Assembly (NCBI GenBank): GCA_013350335.1
Contig: CM023539.1
Coordinates: 20,752,448-20,816,447 of the forward strand
Direction: 5' to 3'
Source of the DNA: Chimonanthus salicifolius
Taxonomy: Eukaryota; Streptophyta; Magnoliopsida; Laurales; Calycanthaceae
DNA length: 64,000 nt
In this document: piece after piece, positions 1 through 64,000 of the stretch
Numbering within the stretch: the first letter of the stretch is position 1
Layout: each line of letters starts with the position of its first letter
Translations under genes and position numbers: made by a program
The notes under the pieces: generated by a model
What the model saw: only the letters and a program-made list of their open reading frames with translations
What the model was told of the DNA's origin: nothing
The model's database searches: none

Positions 1-826
1 ATGTAGTTCAGCCAAGGGTGGTATCCTTTAGTTGATACCCCTTTTGTAACTGCCATGACCCTTCACCTCCTCATTGATAATTCCTTTGGGGGTTTCATCC
101 CATGAGATGAAACTCCAACCATATGACCCTTGGGTTTCCATCATGAGATGGAAACCCTCCATCTCCCAACGTGTAGCCTTGTGTGTCTTTGTGTAACAAC
201 ACAACTCTCCAACTTCCTCATAAAGACACCACTTGAGATGGAACACCCCTCCATCTTCCAACGTGTATGCCTTGTATAACCACCAAAAACCTTTCACCTC
301 CTCATTAACCCTCATTGATATTTCCTTTGGAGTTTCATCCCATGAGATGAAACTCCCACCTCCAACGTGTGTAACCTTGATTTGGGTTTCATGAGGTGCA
401 ACTTTCCATCTTATCACCTAACTCACTTAAGATGAAAGTTCCATTAACTTCCCCTTCAACTCATCTCTTTAACTCAACTCATAACTTTAATTCAACTCAT
501 TTACTCACTTAAAGTCAACTCAAATACTTGATTCCATTTCCATCTTAATTCAGCCATATTTTAACTAAGCTTGAACTCACTTGGTGGTCAACCAAGTCAA
601 CCACGACCCATTGGGTCCCAAGTGGGCATTTGACCCAACTGACAATCTTGACCCAATTAAATAAGCCTTAACCATTTACTTCAAGTGAACCTTATCCATG
701 ATCCGTTAGGTCTTAATTGGACACTTGACCCAACACCTTACCCATCTAAGGTCTATCTCCATTAATTTACAACTTAAATGGACAATTTCCATAAATATTT
801 ATTACTTGAAAATACGGGGTGTTACA
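1..826 (-). repeat. 3' LTR of the left minus-strand gypsy element (cut by window edge)
   Basis: Read on the minus strand this LTR begins TGTAACACCCCG at 826 and runs off the window at base 1. The same sequence recurs at about 8761-9085 inside the LTR that starts at 5781, which identifies it as the partner LTR. It holds several GAGATGGA/TCCATCTC hairpins (for example near 145-165) and a GACCCATTGGGTC palindrome near 605. A purine-rich tract lies just outside its start. Open frames in this stretch are LTR sequence, not genes. Confidence 0.85.
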
Positions 827-846
827 ATACAACCCTCTTTTTAAAA
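827..846 (-). other. polypurine tract
   Basis: On the minus strand the bases directly before the 3' LTR are purine-rich (AAAAAGAGGGTTGTAT). This is the usual place and composition for the plus-strand primer of a Ty3/gypsy element. It follows the chromodomain remnant and a CTTCGCTCGATTTTC-like stretch also seen at the pol end of the other elements. Confidence 0.65.
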
Positions 847-887
847 TTTTAATCCTGAAAATCGAGCGAAGTAGGGTTTCAAATGGA

Positions 888-960
888 TTATATAAATAGC
901 TCAAGGTGAGTTGTTTTCATTTCCGATTCAAATTCCCAAGTGGCTTCCTCATCGAAAATT
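888..960 (-). pseudogene. pol 3' end: chromodomain C-terminus remnant
   Basis: On the minus strand this short stretch reads FDEEATWEFESEMKTTHLEL followed by two residues and a stop at 888-890. It matches the EATWE...EMR..(H/Y)P.LF end of the chromodomain in Tekay/Del-type gypsy integrases, and aligns with the longer copy at 42920-43339. Upstream it joins directly to a non-coding spacer, so the integrase core, RNase H and RT are missing from this element. It is a broken relic. Confidence 0.7.
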
Positions 961-1699
961 TGTTAGTGAGGTAGTTTGCCTGTAACACCTTGGATTTTCA
1001 ATTTATTATTTTTATGAAATTTATCCATTTTTAATTGTGAATTTTAGATTGGATCTTATTTGGATAAAGAATTGGGCCATGACCCAATTAAGACCCAATT
1101 GATTGTGGAATTAGTGTTATTAAAAATTAAATGGGTTTGAATTAATTTAGTGATGCATTTAAATAAAAGAGTGCATGGCCGATTATAGGGATTTCCCATA
1201 TCTATCATATGCTCATAAAATCATCTAAAAAAGGGTAATACACGACATTGCTATATTTATTTTTAGCATTGGCCGATTGGGAGGTTACTAGTCTAAGCAA
1301 GGGAGGTCGGCAACTTCCAATTAAGGTACAAGGAAAGGTGCACACGGCATGGGTTAAATAAGTCTTAGCCGTGTGGGGTTTTTATTAGAAGGGAAACACA
1401 AGGGGCGCATGGCCTAAGGGGGGGAAGTAGCTATTTTAAGCACTTCCTAAATATGGACCAAAGAAAGGCTTTAAAAGGAGAGGAGGACATGGGCACACGA
1501 TTTTACAACCCCCTTAGCCGAGTTTTATTTCCTCTCTCCCAATTGTCATTCTCGCCAAGATCAAGAGCAAAGAGGAGAAGAAAGAGCAGCCAACAAGAAG
1601 GAAAAATCAAAGGGAAAGGAGAAGAAGATTAGAAGAACAAGAAATCGGAAAAAGGTTAGTATCTTAATGGAATGATTTATTTTGAAATAAAAGAACCAT

Positions 1700-3160
1700 A
1701 GGATTCGGCCATGGTGAATGGCCGAACCCCATGGAAGAAGTATGGATGATGATTGATAATTTTTAAATGGAAAGAAAGGAACCATAGGGTTCGGCCATAG
1801 TGAATGGCCAAACCCCATGATTGAGTAAATGAAGATCATGGATTTATGCTTATGTCTTAAGAGGATTTTAAATGGAGATATGGTAGGGATGTGGGCCGGC
1901 CATGGCATGGCCGAACCATGATTGCTTTATGGTTAAGTTGATTGGATCAAAAGAATGGGAAAGAAAGGGGTGAGGTTCGGCCATGGTGTATGGCCAAACC
2001 CCATCAATTATATTTATGTTTTAGTTGATTATAATGGATGGTAATCGGTTAAATTTAATAAGAGGTTAATGTTATTGATATGTAACTTTTCAAGTGATTA
2101 ATTAATCAAGATCATGAACCATAGGGTTCGGCCATGGTGTATGGCCGAACCCCATGGGGTTGTTTTTAGAATGGCGATGGATTTGGTTGTTAATTATGGA
2201 AAGCATCCAAGTATGGAAAGAGTTGCTAAAATTGGAAAGTAATCCAATTAAGGAAAGACGATTTCTAATTTAGGAAAACTATCTATTAAAATAGAAAGAG
2301 GAGTTGATTTATGGAAACCTTCCAATTATGGAAAGGTGTAGGTTATTTATGGAAACAATCTAATTATGGAAGGGTTTACTTAATTTGGAAACCTTCCATT
2401 TATGGAAGGAGATTGATAAATTTAGTAAGTTTAATTATGGAAACCTTCTAATCATAGAAGGTGGAGTTTAATTAAGGAAGATTGGATTTAAAAAGGGAAT
2501 AAATGGATTGGATGCCATAAGTGAGGTTCGCCCATGGTGTATGGCCGAACCCAACTAGGATTTATTTTGGAAACCTTTTTATTTATAGAAGGTTGTTTAA
2601 TTAAGTAAGTTTCTAAAAATAGAAGGGGAGATTAACAAGGGGAAAGTTCTATTTTTGGAAGGTGAAATCTAAATTTGGAAATTATCCAATTATGGATTAG
2701 CTAAGAATGGAAGATGATGGAAAAAGGAAACCTAGACATCATAGGGTTCGGCCATGGTGCTTGGCCGAACCCCATGAATTAATTCTATAGGTTAAACTTA
2801 TTTTATGGACCTAAGATGGAACTAAGATGTCATAGGGTTCGGCCATGGTGTGTGGCCGAACCCCATGAATCAAGTAGAATGTATTGTATGGATTTAATAT
2901 GATGTTTGGATTAATGGGACGACATAAACCTAAGCTAGTGGCAAAATGGTAAATATCGCCTAAATTGAAAGATCATGGGTTTGGCCATGATGTATGGCCG
3001 AACCCCATGAGTTGGTTTGTGGATCAAACATTAACTTAGGCAATTGTTTCAATAATTGAAAAGATGGGATTATGGAATAATAACCATGGATGGCATTTTC
3101 GTAAATACGTGTGGAAAATGGTAAGCCATGGGTTCGGCCATGGTGCATAGCCGAACCCCA
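1700..3160. repeat. cluster of GGTTCGGCCAT hairpins in solo LTR A1
   Basis: About ten inverted repeats with arms close to GGTTCGGCCAT and ATGGCCGAACC and 3-5-base loops, near 1707, 1785, 1895 (partial), 1978, 2128, 2525, 2745, 2838, 2978 and 3133. Most are extended by CCATAGG or CATGG outside the arms. The sequence between them is A/T-rich and full of ATGGAAA-type words, and I see no gene in it. Confidence 0.85.
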
Positions 3161-4121
3161 TGGGGTTTTGTTTATGGACTTAGAACCTTGTAATCAAGTG
3201 AGACTTGGTGTTGATTTATTATTATATTATAGGGTAACGGGATCTCGCAAGCGGTGCGCGATTGGTGATCAATTCTTGGACGGAAACGCAAGGACTCGTG
3301 AATGGTCTTTGGTAGGATTCCAGCTCTTTGAAACCATGGTTTATGTACTTTGTTTTATATTGTGTTTGATGAAAATATGTTTCAAAGGATATGCTTTATT
3401 ATTGAATTTCAAATGCTATGTTTAACTTGTTTAAATAGCATGGAGTGACTATGTTTTAAAAGGTGATTTTAAATGCTATGTTTATGTTATTAAAATAGCA
3501 TGTGTTTCATTGGCATCTCATGCATGGCATGGGGTGGAAGAATTATAGGGGTCACACTCCGTCGGGGCATCCGAAAAACCTATGTGCGGTACCTTGATGT
3601 GATTTCCATCAAGAAGAATCCGGAGGGTCCACACTCCGCCGGGGCATCCGGAAGACCTATGTGGTGGGTGGGACTCATTGCATATTTGTCATCATTGCAT
3701 GACATGGATTTTACCTGGTTTTATATATTATGTTATAATATATGTTTTGTACTAACCATGTGTTAGCCGTAACTGGAACACCTACTGGGTGCGTTGTTCT
3801 AACGCCCTACTTCTACCCTAGTTGATGATACAGGTAATCAGGGGAACGATAAACATAAGACGGACTAGGCATAGGAGCTTGGAAGACTTATTTTACATGT
3901 TTTGAATAAAGTTACTCATGAACTTGTATTTGAGTATTTGGATTTCGGAATGTAAAAACTTAGATGATCGAATGATTTATTGGATAATTACGAAGTTTTA
4001 ATTATGGATAAGGCTTGATGTACTTTACTATCTGAATGGAATAGAACTTGGTTCTATTATGATTCCGCATTTTGATGTTATGATTCCGCAGATTATGATT
4101 TTATTCCGCAAGTCGATATTT

Positions 4122-4166
4122 CTATGTGTGAACCATTTTTCATGGACTTGATCCATGCACACATAG
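4122..4166 (+). other. conserved terminal hairpin of LTR A1
   Basis: Outer arms CTATGTGTG (4122-4130) and CACACATAG (4158-4166) enclose an inner stem CATGGA/TCCATG (4141-4157). A hairpin at the same place, with paired base changes, is found in most LTRs of the window. It is followed by the conserved stretch GGCCAGTTAAGG. Confidence 0.8.
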
Positions 4167-4316
4167 GGTTGGCCAGTTAAGGGTCAGACTTTGGAAGTTC
4201 GGACTTAATTCGCGTCGTGACGTCCCGCGCTCTATCACTCTACTCTGTTATAAAAAAAAATATACTCTGAATTTACGGAAAAAAGCAAGTGAAAAAGGGC
4301 GGGGCGTTACAATGCC

Positions 4317-4640
4317 AATGCGAGCCTATGCTCAAGGCTTTTGTTGATTCCATTTTAACTAGGTTTCTAGCTTCACTCTCCTGGAACTCCATCAGCTAAC
4401 TACAGAGTCAGCTGATCAAGCTAACTCGGCAGTTCCCCATAGCTTCCCGTTCAAGTTTCATTAGACTCTTATCTTTTCTACTAAGTTAATCTCCAAAATT
4501 AAGCATATCTTCATTTGCACATAAGTCACTATTTGACTAACACCTTTTGTTCAAAACTTCTACGATACCGAGAATCTCTCAACACTAACTTTCCTGTGAT
4601 ACAAGTCATAATACCACTAACACCTTTTTCTTATAACGTG
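4317..4640 (-). other. non-coding spacer shared with the 19930-31293 element
   Basis: The stretch near 4312-4465 is about 90% identical by eye to the reverse complement of 26275-26430. It sits where RT and RNase H would be expected, so both elements carry the same replacement spacer. Both strands have stops in at least one copy, and most differences would change the amino acid in either reading, so I do not call it coding. Confidence 0.6.
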
Positions 4641-4843
4641 AAATCGATATATCCACCAATTGTCGTCATCGTCTACCAATAGGGAATACTATAGTAAATG
4701 CAGTGGGCATTTGTTGTGCTACAGTGCTAGTAACAGATGCGAAGGCAGTAGATCAAATAACTCATAAGCATATGAACTACAAATTACTGCTATACCTTGA
4801 ATTACCGAATGATCCAATGTCTCTGGAGAAGAAATCGAAATAT
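4640..4843 (-). pseudogene. retroviral-type aspartic protease remnant
   Basis: The minus-strand reading contains FASVTSTVAQQMPTAFTI and FPIG, which line up with the protease region at 55810-55990 (FISATGTLVQQLSTVLTIVS..IG). The DSGAS catalytic motif is not readable here and stops interrupt the frame. It is a degenerate fragment between the spacer and the gag remnant. Confidence 0.55.
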
Positions 4844-5329
4844 TCAGTCGTCCAAATCCTTGTGACTGAGCTGATCGAGCCGGTCGACGGAGAGAACCCC
4901 TGAAGTGAGGAGATCTAGTGTTCTGTGGACACTCTCTTTTGAAATGACCCTGCTGACCACACCGGAAACAAGGTGAGGTGATCTACCGTTCTGTGGACAC
5001 TCTCTTTTGAAATGGCCCTGCTGACCACACCGGAAACAGGAACTTCCAGTGGAACCAGTAGAGGCTGAAGATCTCCCAAAGCAGGGTTTGAATCTTTTGT
5101 GAGGGCAAAAAGTATTTCCCCCACCCCGACCTTTTCGGTCCTGTGCTCCATTGGGGGTTGTGTATCCATTTCCGCTCAAGAGTTGCTGTAGAACGGAAGT
5201 GACTACCGCTTGTACTAGGTTCCGTAGTTCAGGAGGTACTTCAGGAATGTTTGCACTGTCCTGACCCTCTCTGTTCTGTTCTTCTTCATTTTCTTGGTTC
5301 TGTTGTGTTTGTCTTCCTTTTGGAGGCAT
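4844..5329 (-). pseudogene. gag remnant with deleted capsid and duplicated zinc knuckle
   Basis: The reading starts at Met 5329 (MPPKGRQTQQ..., then an E/Q-rich segment and IPEVPPELRNLVQ), matching the gag N-terminus of the elements further right. After about residue 62 it jumps straight to a basic linker and a CCHC knuckle (CFRCGQQGHFKREC), so the capsid domain is missing. The knuckle-coding segment is duplicated in tandem with a 68-bp period (about 4906-4973 and 4974-5041). Since 68 is not a multiple of 3, the reading leaves frame after the first knuckle. Gag would normally form the particle and bind the RNA; this copy cannot. Confidence 0.75.
4906..5041 (-). repeat. 68-bp tandem duplication of the zinc-knuckle segment
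   Basis: Two copies of a 68-bp unit containing GTTCTGTGGACACTCTCTTT and the CCHC coding stretch; copies start near 4906 and 4974 and differ at a few positions. Confidence 0.75.
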
Positions 5330-5766
5330 TTTCCTAAGTCATTGAAACATCGGTTGACTTAGCTTCCTTGTAAAGTTTTGTGTTCTTCATAGTTTGGGGA
5401 AATTGCCAAATAAACAACTTGTGTTTTCTTGTCCTTGGGGAAATTGCCAAATCAGCACTCTTTGTATTTCCCTTTTTTCTTAGAGGAGACTTCCTAAGTA
5501 TCAAGTGTTTATTTCTCAATTTGAGGGTATCGGGGAAGTATCTCCTAATTTACTATGTTTGATAATCCAATTTGTAGTGATTGTCCTTCCTTTACTAACA
5601 TTCCTTGTTGCTCTCAGATTGAATGATTCAGTCTGAGTCTGACGAAGTAAATTAATCCAGCCCCCGTGCAGCGGACACTGAAGAGTCGGTCAGTTGGGAT
5701 TCTTATCTGTCAGTGAGACATGATAACGTCTTAATCTTACTTCGAAAGATTCAACCTTCCCGTTTC
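5330..5766 (-). other. 5' leader of the left element
   Basis: Untranslated leader between PBS and gag start. It carries repeated short boxes that read TTTGGGGAAAT or close variants on the plus strand (for example near 5395 and 5438), also present in the leaders at 45660-45977, 57128-57545 and 23940-24430. The PBS-proximal part (5600-5766) contains the CAGTCTGA and CGGACTCTTCAGTG-type stretches common to all four leaders. Confidence 0.6.
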
Positions 5767-5780
5767 GCTCTAATACCAAC
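5767..5780 (-). other. primer-binding site
   Basis: The minus strand reads GTTGGTATTAGAGC directly after the LTR end GGGCGTTACA. This is one base from the TGGTATCAGAGC site complementary to plant initiator Met-tRNA. It defines the 5' LTR end at 5781. Confidence 0.85.
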
Positions 5781-8700
5781 TGTAACGCCCCGCCCTATTT
5801 CACTCGCTTTCGGAAAATCAGAGTCTATTTTTTTTCTTTTGAATAAAGAGTGATAGAGAGCGGGACACCACGACGCGATCTAAGTCCAAGCTTCCAAAGC
5901 CCGACCCTTAACTAGCTAACCATACGTGTGCGTGGACCAAGTCCACTAAAATGATTCACACGTACTCAAGTTAACTTGCAGAATAATCATAAATGCGGAA
6001 TTACAATAGGATAACAATCCTATTCCATTTTAGATAGCAAGGACAACCATCACTTAATAGTAATTACCTTTAGTCAACATATGCAAAGTTAACATTCAAA
6101 CCACAACAAATAATCTAAGCTATTACATTCCCGAATGCTAGCTATTCAAATATATAGTCCATGAATAACTTAAATAAAACAAAACTAAAACATCCAAGCT
6201 CCTAAGCTTGGATCCGATTTCGTTCCTCGTTCCGTTCATTCCCTGTGTCATCAACTAGGGCAGAAGTAGGGCGTTAGACAACGCTCCCAGTAGGTATTCC
6301 AAGTACGGTCAAACACATGGGTTAGTATAAAAATCCAGATATAACACATCTTGTCGTATCTGTAAAGCATCGTATCCAAAACAGTGTATGATAATAGAGA
6401 TCCAATCATACAGATAAAAATCAGCAACAGTGCATGATAATAAAGATCATAATCATGCTTATGCAATGCCATGCCATGGGTGTCATATGCCATGAGTCCC
6501 ACCCATTAGCCATAACACAATCACAAAACATTCTCTTGATGGAAAGTTCAAGGTATCCTCACAAAACATAGTATCCTCTTGATGGAAAACTCCTCATCAA
6601 GGTATCCCCACAGTTCTCTTACGGATGCCCTGACGGAGTGTGGTCTCCGGTTACCTCTTGATGGGATAATGCATATCACGGTACCCCTCACGACTTTCGA
6701 ACGCCTCGACAGAGCGTGGGTCTCCGCTTACCTCTTGGTGGATAATGCACACCAAGGTCTTCATCTTGATGGAAAACTCCTCATCAAGGTACCCCCACAA
6801 TTGCCTTACGGACGCCCAGACGGAGTGTGGTCTCCGGTTACATATCATCCCTCCCATGCCATGCATGAGATGCAAATGACCACATGCTATGCAATTATAC
6901 AAATCATAGCATTAAAATCTCATCTTTGAAACATATCAGTTATACAAAATAATTCATCAAAATAGGAATTAAAACCATCATACATATCCCGTGGTATCAA
7001 TGAGGTAGGAATCCTACCAAATGACCACTAAAGTGTCCTTGCATTTTCGTCCAGAAACCGTTCACGATCGTACACCGCTTGTGAGGTCCTGTTACCTTAT
7101 AACATATCATTTAATCAACCACATATTCCATTTGATTTCCAAACAAGTTTAAGTCCATAAACATGTCTTAGTGGGGTTCGGCCATACAACATGGCCGAAC
7201 CTCACTCACTTGATTTTGGTCTCTCTTTTGATTTAACCAATCACATCCAGGTACATCATTTTAAAAACCCCAAGTCCACCAAAGAAACCTTAGTGGGTTT
7301 CGGCCATACAACATGGCCGAACCTCACTCCCTTAGTTTTGTGTCCTTCTTTTTAGTCATTTGATCTCTTAAATCATTCCATCTTTGATTCATAAATCTAA
7401 TCACTTAAACAATAATTATCTAACATTGATAACAACCTAAGTCCACAAAACATTCCTCCTGAGGTTCTGCCATACACCATGGTCGAACCCATGATCTTTC
7501 ATTTCCATCCCTTTTACGTCTTAGCCGTTATTCTTTCATAGCTACTTACTTAGCTTACTTATACATGACTTAGGTCCATAAATCATCATCAACACAACAT
7601 AGTTCCATGACTAAACTCCTCCATTTCATAGCTTGATGATTCATCTATTAAATCATACATGGATCTACCAAATGATCCATCAATGGTCCATAATTGGTTC
7701 ATGGGGTTTGGCCATACAACATGGCCGAACCCATGATGTCCCATTTCTATGTTCTTCATTAAATCTATTACAATATTTAACTCCATAAACCAAGGTCCCT
7801 CCATGGGGTTTTAATCATACACTTAGGTCTCTCATTTTAAAACATCATCTTCCATATTTAAAAACATATTAAGATGCCCACATTTCTCCATCATCTTCAT
7901 GGTCTGGCTACATGTAAATACCTCAATATTTCTCCATGCGGTTCGGCCATGTTGGTCCATGGTGCTCCACCCTTTTACATCATTTAGATCCATTTACCAC
8001 CATTAACATTTTCCAACATCCATCCATCATTCTCATCTTTAAAACCCTTTAAACATCAACAATATACCTCCATGTAAAACCTTTTAAAATCATTAATAAC
8101 CTTCCATGGGGTTAACCACCTTTAAAACCATTTAAACCAATGATGTTCTTCCATGGGGTTTGGCCATACAATATGGCCGAACCCTATGGTTCATCAATTT
8201 ATTCTAAAAATCATATAACCATGATCATATTCTTTTGATGGGGTTCGACCATACATCATGGCCGAACCTCATCCACCCCTTTTTGTTGTCCTTGATGGTT
8301 CTCATACATATAGCTTAGGGTTTGGCCATGCGAGGGCCAAACCATGATCCTTGGTCATTCACCATTCCATACATGGTTCATGCATAAAAGTCCTTAGCCA
8401 TAAGAATTAGGGTTCGGCCATGCAATGGCCGAACCATGTCCTTGACCATCTTACTTAATAAAATCTGATGGAGTACTTACCGATTCCGCGACTCCTCCGG
8501 TTTCTTTCATTCCTTCTTGTTCCTTTGATCTTCTTCTTCCTTACCATTTTCTTCCTTCCTTTTTGATCATTAGTCGATATTGATCTTCATAAAATCTTGA
8601 AATGAAAACCCAAAGAGAGGGTTCGGCCAAGAGAGTGTAGGTTTGAGAGAGAGAGAAGCTTGGGATAGAAAATACTCCAAGTCCTTTGTCTTGAGAGTGG

Positions 8701-9090
8701 TCGGCCTTGAGTGAGAGAGGGAGAGAGTGAGATAAAGCAAATAATTCTCTTTGCTGCCCAATGTAGTTCAACCAAGGGTGGTATCCTTTGGTTGATACCC
8801 CTTTTGTAACTCCCATGACCCTTCACCTCCTCATTGATAATTCCTTTGGGGGTTTCATCCCATGAGATGAAACTCCAACCATATGACCCTTGGGTTTCCA
8901 TCATGAGATGGAAACCCTCCATCTCCCAACGTGTAGCCTTGTGTGTCTTTGTGTAACAACACAACTCTCCAACTTCCTCATAAAGACACCACTTGAGATT
9001 GAACACCCCTCCATCTTCCAACGTGTATGCCTTGTATAACCACCAAAAACCTTTCACCTCCTCATTAACCCTCATTAATATTTGGCCATA
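5781..9090 (-). repeat. 5' LTR of the left element, fused to a second LTR
   Basis: Its low end is TGTAACGCCCCGCCC at 5781, next to the PBS. It contains the terminal hairpin (5933-5964), CCAAGC/GCTTGG (6191-6209), tandem CTTGATG/CATCAAG and CGGAG modules (6530-6840), the GGTAGGAATCCTACC palindrome (7004-7018), about nine GGTTCGGCCAT hairpins (7170-8430) and GAGATGGA hairpins (8860-9020). The last part, from 8761, repeats window bases 1 to about 320. Near 9085-9110 it breaks and restarts in the middle of another LTR, so the true upstream terminus is lost. Confidence 0.75.
5933..5964 (-). other. conserved terminal hairpin, left-element LTR
   Basis: Arms TACGTGTG (5933-5940) and CACACGTA (5957-5964), with GTGGA/TCCAC inside. 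Compared with A1 (TATGTGTG/CACACATA), one base pair has changed on both arms. Confidence 0.75.
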
Positions 9091-11954
9091 TCTCAGGACT
9101 GATATATGCTTAAGTCCACAATCACCCATTAGTGGGGTTCGACCATACAACATGGCCGACCCTCACCCTTTTGGTTTTGGTCCCCTTTTTAATCCCTTAT
9201 CATTTTAATCATGTGGATTCAAGATCATGTCATGTGGGTTCAAGATCATGTCATTTTAATCATTTAACATTAATAAAACCCTAAGTCCACAAAACATTCT
9301 TCATGGGGTTCGGCCATACACCATGGCTGAACCCATGGTCCTTCATTTTCACAATTTTCCATCTTAGCCATTATTCTTTTCATAGCTAATCACTTAGCTT
9401 ATTTGCACATGACTTAGGTCCATAAATCACTCATTAACTTAACATAGATCCATGACTAGACATTACATGCATGGATCCACAAATGATCCATCAACATGGT
9501 TCATGGGGTTCAGCCATACAACATGGGCGAACCCATTATGTTCATTTTCATCCTCCCTTTGAATCATTTACAACCATTTCAAACCCACTTAAAATCACCA
9601 ATAATCTTCCATCATTATCATCCTTTAAAACCTTTTAAAATCACTAACATACATCTATGATTTTCATCCTTAAAAATCCATTAACAATTACCAACATCCT
9701 TCCACAGGGTTCGGCCATGTTGGTTCGTTATTTTCTCTTATCCATCAAATACCAATGGTTAGATCACTTGATGGGGTTCGGCCATACACCATGGCCGAAC
9801 CTCATCCAATCCCTTTTTAGTCCTCAATGGTCCATGCATAACAATCTAGGGTTTGGCCATGCAAGACCAACCCATGATCTTTGATCATAATCCATCCCTT
9901 ACATTAAACATGCATGGGGTCCTTAGTAATCCATCATTTACATAACCTATCTTACCCATTAGGGTTTGTCCATTTTATATCTCATTTCTTGGATGGATTT
10001 TAAATCCATGGTCCATAATGTTTTGGCCAACTCTCCAATCTAAAATGGAATTCCATGGTTTCCTTTAATTTCCTTTTTATTTATAAAACATACTAAACCA
10101 TACGTACCGATTCCGCGACTCCTTCATCCTCCTCCGTTCCGTCTTGCTCCTCTGCTCTTTTCTTTCCTTAATCTTTCTTCTTTCTTCCTCCTTGATCTTC
10201 GGCCAAGAGTGTGTTGCTTGAGACGGAGAGGGTTCAAAATGAAAAACACAAAGAGATGGTTCGGCCTTGGTGAAGGTTTGAGAGAGGGAGAGGAGGAGAA
10301 AATGTACCAACCCTAATTGTTTTCCTTTGTTCGATGAGAGGGTCGGCCAAGCTTGAGAGAGAGCGGAGTCAAGGTAGAAAACTTCTAAAGTGTTTCTTGT
10401 CTTGCTCAATGAGAGAGGATCGGCCAAGCTTGAGAGAGAGAGGAGTCAAGGTAGAAAACTTCTAAGTGTTTCTTGTCTTGCTCAATAAGAGAGGGTCGGC
10501 CAAGAGTGGGAGGGAGAGAATGAGAGAGTGAGATGAGATGAGATGGAAAGCCAAGCCATTTTCCATCTTGTCTTGGGTTCCCTTGGTCAGGACTCCACCC
10601 TCTTCAATGTAGAGTCTTCCCCATGAGTCCATTGACCAAACAAGGGACTGCATGCCCTCCACATGGCACATACCACGCTCATCCAACGGTTTTGGTTTGT
10701 GGTTTCCCTTTGGTGGTTTGTGGTTTGCATGAGATGGAACCACCACTTCTCCTTGGATCAATCCATGACCTTGCATGCCTCCACATGGCACACACCACCC
10801 TTCCAACGATTTTGGGCTTGGTGGTTTCCTTTTGGTGCCTAGTGGTTTGCATGAGATGGAACCGGCACCTCTCCTTTGACCAATCCATGATCTTGCATGC
10901 CTCCACATGGCACATACCACCCTTCCAACGGTTTTTGGCTTGGTGGTTTCCTCTTGGTGGTTTGGTGGTTTGCATGAGATGGAACCACCACCTCTCCTTT
11001 GGCCAATACATGCTCTTGCATGCCTCCACATGGCACACACAACCCTTCCAACGGTTTTGGACTTGGTGGTTTCATTTGGTGGTTGGAGGTTTGCATGAGA
11101 TGGAACCACCACCTCTCCTTTGGCCAATCCATGCTCTTGCATGCCTCCACATGGCACACACCACCCTTCCAACGGTTTTGGGCTTGGTGGTTTCATTTGG
11201 TGGTTGGTGGTTTGCATGAGATGGAACCACCACATCTCCTTTGGTCAATCCATGCTCTTGCATGCCTCCACATGGCACACACCACCCTTCCAACGGTTTT
11301 GGGCTTGGTGGTTTCATTTGGTGGTTGGTGGTTTGCATGAGATGGAACCACCACCACTCCTTTGGCCAATCCATGCTCTATCATGCCTCCACATGGCACA
11401 CACCACCCTTCCAACGGTTTTGGGCTTGGTGGTTTCATTTGGTGGTTGGTGGTTTGCATGAGATGGAACCACCACCTCTCCTTTGGCCAATCCATGCTCT
11501 TGCATGCCTGCACATGGCACACACCACCCTTCCAACGGTTTTGGTGGAGTGGTTTCATTGAGATGGAAAACCCTCTTTGACTCACTCCATCTTTTGATCT
11601 TTTATGTGACTCATCCCGATTTGACTCATTCCATTTAAATGCAACTCAATTCCCGACTCAATCATTTGAATTTATATCTAACTTAGGTGATTTAATTAGA
11701 TAATTTAATTCCACTTACTTCACTTGATTCTCTTTAATTCATCCATGAACTCACCCATGGTTGACCAAGTCAATCATGGTGGCCGGCCCCACATGTGTCT
11801 TGGTTCACATGCTACCTCACTTGATGAGGTGGAGTTGGGTCCCACTTGGCCATGCCACTTGGATAATTCCTCATACACTTGCCACATCACTTGATGAGGT
11901 GGACCCCATGCCTTTTGATCATAATTGGGTCCAAGACCCGATTAAATCTATTCC
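9091..11954 (-). repeat. second minus-strand LTR body, headless, carrying the 121-bp array
   Basis: From about 9110 the sequence follows the middle of the same LTR type as 7140-8480: hairpins at 9130, 9305, 9500 and 9775, then the CCGATTCCGCGACTCC box at 10107, matching 8481. It continues through GA/TC-rich sequence (10130-10560), the 121-bp array, and the U3 stretch with GGTTGACCAAGTCAA near 11758 and TTGATGAGGTGG boxes (11820-11905). It is interrupted at 11955 by solo LTR A2 and resumes at 17682. No gene seen. Confidence 0.7.
10622..11570. repeat. 121-bp tandem repeat, about 7.8 copies
   Basis: Unit starts (CATGAGATGGA) lie at 10728, 10850, 10973, 11094, 11215, 11336 and 11457, with a diverged unit before and a partial one after. 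Spacing is 122, 123, 121, 121, 121 and 121. The central units are nearly identical and the outer ones diverged, as expected from unequal exchange. Each unit holds CATGAGATGGAACCACCACC, TGCATGCCTCCACATGGCAC and CCTTCCAACGGTTTTGG. Similar single modules occur elsewhere in these LTRs (53340-53720), so the array probably grew from an LTR module. Long open frames on both strands follow from the periodicity and shift frame each unit, so I do not call them genes. Confidence 0.95.
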
Positions 11955-12271
11955 TGTAACACCTCAGATTTTCAATTTATTATTTTTATGAAATTTATTC
12001 ATTTTCAATTGTGAATTTTAGATTGGATCTTATTTGGATCAAGAATTGGGCCATGACCCAATTAGGACCCAATAAATGGTGGAATTGGTCTTATTAAAAA
12101 TTAAATGGGTTTGAATTAATTTAGTGATGCATTTAATTAAAAGATTATGCATGGCCGAATTTTAGATATTAAATATATATGTTATGCGCATGAGATAATT
12201 AAAGAAGGGAATATGGGCGCATAGTACTTTCTAAATAGGGATTAAGGAAGGATTTAATTAAGGAGAGCAAG

Positions 12272-14918
12272 TGTAATGGCCCGGAATTTTTAAATTAATA
12301 TAAATGTGGATATTATTTATTTAGTGATGGAAATTGGAAAATTTATGGGATAGATGGTAAATGGATCAAAGTTTGGGCAAAGGCCCAAGTATGGCCCAAT
12401 GGGCTATGGAGTTGATTTAAATTCATTTAAAGGGGCAATGGGGGTTAAATGAGTCAAGAATGGTCAAATTGGGTCACATATCCATTTGGGACCCAATGGG
12501 TCAAGGTAATTAAGCTCTAAGGTAAATGGGTAAAATGAAAATGTAATTGGGCCATGGGCCCAATGATGATCCAATTGGTTGGAGTGGGCTTAAGGAAATT
12601 TAAATCACCTAAGTTAGTTTGGATTAAGTCAAGGTGATGTGGCCAAGTGGGACCCACCTCCACCTCATCAAGTGAGGTGGCATGTGGACCCAAGGTTTAG
12701 TGGGGCCGACCACCATGGTTGAATTGGTCAACCATGGGTGGGTGTATAAAGGTGATTTAAATAAATAAATGGGAATTAAAGTAACTTAAATATCTAAATA
12801 TAAATGATTAAAATTATTCAAATGAAGTGATCAAAGTGGGGTCAAAAGGTGAAGAGCAAAATACCTCATCTCAAACCCAAAATGTAAAACACGTTGGGCT
12901 TGGTGGTGGTTTAGATAACCACCACCATAAAGCAATTTAAATATCTTGGAAATATCTTAGGGTGGGTGAGATAGTTAATGTAAAGTGTAAGTTAAGTTAC
13001 AAAGGGGGATAAGCCTCATCTTTTCCTTTCTCCCTCTCTTTTCATCCTCATTTTAATCTTTCACTCTCTCATGGCCTCCACACTAGGAAGGAGAAGAGAA
13101 CAAGAAAATTAAGGAAAGGAAGCTAAGAAGAGAAGGAGAGAAGAAAGAAGTGGAAAATTACACAAAATCACTCTAAGGTCAAGGTGATTATCTCCCCTCT
13201 CATCATCCTTTCCTCTTTCCTCTTTCAATTTAAACTTACCTTGGCCGATTCTAGGGTTGGGGATTGCCACCATTAATCAAGAATCTTGACCTATCAAAGA
13301 TCAAGAGGAAGGAGAGAGGAGGCTACGGAGACCGACGGGAGTGAGGAAATCGGAGGAGACGACGGATTCTAAGTGTTTCTTAAACAAGAAATTTTGGATT
13401 TTTAGGGTTTAAGAATTGGAATTTATTTTTGTGAAATAAATGGTGGATAGATAATTTTATGCTATGGAATTTAGATCCATCAAATGGAAGGGTGGAAGAT
13501 GGAGAAATCCCTAAATGGATAAATTAGGGTTAGGCTAAGAAAAGAAATAAATGGATTATGTGTATTTTGTAATTTATTAAATTAAGCATGGAATTGGGTG
13601 ATTGGAAGAAATCATGGCCATAGGGTTCGGCCATGTAGAATGGCCGAACCCCATGGTGGGTGATTAGGTGTTTGATTTAATTAGTTAGGGTTTTAAAGCA
13701 TGGAAGATAATGAGGGTTTTTAGCTAATGAATTTTAGGGTTTTAAATGAATAAATGTGGTAAGTTTTAAAATGGTTTTATGATGAAAATGTGAAGGGGTT
13801 TTATGGCATTGAAAGGCATAAAAGAGAATGAAGTATGAACCCTAGGTTGTTGTGGTGTGTGAAATAAATTAGGGTTTTAAGATTTGAAGCCATGGAAAAT
13901 GGGAAGATTAATGGATTTAATATTTTGGTGAATGTAGGTATTTTGGAGCAATGAATTGAATGAGAGAATATGGTTTGGATGCATGATTTAAACCCCTCAA
14001 GAAAGGACTATTAGTGGATCTAAAATGTAACAATGGACCTAAGAAAAAATGGGGAAAGGACACCATGGGTTCGGCCATGGTGTATGGCCGAACCCATGGC
14101 CCAATTGTGATCCATTTTGATGGGTTAAATTGGAGGATGAGTGATGTTATGGTTTCCAAAGGGTATGAATGGGTAAGGGACTCATTGTAGTTAAATGTAT
14201 GAAGTAAATCCCATGGGAAGAGTTGATGAATGAGGTATTTTAAAACCATGATCCATTACCCATCTAAAGGGTTAAATATGGGGTTTTGTATGGGTTTAAA
14301 TGAATAAGAGTTAGGTTAATAAAAAGGCTAATTTTAATGACGTTATGACATGGTTCAATGGGTCATTAGTGGACCTAAGTTAGGGATCTAAGTTTATGAT
14401 CAATTAGGGATTTAATCATGCATGGGTAAATGAGTGATTAATCACGGAAAATAAGGTAGTGGCAAAACCATAATTACTGGCCAAATTCAAGAATTCCATG
14501 GAGATTGATCATGGACTTAGGGGCTTTAATGTAATAACCTTATAAGTGAGTGATCAAGCCTAGGGTGCCCAATTTTTAAGATTTATGGGATTAAAAGTTT
14601 TAATAGATGAAATGGGACCCACAAAACCTAAATAGTGACCGGTTTTTCATATGGACTTGGAAATGATTTATAGGCTTAGAAATGGTTAAAACGTGGACTG
14701 ATTTGTGTATGTAATAAGGTATTGGATACCGTGAGCTTACTTTCTACGCGTGAACCATACTCGTGGACTTGGTTCCACGCACGCGTAGGGTTGGCCAGTT
14801 AAGGGTCGGGCTTTAGAAGCTCGGAACTTAACTCGCGTCGTGACGTCCGCGCCCTTTGTCACTTTTATTTAAAAAAAAATGTACTCTGATTTTACGGTGA
14901 AAAGGGGCGGGCGTTACA
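12272..14918 (+). mobile_element. solo LTR B1, nested in LTR A2
   Basis: It starts TGTAATGGCCCGGAATTTTT and ends GGGGCGGGCGTTACA, with exact TSD GCAAG at 12267-12271 and 14919-14923. It is the same family as the LTRs of the 19930-31293 element but about 1.1 kb shorter: the part corresponding to roughly 22350-23480 is missing, with the junction near 14730. It keeps two full GGTTCGGCCAT hairpins (about 13625 and 14068), the GTTGA...TCAAC hairpin (12715-12740), the CCACCTCA/TGAGGTGG hairpin (12655-12680) and the terminal hairpin (14744-14788). Confidence 0.93.
14744..14788 (+). other. conserved terminal hairpin of LTR B1
   Basis: Outer arms CTACGCGTG (14744-14752) and CACGCGTAG (14780-14788); inner CGTGGA/TTCCACG. 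Against family A, two outer base pairs and one inner pair are changed on both sides. Confidence 0.8.
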
Positions 14919-15254
14919 GCAAGTGAGGCCGGCAATTGCTAATCCAAGCAAGAGGCCACACGGCATCTAAGGCAAGGGAGGGGCGCATGGCACCTTCCCC
15001 ATTTGGATTAAATGGAAGCTTAAAAGGAGAGACAAAGAGGGGTTGCACGGTTTTTACAATCCCATTGCCGAGTTTTATTCCTCGCTCTCCCTCTCTCAAG
15101 TACTCTCTCACGCGCAAGAGTAAAGAGAATAAGAAGGCAGCAACAAGAAGGTGGTTCGGCTAGCAAAGGGAAAGGAAATGAAAAATTGGAAGAGTAAGAA
15201 ACCAAAGGGAAAAGGTTGGTATTCTTATTTGATAATTATATTTTAGAAATAAAA

Positions 15255-16500
15255 GAACCATAGGGTTCAGCCATGGTGTTTGGCCGAACCCCATGGAAGA
15301 AGTTTTGATGATGATTTAATAATTTAAATGGAAAAGAAAGAACCATAGGGTTCGGCCATAGTGCATGGCTGAACCCCATGGAAAGAAGTGTTTAATTCAT
15401 GGGTTTTGGAAGATTGAAAACCATGGAGACATTTGGTTGATTTCATTAGGTTTATGTTCTTAGATTTTAGATCATGGAAACCTTTGATGGTTGTTGGTTT
15501 TAGAATCAAGAAGACAATGAAAGAATGTGGGTCGGCTTTGGTATGGCCGAACCATGATTGTATTATGGCTAAGAGATTGGGTCCATACTAATGAAAAGAA
15601 GGGGTGAGGTTCGGCCATGGTGTATGGCCGAACCCCACCAAATATTTTAATGGATTAATGTTTGAGTTTAATGGATCTAAACCATTGATGAAGGTCATGA
15701 ACCATAGGGTTCGGCCATGGTGCTTGGCCAAACCCCATGGAGTAGTTTTTGGAATGGAGATTAAATATGGAAAGTTTCCAAATTTAGAAAGAGTTGCTAA
15801 ATTGGAAAGCACTCCAATTTTAGAAAGAATATTTTTAATCTAAGCAACTATTCCAATTATGGAAAGTGTTGCTAAAATTAGAAAGCATTCAAGTATGGAA
15901 AATGGTTGCTAAATTTGGAAAGCAATCTAAATATGGAAGGAAGGTTATTATTTTTGGAAACCTTCTACTTTTGGAAGGTGTTTTCATTTATGGAAGGAGG
16001 TTGCTAAAATTAGAAGCTACCTAATTATGGACTTTCTAAATGAGGATTTTGGAAACCATAGGGTTCGGCCATGGGTATGGCCGAACCCCATGGAATTGGT
16101 TTGGTATTTTTAGTGTAAATAAATATATGGTTATTAATTTAGAAAGTGGAGATAAGATTGGAAACAAAGGTATCATGGGTTCGGCCATGTGTATGGCCGA
16201 ACTCCATGAATCAAAATTATGGGTTAGGCTTTGTGTTATACAATGTATGTTATCGATTGATGGTGAAAGGAATGGCAAAAATGTAATTACACGCCAAAGT
16301 GAAGAACCATGGGTTCGGCCATGATGTATGGCCGAACCCCATGAGTTGTGTTTGATGGACCTTGTTTGGTTAAGGAAATTTATAGGGTCTAATTATAGTG
16401 GATTTAAATGACTAAGGTTTAGATCAATGGCATTTTGGTAATTAATGGGATAAATGAACAAAAAGGGTGAGGCTCGGCCATGGGTACGGCCGAACCCCAC
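15255..16500. repeat. cluster of GGTTCGGCCAT hairpins in solo LTR A2
   Basis: About nine copies (near 15265, 15348, 15535 half, 15608, 15706, 16060, 16173, 16312 and 16470), spaced 80-350 bases, separated by A/T-rich sequence with many GGAAA words. No gene in this stretch. Confidence 0.85.
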
Positions 16501-17490
16501 AAGTTTGGTTAATGGACTTAGAACCTTGTAATCAAGTGAGACTTAGCGTTGATTTATTATTATATTATAAGGTAACGAGATCTCGCAAGTGGTGCACGAT
16601 CGGTGATCGAATCTTGGACGGGAAAACAAGGACTTGTGAACAGTCTTAGGTAGGATTCCACCTCTTTGAAACCATGGATTATGTACTTTGTTTTTATCCT
16701 ATGTTTGATGAAAATATGTTTCAAAGAATATGCTTTATTATTGGATTTCAAATGTTATGTTTTAACTTGTTTAAATAGCATGGATTGATATGTTTTAAAA
16801 GGTGATTTTAAATGCTATGTTTATGTTATTAAAATAGCATGTGTTTCATTGGTATCTCATGCATGGCATGGGGTGGAGGATTTATAACCGGAGGGGTCAC
16901 ACTCCGTCGGGGCGTCCGAAAAACCTATGTGCAGTACCTTGATGTGATTTCCATTAAGAAGATTCCGGAGGGTCCACACTCCGCCGGGGCATCCGGAAGG
17001 CCTATGTGGTGGGTACATTTATGTACATGTGATGGGTGGGACTCATTGCATTTTGTCATCATTGCATGGCATGGATTTAACCTGGTTTTATATATTATGT
17101 TATAATATATGCTTTGTACTAACCATGTGTTAGCCGTAACTGTAATACCTACTAGGCGCATTGTTCTAACGCCCTACTTCTACCCTAGTTGATGATACAG
17201 GTAATCAAGGGAACGATGAACGTAAGACGGACCAGGCATAGGAGCTTGGAAGACTTATTTTATATGTTTTGAATAAAGTTACTCATGAACTTGTATTTGA
17301 GTATTTGGATTTCGGAATGTAATAACTTAGATGGTCAGATGTTTAGTTTGATGATTATGATATTTTAATTATGGACAAGGACTTGACGTACTTTGCTATC
17401 TGATTGGAATAGAACTTGGTTCTATTATGTTTCCGTATTTTGATGTTATGATTCCACAGATTATGATTTTTATTCCGCATCTTGATATTG

Positions 17491-17534
17491 CTATGTGTGA
17501 ACCATTTTATTGAACTGAGTCCATACACACATAG
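17491..17534 (+). other. conserved terminal hairpin of LTR A2
   Basis: Outer arms CTATGTGTG (17491-17499) and CACACATAG (17526-17534). The inner stem has decayed relative to A1. Confidence 0.75.
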
Positions 17535-17681
17535 GGTTGGCCAGTTAAGGGTCGGACTTTGGAAGTTCGGAATTAGCTCTCGTCGTGACGTCCCGCGCTC
17601 TATCACTCTACTCTATTATAAAAAAAAAAATAGACTCCGAATTTACGGGAAAAAGCTAGTGAAAAAGGGCGGAGCGTTACA

Positions 17682-17994
17682 ATTCCTTACCCATTTACCC
17701 TAATCATCAATCCATCTTGACCCATTGGGTCCGAATTGGGCATTTGACCCAATTGACCACATTGGGCCAATTAAATAAAATTAATCCTACCCATGGTCCA
17801 TTGGACCATACTTGGGCCATTGACCCACTTTGATCAATCTAACATTCATTCCATCTATGAATCTAAATCTATTCCTTACCCATTTACCCTAATCATCAAT
17901 CCATCTTGACCCATTGGGTCCCAATTGGGCATTTGACTCAATTGACCACATTGGCGCAATTAAATAAAATTCATCCTACCCATGGTCCATTGTG
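17682..17994. repeat. 189-bp tandem duplication in LTR U3
   Basis: ATTCCTTACCCATTTACCCT occurs at 17682 and again at 17871, and the following sequence repeats with few differences until about 17994, where it is cut by an opposite-strand LTR fragment. The first unit is the one that received solo LTR A2. The text is rich in GACCCATTGGGTC and TTGACCCAATTG. Confidence 0.8.
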
Positions 17995-18731
17995 GGATAC
18001 CTTGATGTGCATTTCCATCAAGAAGAAACCGGAAGGGCCACACTCCGTCTGGGCGTTCGAAAGACCTATGTGGGGGTACTTATATGTACTTGTGATGGGT
18101 GGGACTCATTGCATTTGACATCATGACATGGCATGGTTTATATGGTTTTTATGGCATGGTTTATATGGTTTTTGACATTATGATATTATTATATATGTTT
18201 TGTACTAACCATGTGTTAGCCCTAATTGGAATACCTACTGGGCGCATTGTTCTAACGCCCTACTTTTGCCCTAATAGATGATGCAGGAAACGAGGGAAAC
18301 GATGAATGCAAAAAGGACCAAGCATAGGAGCTTGGATGCTTTAGATTTTATTTTGCTTAAGATATTTATGGACTTGTAATTTGAATATCTATAATGTGGC
18401 ATGTAATAACTTTAGATATTTTGCTATGGTTTGGATGGTTTATTTGGATAGTTATGTTATTATTAATTTGATTAAGTGACTAAGTACTTTTGCTATCAAA
18501 TGGACTAGACATGGGTTCTATTATAATTCCGCAATGATGATTTATTCCGCATGTATATCATATTGCTATGTGTGAAGTCCATGCACACATAGGGTTGACC
18601 AGTTAAGGGTCGGACTTTAGAAGTTCGGACTTAGCTCACGTGCTGACATCCCGCTCTCCGTCACTATTTTAAAAAAAAAAATAGACTCTGATTTTCGAAT
18701 TAAAAAGCGAGTGAAAGGGCGGGGCGTTACA
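17995..18731 (+). mobile_element. truncated plus-strand LTR fragment (family A type)
   Basis: It begins abruptly at TGGGATACCTTGATGTGCAT, equivalent to about 3587 in LTR A1, and runs to a normal end GGGCGGGGCGTTACA at 18731. It includes the CTTGATG/CATCAAG module, GGGCG/CGCCC, CCAAGC/GCTTGG (18323-18340) and the terminal hairpin (18566-18592). The left end is lost, so no TSD can be checked. Confidence 0.75.
18566..18592 (+). other. conserved terminal hairpin, short-loop version
   Basis: Arms CTATGTGTG (18566-18574) and CACACATAG (18584-18592). The usual inner stem is deleted but the outer stem is exact. Confidence 0.75.
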
Positions 18732-19929
18732 TGTCCACTGTCCACTATCCACTAAAACTCACTAATATGGTTCGACCATACAACATGGTCGAACCTCACT
18801 CTTTGGTTTTGATCCCCTTTTTAACCCTTGTTTTATTTTAAACAAAATGGGTCCAACATCATTCCATCTTTTGATTTATTAATCCCATCATCTAAGTTAA
18901 TCATTTAACTTGATAAAAACATCACTTAGTCCATCAAATATTATCGATGGGGTTCGGCCATACAACATGGTCGAACTCATGGTTTTTTCATTCCATCTTC
19001 TTTCCATTTTAACCCTCATTTCTTAGCTTGATCATTCAATCACTTAAACATGCATAGATCCACCACATGACCCATCAAAATGATTCATGGGGTTCAGCCA
19101 TACAACATGGCCGAACCCATGATGTCTCATTTTCATCCTTCCTTTCTTAAATCATTTACAACTATTAGATCCATACACAAAATCCCTCCATGGGGGTTTA
19201 ATCATACACTTAGGTCCATCATTTTAAAACCCAAAATCCATCAACATTTCTTCCATGGGTTCGGCCATGTTGTCCATTGTTTTCCATCATTTCCTACTTG
19301 ATAGCCCATGGTTTAATCATTAAAAACAACTCTAGATCCATACATATTATTCCCTCATTTTCATCATTAAAACCCATTAAAATCAATAACCTACTTCCAT
19401 GGCCGAACCCTATGGTTCAGCCATACAACATGGCCGAACCCTATGGTTCATCTTTTCCTCTTAAAAATCACATCCCTATGATTAGATCATTTGATGGGGT
19501 TCGTCCATACATCATGGTGAACCTCATCCAATCCCTTTTGAGTTCTCATATGGTCCATACACAAAATCTAGGGTTTGGCCATGCAAGGGCCAGACCATGA
19601 TCTTTGATCATTCTCTCTTTAATTAATAAACCATACATACCGATTCCGCGGCTCCTCCGTTTTCTTTCGTTCCTTCTTGCTCCTCTGATCTTTTCCTTCC
19701 TTAGTCTTTCTTTGTCCTCCTTGATCTTCGGCCAAAGTGTGTTGCTTGAGAGGGAGAGGGTTTAAGATGAAAACCCCATGGTTCGGCCAAGGAGAATGTT
19801 TGAGAGAGGGAGAGGAGGAGACAATGGGAGAAAACTCTAAGCTATCTTTGTCTTGTGAGAGGGTCGGCCAAGGGAGAGCTTGAGAGAACAATCTCTTTGT
19901 TCCAATGAGATCCAATCGGCCAAAGGTGT
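18732..19929 (-). repeat. left part of a minus-strand LTR interrupted by the complete element
   Basis: It starts mid-LTR with TGTCCACTG repeats and carries hairpins near 18769, 18953, 19086, 19258, 19408 and 19500, then the CCGATTCCGCGGCTCC box at 19640 and a GA/TC-rich stretch. It is cut at 19929 by the 19930-31293 insertion and resumes at 31294. The hairpin at 18769 reads GGTTCGACCAT/ATGGTCGAACC, a paired variant of the usual arms. Confidence 0.75.
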
Positions 19930-22825
19930 TGTAAGGGCCCGGAATTTTTTTTAATTAATATAAATGGGAATATTATTTATTTTAAGGATGAAAATTGGAA
20001 ATTGGTGGAGTAAATGGTAAATGGGCCAAAATTTGGATAAAGGCCCAAGTGTGGCCCAATAGACTATGGTTTGGATTTAAATTTATTTAAATGGGTCAAG
20101 AATGGTCAAATTGGGTCAAATACCCATTTGGGACCCAATGGGTCAAGATGGTTATGCTCTAAGGTAAATGGGCTAGATGGAAATGTAATTGGGCCATAGG
20201 CCCAATGGTAATCCACTTAGAGTGAATTCAATGATTTTAAATCACCTAAGTTATTTGGAATTAAACAATGGTGATGTGGCCAAGTGGGACCCACCTCCAC
20301 CTCATCAAGTGAGGTGGCGTGTGGGCCAAGGTTTGGTGGGGCCGGCCACCATGGTTGATTTGGTCAACCATGGGTGGAGTAATGGACTTAGGCTAAGTAC
20401 CAATGGATTAACCTAAGTTAATTATCTAATTAATTAAATAATTAAATTATTTAAAATGGTAGTTAAGAGTGGTCAAAGTGGGGCCATGAGGTGAAGACTC
20501 ACCTCATCTCAAACTCAAGTGAAACACGTTGGCTTGGTGGTGGTTTAGATAACCACCACCATAAAGCATTTTAAATATCTAAGAAAATATCTTAAGGTTG
20601 GTGGGTGTCATTAATGTAAGGTAAAAAATGGAGATGAGCTTTGTTGGTGTCTTATTCTCATTTTTTTTTGTTAACTCCATCCCTCCCACTCCTCCATTGC
20701 CGTCCCATGTTCAAGTGAAGGGAGAAAGAGAGCTAAGGAGGAGAGAAGAGAAGAAGAGAAGAAAGAAGTGGAATTTGGAGGGAAATTACTCTAAGGTGAA
20801 GGTTACCATCTCCTCTCTCATCACCTCTCCCTCTCCCTCTCTCAATTTAAACCCTAACTTGGCTGATCCTAAGGTTGGGGGTTGCCACCATTGATCAAGC
20901 CTCTTGACCTATTAAAGATCAAGAGGAAGGAGAGAGGAGGCTAAGGAGACCGACGGGAGCGGCGGAAATCGGAGGAGACGTCGGATTGTGAGTATTTCTT
21001 AAACAAGAAATTTTGGATTTTAGGGTTTAAGAATTGGAATTTATTTTGTATTAATGTAATGGTGGATAGATAATTTTATGCAATGGAGTTTAAACCCATC
21101 AAATGAGAGGGTGGAAGATGGAGAAAACCCTAAATGGGTGAATTAGGGTTAGGGTAAGAAAATGACTAAATGGGTTATGTGCATTATGTAAATTATGAAA
21201 TTAAGAATGGAAAGCAATGAGGGTGTTAAGTTAATGAATTGTAGTAAATGAGTGAATGTGGGAAAGGTTTCAAAATGCCTTTTATGATGGAAAGTTTGAT
21301 TAAATTAAGATGACCTTATGAGTGATTAAATTAAGCTTGGGGTTGATGCATTTTAGTCTCACAAATTAGAATGCTTGAAGGGCTAAAATGTAGAATTATG
21401 CATGTGTTTAAATCAATGCAAATGTGGCTAAGTTAATGGTCTAAAATGGCATAAAGAAATATTGGACCATGAACCATGGGTTCGGCCATTCGTGATGTAA
21501 TAAGGATCAATTGATGGGTTTAGAGGATGGAAAAGAGGGATTAATGTATGGATGAGTTTAGAGTTTTAAATGAGTAATGGTGTGGCCCCAAGAGACATGG
21601 AAAAATAGTGGAATATGAACCATGGGTTCGGCCATGGTGTATGGCCGAACCCTATGGTAATGTTTACAAATTTTAAATGGGCTTAAAAGGATGGAAAATG
21701 GGGAAAGGGCACCATGGGTTCGGCCATGGTGTATGGCCGAACCCATGGCCCAATTGTAACCCATTGTAGTGGGTTAAATTGGATGATGGATGGTGTTTGT
21801 GGCCTCCAAAGGGAATGAATGAGTGATGCACTCATTGAAGTTAAATGCATAAGGTAAACCCCATCGGAGGATTTGATGAATTAGGTATTTTGAATCCATG
21901 ACCCAAATGGTGGATCATTTTTAGGTCTAAGGTTAATGTGTATGTATGTGATTAAGTAATGGGAATTGGATTAATTAGATGACAAGTTTTAATAGTTTGG
22001 TGGGTCATAAATGAACCTAAGTTAGGGATCTAAGTTTAAAAATCAATTTTGGACTTAATCATGCATGCATAAATGGGTGATTAACCATGGAAAATGAGGT
22101 AGTGGCAAAACCGTAATTAAATGCCAAATTCAAGAATTCCATGGAGATTGATCATGGAATGAGGGGATCTAATGTGATAACCTTATAAGTGGTTAATAAA
22201 GCCTAGGGTGGCTGATTTTAGGCATATGTACTTAAAAAAATATATAATGGATTAGGTGGGACCCACAAAACCTAAATGGTGACCGGTTTTTCATAAGGGC
22301 TTATAAATGGTTGAAACATGGACTAATGATTAGTGTGTAACAAGGTACTGGACATCGCAGGCGGTGCGCGATCGGCGACCGGGTTTGTCGAGCGAAAAAA
22401 TGTAAAAGGACGCAAGTCGGTATCAGGTAGGATTCCTACATTTTTGTAAGCCATGGATTGGGTGATGTTTTCTTTAATTTATTTTGGAAAGCATGTGGTT
22501 GCCTTTAAGATGAGTTTTGGATTATGTATCTTGTGATGTTTTCCTTTAAATTATTTTGGAAATCATGTGAATGTCTTAAGATGGATTTTGGATTAAATAT
22601 TATGGGATGTTTTTCCCTTTGATTTATTTGATAATCAAGTAATTGTTTTAAGATGGGTTTTTGTGTTACTATTGAACTACATATATTTACATGGCACATG
22701 GCATCTACATCTCATGCATGGCATGGGAGGGATATGACAGGGAAATGATGAAATGAAACCGGAGTCCATGCTCCGTCGGGGCGACCGATAAACAGCATGG
22801 GGACATTTCACATATGTATTATGAT

Positions 22826-22955
22826 ACCTTGATGATGCTTTTCCATCAAGGGGGATGTTGTATTTATTATTGTACCTTGATGATGGTTCTTCCATCAAGG
22901 GGGGGAATGCCTAGTGTGGATTGCATCTTGATGAGGCTTTTGCATCAAGAGGGTC
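22826..22955 (+). repeat. tandem CTTGATG/CATCAAG hairpins
   Basis: Successive hairpins with arms CCTTGATG/CATCAAGG (about 22830-22855), CCTTGATGATGG/CCATCAAGG (about 22872-22900) and CTTGATG/CATCAAG (about 22926-22950). Preceded by a CCGGAG...CTCCG module near 22760. Duplicated at 30438-30567 in the 3' LTR. Confidence 0.8.
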
Positions 22956-23500
22956 ATGGTACGATGATGGTATGGATTCTATTTGGAATACTATGGATGG
23001 TTGGAAAAAGGGACATTGTAGAGTTGAAGATGAGATTGATGGGTGGGATTCATGACATAAAGCACCCATTGCATTACATTGTACCAAATGGCATAATTTT
23101 GAGATAATATCTTCTATATGCTTTGTTATTACTAATCCATGTACTAGCCCTACTCGGAGTCCTACTGGGCGCGTGTTTTAACGCCCTACTTCTACCCTAG
23201 CTGATGACGCAGGAGGTGGTGAAACGGAAGGACGGGACGGGAGTCATGCTTAGTAGCTTGGGAAGGCAGATTCATTATTTTTTTTAAGTTTATGTTGGAA
23301 AAATGTAATTTGAGTAACTTAGCTTGTCGGAATGTAATAAATTAGATTACTGGTTATGTTTTGGGATTTTATTAGGGACATTATGGTTTTGAGGTATTAT
23401 AGAAATTTAAATGAATGTTATCTTCCTTGCTATCTCAAATCTGTAGGATAGTCTTTGTTGTTAATTCTGCACTGAGAAGTAATATTCCTTGAGCTTACAT

Positions 23501-23545
23501 CTACGCGTGAACCGTACTCGTGGACTTGGCTCCACGCACGCGTAG
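23501..23545 (+). other. conserved terminal hairpin of the 5' LTR
   Basis: Outer arms CTACGCGTG (23501-23509) and CACGCGTAG (23537-23545), inner stem CGTGGA/TCCACG. The same structure is at 31113-31157 in the 3' LTR. Confidence 0.8.
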
Positions 23546-23680
23546 GGTTGGCCAGTTAAGGGCCGGGCTTTAGAAGCTCGGACTTAACTCGCGTCGTGGC
23601 GTTCGCGCCCTTTGTCACTTTTATGGAAAAAAAATAAAAAAATAGACTCTGATTTATGGTGAAAAGGGGCGGGCGTTACA

Positions 23681-23694
23681 GTTGGTATCAGAGC
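23681..23694 (+). other. primer-binding site
   Basis: GTTGGTATCAGAGC follows the 5' LTR end directly; TGGTATCAGAGC is the standard plant initiator Met-tRNA complementary site. Confidence 0.95.
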
Positions 23695-24490
23695 GAACTT
23701 GGAAGAATGAATCTCTCGAAGTAAGATTAAGACGGTTGAATGTCTCACTGGCAGCTAAGAATCCCAACCGACCGACTCTTCGGAGTCCGCTGCACGGGGG
23801 CCGGGTTAATTTACTTCGATTGACTCAAACTGAAGTATTCAGTCTGAGAACAACATTTGACGAAAAGGAATGATAGCAAGGGAAGAAAGATTCATCCTAA
23901 GTTAAATTTATCAAACGTAGCAATATAGGGCTTATTTCCCCCGAAAATGAAAACACAGTACTTTGATACTTAGGAAATTTTCCCCAAAACAAGGTGTGAT
24001 CACTTAGAAATCTTTCCCCCGAATTGATGAAACAATGATAACTTTATCAAACGTAGCGAAAATAGGATGTGTTTCCCCAGTATTCTTAAGTTGAACAACA
24101 AACAGTAGGAGTTTAGAGATTCTCCCCCCATAAACAAAGGAAAACCAAGTGTGCTTATTTGGCAACTCCCCCCCAAATGGAAAAAAAAAAAAAAAAAAAA
24201 CAATGATACTTAGGAAAATTTCCCCCAAAATGAGAAAATAAATCTAGTTTCCCCAATTAATGGGACAATGATGGATTTATCAAATGTAGGAAAATTTCCC
24301 CCATCTCACCAAATGGAACAAGCATTGGTACTTAGGGATGTTATTCTCAAAACTGAGTGTGCTAGTTTGGAAAATTTTCCCCAAAAATACGTTGTGTTAT
24401 ATGTAGGAAAATCCCCAAAACCTAGATTGGTTTTATTGGAAACTGTTGTGGATGGTGTTTGTGTATTCTATTGTATTTTATGATATAGAT
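23695..24490 (+). other. leader with repeated GGAAAATTTTCCCC boxes
   Basis: After a stretch shared with the other leaders, including CGACTCTTCGGAGTCCGCTG, the region holds about ten degenerate boxes of the form AGGAAAATTTCCCCCAAA (for example near 23968, 24010, 24125, 24166, 24213, 24290 and 24376). An A20 tract lies at 24180-24200. No reading frame is supported. The box type is conserved in the three minus-strand leaders. Confidence 0.6.
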
Positions 24491-24725
24491 ATGTCAAACG
24501 ACGAGGAGTATATGGAACCGTGGGGTAAGGAAACCCCTAGCTGTCCCATAGATTTGGTGTCTGCATCTAGCATAAGCAGTTAGCCTGGACTTTCAGGAGG
24601 GACCTCCCGAGGAAGATGAAGGGGATTTATTATCTCTTCCTGAAGAGAATGTGGAAGACTTTCCGATGATAAGAAAGTCGGTAGGGGAAATGGGACCCGA
24701 TTATAGGTACGAGTTGTGCAACTAG
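24491..24725 (+). pseudogene. two abutting short acidic reading frames, unknown
   Basis: ATG at 24491 opens 30 codons (MSNDEEYMEPWG...) ending at TAG 24581-24583. Immediately after, in the +1 frame, 24588-24723 reads an acidic stretch (DFQEGPPEEDEG, LSLPEENVEDFP, MGPDYRYELCN) ending at TAG 24723-24725. Together they look like one acidic N-terminal segment of about 75 residues broken by a frameshift. It lies where gag should begin but does not resemble the gag start of the other elements. I do not recognise a family; it may be a relic or chance. Confidence 0.35.
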
Positions 24726-26274
24726 GTTGGGCACAACTGCACATACTACCCACCCTCTTGAAGGGGTATGCTCGATTTGTGAACTACATGCATCAAATGA
24801 GGATAAGAGGCATGAACTTTTGATGTGGGGTATGTGTTGCATATGTTTATGAGTGAGGTAAATGTGAATGAAAAGAGTGGGGAGTATTTGTTAATGTGAT
24901 ATATGGGTATACTTGGGGGATGGTACAATGGCTTTTATATTGGTGATGACCCATGGCTTGATAATTTGTCATGATCAAGGGAAGAGATTTATATTATGAC
25001 ACATAATGGGTGATGATGTAAATGCTTTGTGAAGGGTTATAAGAGGTTCTCATGTGAACAAAGTGCCATTTGAGACATGTTGGATAAACAGTGTACTTGA
25101 AAGAGACCGGAATGCATGGGTTAACTTGCCACATGAAACTCGTGAGAAGATGATATTATGAGGAGAATGTGAAGGGTCTAGCTTGCAAAGACAAATATAT
25201 TGTATAAAAAAAAAAAAAAAATCTTCTATGTATAATGCAAGTGCATTCTCCCAATGTGTAGTATAGATTATGAATAAGTAATGATAGGCCTTGAAATGGA
25301 TTTATGGCCTTAAAAAAAAAAAAAAAAAAAGCATGAATGAATGATGGACCATGAATTTATGAAAGCATTTTATTTAGTGATTGTATGAGGATTCCTTATG
25401 AGGTTATTAAGTTGTGCATTATCAATTGTGCAATGAGTTTATATGATGTACTTTGATAATTGGTGGTATTCAATGAGTAATCATTGAGGAACAAGGATGT
25501 GTTATAGACTATGGGTATGATGATGAGTTGATAAAGTGCCGGGAGTTGTGAATATGTAGTGTGCATGAGAAGGCCATGATATGCCAATGCGTTTGGTTGG
25601 AAACCTAGGTGGAGCTCATGAGTAATTCCAAAGTTTAGGAATTTATGGATGGTCATGGGTGGTCTTCGAATGTATTGGGATGATTTGCTCTGGATGAGTA
25701 GCATTATTATTTTTAAAAATCTCTAGGTGTGTGTTGTAAATGGGGTAGGGTAACCTAATCGTAATTAGGTTGAATCACTACATCTTATTAATGTGTTATT
25801 TCTTATGATACCCCAAGTTGTTGTTTGATGTGAATGGAGGTGAAAGATCTAATTACACATGAGTTGTGTTATTCGAAGATGGTGTGTGATTTCAATTCTA
25901 CGTGGCCTGCTAATGAAGGCATATGAATAGTATGATGTGGTAACCATTGATAACGTAGGCATGTAGGGTGGAATTTGGTGGTGGTGGAATTGGTAATACC
26001 TATGAATATTTTTTTGTGATGAATGGACATTATTTGACATAGTCTAAGTAAGCTTAGATATATCATTGTTTTTATGGAATCTATGAAAGTATGTGGAATA
26101 ATCCAGAAGGGTAGGAAATTAGTATTTATGTGATTGGGATTGATGTCGGGTATTGGTATTGGAGGAGTTATGAACAAAAAATGGTTAGTCCCATAGTGAC
26201 TTATATGCAAATAAAAGGTATGATTGCTGTTGAGAGATGGACTTAAGGGAAAGGTTAAGAGTCTAGTGAAACTT
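24726..26274 (+). other. non-coding internal spacer
   Basis: A/T-rich sequence dense in ATGA and TGATG words, with A runs near 25207-25220 and 25312-25330. No supported gene on the plus strand. A 239-codon open frame on the opposite strand (25869-26588) is not supported by comparison with the related copy near 4312. The spacer replaces gag, protease, RT and RNase H. Confidence 0.6.
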
Positions 26275-26620
26275 GAATGGGAAGCTATGGGCGACTGCCG
26301 AGTGAGACTGATCACCTGACTCTGTAGTTGGCCGATGGAGTTCCAGGAGGGTGAAGCTAGAAACCTAGTTAAAATGGAATCAACAATGGACTTGAGCATA
26401 GGCTCGTATTGGCAGACTAACTCACACGAAGAGTAGACAAAAGAACGTATTGAAGGAGTATGGATGGGAAATATCTTGGTAGCAGGTAAAGTGAAATAGA
26501 ATACATTAGTCTGCATAAAATCGCAAATGGGTTCATGAGAGAAAGAGATAGCAGGAGACAGAGTAATTTCCACAAGAATGAAACTCATAGGTTGATATGA
26601 GTGGTGTTGATGTAATTAAG
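26275..26620 (+). other. spacer segment homologous to 4312-4465
   Basis: Reverse complement aligns with the left element at about 90% by eye over some 150 bases, including the site where solo LTR A1 entered (here the intact TATTGGCAGACTAACTC). Confidence 0.65.
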
Positions 26621-26629
26621 AGATACTTG

Positions 26630-27540
26630 ACACGATTGAACGGGAACAGCGAATAGGCCCAGAAATGGAGGAGATATGGACTAAGATGTCTACCGGTGAG
26701 GTAGTACCGGAATAAGAGTTGCGACCGGGACAAGGTCTTGTATTTCGAGGTAGGACGGATGTGCCTAGGAGCATGCAGTCGGCTATGGGGACCGATGTGT
26801 TAACCAGCACAGCAATCCACCCACACACTGATGGACAATCGGAGAGAACAATACAGATATTGGAGGATATGCTGAGAGCAGGTATGCGGGATTTCAAGGG
26901 TGGATGGGAGAATCGCCTGCCACTGGTGGAGTTCTCCTACAATAACAGTACCTCCAGATGGCTCCATTTGAGGCCTTATATGGTGGGCCGTGTAGATCTC
27001 CAGTGCGTTAGACAAAGGTCGGTGAGCCTGCACTGGTTGGACCAAAGTTGCTTGCGGAGACTACGGCGTAGATTAAATTTATACGGTAACCTTTACTCAC
27101 TGCGCAGAGCCGTTATAAGTATTACGCCGACAAGAGGAGAAGTTTCCCCGAGTTTGAGGGGGAGATTTGGTGCTTTTGGAAGTCTCACCACGGGAGGGAC
27201 ACATGAGACTCAGAAAGAAGGGGAACTATCGCCTAGATTGTGGGGCCGTTTCCAATCCTAAAGAGGGTGGGGGAGGTGGCCTATTAGTTAGCACTTCCTC
27301 CACAGTAATCATTTTTACGTGATGTGTTTCATGTGTCCGGGTTGAGGAAAATACAACCCCAACCCTTCACATGTCTTGAATGTACCAGACGTCGATGTAC
27401 AAAGCGACGTGATATGTGTGGAGAAGCCGATCAGAGTGATCGGGAGAGAACAAAGGGTACTGCGGAACTCTTTGTGTCGATGTTTTGAACCTCTACTTCG
27501 CTCGAATTTTCGGGACGAAAATTTTAAAAGAGGATTGTAT
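26630..27540 (+). pseudogene. integrase remnant with internal deletion and frameshifts
   Basis: 26630-26770 reads the RNase H-integrase linker (PEMEEIWTKMSTGEVVPE, stop, then ELRPGQGLVFRGRTDVPR). It then jumps directly to SMQSAMGTDVLTSTAIHPHT and DGQSERTIQILEDMLRAG. The deletion removed the H2C2 zinc finger and both catalytic Asp residues; the Glu of DGQSERT is kept. After about 26955 the frame shifts, and the C-terminal domain (PFEALYG, FPILKRVGEVAY, HVLNVPDVDVQSDV) continues with stops. The chromodomain is lost after EQRVLRN. The protein cannot integrate DNA. Confidence 0.85.
27521..27540 (+). other. polypurine tract
   Basis: A purine-rich stretch (TTTTAAAAGAGGATTGTAT) directly precedes the 3' LTR at 27541. 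The preceding TTTTCGGGACGAAAATTTT is typical of the pol end of plant gypsy elements. Confidence 0.7.
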
Positions 27541-30500
27541 TGTAAGGGCCCGGAATTTTTTTTAATTAATATAAATGGGAATATTATTTATTTTAAGGAT
27601 GAAAATTGGAAATTTGGTGGAGTAAATGGTAAATGGGCCAAAATTTGGATAAAGGCCCAAGTGTGGCCCAATAGACTATGGTTTGGATTTAAATTTATTT
27701 AAATGGGTCAAGAATGGTCAAATTGGGTCAAATACCCATTTGGGACCCAATGGGTCAAGATGGTTATGCTCTAAGGTAAATGGGCTAGATGGAAATGTAA
27801 TTGGGCCATAGGCCCAATGGTAATCCACTTAGAGTGAATTCAATGATTTTAAATCACCTAAGTTATTTGGAATTAAACAATGGTGATGTGGCCAAGTGGG
27901 ACCCACCTCCACCTCATCAAGTGAGGTGGCGTGTGGGCCAAGGTTTGGTGGGGCCGGCCACCATGGTTGATTTGGTCAACCATGGGTGGAGTAATGGACT
28001 TAGGCTAAGTACCAATGGATTAACCTAAGTTAATTATCTAATTAATTAAATAATTAAATTATTTAAAATGGTAGTTAAGAGTGGTCAAAGTGGGGCCATG
28101 AGGTGAAGACTCACCTCATCTCAAACTCAAGTGAAACACGTTGGCTTGGTGGTGGTTTAGATAACCACCACCATAAAGCATTTTAAATATCTAAGAAAAT
28201 ATCTTAAGGTTGGTGGGTGTCATTAATGTAAAGTAAAAAATGGAGATGAGCTTTGTTGGTGTCTTATTCTCATTTTTTTTTGTTAACTCCATCCCTCCCA
28301 CTCCTCCATTGCCGTCCCATGTTCAAGTGAAGGGAGAAAGAGAGCTAAGGAGGAGAGAAGAGAAGAAGAGAAGAAAGAAGTGGAATTTGGAGGGAAATTA
28401 CTCTAAGGTGAAGGTTACCATCTCCTCTCTCATCACCTCTCCCTCTCCCTCTCTCAATTTAAACCCTAACTTGGCTGATCCTAAGGTTGGGGGTTGCCAC
28501 CATTGATCAAGCCTCTTGACCTATTAAAGATCAAGAGGAAGGAGAGAGGAGGCTAAGGAGACCGACGGGAGCGGCGGAAATCGGAGGAGACGTCGGATTG
28601 TGAGTATTTCTTAAACAAGAAATTTTGGATTTTAGGGTTTAAGAATTGGAATTTATTTTGTATTAATGTAATGGTGGATAGATAATTTTATGCAATGGAG
28701 TTTAAACCCATCAAATGAGAGGGTGGAAGATGGAGAAAACCCTAAATGGGTGAATTAGGGTTAGGGTAAGAAAATGACTAAATGGGTTATGTGCATTATG
28801 TAAATTATGAAATTAAGAATGGAAAGCAATGAGGGTGTTAAGTTAATGAATTGTAGTAAATGAGTGAATGTGGGAAAGGTTTCAAAATGCCTTTTATGAT
28901 GGAAAGTTTGATTAAATTAAGATGACCTTATGAGTGATTAAATTAAGCTTGGGGTTGATGCATTTTAGTCTCACAAATTAGAATGCTTGAAGGGCTAAAA
29001 TGTAGAATTATGCATGTGTTTAAATCAATGCAAATGTGGCTAAGTTAATGGTCTAAAATGGCATAAAGAAATATTGGACCATGAACCATGGGTTCGGCCA
29101 TTCGTGATGTAATAAGGATCAATTGATGGGTTTAGAGGATGGAAAAGAGGGATTAATGTATGGATGAGTTTAGAGTTTTAAATGAGTAATGGTGTGGCCC
29201 CAAGAGACATGGAAAAATAGTGGAATATGAACCATGGGTTCGGCCATGGTGTATGGCCGAACCCTATGGTAATGTTTACAAATTTTAAATGGGCTTAAAA
29301 GGATGGAAAATGGGGAAAGGGCACCATGGGTTCGGCCATGGTGTATGGCCGAACCCATGGCCCAATTGTAACCCATTGTAGTGGGTTAAATTGGATGATG
29401 GATGGTGTTTGTGGCCTCCAAAGGGAATGAATGAGTGATGCACTCATTGAAGTTAAATGCATAAGGTAAACCCCATCGGAGGATTTGATGAATTAGGTAT
29501 TTTGAATCCATGACCCAAATGGTGGATCATTTTTAGGTCTAAGGTTAATGTGTATGTATGTGATTAAGTAATGGGAATTGGATTAATTAGATGACAAGTT
29601 TTAATAGTTTGGTGGGTCATAAATGAACCTAAGTTAGGGATCTAAGTTTAAAAATCAATTTTGGACTTAATCATGCATGCATAAATGGGTGATTAACCAT
29701 GGAAAATGAGGTAGTGGCAAAACCGTAATTAAATGCCAAATTCAAGAATTCCATGGAGATTGATCATGGAATGAGGGGATCTAATGTGATAACCTTATAA
29801 GTGGTTAATAAAGCCTAGGGTGGCTGATTTTAGGCATATGTACTTAAAAAAATATATAATGGATTAGGTGGGACCCACAAAACCTAAATGGTGACCGGTT
29901 TTTCATAAGGGCTTATAAATGGTTGAAACATGGACTAATGATTAGTGTGTAACAAGGTACTGGACATCGCAGGCGGTGCGCGATCGGCGACCGGGTTTGT
30001 CGAGCGAAAAAATGTAAAAGGACGCAAGTCGGTATCAGGTAGGATTCCTACATTTTTGTAAGCCATGGATTGGGTGATGTTTTCTTTAATTTATTTTGGA
30101 AAGCATGTGGTTGCCTTTAAGATGAGTTTTGGATTATGTATCTTGTGATGTTTTCCTTTAAATTATTTTGGAAATCATGTGAATGTCTTAAGATGGATTT
30201 TGGATTAAATATTATGGGATGTTTTTCCCTTTGATTTATTTGATAATCAAGTAATTGTTTTAAGATGGGTTTTTGTGTTACTATTGAACTACATATATTT
30301 ACATGGCACATGGCATCTACATCTCATGCATGGCATGGGAGGGATATGACAGGGAAATGATGAAATGAAACCGGAGTCCATGCTCCGTCGGGGCGACCGA
30401 TAAACAGCATGGGGACATTTCACATATGTATTATGATACCTTGATGATGCTTTTCCATCAAGGGGGATGTTGTATTTATTATTGTACCTTGATGATGGTT

Positions 30501-31293
30501 CTTCCATCAAGGGGGGGAATGCCTAGTGTGGATTGCATCTTGATGAGGCTTTTGCATCAAGAGGGTCATGGTACGATGATGGTATGGATTCTATTTGGAA
30601 TACTATGGATGGTTGGAAAAAGGGACATTGTAGAGTTGAAGATGAGATTGATGGGTGGGATTCATGACATAAAGCACCCATTGCATTACATTGTACCAAA
30701 TGGCATAATTTTGAGATAATATCTTCTATATGCTTTGTTATTACTAATCCATGTACTAGCCCTACTCGGAGTCCTACTGGGCGCGTGTTTTAACGCCCTA
30801 CTTCTACCCTAGCTGATGACGCAGGAGGTGGCGAAACGGAAGGACGGGACGGGAGTCATGCTTAGTAGCTTGGGAAGGCAGATTCATTATTTTTTTTAAG
30901 TTTATGTTGGAAAAATGTAATTTGAGTAACTTAGCTTGTCGGAATGTAATAAATTAGATTACTGGTTATGTTTTGGGATTTTATTAGGGACATTATGGTT
31001 TTGAGGTATTATAGAAATTTAAATGAATGTTATCTTCCTTGCTATCTCAAATCTGTAGGATAGTCTTTGTTGTTAATTCCGCACTGAGAAGTAATATTCC
31101 TTGAGCTTACATCTACGCGTGAACCGTACTCGTGGACTTGGCTCCACGCACGCGTAGGGTTGGCCAGTTAAGGGCCGGGCTTTAGAAGCTCGGACTTAAC
31201 TCGCGTCGTGGCGTTCGCGCCCTTTGTCACTTTTATGGAAAAAAAAAAAAAAAAATAGACTCTGATTTATGGTGAAAAGGGGCGGGCGTTACA
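27541..31293 (+). repeat. 3' LTR of the complete element (family B)
   Basis: 3753 bp, collinear with 19930-23680. Differences I could find: one T insertion near 27615, A for G at 28232, C for T at 30832, C for T at 31080, and a change plus one-base length difference in the A run near 31240. It carries the same hairpin set, including the terminal hairpin at 31113-31157. The right flank GGTGT completes the TSD. Confidence 0.95.
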
Positions 31294-32141
31294 GGTGTGG
31301 TGTCTCTTGGGTTATGCCTCTTTGTAACAACCAAAACCCTCCCACTTCCTCATAATGGTGGTGTCTTCCCAAGGTGTCCCTTGGCTTGGCCAAGGCACCA
31401 CTTGAGATGGAACACCCCTCCATCTTCCAACGTGTGCATTCAAGATGGAAACCCCCCATCTTTTCTTAACTATTGACCAACCAAGGTGTCCCTTGGTCTA
31501 CACCATGGCATCCATTCACCTCTAACGTGTGTCCCTAGGGTTTCCACCATGAGATGGAAACCCTCCATCTCCCCAGCGTGTACACCTTGGATATGCCTTT
31601 TGGGTTTCCTCCTTTGAGATGGAAACCCTCCATCTTCCCACTCCACTCACTTCAATTCAGCTCAACTCAACTTAAATGAACTCATTTTCCAACTCAAGCA
31701 CTTGAACTCAACATTAATAAATTCTCAACTCATGTGAATTCACTTTCCAACTCAAGCATTATTTATCCCACTTGAACTCATTCATCAACTCAACTCTACT
31801 GAACTCACCCATGGTTGACCAAGTCAATCATGGCTTAGCCGACCATGAACCACATGGTATTTAGGGTCCCACTTAACCATTTCATTTACATGCCATCTCA
31901 CTTGATGAGGTGGACCTACACTTGAATCTTAATTGGGTATTTTGACCCAATTCAATTAATCTTACCCATTTATTTCAATTTAAACCTTATTCATTACCCA
32001 TTGGGTCTTAATTTGGCAATTGACCCAACTCCTTACCCATCTAAGGTCCGTCTCCATTATTTAATTTCAAATTCCATTAATTCACAAATTAAATGGACAA
32101 TTTCCATATATATTCATGAAATGAAAATCCGGGGTGTTACA
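31294..32141 (-). repeat. right part of the interrupted minus-strand LTR
   Basis: It continues the LTR cut at 19929. It carries GAGATGGA/TCCATCTC hairpins (31405-31635), GGTTGACCAAGTCAA (31810-31825), a TTGATGAGGTGG box near 31900 and GACCCATTGGGTC-like boxes, and ends GGGGTGTTACA at 32141, the true LTR terminus. The base run after it is GAATC; no partner TSD survives on the left. Confidence 0.85.
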
Positions 32142-34958
32142 GAATCACTACGTGACTGTGGCAATAATATCAAATCATCGTATCATATCATAAATATACC
32201 ACGACCCCTAACAAGACTGAGGCCCATGACTTACTAAGCGGGAGACCCACGACTAGCGTCATCAAGTGTACCTCGCCCTGCATCCCTTCACCTCATGTGT
32301 GATTCAATCAAGATTTAAGGCGGTCGGACTGCGTCTAACGAAGCTAGCACCAGCCCCATGGGGTAAAATAGAATCTATCTCTACGCATCAACGCACATCA
32401 TGTGTGCTAAATAGTTGTGAGAGCGCCCTCCAGTGCGTAGCATGTGAGGGGCCTACTCCTTGACGGCAACCCTATGGGACGAAGTATCCGTAGCGGACCC
32501 CACAGTCTTTAATATCTCTCTGGAACGGTCAGTCAACCATCATAATCGTGTGAGGGATGTACCCATACCACGTCTCAATATCAAGTGACCAAGTCACATA
32601 TACATCTCAATACACAGTCTCTGTATGTTCATATCGAGGGTCCCACGGTCTCACGGCTACTTTAGACCTTACTAATGGAATCTATATACTTATCTCATCA
32701 TTTTAACTATACAAAGGTGAGACATAATGATCTACTGATCGGACAATTTTCTTTTTCAACAGACTAACTCATAACGTTATCAATATCACGTGACGGACAT
32801 ACCCATACCACGTCTCAATCATCAATATCATGTGAGGGATACGCCCGTACCACGTCTCAATATAATCAGTATCACGTGAGGGACGCACTCATCTCACTTC
32901 TTAATCAACAATATCACGTGAGGGACACACACATACCACGTCTCAATATAATCAATATCACGTGAAGGACACACCCATACCACGTCTCAATCAACAATAT
33001 CACGTGAGGGACACACATACCACGTCTCAATATAATCAATATCACGTGAGGGACACACCCCATACCATGTCGCAATATAATCAAGTGACCTAATCACATA
33101 TATCTCAGTGCCAAAGTCCTCATCTGTCCATCTTAAGAATTTTCACAGTTCTCTCGCAACTCTAGGCTTTACTCGAGTAACAAACATATATGTCTCATCA
33201 TATCGGAACTCCCAAGGCATCATAACCTCTTCGGACAGCCTTTGAGGGATCCAACATCTGCATTAGGGTCTATATTAGGGAATGTATATCCCACCAATCC
33301 ATTTCTACCCTTCACATTTGTTCAACATCTTACATCATCCTTAATATAAATGGATGACACAATGCATCTTTTGATCGAGTTGAGGCACAATGGTCTCAGT
33401 TGCATATGTACCACATAGTGGATCAGATCAACCGCAGTTCATTATTTTCACATTTGGGTTGACATTGGGGAGTGGTCATACTTTTACTTTGGGGAAAACA
33501 AACAAGGCTTTCTTAACATTTACATTGCATTCCATGCATTCTCAATCATGCTAGTCCATCCCCATTGTAGCACAAGTTAACCCCCTTGAGTTCTAAGATA
33601 TTTGACCTTAACTCACTCACATCACTTAGTCTAACCCTTTACCAAGTTCCTATTCAAATCATGGAAATTTGTTCTACATATGGTTAGGTCAATCCACCAC
33701 AACTATTATCAACATAGGTACTTACTAGTGATGCACACATCATCAATTAATCCAAGCATGGCATTAAAACACATTCATCATGCTTATTATATGAGTTACC
33801 CATCTAAGAATTCACAATCATGAGAATTCATTTGATACATACATTACTCATAACCATACACAAGTATGGGAAGTTATCAAGGCCATACATTACACATCTT
33901 GAGCAATCGTGATTTATCATACATTCTATCATACTTTAACACATCACAAATCTATGAATTCTCAATTATAGTAAACATATAATCAGAAGGAACTTGGGAA
34001 ACTCATACATATGTATCTGATAAAATATATTCACATTAATCACACATAGGCATAAAGAGGTCAAACCATAACCTTACCCAACTATGCATTGGAATGTGCA
34101 CAAGGAAACATTCACTCAAACATATTATCACACACCTTGTGAGCATGGAATTTTACAAATATTCTCAATGCTCTAAGTGTATAGCATTCTCCAATTTTAC
34201 CCAATGTTATCAAACTCGAATTGTATCGAAATTGGTTTAGTGGTGTGAATCGTGAATTGAAAATCGTAAAATCGTACGATTCATATATCCTCTTATTCCC
34301 ATAACCATTTTGTTGACCTGGGCCATTACATTCCACTTCTTTTAAAAGAATTTTTCTACCGAAATTCAATCATTCTAGGGCTTTGGGCAAGGTTTCAACA
34401 CTCACAAGTCTCGTAGAGCTTTGCCCAAAGGATCCTCCAAAGGTAGCTACTGATCATGAGTCACTTTGCACTCGACTACTAAGCCATCAACAGGCTCACA
34501 TCACCCGTGAACAATGCAATAATGCCTCAATAATGTCTCTCATATTGCAGCTCAACACATGGCAAACAAATATTCATAACTCATTTGGCGATGCTAACTA
34601 CAATATACATCAAACGTGGACAATACGGTCGGCTCATCACTCAAATACATGGCCCTCTCATGTGGCTCACACGTGAAGTAGTGTCACATCACACCGAGAT
34701 CAGCATCTTGAACCAAAACAAACATCGTCAAGTGGCTACATGATCCCACAACTCAACATAGGGTATACAAAAGTTGGGTACATCTCATCATGGTATTCTA
34801 CCGAACTAGGAGTCTCACAGACCTCCAAACAACAACATCGAAAAGTTCGAGATACCCATATCTAATCCCAACCATGAGAGATCACTAACTCTCGGCGCTC
34901 TGTAATCAATAATCTGGAGATTAATACTTCTTTAACAAATCACATCACGACCATACAC
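32142..34958. other. unclassified sequence with a satellite
   Basis: About 2.8 kb that does not match any LTR or internal region elsewhere in the window. It begins after an LTR end and stops where the next LTR starts. Apart from the tandem array at 32781-33080 I see no gene, no LTR ends and no protein homology. The longest open frames (about 85-97 codons near 34112-34369 and 34383-34676) have no recognisable features. It may be older host sequence or part of another repeat. Confidence 0.5.
32781..33080. repeat. 42-44-bp tandem repeat with a CACGTG in most units
   Basis: Unit starts (CAATATCACGTGAGG or variants) at 32781, 32823, 32867, 32909, 32953, 32995 and 33037; the spacing is 42 or 44 and mostly alternates, so the real repeat may be an 86-bp dimer. 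Most units hold the palindrome CACGTG and a second ACGT in ACCACGTCTCAAT. Short flanking repeats (CAAGTGACC...TCACATATA) occur near 32582 and 33083. Confidence 0.9.
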
Positions 34959-36384
34959 TGTAACGCCCCGCCCTTTTTCACTCTCCTAAAAATTAGAGCA
35001 TATTTTTTTTAAAAAAATAAAGAGTGAGAGAGAGCGGGTAACGTCATGACGCGAGCTAAGTCTGATTTCCAAACTTGACCCTTAACTGGGCAACAATACG
35101 TGTGAGTAGACCAAGTCCACTAAAACGGTTCACACGCTTTACAAATAACTGCGGAATTATTATATGGATAGAATACTATCCATATCCATGATATTAATAT
35201 GCAAGGAAGCCAATCAATATAAATTAACTTAAGTTCAAATATCCAAAAATCATCATCCAACCATAGCAAAATAAATCTAGTTATTACAATCCCAAAATGC
35301 TAATTATCTCAAGTAGATTGTTCCAAAATTAATTAAGTAAATTAAACATAGTCTGCCCAAGCTCCTAAGCTTGGCTCTCTTCATGTCCATTGTCATTTCC
35401 ATTCCCTGTTCCATCATCTAAATGGTAGAAGTAGGGCGTTAGTCAATGCGCCCAGTAGGAATTCCAAATAGGGTTATACACGTAGGATCAATATAAAAAT
35501 CAGAATAAGATCATCATATTAAAAATGTAACATATCATAGTACTGAAAACAGTGCATGATAAACATATCCAAATCATGCAAATGTATGTGTCAGGTCATG
35601 GGTATCATATGCCAATGATCCCCCACCCAATCTCCATATCAACACCATACAAATCATAACAACATTTTCCTTGATATAATGAAACCATATCAAGGTGTTC
35701 CCTTGGCCATTTACGTCCGCAGTGTTTTGTGACGGCACCACAAGGTCACTGTTATACCTCCCCACGTGTGTTAATCAGAATTACAGATGGAGCGTGGACT
35801 CCTCCCTCTGCATAGGGTTTTTTTACTGGTTACCCCAGAGCTCTTTGGTCCAATTACGCCGTACTCCTATCTAGCAATCCCGGACAAGGTCAACAAATCA
35901 ATGGTTCACATAGCTTCATATAAGCTAGTCTCAAGCCCCAAGTCATGTCCGGACAGCTCATAACTTGGCTTGCTGTCACATATACTCCCTCCCATGCCAT
36001 GCATGAGATCATGTATGCAAAAATGCCATTTCATATCAAATCATATTGAAACTCAGTTCGTAAAACTTATACCATTTGATTTACCAAAATAAACATTGTA
36101 CTGAAATAAAAACCAGTAACATATAAGACCCATATGCATCTCAACAAGGTAGGAATCCTACCAACGTCCAGTATAGTATCCTTGCTGTTTTTTGTGAATA
36201 CCACATTCAACGATCATGCCGAAACGAATTGCAACCCCCTTGCAAATCTCCTTTCCTTATTAAATTCAATCGTGCATAATAATCAATTTTAATTATCCAT
36301 TTCATTTAAATCATCCCTTACATCTTTCCAGATAGACTGAGGTTTCTGAAATCATTAAATAAAGAAAACAACTTTTCATTTCAG

Positions 36385-36653
36385 TCGACTGAATCACACT
36401 CAGCTAGAGTGTTCTGCCTTGCCGCAGACTTTCAGTCTACTGAAATTCATTTTCGGTCGGCTAAACCCAAACTCAGTACTGTTCTTTCCTTGACTCGCTA
36501 CCTTTCAACCAACTAAATCACAAATTTAGTCGACTGACTTTGGATCAGATTGACTTTGTGTTCGGCTAGTATAGATTCAGTCGGCTGAATCATCAGCCAA
36601 CCGTTTACGTGTTTGCTAAGTAATCATTCAGTTGACTGAATCCATAGATTCAA
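36385..36653. repeat. TTCAGTCGACTGAA palindrome cluster, D1 first part
   Basis: Several copies of TTCAGTCGACTGAA or CAGTCGGCTGAA variants, often paired as two arms around 3-7 bases. The cluster is cut by solo LTR C at 36654. Confidence 0.8.
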
Positions 36654-37779
36654 TGTAACACCCCAATTTCTCAATAATATGAATATTTACGAAAATGCCA
36701 CTGGATTGGTGAATTTAATAAATGGGATTGTAAATGAGAAAATGGTGGGGCCCATTGTTCAAATTAAGACTGTATGAACATATTATAAGGGCCAATTTAT
36801 CATGAATGGGTAATGAACATCAAATTGGGTCAATATGGTTAATTGGGTCAAAGGACCCAATTGGGACCCATGGGTCATAATGGACTTGTTTGACCATTGG
36901 TTGAGCCCAAATTTAATGGGGTTAAGCTGAATTGATTGGAAATTAAATGGAGCATAAATGGGTAGGTTTGATGCAAATGGGTAAACCACATTCAAAGGGG
37001 CTAAACCACTCATAATTGGGTCTAGGCGTTAATTGGGTCAATAAGCTAAATGGGGCCCCAATGGGTTGTGTTGACCATGTGGACCCTCAAGTGAGCTCAA
37101 TTGTGAGTTAAATCAGGTTGAGTTGGGAACGAAATGAGTTGCATTTAAATTAAACGGTTGAGTTGACTCAAGTGTAATAAATGAATGGCAATTAATGTGG
37201 TGAGTTAAGCCATTGAGTTGGGGCGAGTTAAAATTGAAATCAAAGAGGTTTTTATTTCCATTGAGTCAAATGGAATATGAGGAGGTGCCTTGGTCTCAAA
37301 CAAACCAAAACAAGTCCCACACGTTGGGGACTTGTAATGGTAATCTCCATGTACATGGTTGAATGGAATTGAATGGGAATGAGATAAGATTGCATGGGGA
37401 GCTGAGAGGATGCATTGGTTGGTGCCAAGGGATGCCTTGGGTGGCACCAAATGACCCTTTGATTTGAGGAAGATTAATGAAGGATCCAAAGGGCTGTTGA
37501 ACAAAAGGATCACAACACCTCATTTGGCCGAATTTTATTCCAAAGAAAACCTTAGAATTCCATCTCCTTTCTCTCCCTCAAGAACACCCCTCCTTGGCAG
37601 AACCAGCATTGGTGTTTCTCACCATTGATCAAGCACTAATTTGGCTAGAAGCTAAGGAAGATGGAAGGAAGCAAGAGGGAAGAAAGAAAAGAGCAAAGGC
37701 AAGAAGAAAAGCTTGGAAAAATTGGTAAGTAATCCATAGAGTTTTTATTGTAAAAAGGGTTAAATGGAACATGATTTGG

Positions 37780-39120
37780 CCATGAGATGGCCGAATCTAC
37801 CAAGGGTTTTAAAGTATGTATTTTGATGTTTAAAAGATAGCAAACATGGATCATAGGGTTCAGCCACTTTGGTTGGCCGAACCCCATGAAATATTATGGT
37901 TATGATTGATGGTTTTTGTAAGTTAAAACCATGCAAAATGATGGACTTTTTTGGATGTTTTATTTAGACCTAGGATGCAAGTTGAAAGGGTGTTCAAATC
38001 ATGGATTTGGATGTCATGATTTGGCCATGGAATGGCCGAATGCATCATGGGTTCAAACCTGGGATAAAGGTTGTTAAAAATGGTAAAAATGTATCATTGG
38101 GTTCGGCCACCTTGGATGGCCGAACCCCATGGAATTATGTTGATATTTGGATGGTGTTTGAAAGGTAAAAACCATGCATTATTATGTTGATTTTTACATG
38201 TTTTTAGTGGACATGTGATGTAAGTTAAAAAGGTTCAAATTATGGGCATAGGGTTCGGCCACCTTGGTTGGCCGAACCCCATGAAAGTGTTTGATAATTT
38301 GGTATGGTATTTGGAGAGATAAAACCATACCAATAGTGGAGAATTGTTATGTAATTTAAATGGAGATATGGTTACTATTTTGGGTCAGCCATTGGATGGC
38401 TGAATCATGTAGTTATCATGGTTAAAAAGTAGAACCTAAGTTAAGAACAAATGATGGAATCAGTTGAACCCAAGGGAGCCATTGGGTTCGGCCATGTGTA
38501 TGGCCGAAACCCATGGACCATTTTATATGGACTGTTTTCATGGGGTAATTGGATTAAGATTTTGTTGGAGTCTATGTCTTGTGTTATGTTTTTGTGTTAA
38601 GAATCATCTATGCTTAGTTATGAAAAGAAAGTGATCAACCATGATAAATGGTGGAACATGAGATAAAGATCCATAGGGTGAGGTTCGGCCATGTAGTATG
38701 GCCGAACCCCACTAATGATTATTTGATGGACTTAGGGTTAATTTTTAAAGTAATTGGAGAAGGGTGATGAAGGGATAAAAGACCTAATTTGGATGGGTGA
38801 GGTTCGGCCAAGTAGTATGGCCGAACCCCACTAAAGTGGTTTGGATGTGGACCTTGATTTTTAAGAAAATTAAGCAAAGGTTAGCATAGTGGCATTATGG
38901 TAATTCTGGATGAAATGATCAAAGATGAAATGATCATAGGATTGGATATATGGACCCAAACCAAAGTGGCATGGTTCGGCCATGTTGAATGGCCGAACCC
39001 TACCAAGGTATTTTTGTAGTATATGATGTTTAATAAGGATTAAATAAAAGAGAGATCAAATGAAAATGGAGGTTAAAACCTAAGTTGATGAGGTTCGGCC
39101 ATGGATATGGCCGAACCCCA
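37780..39120. repeat. cluster of GGTTCGGCCAT-type hairpins in solo LTR C
   Basis: About eleven sites, near 37783, 37860, 38020, 38102, 38250, 38388, 38485, 38690, 38803, 38972 and 39094. The site near 38388 reads TCAGCCAT/ATGGCTGA, a change on both arms relative to TCGGCCAT/ATGGCCGA. Loops vary (TGG, CCTTGG, GTGT, GTAGT). Confidence 0.85.
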
Positions 39121-40094
39121 CAAGAAGGATTTTGGGTCTTAAGATGTGAATGGAAATTTAAAATGATAGTATGATTGACTTGCTGTTACATCACAAGGTA
39201 ACGGAACGTGAACGGCATACGAATTGTGACCGGGAGAAGCTTAAAAAGGAACGGACACTTAAGCAAAGTTTCCGTAGGTTTTTCCTACCTACTTGTAACC
39301 ACTATTATGATTGGTTTTATCATGATTTTGATGAGATATGTTGTTATTATTATTATGTTTCAATTGGTTTTTGAATGATGAGATTTACATTTACAAATGA
39401 TATATAATGCATTGACATCTCATGCATGGCATGGGGTGATGACTTTGGGAAACTGGAACCCTATCCATAGGAAATGATGAGTACTATGGATTAAACTGTG
39501 AAATACTTTGACATAAGAATCCTATCCACAGGAAATGTGGATTACTCTGGCTTACCTTGACAGTAGACTTCTATTCAGAGGAAATGTGGATTACTCTGGA
39601 TTATCTTGACGTGAGAATCCCATCAAGTGTTAGCTATGTATACTTGTAATGGGTGGGACTCATTACATTTGCACTTACATACATAGCATTGATTTCAGAT
39701 GTTTTATTGATGATCATGTACTATGATATATATGTTTGTTTTACATACTAATCATGTTGTAGCTCTGATCGGGAACCTACTAGGCGTGTTGATCTAACGC
39801 CCTAATTCTATCCTTAGAGGATAATGCAGGAAAAGGAAAAAAGAAAGAGAAGGTCGAGGACCAGGAGGGGAGCCAAGCTTAAGCGCTTGATTGATGATTG
39901 GGATTTCTTTATTACTGTCTTTTGAGTTATATTTTGTGGACATGTAATAGCTAGTAAACTTTGCTATGGTTTATTTATGGTTTTGACAATGGATGTTTGG
40001 ACTAAGTTATTTTTATAATTGAGACTTGTAATCGTTATCTATTCAGTTTAATTCTGCAATTGGTCTAGTTATATTCCGCATGACTTGTTTACTT

Positions 40095-40138
40095 CCATGT
40101 GTGGATTGTTATTCACGGTTTAGTCCATGCACACATGG
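40095..40138 (+). other. conserved terminal hairpin of LTR C
   Basis: Outer arms CCATGTGTG (40095-40103) and CACACATGG (40130-40138). Compared with CTATGTGTG/CACACATAG, one pair changes from T-A to C-G on both arms. Confidence 0.8.
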
Positions 40139-40276
40139 GTGGCCAGTTAAGGTTCGGACTTGGGTAGTCCGAACTTAGCTCGTGTCGTGACGCCGGCCGC
40201 TCTCTTTCGGTGTTGTTATATTATTATTATAAAAAAAAAAATAGACTCTGAATCTCGGAAAGGGTGGGGCGTTACA

Positions 40277-41535
40277 TTCAGTCGGCTGAAACACCTCAGA
40301 TCATTTTACTTCTTTGATATGTCTATGTTCAGTCGGCTGAATCCTCTATTAAGTCGGCTGAACACCATTAAATCCCTTATATTTTATTCCAAACCTGTTT
40401 CAGTCGACTGAATCGCAAGATTCAGTCGGCTGAAACTCCCAGACGTGGTTTTTGTTTTCAACCACATCAATTTAGTCGACTGAATCTCAGATTCAGTCAG
40501 CTGACTTATTTGTCAGTCACTTTTGTTTGATTATTTGACTCGACCTTTTTCATGAAATCCACTTCTTATCATTCCTATACATGGTTATCGTCATCATAAA
40601 ACTCTTAGTTGAATTTACTCTTCTCACTATCCAAAGTTAGGATCTATTCATAATCATTCCAATCATTTAAACTATTTCAGCATTGTTTTGGATCCATTCC
40701 TTAGACTGTTTGTATTTGACCACATATCCACTTTCTGAAGGGATATCCAACTTCATGTCCCTATAATAGTTTGGCCAGCCCTTGAAGTCTAATATGGAAC
40801 CCATAGGTTCGGCCATACAACGGCCAAATCAGTCGTTTCCCTTAGTCTTAATCTAATACTATGAAACATAGAACCTTACGTTCTTTCCCATCTCCTTCAT
40901 TTCTTTTTGCTCAGAATTCCTCCTTAATCATTCTCCTTCCTTGGTGCTTCACAAATCCCCTAGGTGTAGAGATGGAGAGAGAGAGAGAGATAGAGAAGAA
41001 GATGAGAGATCTTTCTGTTTCAAGGATAAAATTCGGCCAAGGGGTGGAGTGTGCCCCCTTGTATACCCTCCCAATCCCTCTCTCTCTCTCTTCATTTGAA
41101 AAAAAATATATACTCTGATTTTTCGGTTAAACCCCTTTCAGTTGACAGAATCATAGATTTAGTCGGCTGACTTTGGATCAAACTGACTGTATGTTCGGCC
41201 AGTATAGATTCAGTCGACTAAATACATGATTCAGTCGGCTGAATCATCAGCCAACAGTTTACGTGTTTGCTAAGTAATCATTCAGTTGACTAAATCAAAG
41301 ATTCAGTCGGCTGAAACACGTCAGATCCCTTTACTTCTTTGATATGTCTTCTTTCAGTCGACTGAATCCCATATTCAGTCAGCTGAAACATCATTATACC
41401 CCTTAATTTTTAATCCATACATGGTTCAGTCGACTGAATCCAAAGACTCAGTCAGCTGAAACTCCTAGAATTGGTTTTCTGTCTTCAGCCACACCAATTC
41501 AATGATTGAATCCTAGATTCAGTCGGCTGACTGTT
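40277..41535. repeat. TTCAGTCGACTGAA palindrome clusters, D1 remaining parts
   Basis: Two blocks, 40277-40510 and 41140-41535, separated by LTR sequence with a (GA)n run at 40976-40990 and one GGTTCGGCCAT-type site at 40805. The second block repeats the start of the first, which is the chimeric duplication of D1. Confidence 0.8.
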
Positions 41536-42413
41536 TGTCAGTTTACTTTGTTTATATATTTGGCTTGACCATTCCTCATGGAATCTATTCCTTATTATTT
41601 TTAAACATAAATAAAACCATTCATCTCACTCTTAGTGAGTTCACTCTATCCTCTAGCCAAAGCTAGAGTCTTTTCACAATCTATTCCTATCTTAAGCCAT
41701 TAAACATAATTATAAATTTAATCCCTTGGTTGTTGGTTTCCAACACATGTCCATTCCATGGCTTATAACAGTTTAGCCATCCATTCCATGGATTGTGGAA
41801 CCCATAGATTTGGCCATTCCACGACCAAGTCTATGGTTCACCCTTAGCCTTAATCATCCATTGTTCTTACGCTTAAGACATACCTTTTCCCATCTCCTCC
41901 TTCCTTTTGCTCTGTCTTTACTCCTCAGTCCTTCTCCTTCCCTTCTTATTCTTCAGCAACCTTCTCCAAGTGCCGATGGTGTAGATGGAAAAGAGATAGA
42001 GAATAAGAGGAGAGAACTCTCTTGTTTCCAAAAGGTGAAATTCAGCCAAGGGATGTGATGTGCCCCTTGGTTGGCATCCCTTTGTAACAGCCCAAAACTC
42101 TCCATCTTTCCTCATAATGTTTCCTTTGACCAATGAGTCCCTTCGCTTAACCAATGAGTCCCATTGTATTCCCAACGTGTGCATGGTTCCATGTCCCTTG
42201 AGATGGAGACTTTCCATCTTCCTCTTCAACTCACCTTGAGATGGAAGTCTCCTCAACTTCCATCTTTACTCATCCCCGACTCAAACCTTATTTACTCAAT
42301 TAAACTCATTAATTTGAACTCACTCACTCGAGCAACTTTAATTCTTTTAAACTCAACACTTGTACTTAATTAAATGTGAACTCAATCTAATTGGAACTTA
42401 ATTGAGCTCACCC

Positions 42414-42482
42414 ATTCATGGTTGACCAAGTCAACCATGACTTAACCGACCATGCATGTGGTGACATGGTCACCACATGGCA
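42414..42482 (-). other. two adjacent exact hairpins in LTR D1
   Basis: CATGGTTGAC, loop CAA, GTCAACCATG (42417-42439), then CATGTGGTGAC, loop ATG, GTCACCACATG (42457-42481). Both stems are perfect (10 and 11 pairs). They are repeated in D2 (near 48542-48606) and D3 (near 60458-60522). Confidence 0.85.
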
Positions 42483-42919
42483 CGTGGGTCCTATCCTTGC
42501 CATGTCATTTATGATGTGGCACCTCACATACATGCCACCTCACTTGATGGGGTGGATTTATGTATTGGGTCTTAGTTGGGTAGCTGACCCAATTAATTAA
42601 ACTGTACCCATTTAGTTAAAATCAACTCATCTATGACCCATTGGGTCCCAATTGGGCAATTGACCCATTTAATCACCTTTACCTAATTATTTCCAAATCG
42701 AATTTTATCCATGATCCATTGGATCTTAATTGGGTCATTGACCCAACACCTTTACCCATCTAAGGTCCATTCCATCCATAATTCTTAAATTCAACCAATT
42801 AAACAATTTACATAGACAAAATCCAATTTATTTATGCATTGAAAAATTCGGGTGTTACAATATTACCCTCTTTTGAAACTTTCGTCTCGAAAATCGAGCA
42901 AAGTAGGGTTTCAAACAGA

Positions 42920-43480
42920 TTACATAAATAGCTTAGGATGAGCTGCTCTCATTTCCGATTCAAGTTCCAAAGTGGCTTCCTTATTACCATGTCGGTCCCA
43001 TACCACTTTGACGAACTGAATTGCTCGGTTCTGTAGCACCCTTTGTTCCGTCTCCACCACTTCGACAGGCCTTTCGATGTAGGTCACGTCGCTTTGCACT
43101 TCTATGCCTTGTACATTCAGTACATGAGAGGGATCAGGATTGTACTTCCTCGACATGGATACATGGAATACATCGTGCAGTGATGATAACTGCGGAGGAA
43201 GTTTCAACTGATAAGCCACCTCCCCCACCCTCTTTTGGATTGGAAAGGGTTCCACAAATCTAGGTGACAGTTTCCCTTTCTTTCCAAATCGCATGTGTCC
43301 CTTTCGTGGCGAGACCTTCAAGAACACTAAGTCTCCCACTTCAAACTCAAGGAATCACCTTCTCTTGTTAGCGTAGCTCTTCTGACGACTCTGTACAGTG
43401 AGCAGATGTTGTCGTATCACCTTAATCTATTCTGTGGTCTCTGCAACCAAATCAGGTCCAATAAGTGCAGGCTCACCGGC
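42920..43480 (-). pseudogene. integrase C-terminal domain with Tekay-type chromodomain
   Basis: The open part (43339-42920, 139 codons) reads GDLVFLKVSPRKGHMRFGKK, GPFPI-like EPFPIQKRVGEVAYQL, the LHDVFHVSMSRKYNPDPSHV segment, then a chromodomain-like tail (YIERPVEVVETEQRVLQN, VKVVWDRHGNKEATLELESE) ending FM and stop. The order and spacing fit the GPF/Y module plus divergent chromodomain of Del/Tekay elements. Upstream the frame has a stop in the RRRFLEFEVGD segment. The intact tail is the best preserved chromodomain in the window. Confidence 0.8.
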
Positions 43481-43800
43481 CTCTATCCAACACACTGCAT
43501 GCTCTGCCACACCCTGCCAGTGAATTGGCCATCTCTGCCGGACACAAAAGTCCTGGGGATACCATGTAGTCTGAAGATATCCTTGATATATCGTCGTCCT
43601 AAAGTCTCAGATGAATCTGTCGTCTTGGTTGCGAGAAAGTGTGTAGACTTGGTCAATCGATCTACCACAACCCAGATTGCATCGTTGCCCTTTGATGACC
43701 TTGGTAACCCTGTAACAAAATCCATGGAAATATCTTCCCATTTCAACTCTGGCACTAGGTAAGGGTTTGAGTAATCCTGGTGATTTCTGATGTTCTATCT
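43481..43800 (-). pseudogene. integrase catalytic core, deleted and mutated
   Basis: The minus reading [20 protein letters not shown]...[16 protein letters not shown]...HGIPRTFVSGRDGQFTGRVWQSMQ is a Ty3/gypsy integrase core. The first Asp (MDFVTG) is kept. The second, normally SDRD, reads SGRD, losing the catalytic Asp. After WQSMQ the reading jumps to CVG of a downstream segment; about 0.23 kb with the catalytic Glu is deleted, with short ACTG microhomology. It cannot be functional. Confidence 0.85.
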
Positions 43801-44020
43801 TGACTTACTGACAAGTCAGGCAATGAGAAACAAAATCAGCTACATCTCTTTTAAGTCCATGCCACCAATAATGTCTCTTCAGATCATGGTACATCTTCGT
43901 GCTACCCGGATGAATAGAGAGTTTTGTTTGGTGTGCCTCGATCAATAGTGCTCTTCTGCTACTTTGAGGCACATATGTCCTGCCTCGGAATAAAAGGCCT
44001 TGTCCTTATCGTAATTACCC
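43801..44020 (-). pseudogene. integrase H2C2 zinc finger and linker remnant
   Basis: The minus strand encodes the segment with HQTKLSIHPGSTKMYHDLKR and HCLTCQ, matching 50160-50491. It is cut on its upstream side at about 44020, where sequence jumps into the protease-RT linker. Confidence 0.7.
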
Positions 44021-44600
44021 ATTCTGTCAGGAATACCTTTGCGTACTCTTTCACCACCACAAGTAGTTCAGCCATTGGCGCCTTGTCTAGTCTGATGTTG
44101 TTCAGTACTAGACGGGTCATTTCCTCGTGCAATTTCCAGGTCATGGGAATGCTCTGTCTGTCGGCATGTACCACATATCATTTTCCCTCGGATGACTAGA
44201 ATATCACCCTGCGGAGATGGCAGTCAATGCTGGCCTGGAAGTTAGCCAACAAATCCATGCCAAATATAATGTCGTACTCTATCATCTCGACTACCAGATA
44301 ATTAAACTTAAACCTGAACCCAGCAAGTTCAGTGTCTACCAAAGTGCAGATCAGACCAAGTGATGTGTCTCCAATGGGGGATACAATAGTAAGTGCGGTG
44401 GACAGTTCTTATACTAAAGTGCCAGTAGCTGATATGAAGGCAGCAGATACAAAGTAATGGGATGCTCCCGAATCAAATAATGCAAAGGCATAAGAACTAC
44501 CAACTACTGTCGTACCATGAATCACCGAGTGATCCACCGCCTCTTGAGGAGGAGCCAAAGTATACAGTCATCCAGATCCTATCGGAATAGGTGCCCGTCC
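44021..44600 (-). pseudogene. aspartic protease and protease-RT linker remnant
   Basis: 44174-43959 reads MVHADRQSIPMTWKLHEEMT...DKAPMAELLVVVKEYAKVFL, the linker before RT. Upstream, to about 44600, is the protease region corresponding to 55810-56160. The reading is interrupted by stops and indels. Confidence 0.65.
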
Positions 44601-44609
44601 TATCTGGTT

Positions 44610-45650
44610 ATATGCTCTGGATGCTTGAGAATGAGCTGGTCGAGCTTGAGGACGGAAGGTACCTAGGAGTGAGAAGGTTTATTGATCTGTGGACACTCCC
44701 TCTTGAAATGGCCCTGTTGGCTACACTGGAAACAGGTGCTAACACCTCGAGGAACCTCAGAGACGAATCTTGATGTGGAGGGTTGAGTGGGACGAAATCC
44801 TCCAGTTAACCCAGTAGAAGGTGAGGGTCTCCCAAAGTTGGGTCTGAATCTCTTGTTCGGGCTGAAAGCATTTCCTCTGCTTTGACCTCGGCGATTGTCC
44901 ACACACTTGATTGTTTCCATCAGCTCTTGCTCAGCTATACTAGCTCGGCTAACCACTTCCACGAAAGTAGCTGATTTGAATATTGTGACCTTGGCTCTTA
45001 AACTAGGTCGTAGGCCTCGTTCAAACTTCCGAGCCTACTTGTATTATGTGTCTACCATGTACATAGTATAACATGATAAACGGAGAAACTCTTGATAGTA
45101 ATCCGCAACCGTCATGGTGCCCTGGACCAGAGATATGAACGCATGTGTCCAGCGCTCCTTCTCTTCCTCTGGAAAATAATGATCCAGAAACATTCCAACG
45201 AACTGGTCCCATGTCATCTCGGTCCTTTCCCCCGCTGGAATCTGTGCTTGCTGACGTTCTATAATGCTCCACCATTTGCCGGCATCATCTACCAATTGTG
45301 AGTAGCCAGCAGTATCCGATCCTCATTACTGGTGATCTTAACTAGCTCCAAGATTTTTATGATGTTCTCAACGCAGTTTTCTGCTTCTGCGGGTCCCTCT
45401 TTCCCTTTGAAATAAGGGGGACGCTGCTGTTTGAAGTCCCTGACCATATTCCGGTCCTGTGATTTGTTGGAGGTTGCGCTTCCAATGTCGTTTTGGTGTT
45501 GCTGTAGTACAAAAGTGACCACTTCCTGTACTAGGCTCTGCAACTCAGGAGGTACTTCAGGAATATTAACATTGTTTTGTCCCTCTTCTTGGTGTGGGTG
45601 TTGTACCTCTTCCTCCTGATCGGGTTCTTCTTCTACTCGGAGGCATTTTC
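44610..45650 (-). pseudogene. gag with intact CCHC knuckle, frameshifted
   Basis: The start ATG lies near 45645, but the frame of the IPEVPPELQSLVQ segment is offset from it by one base. Pieces in different frames follow: SLVQEVVTFVLQQ and PPYFKGKEGPAEAENCVENI (45289-45543), the capsid segment DDAGKWWSII and WDQFVGMFLDHYFPEEEKER (45044-45295), then a basic linker and the knuckle CFQCSQQGHFKREC (44663-44962), a complete CX2CX4HX4C. Domain order is normal for Ty3/gypsy gag, but at least three frame breaks prevent a full protein. Confidence 0.8.
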
Positions 45651-45659
45651 CTAACTCAT

Positions 45660-45977
45660 TGAAACATCACTTGACTTAGTTTTCTCATAAAGTTTTGTGT
45701 TTACATAGTTTGGGAAATTGCCAATTCAACATCTTGTATTTCTTGTTTTGGGGAACTTTCCCATGTATCACATATTGTTTCTCATTTTGGGGAAATCCTG
45801 ATGTTTCTTGTTTTGGGGAAATATATCCTACCTTGCTATGTTTGATAAATCTATACTTATAGTGATTGTCCTTCCCTTGCTGTTATTCTTTTCATCAAGT
45901 GTTGTTCTCAGATTGAATGCTTACAGTCTGATTCTCAACAAAATAAATTAATCCGGCCCCCATGCAGCAGACTCCAA
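45660..45977 (-). other. leader, truncated before the PBS
   Basis: It shares TTTGGGGAAAT-type boxes and the CAGTCTGATTCTCAAC stretch with the leader at 57128-57545. It stops at CCATGCAGCAGACTCC near 45977 and joins LTR D2 interior, so PBS and LTR 3' end are deleted. Confidence 0.7.
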
Positions 45978-48900
45978 AAATAAACTAAGCTATTACAATC
46001 CCAAAATGCTAACTATTTCAAATACATTGTTCCAAAATTAATTAAGTAAAGTAAACATAGTCTACCCAAGCTCCTAAGCTTGGCTCTCTTCACGTCCCAT
46101 GTCCTTTCCATTTCCTATTCCATCATATACATGGTAGAAGTAGGGCGTTAGTCAACGCGCCGAGTAGAAATTCCAAATAGGGCTATAGACATAAAGGATC
46201 AATTTAAAAATCAGAATAAGAATATTATATCAAAATAGTAAACATATCATAGTACCAAAAACAACGCATGATGACATATCCAAATCATGCAATTGTATGT
46301 GTCATGTCACGGGTGTCATATGCCAATGATCCCCCACCCAATCTCCATATCAACACCATACAAATCATAGCAACATTTTCTTTGATATAATGGAACCCTA
46401 TCAAGGTGTTCCCTTGGCCATTTACGTCTGCAGTGTTTTGTGACGGCACCACCAGGTCACTGTTATACCTCCCCACGTGTGTTAATCAGAATTACCGATG
46501 AAGCGTGGACTCCTCCCTCTGCACAGGGTTTTTGGAGTGGTTACCCCTGAGCCCTTTGGCCCAATTGCGCCGTACCTCTATCTAGCAATCCCGGACAAGG
46601 CCAATATATCAATGGTTCACATAGCATCTTACAAGCTAGTCTCAAGTGCCAAGTCATGTCCGGACAGCTCATAACTTGGCTTGCTGTCCCATATACTCCC
46701 TCCCATGCCATGCATGAGACCATGAATACAGAAATTCCATTTCATATCAAATCATATTCAAATTCAGTTCATAAAACTTATACCATTTGATTTACCAAAA
46801 TAAACATTGTACTGAAATAAAAACCAATAACATGTAAGATCCATATGCATCTCAACAAGGTAGGAATCCTACCAAATCCCAGTATAGTATGCTTGCTGTT
46901 TTGTTATGTGACATGCAACGATTACGTCAAAACTAATCACTCACTCATTTACGAAATCTCTTTACCTTAAATGAATTCAATCATATACAATAATCAATTT
47001 AATTATCCATTTTTTTAAAATCATCCCTTATATCCTTCCAGTTAGACTGATGTTTCTGGAAACATCAAATAAAAGTCAACTTTTCATTTCAATCGACTGA
47101 ATCACGCTCAACTGCAGTGTTTCTGCCTTACCGCAGACTTTCAGTAGACTGAAATACATTTTCAGTCGGCTGAACACCAACTCAATACAACCATTCTTTG
47201 ACTCACTAACATTTCAGTCGACTGAATCACGGATTCAGTCAGCTGACCCTGAATCAAAGCCTTTGTATTCTCGGACAATCCCCTTTCAGTCGACTGAATC
47301 ATAGATTCAGTCGGCTGACTTTGGATCAGATTGACTGCATGTTCGGCCAGTATAGATTCACTCAACTGCATACATGATTCAATCGGCTGAATCATCAGCC
47401 AACAGTTTACGTGTTTGCTAAGTAATCATTCGGTCGGCTGAAACACGTCAGATCCCTTTACTTCTTTGATATGTCTTTTTTCAGTCGACTGAATCCCATA
47501 TTCACTTGGCTGAAACATCATTAAACCCCTTATATTTAAATCCAGACATGGTGCAGTAGACTGAATCCAAAGATTCAGTTGGTTCAAACTCCCAAAATTG
47601 GTTTTCTGTCTTCAGCCACACCAGTTCAATCAATTAAATCCCAGATTCAGTCAACTGACTGTTTGCCAGTCTACTTTGTTTATATATTTGGCTTGACCCT
47701 TCCTCATGGAATCAATTCCTTATTTTTAAACATAAATAAAACCATTCATCTCACTCTCATTGAGTTCACTCTATCCTCTAGCCAAAGCTAGAGTCTTTTC
47801 ACAATCTATTCCTCTCTTAAGACATTAAACATAATTATAAATTTAATCCCTTGGTTGTTGGTTTCCAACACATGTCCATTCCATGGCTTATAACAGTTTA
47901 GCCATCCATTCCATGGATTGTGGAACCCATAGATTCGGCCATTCCATGACCAAGTCTATGGTTCACCCGTAGCCTTAATCATCCTTTGTTCTTAAGCTTA
48001 AGACATACCTTTTCCCTTCTCCTCCTTTCTTTTGCTCTGTCTTTACTCCTCAGTCCTTCTCCTTCCCTTCTTATTCTTCAGCAACCTTCTCCAAGTGTCA
48101 ATGGTGTAGGTGGAAAAGAGATAGAGAAGAAGAGGAGAGAACTCTTTTGTTTCCAAAAGGTGAAATTCGGCCAAGGGATGTGATGTGCCCCTTGGTTGGC
48201 ATCTCTTTATAACAGCCAAAAACTCTCCATCTTTCCTCATAATGTTTCCTTTGACCAGTGAGTTCCTTGGCTTAACCAATGAGTCCCATTGTATTCCCAA
48301 CGTGTGCATGGTTCCATGTCCCTTGAGATGGAGACTTTCCATCTTCCTCTTCAACTCACCTTGAGATGGAAGTCTCCTCAACTTCCATCTTAACTCATCC
48401 CCAACTCAAGCCTTATTTACTCAATTAAACTCATTAATTTGAACTCACTCACTCGAGCAACTTTAATTCTTTTAAACTCAACACTTGTACTTAATTAAGT
48501 GTGAACTCAATCTAATTGGAACTTAATTGAGCTCACCCATTCATGGTTGACCAAGTCAACCATGACTTAACCGACCATGCATGTGGTGACATGGTCACCA
48601 CATGGCACGTGGGTCCTATCCTTGCCATGTCATTTATGATGTGGCACCTCACATACATGCCACCTCACTTGATGGGGTGGATTTATGTATTGGGTCTTAA
48701 TTGGGTAGCTGACCCAATTAATTAAACCTTACCCATTTAGTTAAAATCAACTCATCTATGACCCATTGGGTCCCAATTGGGCAATTAACCCATTTAATCA
48801 CCTTTACCCAATTATTTCCAAATCGAATTCTATCCAGGATCCATTGGATCTTAATTGGGTCATTGACCCAACACCTTTACCCATCTAAGGTCCATTCCAT

Positions 48901-48984
48901 CCATAAATCTTAAATTCAACTAATTTAACAATTTAAATAGACAAAATCCAATATATTTATGCATTGAAAAATTCGGGTGTTACA
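45978..48984 (-). repeat. LTR D2, shared by the two chained elements, truncated
   Basis: It begins inside the LTR (AAAATAAACTAAGCTATTAC, equivalent to about 57870 of D3) and ends normally at 48984 with TCGGGTGTTACA. It carries CCAAGC/GCTTGG (46067-46085), GGTAGGAATCCTACC (46859-46873), the CAGTCGACTGAA cluster (47090-47670), GAGATGGA hairpins (48325-48370) and the paired exact hairpins near 48542-48606. A 112-codon open frame (48043-48381) is also open in D1 and D3, but the copies diverge without sign of protein constraint. Confidence 0.85.
47090..47670. repeat. TTCAGTCGACTGAA palindrome cluster in LTR D2
   Basis: About fifteen copies of CAGTCGACTGAA or CAGTCGGCTGAA, many arranged as pairs, such as TCAGTCGACTGAATC, ATA, GATTCAGTCGGCTGA near 47287-47320. 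Several copies have decayed (ACTCAACTGC, ATTCACTTGGCTG). Confidence 0.85.
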
Positions 48985-49073
48985 ATATTACCATCTTTTG
49001 AAATTTTCGTCTCGAAAATCGAGCGGAGTAGGGTTTCAAACAGATTACATAAATAGCTTAGGATGAGCTGCTC

Positions 49074-49280
49074 TCATTTCTGATTCAAGTTCCTAAGTGG
49101 CTTCCTTATTACCATGTCCCATACCACTTTGACGAACTGAATTGCTCGGTTCTGTAGCACTCTTTGTTCCGTCTCCACCACTCTGACAGGCCTTTCGATG
49201 TAGGTCACGTCGTTTTGTACTTCTATGTCTTGTACATTCAACACATGCGAGGGATCAAGATTGTACTTCCTCAACATGGA
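49074..49280 (-). pseudogene. chromodomain remnant, frameshifted
   Basis: The frame changes near 49280 relative to the integrase (a base is missing against the copy at 43160). It then reads RKYNLDPSHVL, VTYIERPVRVVETEQRVLQN, VKVVWD and shifts again near 49117, where CGGT present in the other copy is absent. The conserved EATWE tail is therefore lost from the reading. Confidence 0.8.
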
Positions 49281-50150
49281 TAATGGAATATATCGTGCAG
49301 TGATGATAACTGCGGAAGAAGTATCAACTGATAAGCCACTTCCCCCACCCTCTTTTGGATTGGAAAGGGTCCCACAAATCTAGGTGACAGTTTCCCTTTC
49401 TTTCCAAATCGTATGTGTCCCTTTCGTGGCGAGACCTTCAAGAACACTAAGTCTCGCACTTCAAACTCAAGGAACCTCCTTCTCTTGTCAGCGTAGCTCT
49501 TCTGACGACTCTGTGCAGTGAGTAGATGTTGTCGTATCACCTTAATCTGTTCTGTGGTCTCTGTAACCAGATCAGGTCCAATAAGTGCAGGCTCACCAGC
49601 CTCTGTCCAACACACTGGTGATCTACATGGTCTACCACACAATGCCTCAAATGGAGCCATCTTGAGACGTGCCTGGTAACTGTTGTTGTACGAGAACTTA
49701 GCCAGTGGCAAATGATCTTCCCAACCACCCTTGAAGTCTAGCATGCAAGCTCTTAGCATATCTTCCAACATCTCTATTGTCCTCTTTGACTGACCGTCAG
49801 TCTGTGGATGGAAAGCTGTGTTGATCAATAAGTTGGTCTCCATAGCCGACTGCATGCTCTGCCACACCCAGCCAGTGAATCGGCCATCTCTGTCGGACAC
49901 AATTGTCCTGGGGATACCATGTAGTCTGATGATATCCTCGATATATCGTCATCCTAAAGTCTCAGATGAATCTGTCATCTTGATTGGGAGAAAGTGTGCA
50001 GACTTGGTCAATCGATCTACCACAACCCAGATTGCATCGTTGCCCTTTGATGACCTTGGCAACCCTGTCACAAAATCCTTGGAAATATGTTCCCATTTCC
50101 ACTCCCAGACTGGTAAGGGTTTGAGTAATCCTGGTGGTTTCTGATGTTCT
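49271..50150 (-). pseudogene. integrase core with catalytic Glu replaced by Lys
   Basis: The core reads [20 protein letters not shown], then a TGA (49949-49951) in the SETLGRRY segment, HGIPRTIVSDRDGRFTG (second Asp present) and HPQTDGQSKRTIEMLEDMLR. The residue 36 after the SDRD aspartate, the Glu of DD35E, is Lys (codon at 49784-49786, AAG for GAG). The following part (KFSYNNSYQARLKMAPFEAL, GPFPIQKRVGEVAYQL) is open to 49271 and then frameshifts. Integrase joins the cDNA to the chromosome; this copy should be inactive even apart from the stops. Confidence 0.88.
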
Positions 50151-50491
50151 GTCTTGACTTACTGACAAGTCAGGCAATGAACAACAAAATCAGCTACATC
50201 TCTTTTTAGTCCATGCTACCAATAATGTTTCTTCAGGTCATGGTACATCTTGGTGCTACTAGGATGAATAGAGAGTTTTGTTTGGTGTGCCTCGATCCAT
50301 AGTGCTCTTCTGCAGTTTCGAGGTACATATGTCCTGCCTCGGAATAAAAGACCTTGTCCCTGTCGTAATTCCCATTCCGGTACGACCTCACCAGTAGACA
50401 TTTTAACCCATATTTCTTCCACTTCTGGATCTGTCCGTTGTTCTTGCTCAATCTTGGAAACCATGCTGGACCGTACCATCCGATTATACAT
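50151..50491 (-). pseudogene. integrase H2C2 zinc finger and upstream linker
   Basis: Reads MVSKIEQEQRTDPEVEEIWV, GLLFRGRTYVPR, HQTKLSIHPSSTKMYHDLKK, HYW, stop, HGLKRDVADFVVHCLTCQ. The His and Cys residues of the H2C2 finger are recognisable, but an in-frame TAG lies before HGLK. Confidence 0.8.
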
Positions 50492-50508
50492 ACTCCCGCG
50501 GTCTTTGA

Positions 50509-50759
50509 TTATAAATTGAATTCCCGGATGGTGGTCAACATCTCCCTTTCCTTCATAATCAAACTGGCCACTGTTGCATGTGTCATGCGACTGAGGACAT
50601 CCGCCACTTTGTTCGCTTTGCCAGGATGATATCGAAGTGTGAACTCATAATCTTGCAGATACTCCATCCATCTGCGCTGCCTCATGTTGAGTTCCTTCTG
50701 ATCAAACAGATATTTCAAACATTTTTATCTGAAAATACCTCAAATTTCTCGCCATAGAG
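50509..50759 (-). pseudogene. RNase H, C-terminal half
   Basis: From the insertion point the minus strand reads YGEKFEVFSD, then a two-base loss breaks the HKSLKYLFDQ segment. After that it is open: KYLFDQKELNMRQRRWMEYL, RYHPGKANKVADVLSR. The VADVLSR motif is the usual end of the gypsy RNase H domain. The N-terminal half is 3.6 kb away, on the other side of solo LTR E1. Confidence 0.85.
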
Positions 50760-51479
50760 TGTAACACCCCGCTCTTTTCACTCTAAAATCCGAGTTTATT
50801 TTTTATTTTTTAAATAATAGTAAACAAGTGATCTGGACGGGACGTCACGACGCGAGTTAAGTTCGGACTTCTAAAGTCCGACCCTTAACTGGCCAAGCCC
50901 ATGTGCATATGGACTAAGTCCATAAGAACTGATCCACGCATGGTACAAATAAAATTTGCGGAATACACTTAATTTCAATCTAACTGCGGGTTATAATAGA
51001 TCCTAAGACTACTCCATTTTTAGATAGCAAAGTACATAATCATATTCTCCAAAATTACTAAAATAACCTTAAACTAATCATTCATTCCAAACCATCCAAA
51101 ACATACCTAACGATAGCAAATAGTTAACTAAATTATTACATGCCAACATCATCTAACTATCAAATTACATTGTCCATATAAACTTAAATAAAAGTCCATA
51201 AATCAATCCATAATTAAAAGTCTATTCAAAAGCCCAAGCTCCTATGCTTGGTTTCCTTCACGATCCTCGTTCTTCCCCTTTCCTGCGTCATCCACTAAGG
51301 ATAAAGATAAGGAGTTAGATCAATACGCCCAATAGGTGTTTCCAATTAGGGCTACCACAAGGTTAGTATAAAACTTGCAAATATCATAATAGTACATGAT
51401 CATCAAAACCTTATAAAAACAATGTCATGTATGTTATGCACATGTAATGAGTCCCACCCATCACAAATATACATAGCCT

Positions 51480-51640
51480 CCTCTTGACGGGATTCTCATT
51501 GTCAAGGTACCCCACAGTGGTCTTTCGGACGCCCCGACGGAGTGTGGCCTCCGGTTTCCTCTTGATAGGATTCTCATCATCAAGGTACCCCACAGTGGTC
51601 TTTCGGATGCCCCGACGGAGTGTGGCCTCCGGTTTCCATA
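51480..51640 (-). repeat. 78-bp tandem duplication of hairpin module in LTR E1
   Basis: Two units start near 51481 and 51559. The first has arms CTTGAC/GTCAAG, the second CTTGAT/ATCAAG, a paired change. Each is followed by CGGAGTGTGGCCTCCG. The same two-unit module occurs in LTR E2 at 62405-62560. Confidence 0.85.
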
Positions 51641-51954
51641 ATCACCACCCCATGCCATGCATGAGATGTCAATGAGTTCATGCCATTTGTAAATACATCT
51701 TAACATACAAACCACTTTGAAACATAATAACTTAGCACATATTTCATCAAAATTAAGGTAAAACATCAAATATAAGTGTGGTTACAAAAAGGCAGGAAAC
51801 CTACACAATGTTCACTTAGATTCACTGCTCTTTTAAACTGTCACCCGTTCACAACTTGTATACCGTTCAAGAAGTCCCGTTACCTTGTTCATATAACAGC
51901 AAGACAAACACATGTCCATTTAATTTCCAACTAAGTCTAAGTCCCAAAAACCAC

Positions 51955-52870
51955 TTTGTGGGGTTCGGCCATACCCATGGCCGAACCTCACCCACTTAAA
52001 TTTTGGTCTCTCTTTTTATTAACCAACACCATACCAATAACGTATATACAAACATACCTTGGTAGGGTTCGGCCATACAACATGGCCGAACCTTACCACT
52101 TTGATTTTGACTCTTCTTTCCTTTGAACATTTCATTCATATTTACAATCTTGCCACTTGCATAACCCTTGTTTAATTTTGTTTAATAACTAATGTCCATA
52201 ACAAACCCACCTTAGTGGGGTTCGGCCATACAACATGGCCGAACCTCACCATCTTAATTTGGTCCTTTAAATCCTTCATACATCCATCTCCAATTACATT
52301 ATAAGTTGACCACTAAGTCCACCAAATGATCATTAGTGGGGTTTGGCCATACTACATGGCCGAACCTTACCAAACTGATTTTTGTCCCTTTTTCCATCAT
52401 CTTTGATGGCTGATTATTTACTTATACTAAGTCCATAGATAAACATATGTGCTTCTTAAATCAAAAACATATAATCATCCATAATTTCCAACCATGTTCT
52501 TACTCCAATTAACCCATAAAAACAATCCATGGGTTTCGGCCATACACATGGCCGAACCCTATGGTTCTCTTGACTCAATCATTCCATCATTTATCCATGG
52601 TTTATGATCAGCAACTTAGCCATAATAACAACATGGTTCAACCATGCAATAGCCGATCCAAAACAGTAAACTTATCTCCATTTAAAAACCCTTTAAACCT
52701 TCAAAACATGGTGTGGTTTTTATCTCTCAAAAACCATAAAAATTACCAAGTCTTTTCATGGGGTTCTGCCATCCCAAGTGGCCAAACCCTATGATTCATG
52801 TTTTACCCTTTTTAAACAGCATAATCCATGATCTAAACCCTTGATAGATTCGGTCATACAATGGTCGGAT
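51955..52870. repeat. cluster of GGTTCGGCCAT hairpins in LTR E1
   Basis: Sites near 51962, 52067, 52217, 52340, 52535, 52630 (weak), 52762 and 52845 (weak), spaced about 100-190 bases. Loops are mostly ACCC, ACAAC or ACAC. Confidence 0.85.
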
Positions 52871-53334
52871 CATATTCCCTTAACCAATTTATTTAACAAG
52901 GGTTTATAGTGCACTTACCAATACCGCGACTCCTCCGGTTCTTTCACTCCTTCTTGACCTTCTCCTTCCTTAGTCCTTCCTTCCTCCCTTTCTTCTTGAT
53001 CTTTAGCCGATCCAAACCTTGCTGGAAACCCCTTGAAATGGTTCAGCCAAATTATTGATTTGAGAGTGAGAGATAGAAATTTGGCTTTGGATGAGAGTGA
53101 TAAAACCTTGGTGAAAAACTCCTTTGCTCTATGTGTACTTTTCTTGGTAAAATGATCGGCCAAGGACTGAATTGTGTGAGAGACAACCAGCCAATGATCC
53201 TTATCTTGAGAGGTGAAAAACATCCAAGGGAGAGAGAGGGAGAGAGTGAAATGAAACTCCTTTGGCTAATGAAATTCAGCCTAAGGTTGGCACCACATGT
53301 AACTCCCATTTGCATTCATTTCCTTTCCTTATTC

Positions 53335-53720
53335 TATTTGGGGGTTTCATCTTTGAGATGGAACTCCTAAGGCACCAACGGTTTTTGGCTCTTGGCTGCC
53401 CCAGATGTAACCTTCTTCAAGTGTGAACCCACTTGTAACTCCCATTTGCTTAATGCCTCCCTTGGGGTTTCATCCTTAAGATGAAACTCCCAAGGTACCC
53501 GACGGTTCCCATGCATGTCTTGTTGTATACATTCCTCCATCATTCATCTCTCATTAACCTTGCATGTGAGAGTTTCATTTTGAAATGAAACTCCCATAGG
53601 CTCCAACGGTCATGTTTCAATTGGCAATCCATAACCGCCACCTTTCATTTACTTGCCCATGGTTTCATCCATGAGATGAAACTCCTACATGCCAACGGTT
53701 TTGTGTCTTAACCCTTGGAC
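53335..53720 (-). repeat. dispersed GAGATGAAACTCC...CAACGG modules in LTR E1
   Basis: Four degenerate modules, each with ATG(A/G)GATG(A/G)AACTCC followed some 15-40 bases on by CAACGGTT or GACGGTT (near 53357, 53480, 53590 and 53670). They resemble a single unit of the 121-bp array at 10622-11570. Confidence 0.6.
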
Positions 53721-54376
53721 CATTCAACTATCCAATTCCCCTTTAATCCTCATGCATAGACTAATCTCTCATGCAATTCCAACGTGCACAATGCTTAAAT
53801 TTAAAACATAACCTCTCACCTTATGTAACTCCCAAAACCACCACCTACCTTCATTGTTATCTAGGAGTTACATGCATGGAATGACCTCTCCATGCAGCCA
53901 ACATTTTCCATTGTCTTACACTTGAAATCAATACACTCCACTCTCATTCACACACTTTACTCACTTAAAATTAATTTAACTCCCTCAACTCAACCCATTC
54001 ATTTAATTCAACTCAACAATAAATTCGACTCCACCTTTAAACTCAACTCATCCATTTAATTTGAATTAACTAAATACTTGTTGGCACTCCCATTTAATTT
54101 AGCCTAATCCCAAGTAATCTTGAGCTCACCCAATGGTCAAACATGTCCACCACGACCCATTGGGTCCCAATTGGGTCCTTCAACCCAATTAATCACTTTG
54201 ACCCAATTAGATGTACATTACCCATTTAATTTACTTTGATCATTATAACATGTACATTGCGTCTTATTTGAACAATGTACCCCACAATTTACTTATCTAC
54301 GGTCATATCCTTCTTATTCATACTTTCAGTGGCAATTTTGTAAATATTGATATATTGTAAAATCTAGGGAATTACA

Positions 54377-54830
54377 AAGAGATAGTGTCTCCAACTTTTG
54401 AGAGTGAACACCACTGCAGCTAATTCCAAATCATGTGTGGGATAGTGGCGTTCGTGGATTTTCAGCTGCCTTTAACCATAACCCACTATGTGATGACTTT
54501 GAGTTAAAGAACACCCAAGTCCTTCTCCTGAAGCATCACAACATACATCATAGCCCTTGCCACTTTCCGGCAAAATCAGAATAGGAGCAGTTCTAAGCTT
54601 CTCCTTCAGGTCTTCGAACCTTCGATTGCACACATCAGACCATTCAAATTTGACTCCCTTCTGAGTGAGTCTAGTGAGTGGAGCTGCAATCTTGGAGAAG
54701 TCCATAATGAACTTCCGATAATAACCAGCCAATCCCAGAAAACTGCGGATTTCGGTTACATTTCTTGGAGCTTTCCAGTTTCTAACTGCTGCTACTTTAA
54801 CCTGGTCCATGGCTATTCCCTTCGCTGATA
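54377..54830 (-). pseudogene. RT thumb/connection and RNase H N-terminal half
   Basis: 54810-54472 reads [48 protein letters not shown], then the RNase H start [18 protein letters not shown] and a stop at VGYG*. It resumes [20 protein letters not shown] and [11 protein letters not shown] to the insertion point at 54381. The DAS.EGLG strand holds the first RNase H Asp. Confidence 0.85.
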
Positions 54831-54894
54831 TGACATGTCCTAAGAAATTGACCTTAGATAACTAGAACTCGCACTTGCTTGCTTTGGCATAGAA

Positions 54895-55431
54895 TTAGTT
54901 GTTCTTCAAGGTATCCAGAACTATCCTTAGATGCTCAGCATGCTCCTCCCGACTTGTAGAATAAAGCAAGATGTTGTTAATGAAGACAATTACGCACTTG
55001 TCCACATACAGACGAAAGATTTTGTTCATTAGATCCGTGAACACAGTTGGTGCATTGGTGAGTCCAAATAGCATGACCACATACTCATATAGACCATACC
55101 GAGTTCTGAAAGCCGTCTTCTCTATGTCCTCATCCCTGATACGGATTTGATGGTAGCCTGACATTAGATCAATCTTGGAGAAATGCCCGGAACCTCTGAG
55201 TTGGTCAAATAGATCATCAATTCTGGGTAGAGGGTGCTTGTTTCTGACTGTTAGCTGGTTGAGTTTCCTGTAATCCACACACATCCGAAATGTACCATCC
55301 TTCTTCTTCACAAATAACACGGGTGCTCCCCAAGATGAAGTGTTGTTCAGGATACAACCTAGTCTGAGCAGTTCATCAATTTGTTTCTTCAGCTCAAACA
55401 TCTCTGTAGGGGCCATCCGGTAATGCGGCAA
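54895..55431 (-). pseudogene. reverse transcriptase with FINN in place of the FIDD active site
   Basis: 178 open codons cover most of the gypsy [80 protein letters not shown], then FGLTNAP. The first catalytic Asp (KIDL, residue 88) is present. The normal (F/Y)xDD reads FINN: both Asp codons are AAC (54973-54978). The PFGL segment reads LFGL. A TAG (55465-55467) precedes it and further stops follow TLKNN. RT would copy the RNA into DNA; this copy lacks two metal-binding residues. Confidence 0.92.
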
Positions 55432-55809
55432 TGATACTGGAGCTGTACCCGGATATAGCTTGATCTAGAAATCAATCTCCCTTTTTGGAGGCAACGCAGG
55501 GAGTTCTGTCAGGAATACCTTTGCGTACTCTTTCACCACCACAAGTAGTTCAGCCATTGGCGCCTTATCTAGTCTGATGTTGTTCAGTACTAGACGGGTC
55601 ATTTCCTCATGCAATTTCCAGGTCATGGGAATGCTCTGTCTGTCGGCATGTACCACATATCGTTTTCCCTCGGGTGACTAGAATATCACCCTGCGGAGAT
55701 GGCAGTCAATGCTGGCCTGGAAGTTAGCCAACCAATCCATGCCAAATATGATTTCGTACTCTATCATCTCGACTACCAAATAATTGAACTTAAACCTGAA
55801 CCTAGCAAG
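55432..55809 (-). pseudogene. protease-RT linker
   Basis: Reads MVHADRQSIPMTWKLHEEMT, the KAPMAELLVVVKEYAKVFLT segment, LPALPPKREIDF, then TAG at 55465-55467 before the RT entry [19 protein letters not shown]. The LPP.REIDF..L.PGT.P motif is typical of the start of gypsy RT. Confidence 0.8.
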
Positions 55810-56160
55810 TTAAGTGCCTACCGAAGTGCAAATCAGACCAAGTGATGTGTCTCCAATGGGGGACACAATAGTAAGTACAGTGGACAGTTGTTGTACTAAA
55901 GTGCCAGTAGCAGATATGAAGGCAGCAGATACAAAGTAGTGGGATGCTCCCGAATCAAATAATGCAATGGCATAAGAACTACCAACTACTATCGTACCAT
56001 GAATCACCGAGTGATCCACCGCCTCTTGAGGAAGAGCCAAAGTATACAGTCGTCCAGATCCTGTCGGAATAGGTGCCCGTCCTGTCAGGTTATATGCTCT
56101 GGATGCTTGAGAATGAGCTGGTCGTGCTTGAGGACGGAAGGTACCCCGGGAGTAAGAAGG
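55810..56160 (-). pseudogene. aspartic protease (DSGASH)
   Basis: The minus reading contains HGTIVVGSSYAIALFDSGAS followed by HYFVSAAFISA, the single catalytic motif of a retropepsin-type protease with its hydrophobic lead-in. It is in one open frame with the C-terminal gag linker. It ends at a stop after GLICTSVGT near 55810, so it is cut from the linker and RT. Confidence 0.85.
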
Positions 56161-57127
56161 TCTATTGATCTGTGGACACTCCATCTTGTTGGCTACACCG
56201 GAAACAGGTGCTAACACCTCGGGAAACCTTAGAGACGAATCCTGATGTGCAGGGTTGAGTGGGACGAAATCCTCCAGTTGACCCAGTAGAAGGTGAGCGT
56301 CTCCCAAAACTGGGTCTAAATTACTTGTTCGGGCGGAAAGCATTTCCCCCACTTTGACCTCGGCGACTGTCCACAAACTTGATTGTTTCCATCAGCTCTT
56401 GCTCAGCTATACTAGCTCGGCTAACCACTTCCGCCAAAGTAGCTGATTTGAATATTGTGACCTTGGCTCTTAAGCTAGGTCGTAGGCCTCGTTCAAACTT
56501 CCGAGCCTACCTGTATTCTGTGTCTACCATGTACATAGCATAACATGATAAACGGAGAAACTCTTGATAGTAATCCGCAACCGTCATGGTGCCCTGGACC
56601 AGAGATATGAACGCTTGTGTCTGGCGTTCCTTCTCTTCCTCTGGAAAATAATGATCCAGAAACATTCCAACGAACTGGTCCCACGTCATCTCGGTCCTTT
56701 CCCCCTGGAATCTGTGCTTGTTGACGTTCTACAACACTCCACCATTTGCCGGCATCATCTACCAATTGTGTGGTAGCCAGAAGTATTCGGTCCTCATTAC
56801 TGGTGATCTTAAGCAGCTTCAAGATTTTTGTGATGTTCTCAACCCAGTTTTCTGCTTCTGTGGGTCCCTTTTTCCCTTTGAAATAAGGGGGATGCTGCTG
56901 TTGGAAGTCCCTAACCATATTCCCGTCCTGTGATTCGTTGGAGGTTACGCTTCCAGTGCCGTTTTGATGTTACTGTAGAACGGAAGTGACCACTGCCTTT
57001 ACTAGGCTCTGCAACTCAAGAGGTACTTCAGGAATATTAACACTGTTTTGTCCTTCTTCTTGGTGTGGGTGTTGTACCTCTTCCTCCTGATGCGGGTTTT
57101 TTCAGGTTCTTCTTTTTCTCGAAGGCA
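56161..57127 (-). pseudogene. gag, several frameshifts, zinc knuckle destroyed
   Basis: The start ATG near 57125 is followed by a stop within nine codons. The capsid segment is open at 56918-56493 (PPYFKGKKGPTEAENWVENI, ATTQLVDDAGKWWSVVERQQ) and then changes frame near 56700, where two bases present in the other copy are missing; TWDQFVGMFLDHYFPEEEKE continues in the other frame. At about 56184 some 11 bases are missing compared with 44700, so the CCHC knuckle is reduced to KMECPQ. It cannot form a particle. Confidence 0.85.
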
Positions 57128-57545
57128 TTTTCCTAACTCATTGAAACATCGCTTGACTTAGTTTTCTCATAAAGTTTTGTGTTTACATAGTTTGGGAAAT
57201 TGCGAAATCAGCATCTTGTATTTATTGTTTTGGAGAACTTTCCAACGTATCACATATTGTTTCTCATTTTGGGGAAATCCTGACGTTTCTTATTTTGGGG
57301 AAATATGTCCTACCTTGCTATGTTTGATAAATCTGTACTTATAGTGATTGTCCTTCCCTTGCTGTTATTCTTTTCATCAAGTGTTGTTCTCAGATTGAAT
57401 GCTTACAGTCTGATTCTCAACAAAATAAATTAATCCGGCCCTCGTGCAGCAGACTCCGAAGAGTCGGTCAGTTGGGATTCTTATCTTGTCAGTGAGACAT
57501 GATACCGTATTAATCTTACTTTGAAAGATTCACACTTCCGGTTTC
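57128..57545 (-). other. 5' leader with TTTGGGGAAAT boxes
   Basis: Boxes TTTGGGAAATTG, TTTTGGAGAACTTTCC, TTTTGGGGAAATCC and TTTTGGGGAAATATG (57190-57310), then the conserved PBS-proximal stretch with CAGACTCCGAAGAGTCGGTC. That last stretch contains GACTC...GAGTC and could fold. Confidence 0.65.
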
Positions 57546-57559
57546 GCGCTGATACCAAC
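57546..57559 (-). other. primer-binding site
   Basis: The minus strand reads GTTGGTATCAGCGC directly after the LTR end, close to the initiator Met-tRNA type TGGTATCAGAGC. Confidence 0.85.
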
Positions 57560-60500
57560 TGTAATGCCCAGCCATTTTTTACTCGCCGAAAATCAGAGTA
57601 TATTATTTTTTATAAATAAAGAGTTAGAGAGGACAGGTAATGTCCCAACGCGACCTAAGTCCGAGTTTCAAAACCCGACCCTTAACTAGCCATCGATACG
57701 TCTGCGCGGACCAAGTCCACTAAAACAGTTGATACGCTTTATGATTAACTGCGGAATTAATATATGAATAGAATACTATTCATAACCATGATATTAATAA
57801 ACAAGGAAGATAGCCGCTATTAAATTAACTTAAGTTGAAACATCCAAAAATCATCATCCAACCATAGCAAAATAAACTAAGTTATTACAATCCCAAAATG
57901 GTAATTATCTCAAATACATTGTTCCAAAATTCATTAAGTAAAGTAAACATAGTCTGCCCAAGCTCCTAAGCTTGGCTCTCTTCACGTCCCATATCCTTTC
58001 TATTTCATGTTCCATCATCTAAACAGTAGAAGTAGGGCATTAGTCAACACGCCTAGTAGAAATTCCAAATAGGGTTATACACAAAAAGGATCAATTTAAA
58101 AATTAGAATAAGAATATCATATCAAAACAGTAAACATATCATAGTGCCAAAAACAGCGCATGATGACATATCCAAATCATGCAAATGTATGTGTCATGTC
58201 ATGGGTGTCATATGCCAATGATCCCCCACCTAATCTCCATATCAACACCATACAAATCATAACAACATTTTCCTTGATATATTGGAACCATATCAAGGTG
58301 TTCCCTTGGCCATTTACGTCCGCAGTGTTTTGTGACGGCACCACCAGGTCACTGTTATACCTCCCCATGTGTGTTAATCGGAATTACCGATGGAGCATGG
58401 ACTCCTCCCTCTGCACAGGGCTTTTGGAGTGATTACCCTTGAGCCATTTGGCCCAATTACGCCGTACCCCTATCTAGCAATCCCGAACAAGGGCAACATA
58501 TCAATGGTTCACATAGCTTTTTACAAGCTAGTTTCAAGCCCCAAGTCATGTCCGGACAACTCATAACTCCGTTTGCTATCCCATATACTCCCTCCCATGC
58601 CATCCATGAGATCATGGATGCAGAAATTCCATTTCATATAAAATCATATTGAAATTTATTTCATAAAACTTATACCATTTGATTTACCAAAATAAACATT
58701 GTATTGAAATAAAAACCAGTAACATATAACATCCATTTGCATCTCAACATGGTAGGAATCCTACCAAATCTCAGTATAGTATCCTTGTTATTTTGTGATG
58801 TGATGTGCAACGATTACGTCAAAACCAATCACTCACCCGTTTGCGAAATCTCTTTACCTTAAAATGAATTCAATCATATACAATAATCAATTTAATTATC
58901 CATTTTATTTAAATCATCCCTGACATCCTTCCAGTTAGACTGATGTTTTTGGAAACATCAAATAAAAATCAACTTTTCATTTCGGTCGACTGAATCACGC
59001 TCAGCTACAGTGTTCTGCCTTACCGCAGACTTTCGGTCGACTAAAATACATTTTCAGTCGGCTGAACACCAACTCAGTATAGTTATTCTTTGACTCACTA
59101 ACATTTTAGTCGACTGAATCACGGATTCAGTCGGCTGACTCTGAGTCAAAGCCTTTTTATTCTCGGTCAATCCCCTTTCAGTCAACTGAATCATAGATTC
59201 AGTCAGCTGACTTTTGATCAGATTGACTGTATGTTTGGCCAATATAGATTCAGTCGACTGAATACATGATTCCGTCGACTGAATCATCAGCCAACAGTTT
59301 ACGTGTTTGCTAAGTAATCATTCAGTTGACTGAATCAAAGATTCAGTCGGCTGAAACACGTCAGATCCCTTTACTTATTTGATACGTCTTATTTCAGTCG
59401 ACTGAATCCCATATTCAGTCGGCTGAAACATCATTATACCCATTATATTCAAATCCAGACATGGTTCAGTCGACTGAATCTAAAGATTCAGTCGGCTGAA
59501 ACTCCCAGAATTGGTTTTCTATGTTCAGCCATACCAGTTCAATCGACTGAATCCCAGATTAAGTCGACTGACTGTATGTCAGTCTACTTTGTTTGTATAT
59601 TTGGCTTGACCCTTCCTCATGGAATCCATTCCTTATTATTTTTAAACATAAATAAAACCATTCATCTCACTTTCAGTGAGTTCACTCTATCCTCTAGCCA
59701 AAGTTAGAGTCTTCTCACAATCTATTCCTATCTTAAGCCATTAAACATAATTATAAATTTAATCCCATGGTTGTTGGTTTCCAACACATGTCCATTCCAT
59801 GGCTTGTAACAGTTTAGCCATCCATTTCGTGGATTGTGGAACCCATAGATTCGGCCATTCCATGACCAAGTCTATGGTTCACCCTTAGCCTTAATCATCC
59901 ATTGTTCTTAAGCTTAAGACATACCTTTTCCCATCTCCTCCTTTCTTTTGGTCTGTCTTTACTCCTCAGTCCTTCTCCTTCCCTTCTTATTCTTCAACAA
60001 CTTTCTCCAAGTGTCGATGGTGTAGATGAAAAAGAGATAGAGAAGAAGAGGAGAGAACTCTCTTGTTTCCCAAAGGTGAAATTCGGCCAAGGGATGTGAT
60101 GTGCCCCTTGGTTGGCATCCCTTTGTAACAGCCCAAAACTCTCCATCTTTCCTCATAATGTTTCCTTTGACCAATGAGTCCCTTCGCTTAACCAATGAGT
60201 CCCATTGTATTCCCAATGTGTGCATGGTTCCGTGTCCCTTAAGATGGAGACTTTCCATCTTCCTCTTCAACTCACCTTGAGATGGAAGTCTCCTCAACTT
60301 CCATCTTAACTCATCCCCAACTCAAACCTTATTTACTCAATTAAACTCATTAATTTGAACTCACTCACTCGAGGAACGTTACTTCTTTTAAACTCAACAC
60401 TTGTACTTAATTAAATGTGAACTCAATCTAATTGGAACTTAATTGAGCTCACCCATTCATGGTTGACCAAGTCAACCATGACTTAACCGACCATGCATGT

Positions 60501-60900
60501 GGTGACATGGTCACCACATGGCACGTGGGTCCTATCCTTGCCATGTCATTTATGATGTGGCACCTCACATACATGCCACCTCACTTGATGGGGTGGATTT
60601 ACGTATTGGGTCTTAATTGGGTAGCTGACCCAATTAATTAAACCTTACCAATTTAGTTAAAATCAACTCATTTATGACACATTGGGTCCCAATTGGGCAA
60701 TTGACCCATTTAATCACCTTTACCCAATTATTTCCAAATCGAATTCTATCTAGGATCCATTGGATCGTAATTGGGTCATTGACCCAACACCTTTACCCAT
60801 CTAAGGTCCATTCCATCTATAAATCTTAAATTCAACTAATTTAACAATTTAAATAGACAAAATCCAATATATTTATGCATTGAAAAATCCGGGTGTTACA
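57560..60900 (-). repeat. LTR D3, 5' LTR of the chain (3.34 kb)
   Basis: Low end TGTAATGCCCAGCC at 57560, high end ATCCGGGTGTTACA at 60900. It is the most complete D-family LTR here: decayed terminal hairpin (57680-57740), CCAAGC/GCTTGG (57958-57976), GGTAGGAATCCTACC (58751-58765), palindrome cluster (58981-59585), GAGATGGA hairpins (60245-60295) and the two exact hairpins near 60458-60522. It is followed by TCACG. Confidence 0.92.
58981..59585. repeat. TTCAGTCGACTGAA palindrome cluster in LTR D3
   Basis: At least sixteen copies of CAGTCGACTGAA or CAGTCGGCTGAA. Good pairs include 59108-59142, 59178-59212, 59323-59357, 59395-59428 and 59466-59500. Each arm is itself nearly palindromic, and the two arms are inverted relative to each other around 3-7 bases. 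Confidence 0.9.
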
Positions 60901-61966
60901 TCACGGGTACTCATACAACCCAAGACACCTTCGAAGTGATCCTAGGCTTATCTCAGGCAAGTATTAACTCGAACTTGTCACCGACTCGCTATAAACAATC
61001 ACCAACATCAAATGCACACAAGTTCATGGGCTCAAAAATCACATACAGATGTGGCCTACGTAAAGCGGCTCGACACGTATCCAATGTAGACAAAGCTATG
61101 CGGCTCAACCCCGAAATGTAGAAAATGCTACAATATACTCATAGGTGTTCATCCATGGAAGGGGTCTAATCCTTCAAACGGCCAATTGTACGTTATTTCC
61201 TCCACTCCAATAGCGACATAATCTATCACTAAAGTAAAATCCCAACCATGTCTAATCGTACCACATGGTTCTATATGGAATGGGATATAAGAAAGGCTAT
61301 GCAAATCATGATACCATCTCATAACAAGGATAGTCTAACCCCTGCAAAGCTTTAAACACCAACTCCCTACTCAAATCCATGGATATTTGTCCTTCCCACA
61401 TAAACATCGCTTCCAAGATCCATTGCACCCAGGAATATCCCAAAAAAAATAACAAGAAAGGTGGAATAGCGAAAGGATTACTTTTGGGAGAGAAAATCTG
61501 AGAGGGAGGAAGCTTGAGATGAATCTATCTCCAATCTCCTGCTTATAATTGCCCAACACGAGGCTAGAAAAGGAAAGAATCACTAACACGAGGGTATACT
61601 CCTCATTAAATGATGTCACACATCAATCTCCAACAAGGAGTACATCTACTACACTAGGGAGTTCCAATGGGTGAGGTATTATACTCATAGGCTCTACCCA
61701 ATTGACAACCACTCGACTTTAGTGTTAAAAATATCCAAATGCTCAATCTACCCATCCTCTTATTCACTTCAAAGTAGACCGACTCTAAGTCCAACTTGAA
61801 TCTGTGATGTAGATGGAATGCCATGGTAGATACGATGAGCAATTTGATCAAATAAATGCTAGATTTCTAATAAAATAGTATGTATAGCAATTTCCACATA
61901 TATTCACAACTATTATTCCATATGGGGTTGACATTAGGAGATATGCTTCAATTGCGTTGGTGATTT
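60901..61966. other. unclassified sequence between two LTRs
   Basis: About 1.07 kb without LTR features or recognisable protein. It may be the continuation of 32142-34958, split by the chained elements. An 82-codon open frame on the minus strand (61371-61619) has no recognisable features. I see no RNA gene. Confidence 0.45.
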
Positions 61967-64000
61967 TGTAACACCCCGCCCTTTTCACTCTAATTTTCAG
62001 AGTTTATTTTTTTTTTTTAAAAATATAAGAATCATGTGATTGGGGCGGAGTGTCACGACGCGAGTTAAGTTCGGATCTCTAAATCCGACCCTTACATTGT
62101 CCACATAATTCAAATAACACATCCATGAATAGTCCATTCAAAATCATTCAAACTGCCCAAGTTTCCGTGCTTGGTTTTCATCTCGATCCACGTTCTTCCC
62201 TTTCCCTGCGTCATCCACTAAGGATATAGATAGGGCGTTAGATCAACGCGTCCAGTAGTGTTTCCGAATAGGGCTACCACATGGTTAGTCAAAAACATGC
62301 AAATAATATAATAATAACACATGTGTGACAAAATTCCATAAAAACATGCTCTGTATGAAATGAACATGTAATGAGTCTCACCCATCACCATTCAACATAG
62401 CCATCACTTGACGGGATTCTCATCGTCAAGGTAACCCACAGTGGTCTTTCGGACGCCCCGACGGAGTGTGGCCTCCGGATTCCTCCTGATGGGATTCTCA
62501 TCATCAGGGTACCCCACAGTGGTCTTTCGGACGCCCCAACGGAGTGTGGCCTCCGGTTACAACACCATCATCCCATGTCATGCATGAGATGTCTATGCAA
62601 ACATGTCATTTAGAAACATAGCTTTACAAACATACAAGTTATTGAAATCAACATAAAACAACATAGAATAGTGGTTACAATAAAGGTAGGAAACCTACTG
62701 AAGATTCACTTCAGTACGTGATCTTTCTTTCGCGTCACCCGCTCATGACTTGCACGTCGTTCAACTTCCGGTACCTTATCCATATAACAATCAATAAATC
62801 ATACTATCACTTACTTGTTCATTCATATCTAAGACCCAACTACATCATGTGAGTCCTTTGATCAATCCCTTCGTTTGACTTGTATTCACAGATTTGCCAT
62901 TGGTATAACTAATGTCTAATCTTGCTCATAATCAAAGTTCATAAAAGTAATCTACCTTAGTGGCTGGTTATTTACTTATCACTAAGTCCAAAGATAAATC
63001 CATATGTTTACTTAATCCAACTCATACAACCAAGTCATAATCTCCAACAAAACAATCTATGGGGTTCGGCCATTCATATGGCCGAACCCTATGATCCTCC
63101 TACACAATGATCCCATCATTTGTTTACAAGTTAGGCTCTACCATTTACCCATATTAACTACAAGGTTCAGCCATCCCATGGCCAACCCAAAATCAGTAAC
63201 CTTATTACATAAAAACCTCCCAAAAACAGTCCACAAAGGTCTATGGTTTCCATGTTTTCCAACATGAAAACCAACCCTCTTTTACATGGGGTTCGGCCCT
63301 CCATGGTGGCCGAACCCAATGGCTATGTTTACTGTTTTTAAACCTCATATAAACATGTATAAACAGTATATTAATATCAGGTTTTAACTCTCAAAGAAAT
63401 CATCCAAAACAGTCCATAAAAATTCTATGGTTTACATGTTTTTCCAACATGAAACCAACATTCTTTTACATGGGGTTCGGCCCTCCATGGTGGCCGAACC
63501 CAATGGTTATTCTTACTGTTTTTAAACCTCAGATAATCAGGTAATAACAATATATTATTAACAGGTTTTTATCTTTCAAACTAACATCCAAAATTAGCTC
63601 AATTCCATAGGGTTCGGCCATGCTCATTGGCCGAACACCATGACCTTTGGTTTTGAACTTTTAACCCTTTATCTTGGGTCTGAAACCAACATCCAAATCC
63701 ATATTTTAACCTCCTCAAAACATGTATTTTAAATCCAAATAATAACATCTAATATCAGTCCCAAACTATATGGTCTTAATTTCCAAAAACTATCAAAAAC
63801 AATCACTTGTTTCCATGGGGTTCGGCCATGCAAAGTGGCCGAACCCAATGGTCCATTTCCATCTTTTAACCCACTGATTTAGACCACATAAACTTCAGCC
63901 TTTTCTGATATCCAAACCCATGTTTTAACCCTCATTAAAACATGTATTTTGAATCTAATAAAATATGTAAAAACAGTCCACAAAATCCATGGTTTTCATG
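61967..64000 (-). repeat. LTR E2, cut by window end
   Basis: Low end TGTAACACCCCGCCC at 61967, preceded by GATTT. It is related to solo LTR E1. It carries the two-unit hairpin module (62405-62560) and GGTTCGGCCAT-type sites near 63063, 63165, 63294, 63474, 63609 and 63821. Two sites have the variant arms GGTTCGGCC/GGCCGAACC around CTCCATGGT. The other end and any internal region are outside the window. Confidence 0.85.
62405..62560 (-). repeat. tandem hairpin module in LTR E2
   Basis: First unit arms CTTGACG/CGTCAAG, second unit CCTGATG/CATCAGG. Each is followed by a CGGAGTGTGGCCTCCG hairpin. Two base pairs differ between the units and both are changed on both sides. Confidence 0.85.

Follow-up and report, generated by a model that had tools for sequence, protein, structure and literature searches.

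The LTRs of a diverse and abundant Ty3/gypsy lineage in Chimonanthus salicifolius may well, on what we regard as an even balance, carry palindromes in two layers: an RNA domain at the 3′ end and DNA boxes upstream. Comparison of LTR families shows that the final ~190 nt, adjoining the primer-binding site, form a conserved, predicted sense-strand RNA structure composed of SL-A, SL-B and a helix joining the final LTR bases to a stretch ~70 nt upstream. In the ~3 kb upstream, candidate palindromic boxes follow a steady order; their arms are better conserved than the flanks, and G-U is not preferred on the sense strand.

Element architecture and lineage

Element A lies on the plus strand of the window (the whole 64,000-nucleotide stretch analysed here) and has the features of a Ty3/gypsy LTR retrotransposon: paired LTRs, 99.8% identical to each other, a primer-binding site, which we take to fit initiator Met tRNA, and a 5-bp target duplication, GGTGT, at 19925–19929 and 31294–31298. 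The features of element A and of the other LTRs in the window are as follows.

19930–31293, plus strand: element A (LTR, internal region, LTR), termini TGTAAG..TTACA
19930–23680, plus strand: 5′ LTR of element A
27541–31293, plus strand: 3′ LTR of element A
20132–20144, unstranded: palindrome GACCCAATGGGTC, class in 18 of 26 families
20297–20317, unstranded: inverted repeat CCACCTCA..TGAGGTGG, class in 19 of 26 families
20349–20373, unstranded: inverted repeat CCATGGTTGA..TCAACCATGG, class in 13 of 26 families
20486–20507, unstranded: inverted repeat ATGAGGTGA..TCACCTCAT, found in 3 families
20535–20561, unstranded: inverted repeat TGGTGGTGGTT..AACCACCACCA, found in 8 families, arms varying jointly
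21624–21748, unstranded: cluster hairpin pair GGGTTCGGCCAT..ATGGCCGAACCC (21624–21652; 21712–21748 with 16-nt arms)
22338–22440, plus strand: conserved box from TAACAAGGTA (TAATAAGGTA in most) through the anchor palindrome, 26 of 26 sampled families
22426–22440: anchor palindrome GGTAGGATTCCTAC, closing the conserved box of element A
22828–22949, unstranded: three CTTGATG..CATCAAG hairpins, class in 18 of 26 families
23164–23186, plus strand: hairpin ACTGGGCG..CGCCC, class in 20 of 26 families
23501–23545, plus strand: SL-A, CTACGCGTG..CACGCGTAG with inner stem CGTGGA..TCCACG
23554–23589, plus strand: SL-B, AGTTAAG..CTTAACT with an inner stem
23596–23680, plus strand: helix C, GTGGCG..GCCC paired with the final LTR bases GGGGCGGGCGTTAC
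23682–23694, plus strand: primer-binding site TTGGTATCAGAGC
5780–5978, minus strand: 3′ RNA domain of the left element's LTR, a row of alignment A1
34958–35151, minus strand: 3′ RNA domain of a minus-strand LTR, a row of alignment A1
57559–57751, minus strand: 3′ RNA domain of another minus-strand LTR, a row of alignment A1
7175–10268, minus strand: GGTTCGGCCAT-type hairpin cluster
13624–16496, plus strand: GGTTCGGCCAT-type hairpin clusters
58981–59572, minus strand: TTCAGTCGACTGAA-type palindrome array of another LTR family, in place of the GGTTCGGCCAT cluster
47088–47659, minus strand: TTCAGTCGACTGAA-type palindrome array, a further copy of the family at 58981–59572

The elements are assigned to the Ty3/gypsy LTR retrotransposons by their predicted protease, reverse transcriptase, RNase H and integrase, which occur in that order. 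These domains are found in a minus-strand element with broken and interrupted reading frames (RVP_2, 55810–56391; RVT_1, 54895–55464; RT_RNaseH_2, 54472–54861; SH3_Tf2-1, 49271–49948), together with an Integrase_H2C2 match at 50216–50644 on the same strand that falls below its cut-off. Multi-kb LTRs are also found in the Tekay/Del chromoviruses, a Ty3/gypsy group. The present elements, with their 5-bp target duplication, resemble these in Ty3/gypsy domains and LTR length, a likeness drawn without placement in a tree. No Pfam chromodomain was detected at E ≤10 in two integrase-end fragments (42920–43354 and 49271–49948); divergent plant chromodomains may escape Pfam.

Palindrome classes and their order

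The classes were compared in 26 LTR families, each with one representative from the same 852-Mb genome. The anchor GGTAGGATTCCTACC is present in all 26 because the places were selected by it, and one family, L037, contains no other class. The remaining classes are GACCCAWTGGGTC (18 of 26 families), CCACCTCA (19), GGTTGA/TCAACC (13), GAGATG/CATCTC (6), GGTTCGGCCAT (20), the TTCAGTCGACTGAA type (4), CTTGAYG (18), GGGCG (20), CCAAGC (21) and a terminal hairpin (15). Their order was violated in 2 of 807 pairwise tests, a figure to which the search ranges contribute by forcing part of the order; the similar order claimed in the initial annotation thus recurs, but is partly imposed. The same annotation described the LTRs as strings of hairpins. 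Short inverted repeats are indeed present, but GGTAGGAATCCTACC, GACCCATTGGGTC and TTCAGTCGACTGAA have 0–1 central bases and are therefore palindromes rather than full hairpins. Between families, CTTGATG..CATCAAG shifts on both arms to CTTGACG..CGTCAAG. The CpG observed/expected ratio reaches 1.48 in the conserved anchor box only and is 0.28–0.51 over −1500..−120. No TATAWAW occurs at a shared position in the 26 representatives.

The 3′ RNA domain

Alignment A1 contains one row per family (23 of 32); L012, L015, L037 and W46859, which lack a clear LTR 3′ end, were omitted. The consensus energy of the LTR 3′ end in these 23 families is −22.9 for the sense strand, compared with −4.3 for the antisense strand and −6.1 ± 2.5 for 100 column shuffles, and the sense fold is the better one in 22 of the 23 single sequences. 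Two-sided changes number 16 cells against 6.0 ± 2.0 in shuffles, and covariation is 0.209 against 0.181 ± 0.006. The number of pairs with a two-sided change (8, matched by 29 of 500 shuffles) and that of further pair types (a value reached by 140 of 500) do not stand out clearly from shuffled alignments. With stems chosen blind to strand, G-U exceeds A-C at 54:9 and 21:3 in two tests; counted as sites, the latter is 18:3 (p 0.0015), and under other settings of this strand-neutral test p rises to as much as 0.15. RNAalifold run on A1 without G-U leaves 3 pairs and is uninformative. The antisense strand of the 3′ end is also somewhat structured in 10 related families. No Rfam family reached its gathering score within the window, a result that says little, and a degenerate SL-B pattern matched 0 stretches in viral and prokaryotic sequence collections, a search confined to those groups and so silent about plants.

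The domain would function within the genomic RNA leader, keeping the LTR end close to the site of the tRNA primer, with a part in priming, packaging or dimerization. Leader RNAs of retroviruses and retrotransposons fold near R/U5 and the primer-binding site. The present LTRs share with such leaders conserved RNA helices immediately before the primer-binding site, including one formed with the final LTR bases; this likeness is one of layout, with no Rfam family match and a predicted function. The accessible text of PMC3601003 mentions a U5-IR loop as well as stem-loops of long R regions.

Upstream boxes and a slot that varies between families

In strand-blind stems upstream, G-U:A-C is 8:17 and 16:24 in U3, and 1:1 and 8:7 in the cluster; from +60 to +900 it is 10:10 and 6:9. 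Variants of the cluster hairpin that differ by CpG transitions, counted over the genome, give three values: 2,307 and 2,275 of G-U type and 2,469 of A-C type. Because upstream G-U is never clearly above A-C, the palindromes there look like double-stranded DNA signal boxes rather than RNA stems, as far as sequence comparison can indicate. Cluster mismatches common to several families comprise 12 G-U and 44 A-C, most of them at one recurring pair and so not independent; the A-C would be G-U on the antisense strand, where the cluster may have a role. A window scan is less clean than a two-layer split, with some U3 windows and +262..+649 leaning sense and other segments, such as −1706..−1468 and +736..+895, leaning antisense; the slid G-U/A-C controls scatter from 0.11 to 19, too broadly for a clean control. 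Neutral decay may underlie most mismatches in dead copies, which would mask upstream RNA selection.

The boxes would act as DNA in double-stranded form, most probably as cis-regulatory sites for factors of two-fold symmetry, a proposal made for Sirevirus motifs in the accessible part of that literature. Transcription control, one of the roles suggested in the initial annotation, appears to fit the upstream part better, given the G-U counts and the likeness to Sirevirus motifs, leaving candidate boxes there and RNA at the 3′ end.

At one LTR site, different families have different repeated palindromes. The GGTTCGGCCAT..ATGGCCGAACC hairpin has 68,676 perfect cores genome-wide (reversed control, 0), and its flanks within one LTR have a mean identity of 0.332 (background, 0.272; 0 of 202 pairs above 0.6); tandem duplication was rejected as its source, the flanks being scarcely homologous inside single LTRs. 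TTCAGTCGACTGAA palindromes are spaced mostly at 21 and 51 bp, as in a tandem array. Counted in single LTRs, TTCAGTCGACTGAA-type copies number 11, 12 and 11 in three families and 5 in a fourth, and GGTTCGGCCAT copies at most 7. GGTTCGG..CCGAACC has a CGG-CCG core, which the TTCAGTCGACTGAA and ACTGATTTT types do not have.

It is possible, though on our assessment unlikely, that palindromic symmetry itself is the conserved feature of the LTR, in a regular succession of boxes with arms able to change jointly, with this one slot as a family-specific address and a separate leader RNA domain. The address would be spelled by GGTTCGGCCAT, TTCAGTCGACTGAA, GCGGACGG and ACTGATTTT types and recognized either by a symmetric factor or by an element protein that binds hairpins, so that families and their non-autonomous copies would avoid cross-talk.

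It is decidedly unlikely that all hairpins act in element RNA, as a stem-loop string forming a family-specific packaging or dimerization code that includes non-autonomous copies. The sense RNA structure of the LTR 3′ end accords with such a code, as do the loops, of which those of 3–9 nt are the most frequent (76 of 145 in U3, 68 of 102 in the cluster), and the cluster hairpins, with a conserved loop and arms of up to 16 nt. Several classes, however, have 0–1 central bases and are unable to close a full hairpin, and G-U is not above A-C either upstream or genome-wide. An RNA function for the entire string finds no support in the upstream counts; the RNA role suggested earlier is supported for the LTR 3′ end only, on folding energy and the large G-U excess.

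Arm conservation and covariation

Returning to the two-layer reading, Watson–Crick pairing is kept in 579 of 949 cells with two-sided changes (61%), against 22–31% with slid partners; among mirror repeats, symmetry survives 153 of 352 two-sided changes (43%), so a share of the 61% may reflect low complexity. Compared between families, with flanks taken 10–40 nt away, arms and flanks score 0.916 and 0.725 in the cluster, 0.865 and 0.755 in U3, and 0.805 and 0.759 in the 3′ part, and mirror-repeat arms score 0.746–0.761. Independent divergence of the arms, the outcome named in the initial annotation as counting against it, was not seen: arms change jointly between families. Outer arms vary from one hairpin to the next yet stay complementary, which suggests that symmetry itself is maintained, via selection, template switching or both.

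Template switching at quasi-palindromes, described in general terms in the accessible text of PMC8794818, could make and repair perfect arms during reverse transcription or replication without selection. Two-sided changes that are frequent and strand-neutral, and outer arms that differ between hairpins while remaining complementary, accord with it. As the sole cause it is decidedly improbable, given the steady class order and the arms that are better conserved than flanks between families when mirror-repeat arms are not. Pieces of five Copia elements from the same genome also have no clear excess (0.86 inverted against 0.70 mirror repeats per kb), although this control includes only 924 bp of LTR, from four of the five, and is too little by itself. 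Hairpin-templated repair, as suggested earlier, may help to keep arms alike but alone fails to predict their conservation over flanks.

Comparison with Sirevirus LTRs

Palindromic repeated motifs in Sirevirus LTRs were reportedly treated by Bousios et al. in 2016. The accessible text of Bousios et al. 2010 (PMC2829016) describes such motifs in Sirevirus (Ty1/copia) LTRs as varying between elements, symmetric with or without a spacer, and mostly with a CGG-CCG core. The palindromes here are likewise repeated per element, variable between elements and with or without a spacer; the core occurs in GGTTCGG..CCGAACC and is absent from the TTCAGTCGACTGAA and ACTGATTTT types. The initial claim that no such LTR architecture has been described was, in view of that text, too strong. 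The present elements differ in being Ty3/gypsy by domains and their order, in having several classes, steadily ordered over LTRs of ~3.75 kb, rather than a single motif, and in arms of up to 16 nt and a sense-RNA domain of its own kind at the end of the LTR. The Sirevirus cluster sits in a CpG island, immediately ahead of a TATA box; the cluster here is CpG-poor (observed/expected, 0.28–0.51), and no conserved TATA box was found in the 26 representatives. Against the Sirevirus criterion of at least 8 copies of one palindrome per element, single LTRs here have 5–12 of TTCAGTCGACTGAA and at most 7 of GGTTCGGCCAT. We met no description of a two-layer plan, RNA domain plus DNA-like boxes, in the literature consulted.

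Palindrome-rich regions of maize Sirevirus LTRs are small-RNA hotspots according to the accessible parts of PMC10760457 and PMC5311732, a parallel for folded transcripts that are diced and silence the elements. We consider this role very unlikely here: selection for keeping such a target would require another benefit, and the window has 0 Rfam matches, a point of little weight.

Inverted-repeat density

Perfect inverted repeats with loops of ≤30 nt were counted against 12 dinucleotide shuffles and against mirror and direct repeats. With arms of at least 8 nt, the window contains 195, against 28.9 ± 4.2 in shuffled sequence, 81 mirror and 148 direct repeats; with arms of at least 10 nt, 59 against 2.4 (19 mirror, 41 direct); and with arms of at least 12 nt, 11 against 0 (4 mirror, 23 direct). 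The excess over shuffled sequence, set beforehand as the test, is thus borne out. Density is 2.70 per kb in the LTR span of the 26 representatives (mirror, 1.04; shuffled, 0.42) and 1.15 per kb outside it, where other nested LTRs are included (mirror, 0.54; shuffled, 0.34). LTR A has 19 inverted repeats in 3,752 bp, and the internal region of element A has 3 in 3,859 bp. Chance or low-complexity matches are a scarcely credible source and were rejected for the main palindrome classes: mirror repeats also exceed expectation (81 against 28.9), so low complexity accounts for part, but inverted repeats reach 195, and counts against reversed controls are 68,676 to 0 and 10,471 to 1.

Significance

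LTR palindrome clusters have been described as a Sirevirus feature tied to regulation and small RNAs (accessible parts of PMC2829016, PMC10760457 and PMC5311732). The same habit in a second superfamily, at a scale of 68,676 copies, would be a recurrent feature with a testable cause. Using nothing but sequence, the strand test tells an RNA layer and a DNA-like layer apart within a single LTR. The 3′ domain offers a concrete model of leader structure for very long LTRs.

Retrotransposons in the window

Ty3/gypsy elements crowd the window, which derives from a source genome of 852.6 Mb in 591 contigs. RVP_2, RVT_1, RNase H and an integrase-type SH3 domain lie in that order on its minus strand, in broken frames. 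The cleanest element, flanked by a GGTGT target duplication and carrying the primer site TTGGTATCAGAGC, is:

19930–31293, plus strand: element A, an LTR–internal–LTR retrotransposon

Its LTRs, of approximately 3.75 kb, are 99.8% identical to each other, and despite this identity the internal region (23682–27540) holds scant recognisable coding sequence, as in a non-autonomous copy. A tandem array at 10628–11559, whose repeat unit measures approximately 120 bp at ~90% identity, has long open frames on both strands. Between 41120 and 60900 lie three related LTR copies on the minus strand, interspersed with internal pieces at 92–95% identity; this suggests a tandem LTR–internal–LTR–internal–LTR arrangement with nested insertions.

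LTRs are rich in ordered inverted repeats

The initial annotation described LTRs filled with short hairpins in a similar order, and the excess was confirmed. At a minimum arm length of 8, the window contains 195 perfect inverted repeats and 81 mirror repeats, and 12 dinucleotide shuffles give 28.9 ± 4.2 inverted repeats; raising the minimum to 10 leaves 59, 19 and 2.4, respectively. Thirty extra loci around the anchor palindrome (22426–22440 in LTR A, the LTR of element A), all on contig C1 and taken from 100 listed places of 10,471, were combined with six anchors in the window, giving 36 LTR regions that form 26 families when grouped at 86% identity across 1,200 bp or more. With one region per family, the LTR span has 2.70 inverted repeats per kb, compared with 1.04 mirror repeats and 0.42 in shuffled sequence. 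The hairpin classes listed in the initial annotation recur across the 26 families in steady order (2 of 807 order tests violated, the search ranges forcing part of the order), and one family, L037, has nothing beyond the anchor and the box preceding it.

Genome-wide, the hairpin GGTTCGGCCAT-N3..8-ATGGCCGAACC occurs at 68,676 places (reversed control, 0) and the anchor palindrome 10,471 times (reversed control, 1). Sequence from five Copia elements, 18.5 kb in all, has 0.86 inverted repeats per kb, 0.70 mirror repeats and 0.41 in shuffled sequence; this speaks against a palindrome habit across the genome, but just 924 bp of that sequence is identified LTR. For RVT_2, the reverse-transcriptase family of Copia elements, a first look across the genome gave 8,753 candidates, 150 of them scored.

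A variable slot precedes a conserved box

The slot from about −1400 to −100 relative to the anchor, termed the cluster, contains GGTTCGGCCAT hairpins in 20 of 26 families. Palindromes of the TTCAGTCGACTGAA type occupy it in four, two of which also have GGTTCGGCCAT hairpins; the slot palindrome is GCGGACGG..CCGTCCGC in L022/L023 and ACTGATTTT..AAAATCAGT in L029/L031. The GGTTCGGCCAT hairpins of one LTR have core and loop in common and hardly their flanks, with flank identity of 0.332 versus a background of 0.272 (19 LTRs) and none of 202 flank pairs above 0.6. Their outer arms vary and remain complementary:

Outer arms of cluster hairpins in sampled LTR regions
L020: CCATA/TATGG
L013: AATGA/TCATT
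L014 and L025: TCATG/CATGA
L024: GATG/CATC, beyond one A-C mismatch
L016: TTAGTG/CACTAA, beyond one A-C mismatch

All 26 family representatives share a conserved box (22338–22440 in LTR A) that runs from TAATAAGGTA through the anchor palindrome; its CpG observed/expected ratio is 1.48, the rest of the LTR being CpG-poor, and it could be a promoter or a processing site. Most families also have a CT-rich block followed within ~60–130 nt by a GA-rich block, a layout that resembles the surroundings of a plant transcription start; no TATA box was found at a common place in the sampled families.

~20650–20800 in LTR A; −1000 to −2300 from the anchor in most families: CT-rich block with GA-rich block

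Palindrome arms are conserved and change together

The claim that arms persist while their surroundings differ is borne out between families. In the cluster, arms score 0.916, loops 0.810 and flanks 0.725; the corresponding values for U3 are 0.865, 0.781 and 0.755, and those for the 3′ part 0.805, 0.766 and 0.759. The arms of mirror repeats are conserved no better than flanks (0.746–0.761). When inverted repeats were set in one LTR and then aligned to other families, pairing was kept in 579 of 949 cells with both-sided changes (61%), versus 22–31% once the partner is shifted by 1 to 3 bases, the cells being non-independent because the families share kinship. As a harsher control, mirror repeats hold their symmetry in 153 of 352 both-sided changes (43%), probably because of low complexity. 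Collapsing identical hairpin pairs to one leaves 418 cells, of which 236 are C-G/T-A exchanges, some of which may have arisen through CpG decay in the two strands. Examples of joint change are TGTCTAAGTAC/GTACTTAGACA versus TGTCTAGGTAC/GTACCTAGACA and ATATGGATAG/CTATCCATAT versus ATATGAATAA/TTATTCATGT.

RNA structure at the LTR end and putative DNA-type palindromes upstream

The functional reading of the initial annotation stands in part: of its proposals, an RNA role is supported at the LTR 3′ end, where the last part of the LTR was aligned for 23 families. With the A-rich tract removed, RNAalifold gave −22.9 for the sense strand and −4.3 for the antisense strand, against −6.1 ± 2.5 for 100 column shuffles, and the sense fold was better in 22 of 23 single sequences. 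The structure, composed of two parts termed SL-A and SL-B and a helix joining GTGACG..CCC to the LTR's last bases, has 95.9% of cells paired. None of 500 shuffles equalled the both-sided changes (16 cells versus 6.0 ± 2.0) or the covariation score (0.209 versus 0.181 ± 0.006). Less clear are the count of pairs that show a both-sided change (8 versus 5.0 ± 1.6), equalled in 29 of 500 shuffles, and the count of further pair types, equalled in 140 of 500. As energy folding is biased to G-U, the test was redone with stems picked by Watson–Crick pairs alone, giving a G-U to A-C ratio of 54:9 (sites 17:4, P = 0.007; P = 0.004–0.15 over six settings). Ten related families gave 21:3 (sites 18:3, P = 0.0015) and, by a second method, 16:4 (sites 9:3, P = 0.15). 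These sequence comparisons support an RNA structure at the LTR end.

Upstream, the RNA reading was not supported. By two strand-neutral methods, G-U to A-C was 8:17 and 16:24 in U3, 1:1 and 8:7 in the cluster, and 10:10 and 6:9 from +60 to +900. Counts of CpG-transition variants of the cluster hairpin across the whole genome, covering three of four variant types, are in line with this: 2,307 and 2,275 for the two of G-U type, and 2,469 for the one of A-C type. A sliding strand scan was clearly stronger for sense at the LTR end and mixed elsewhere, leaning to sense in some U3 windows and at +262 to +649, and to antisense at −1706 to −1468, −591 to −412 and +736 to +895, among others. Because G-U does not exceed A-C upstream and the scan is mixed, the upstream palindromes are read, from sequence, as putative double-stranded DNA features. 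They may alternatively have antisense or local RNA roles. Cluster mismatches common to several families tilt towards A-C, with 12 G-U and 44 A-C, and the A-C surplus is mostly one recurring pair adjoining the core, which becomes G-U when read antisense.

Relation to Sirevirus palindromes

The initial annotation knew of no described LTR architecture of this kind. Kindred palindromes are known from Sirevirus LTRs: PMC2829016 describes repeated palindromes specific to each element, most with a CGG-CCG core, located upstream of a TATA box and within CpG islands, and the later PMC10760457 and PMC5311732 link palindrome-rich Sirevirus regions to small RNAs. The Chimonanthus LTRs, by comparison, belong to a different superfamily, Ty3/gypsy, their cluster is CpG-poor rather than within CpG islands, and no TATA box was found at a common place. 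The claim that no such architecture has been described is too strong, although among the papers listed, judged mostly by titles and abstract openings, none described such a plan in Ty3/gypsy LTRs. Overall, the observation is confirmed and its reading partly supported, with RNA structure at the LTR end and probable DNA-type palindromic boxes upstream, a kind of feature known from another superfamily.
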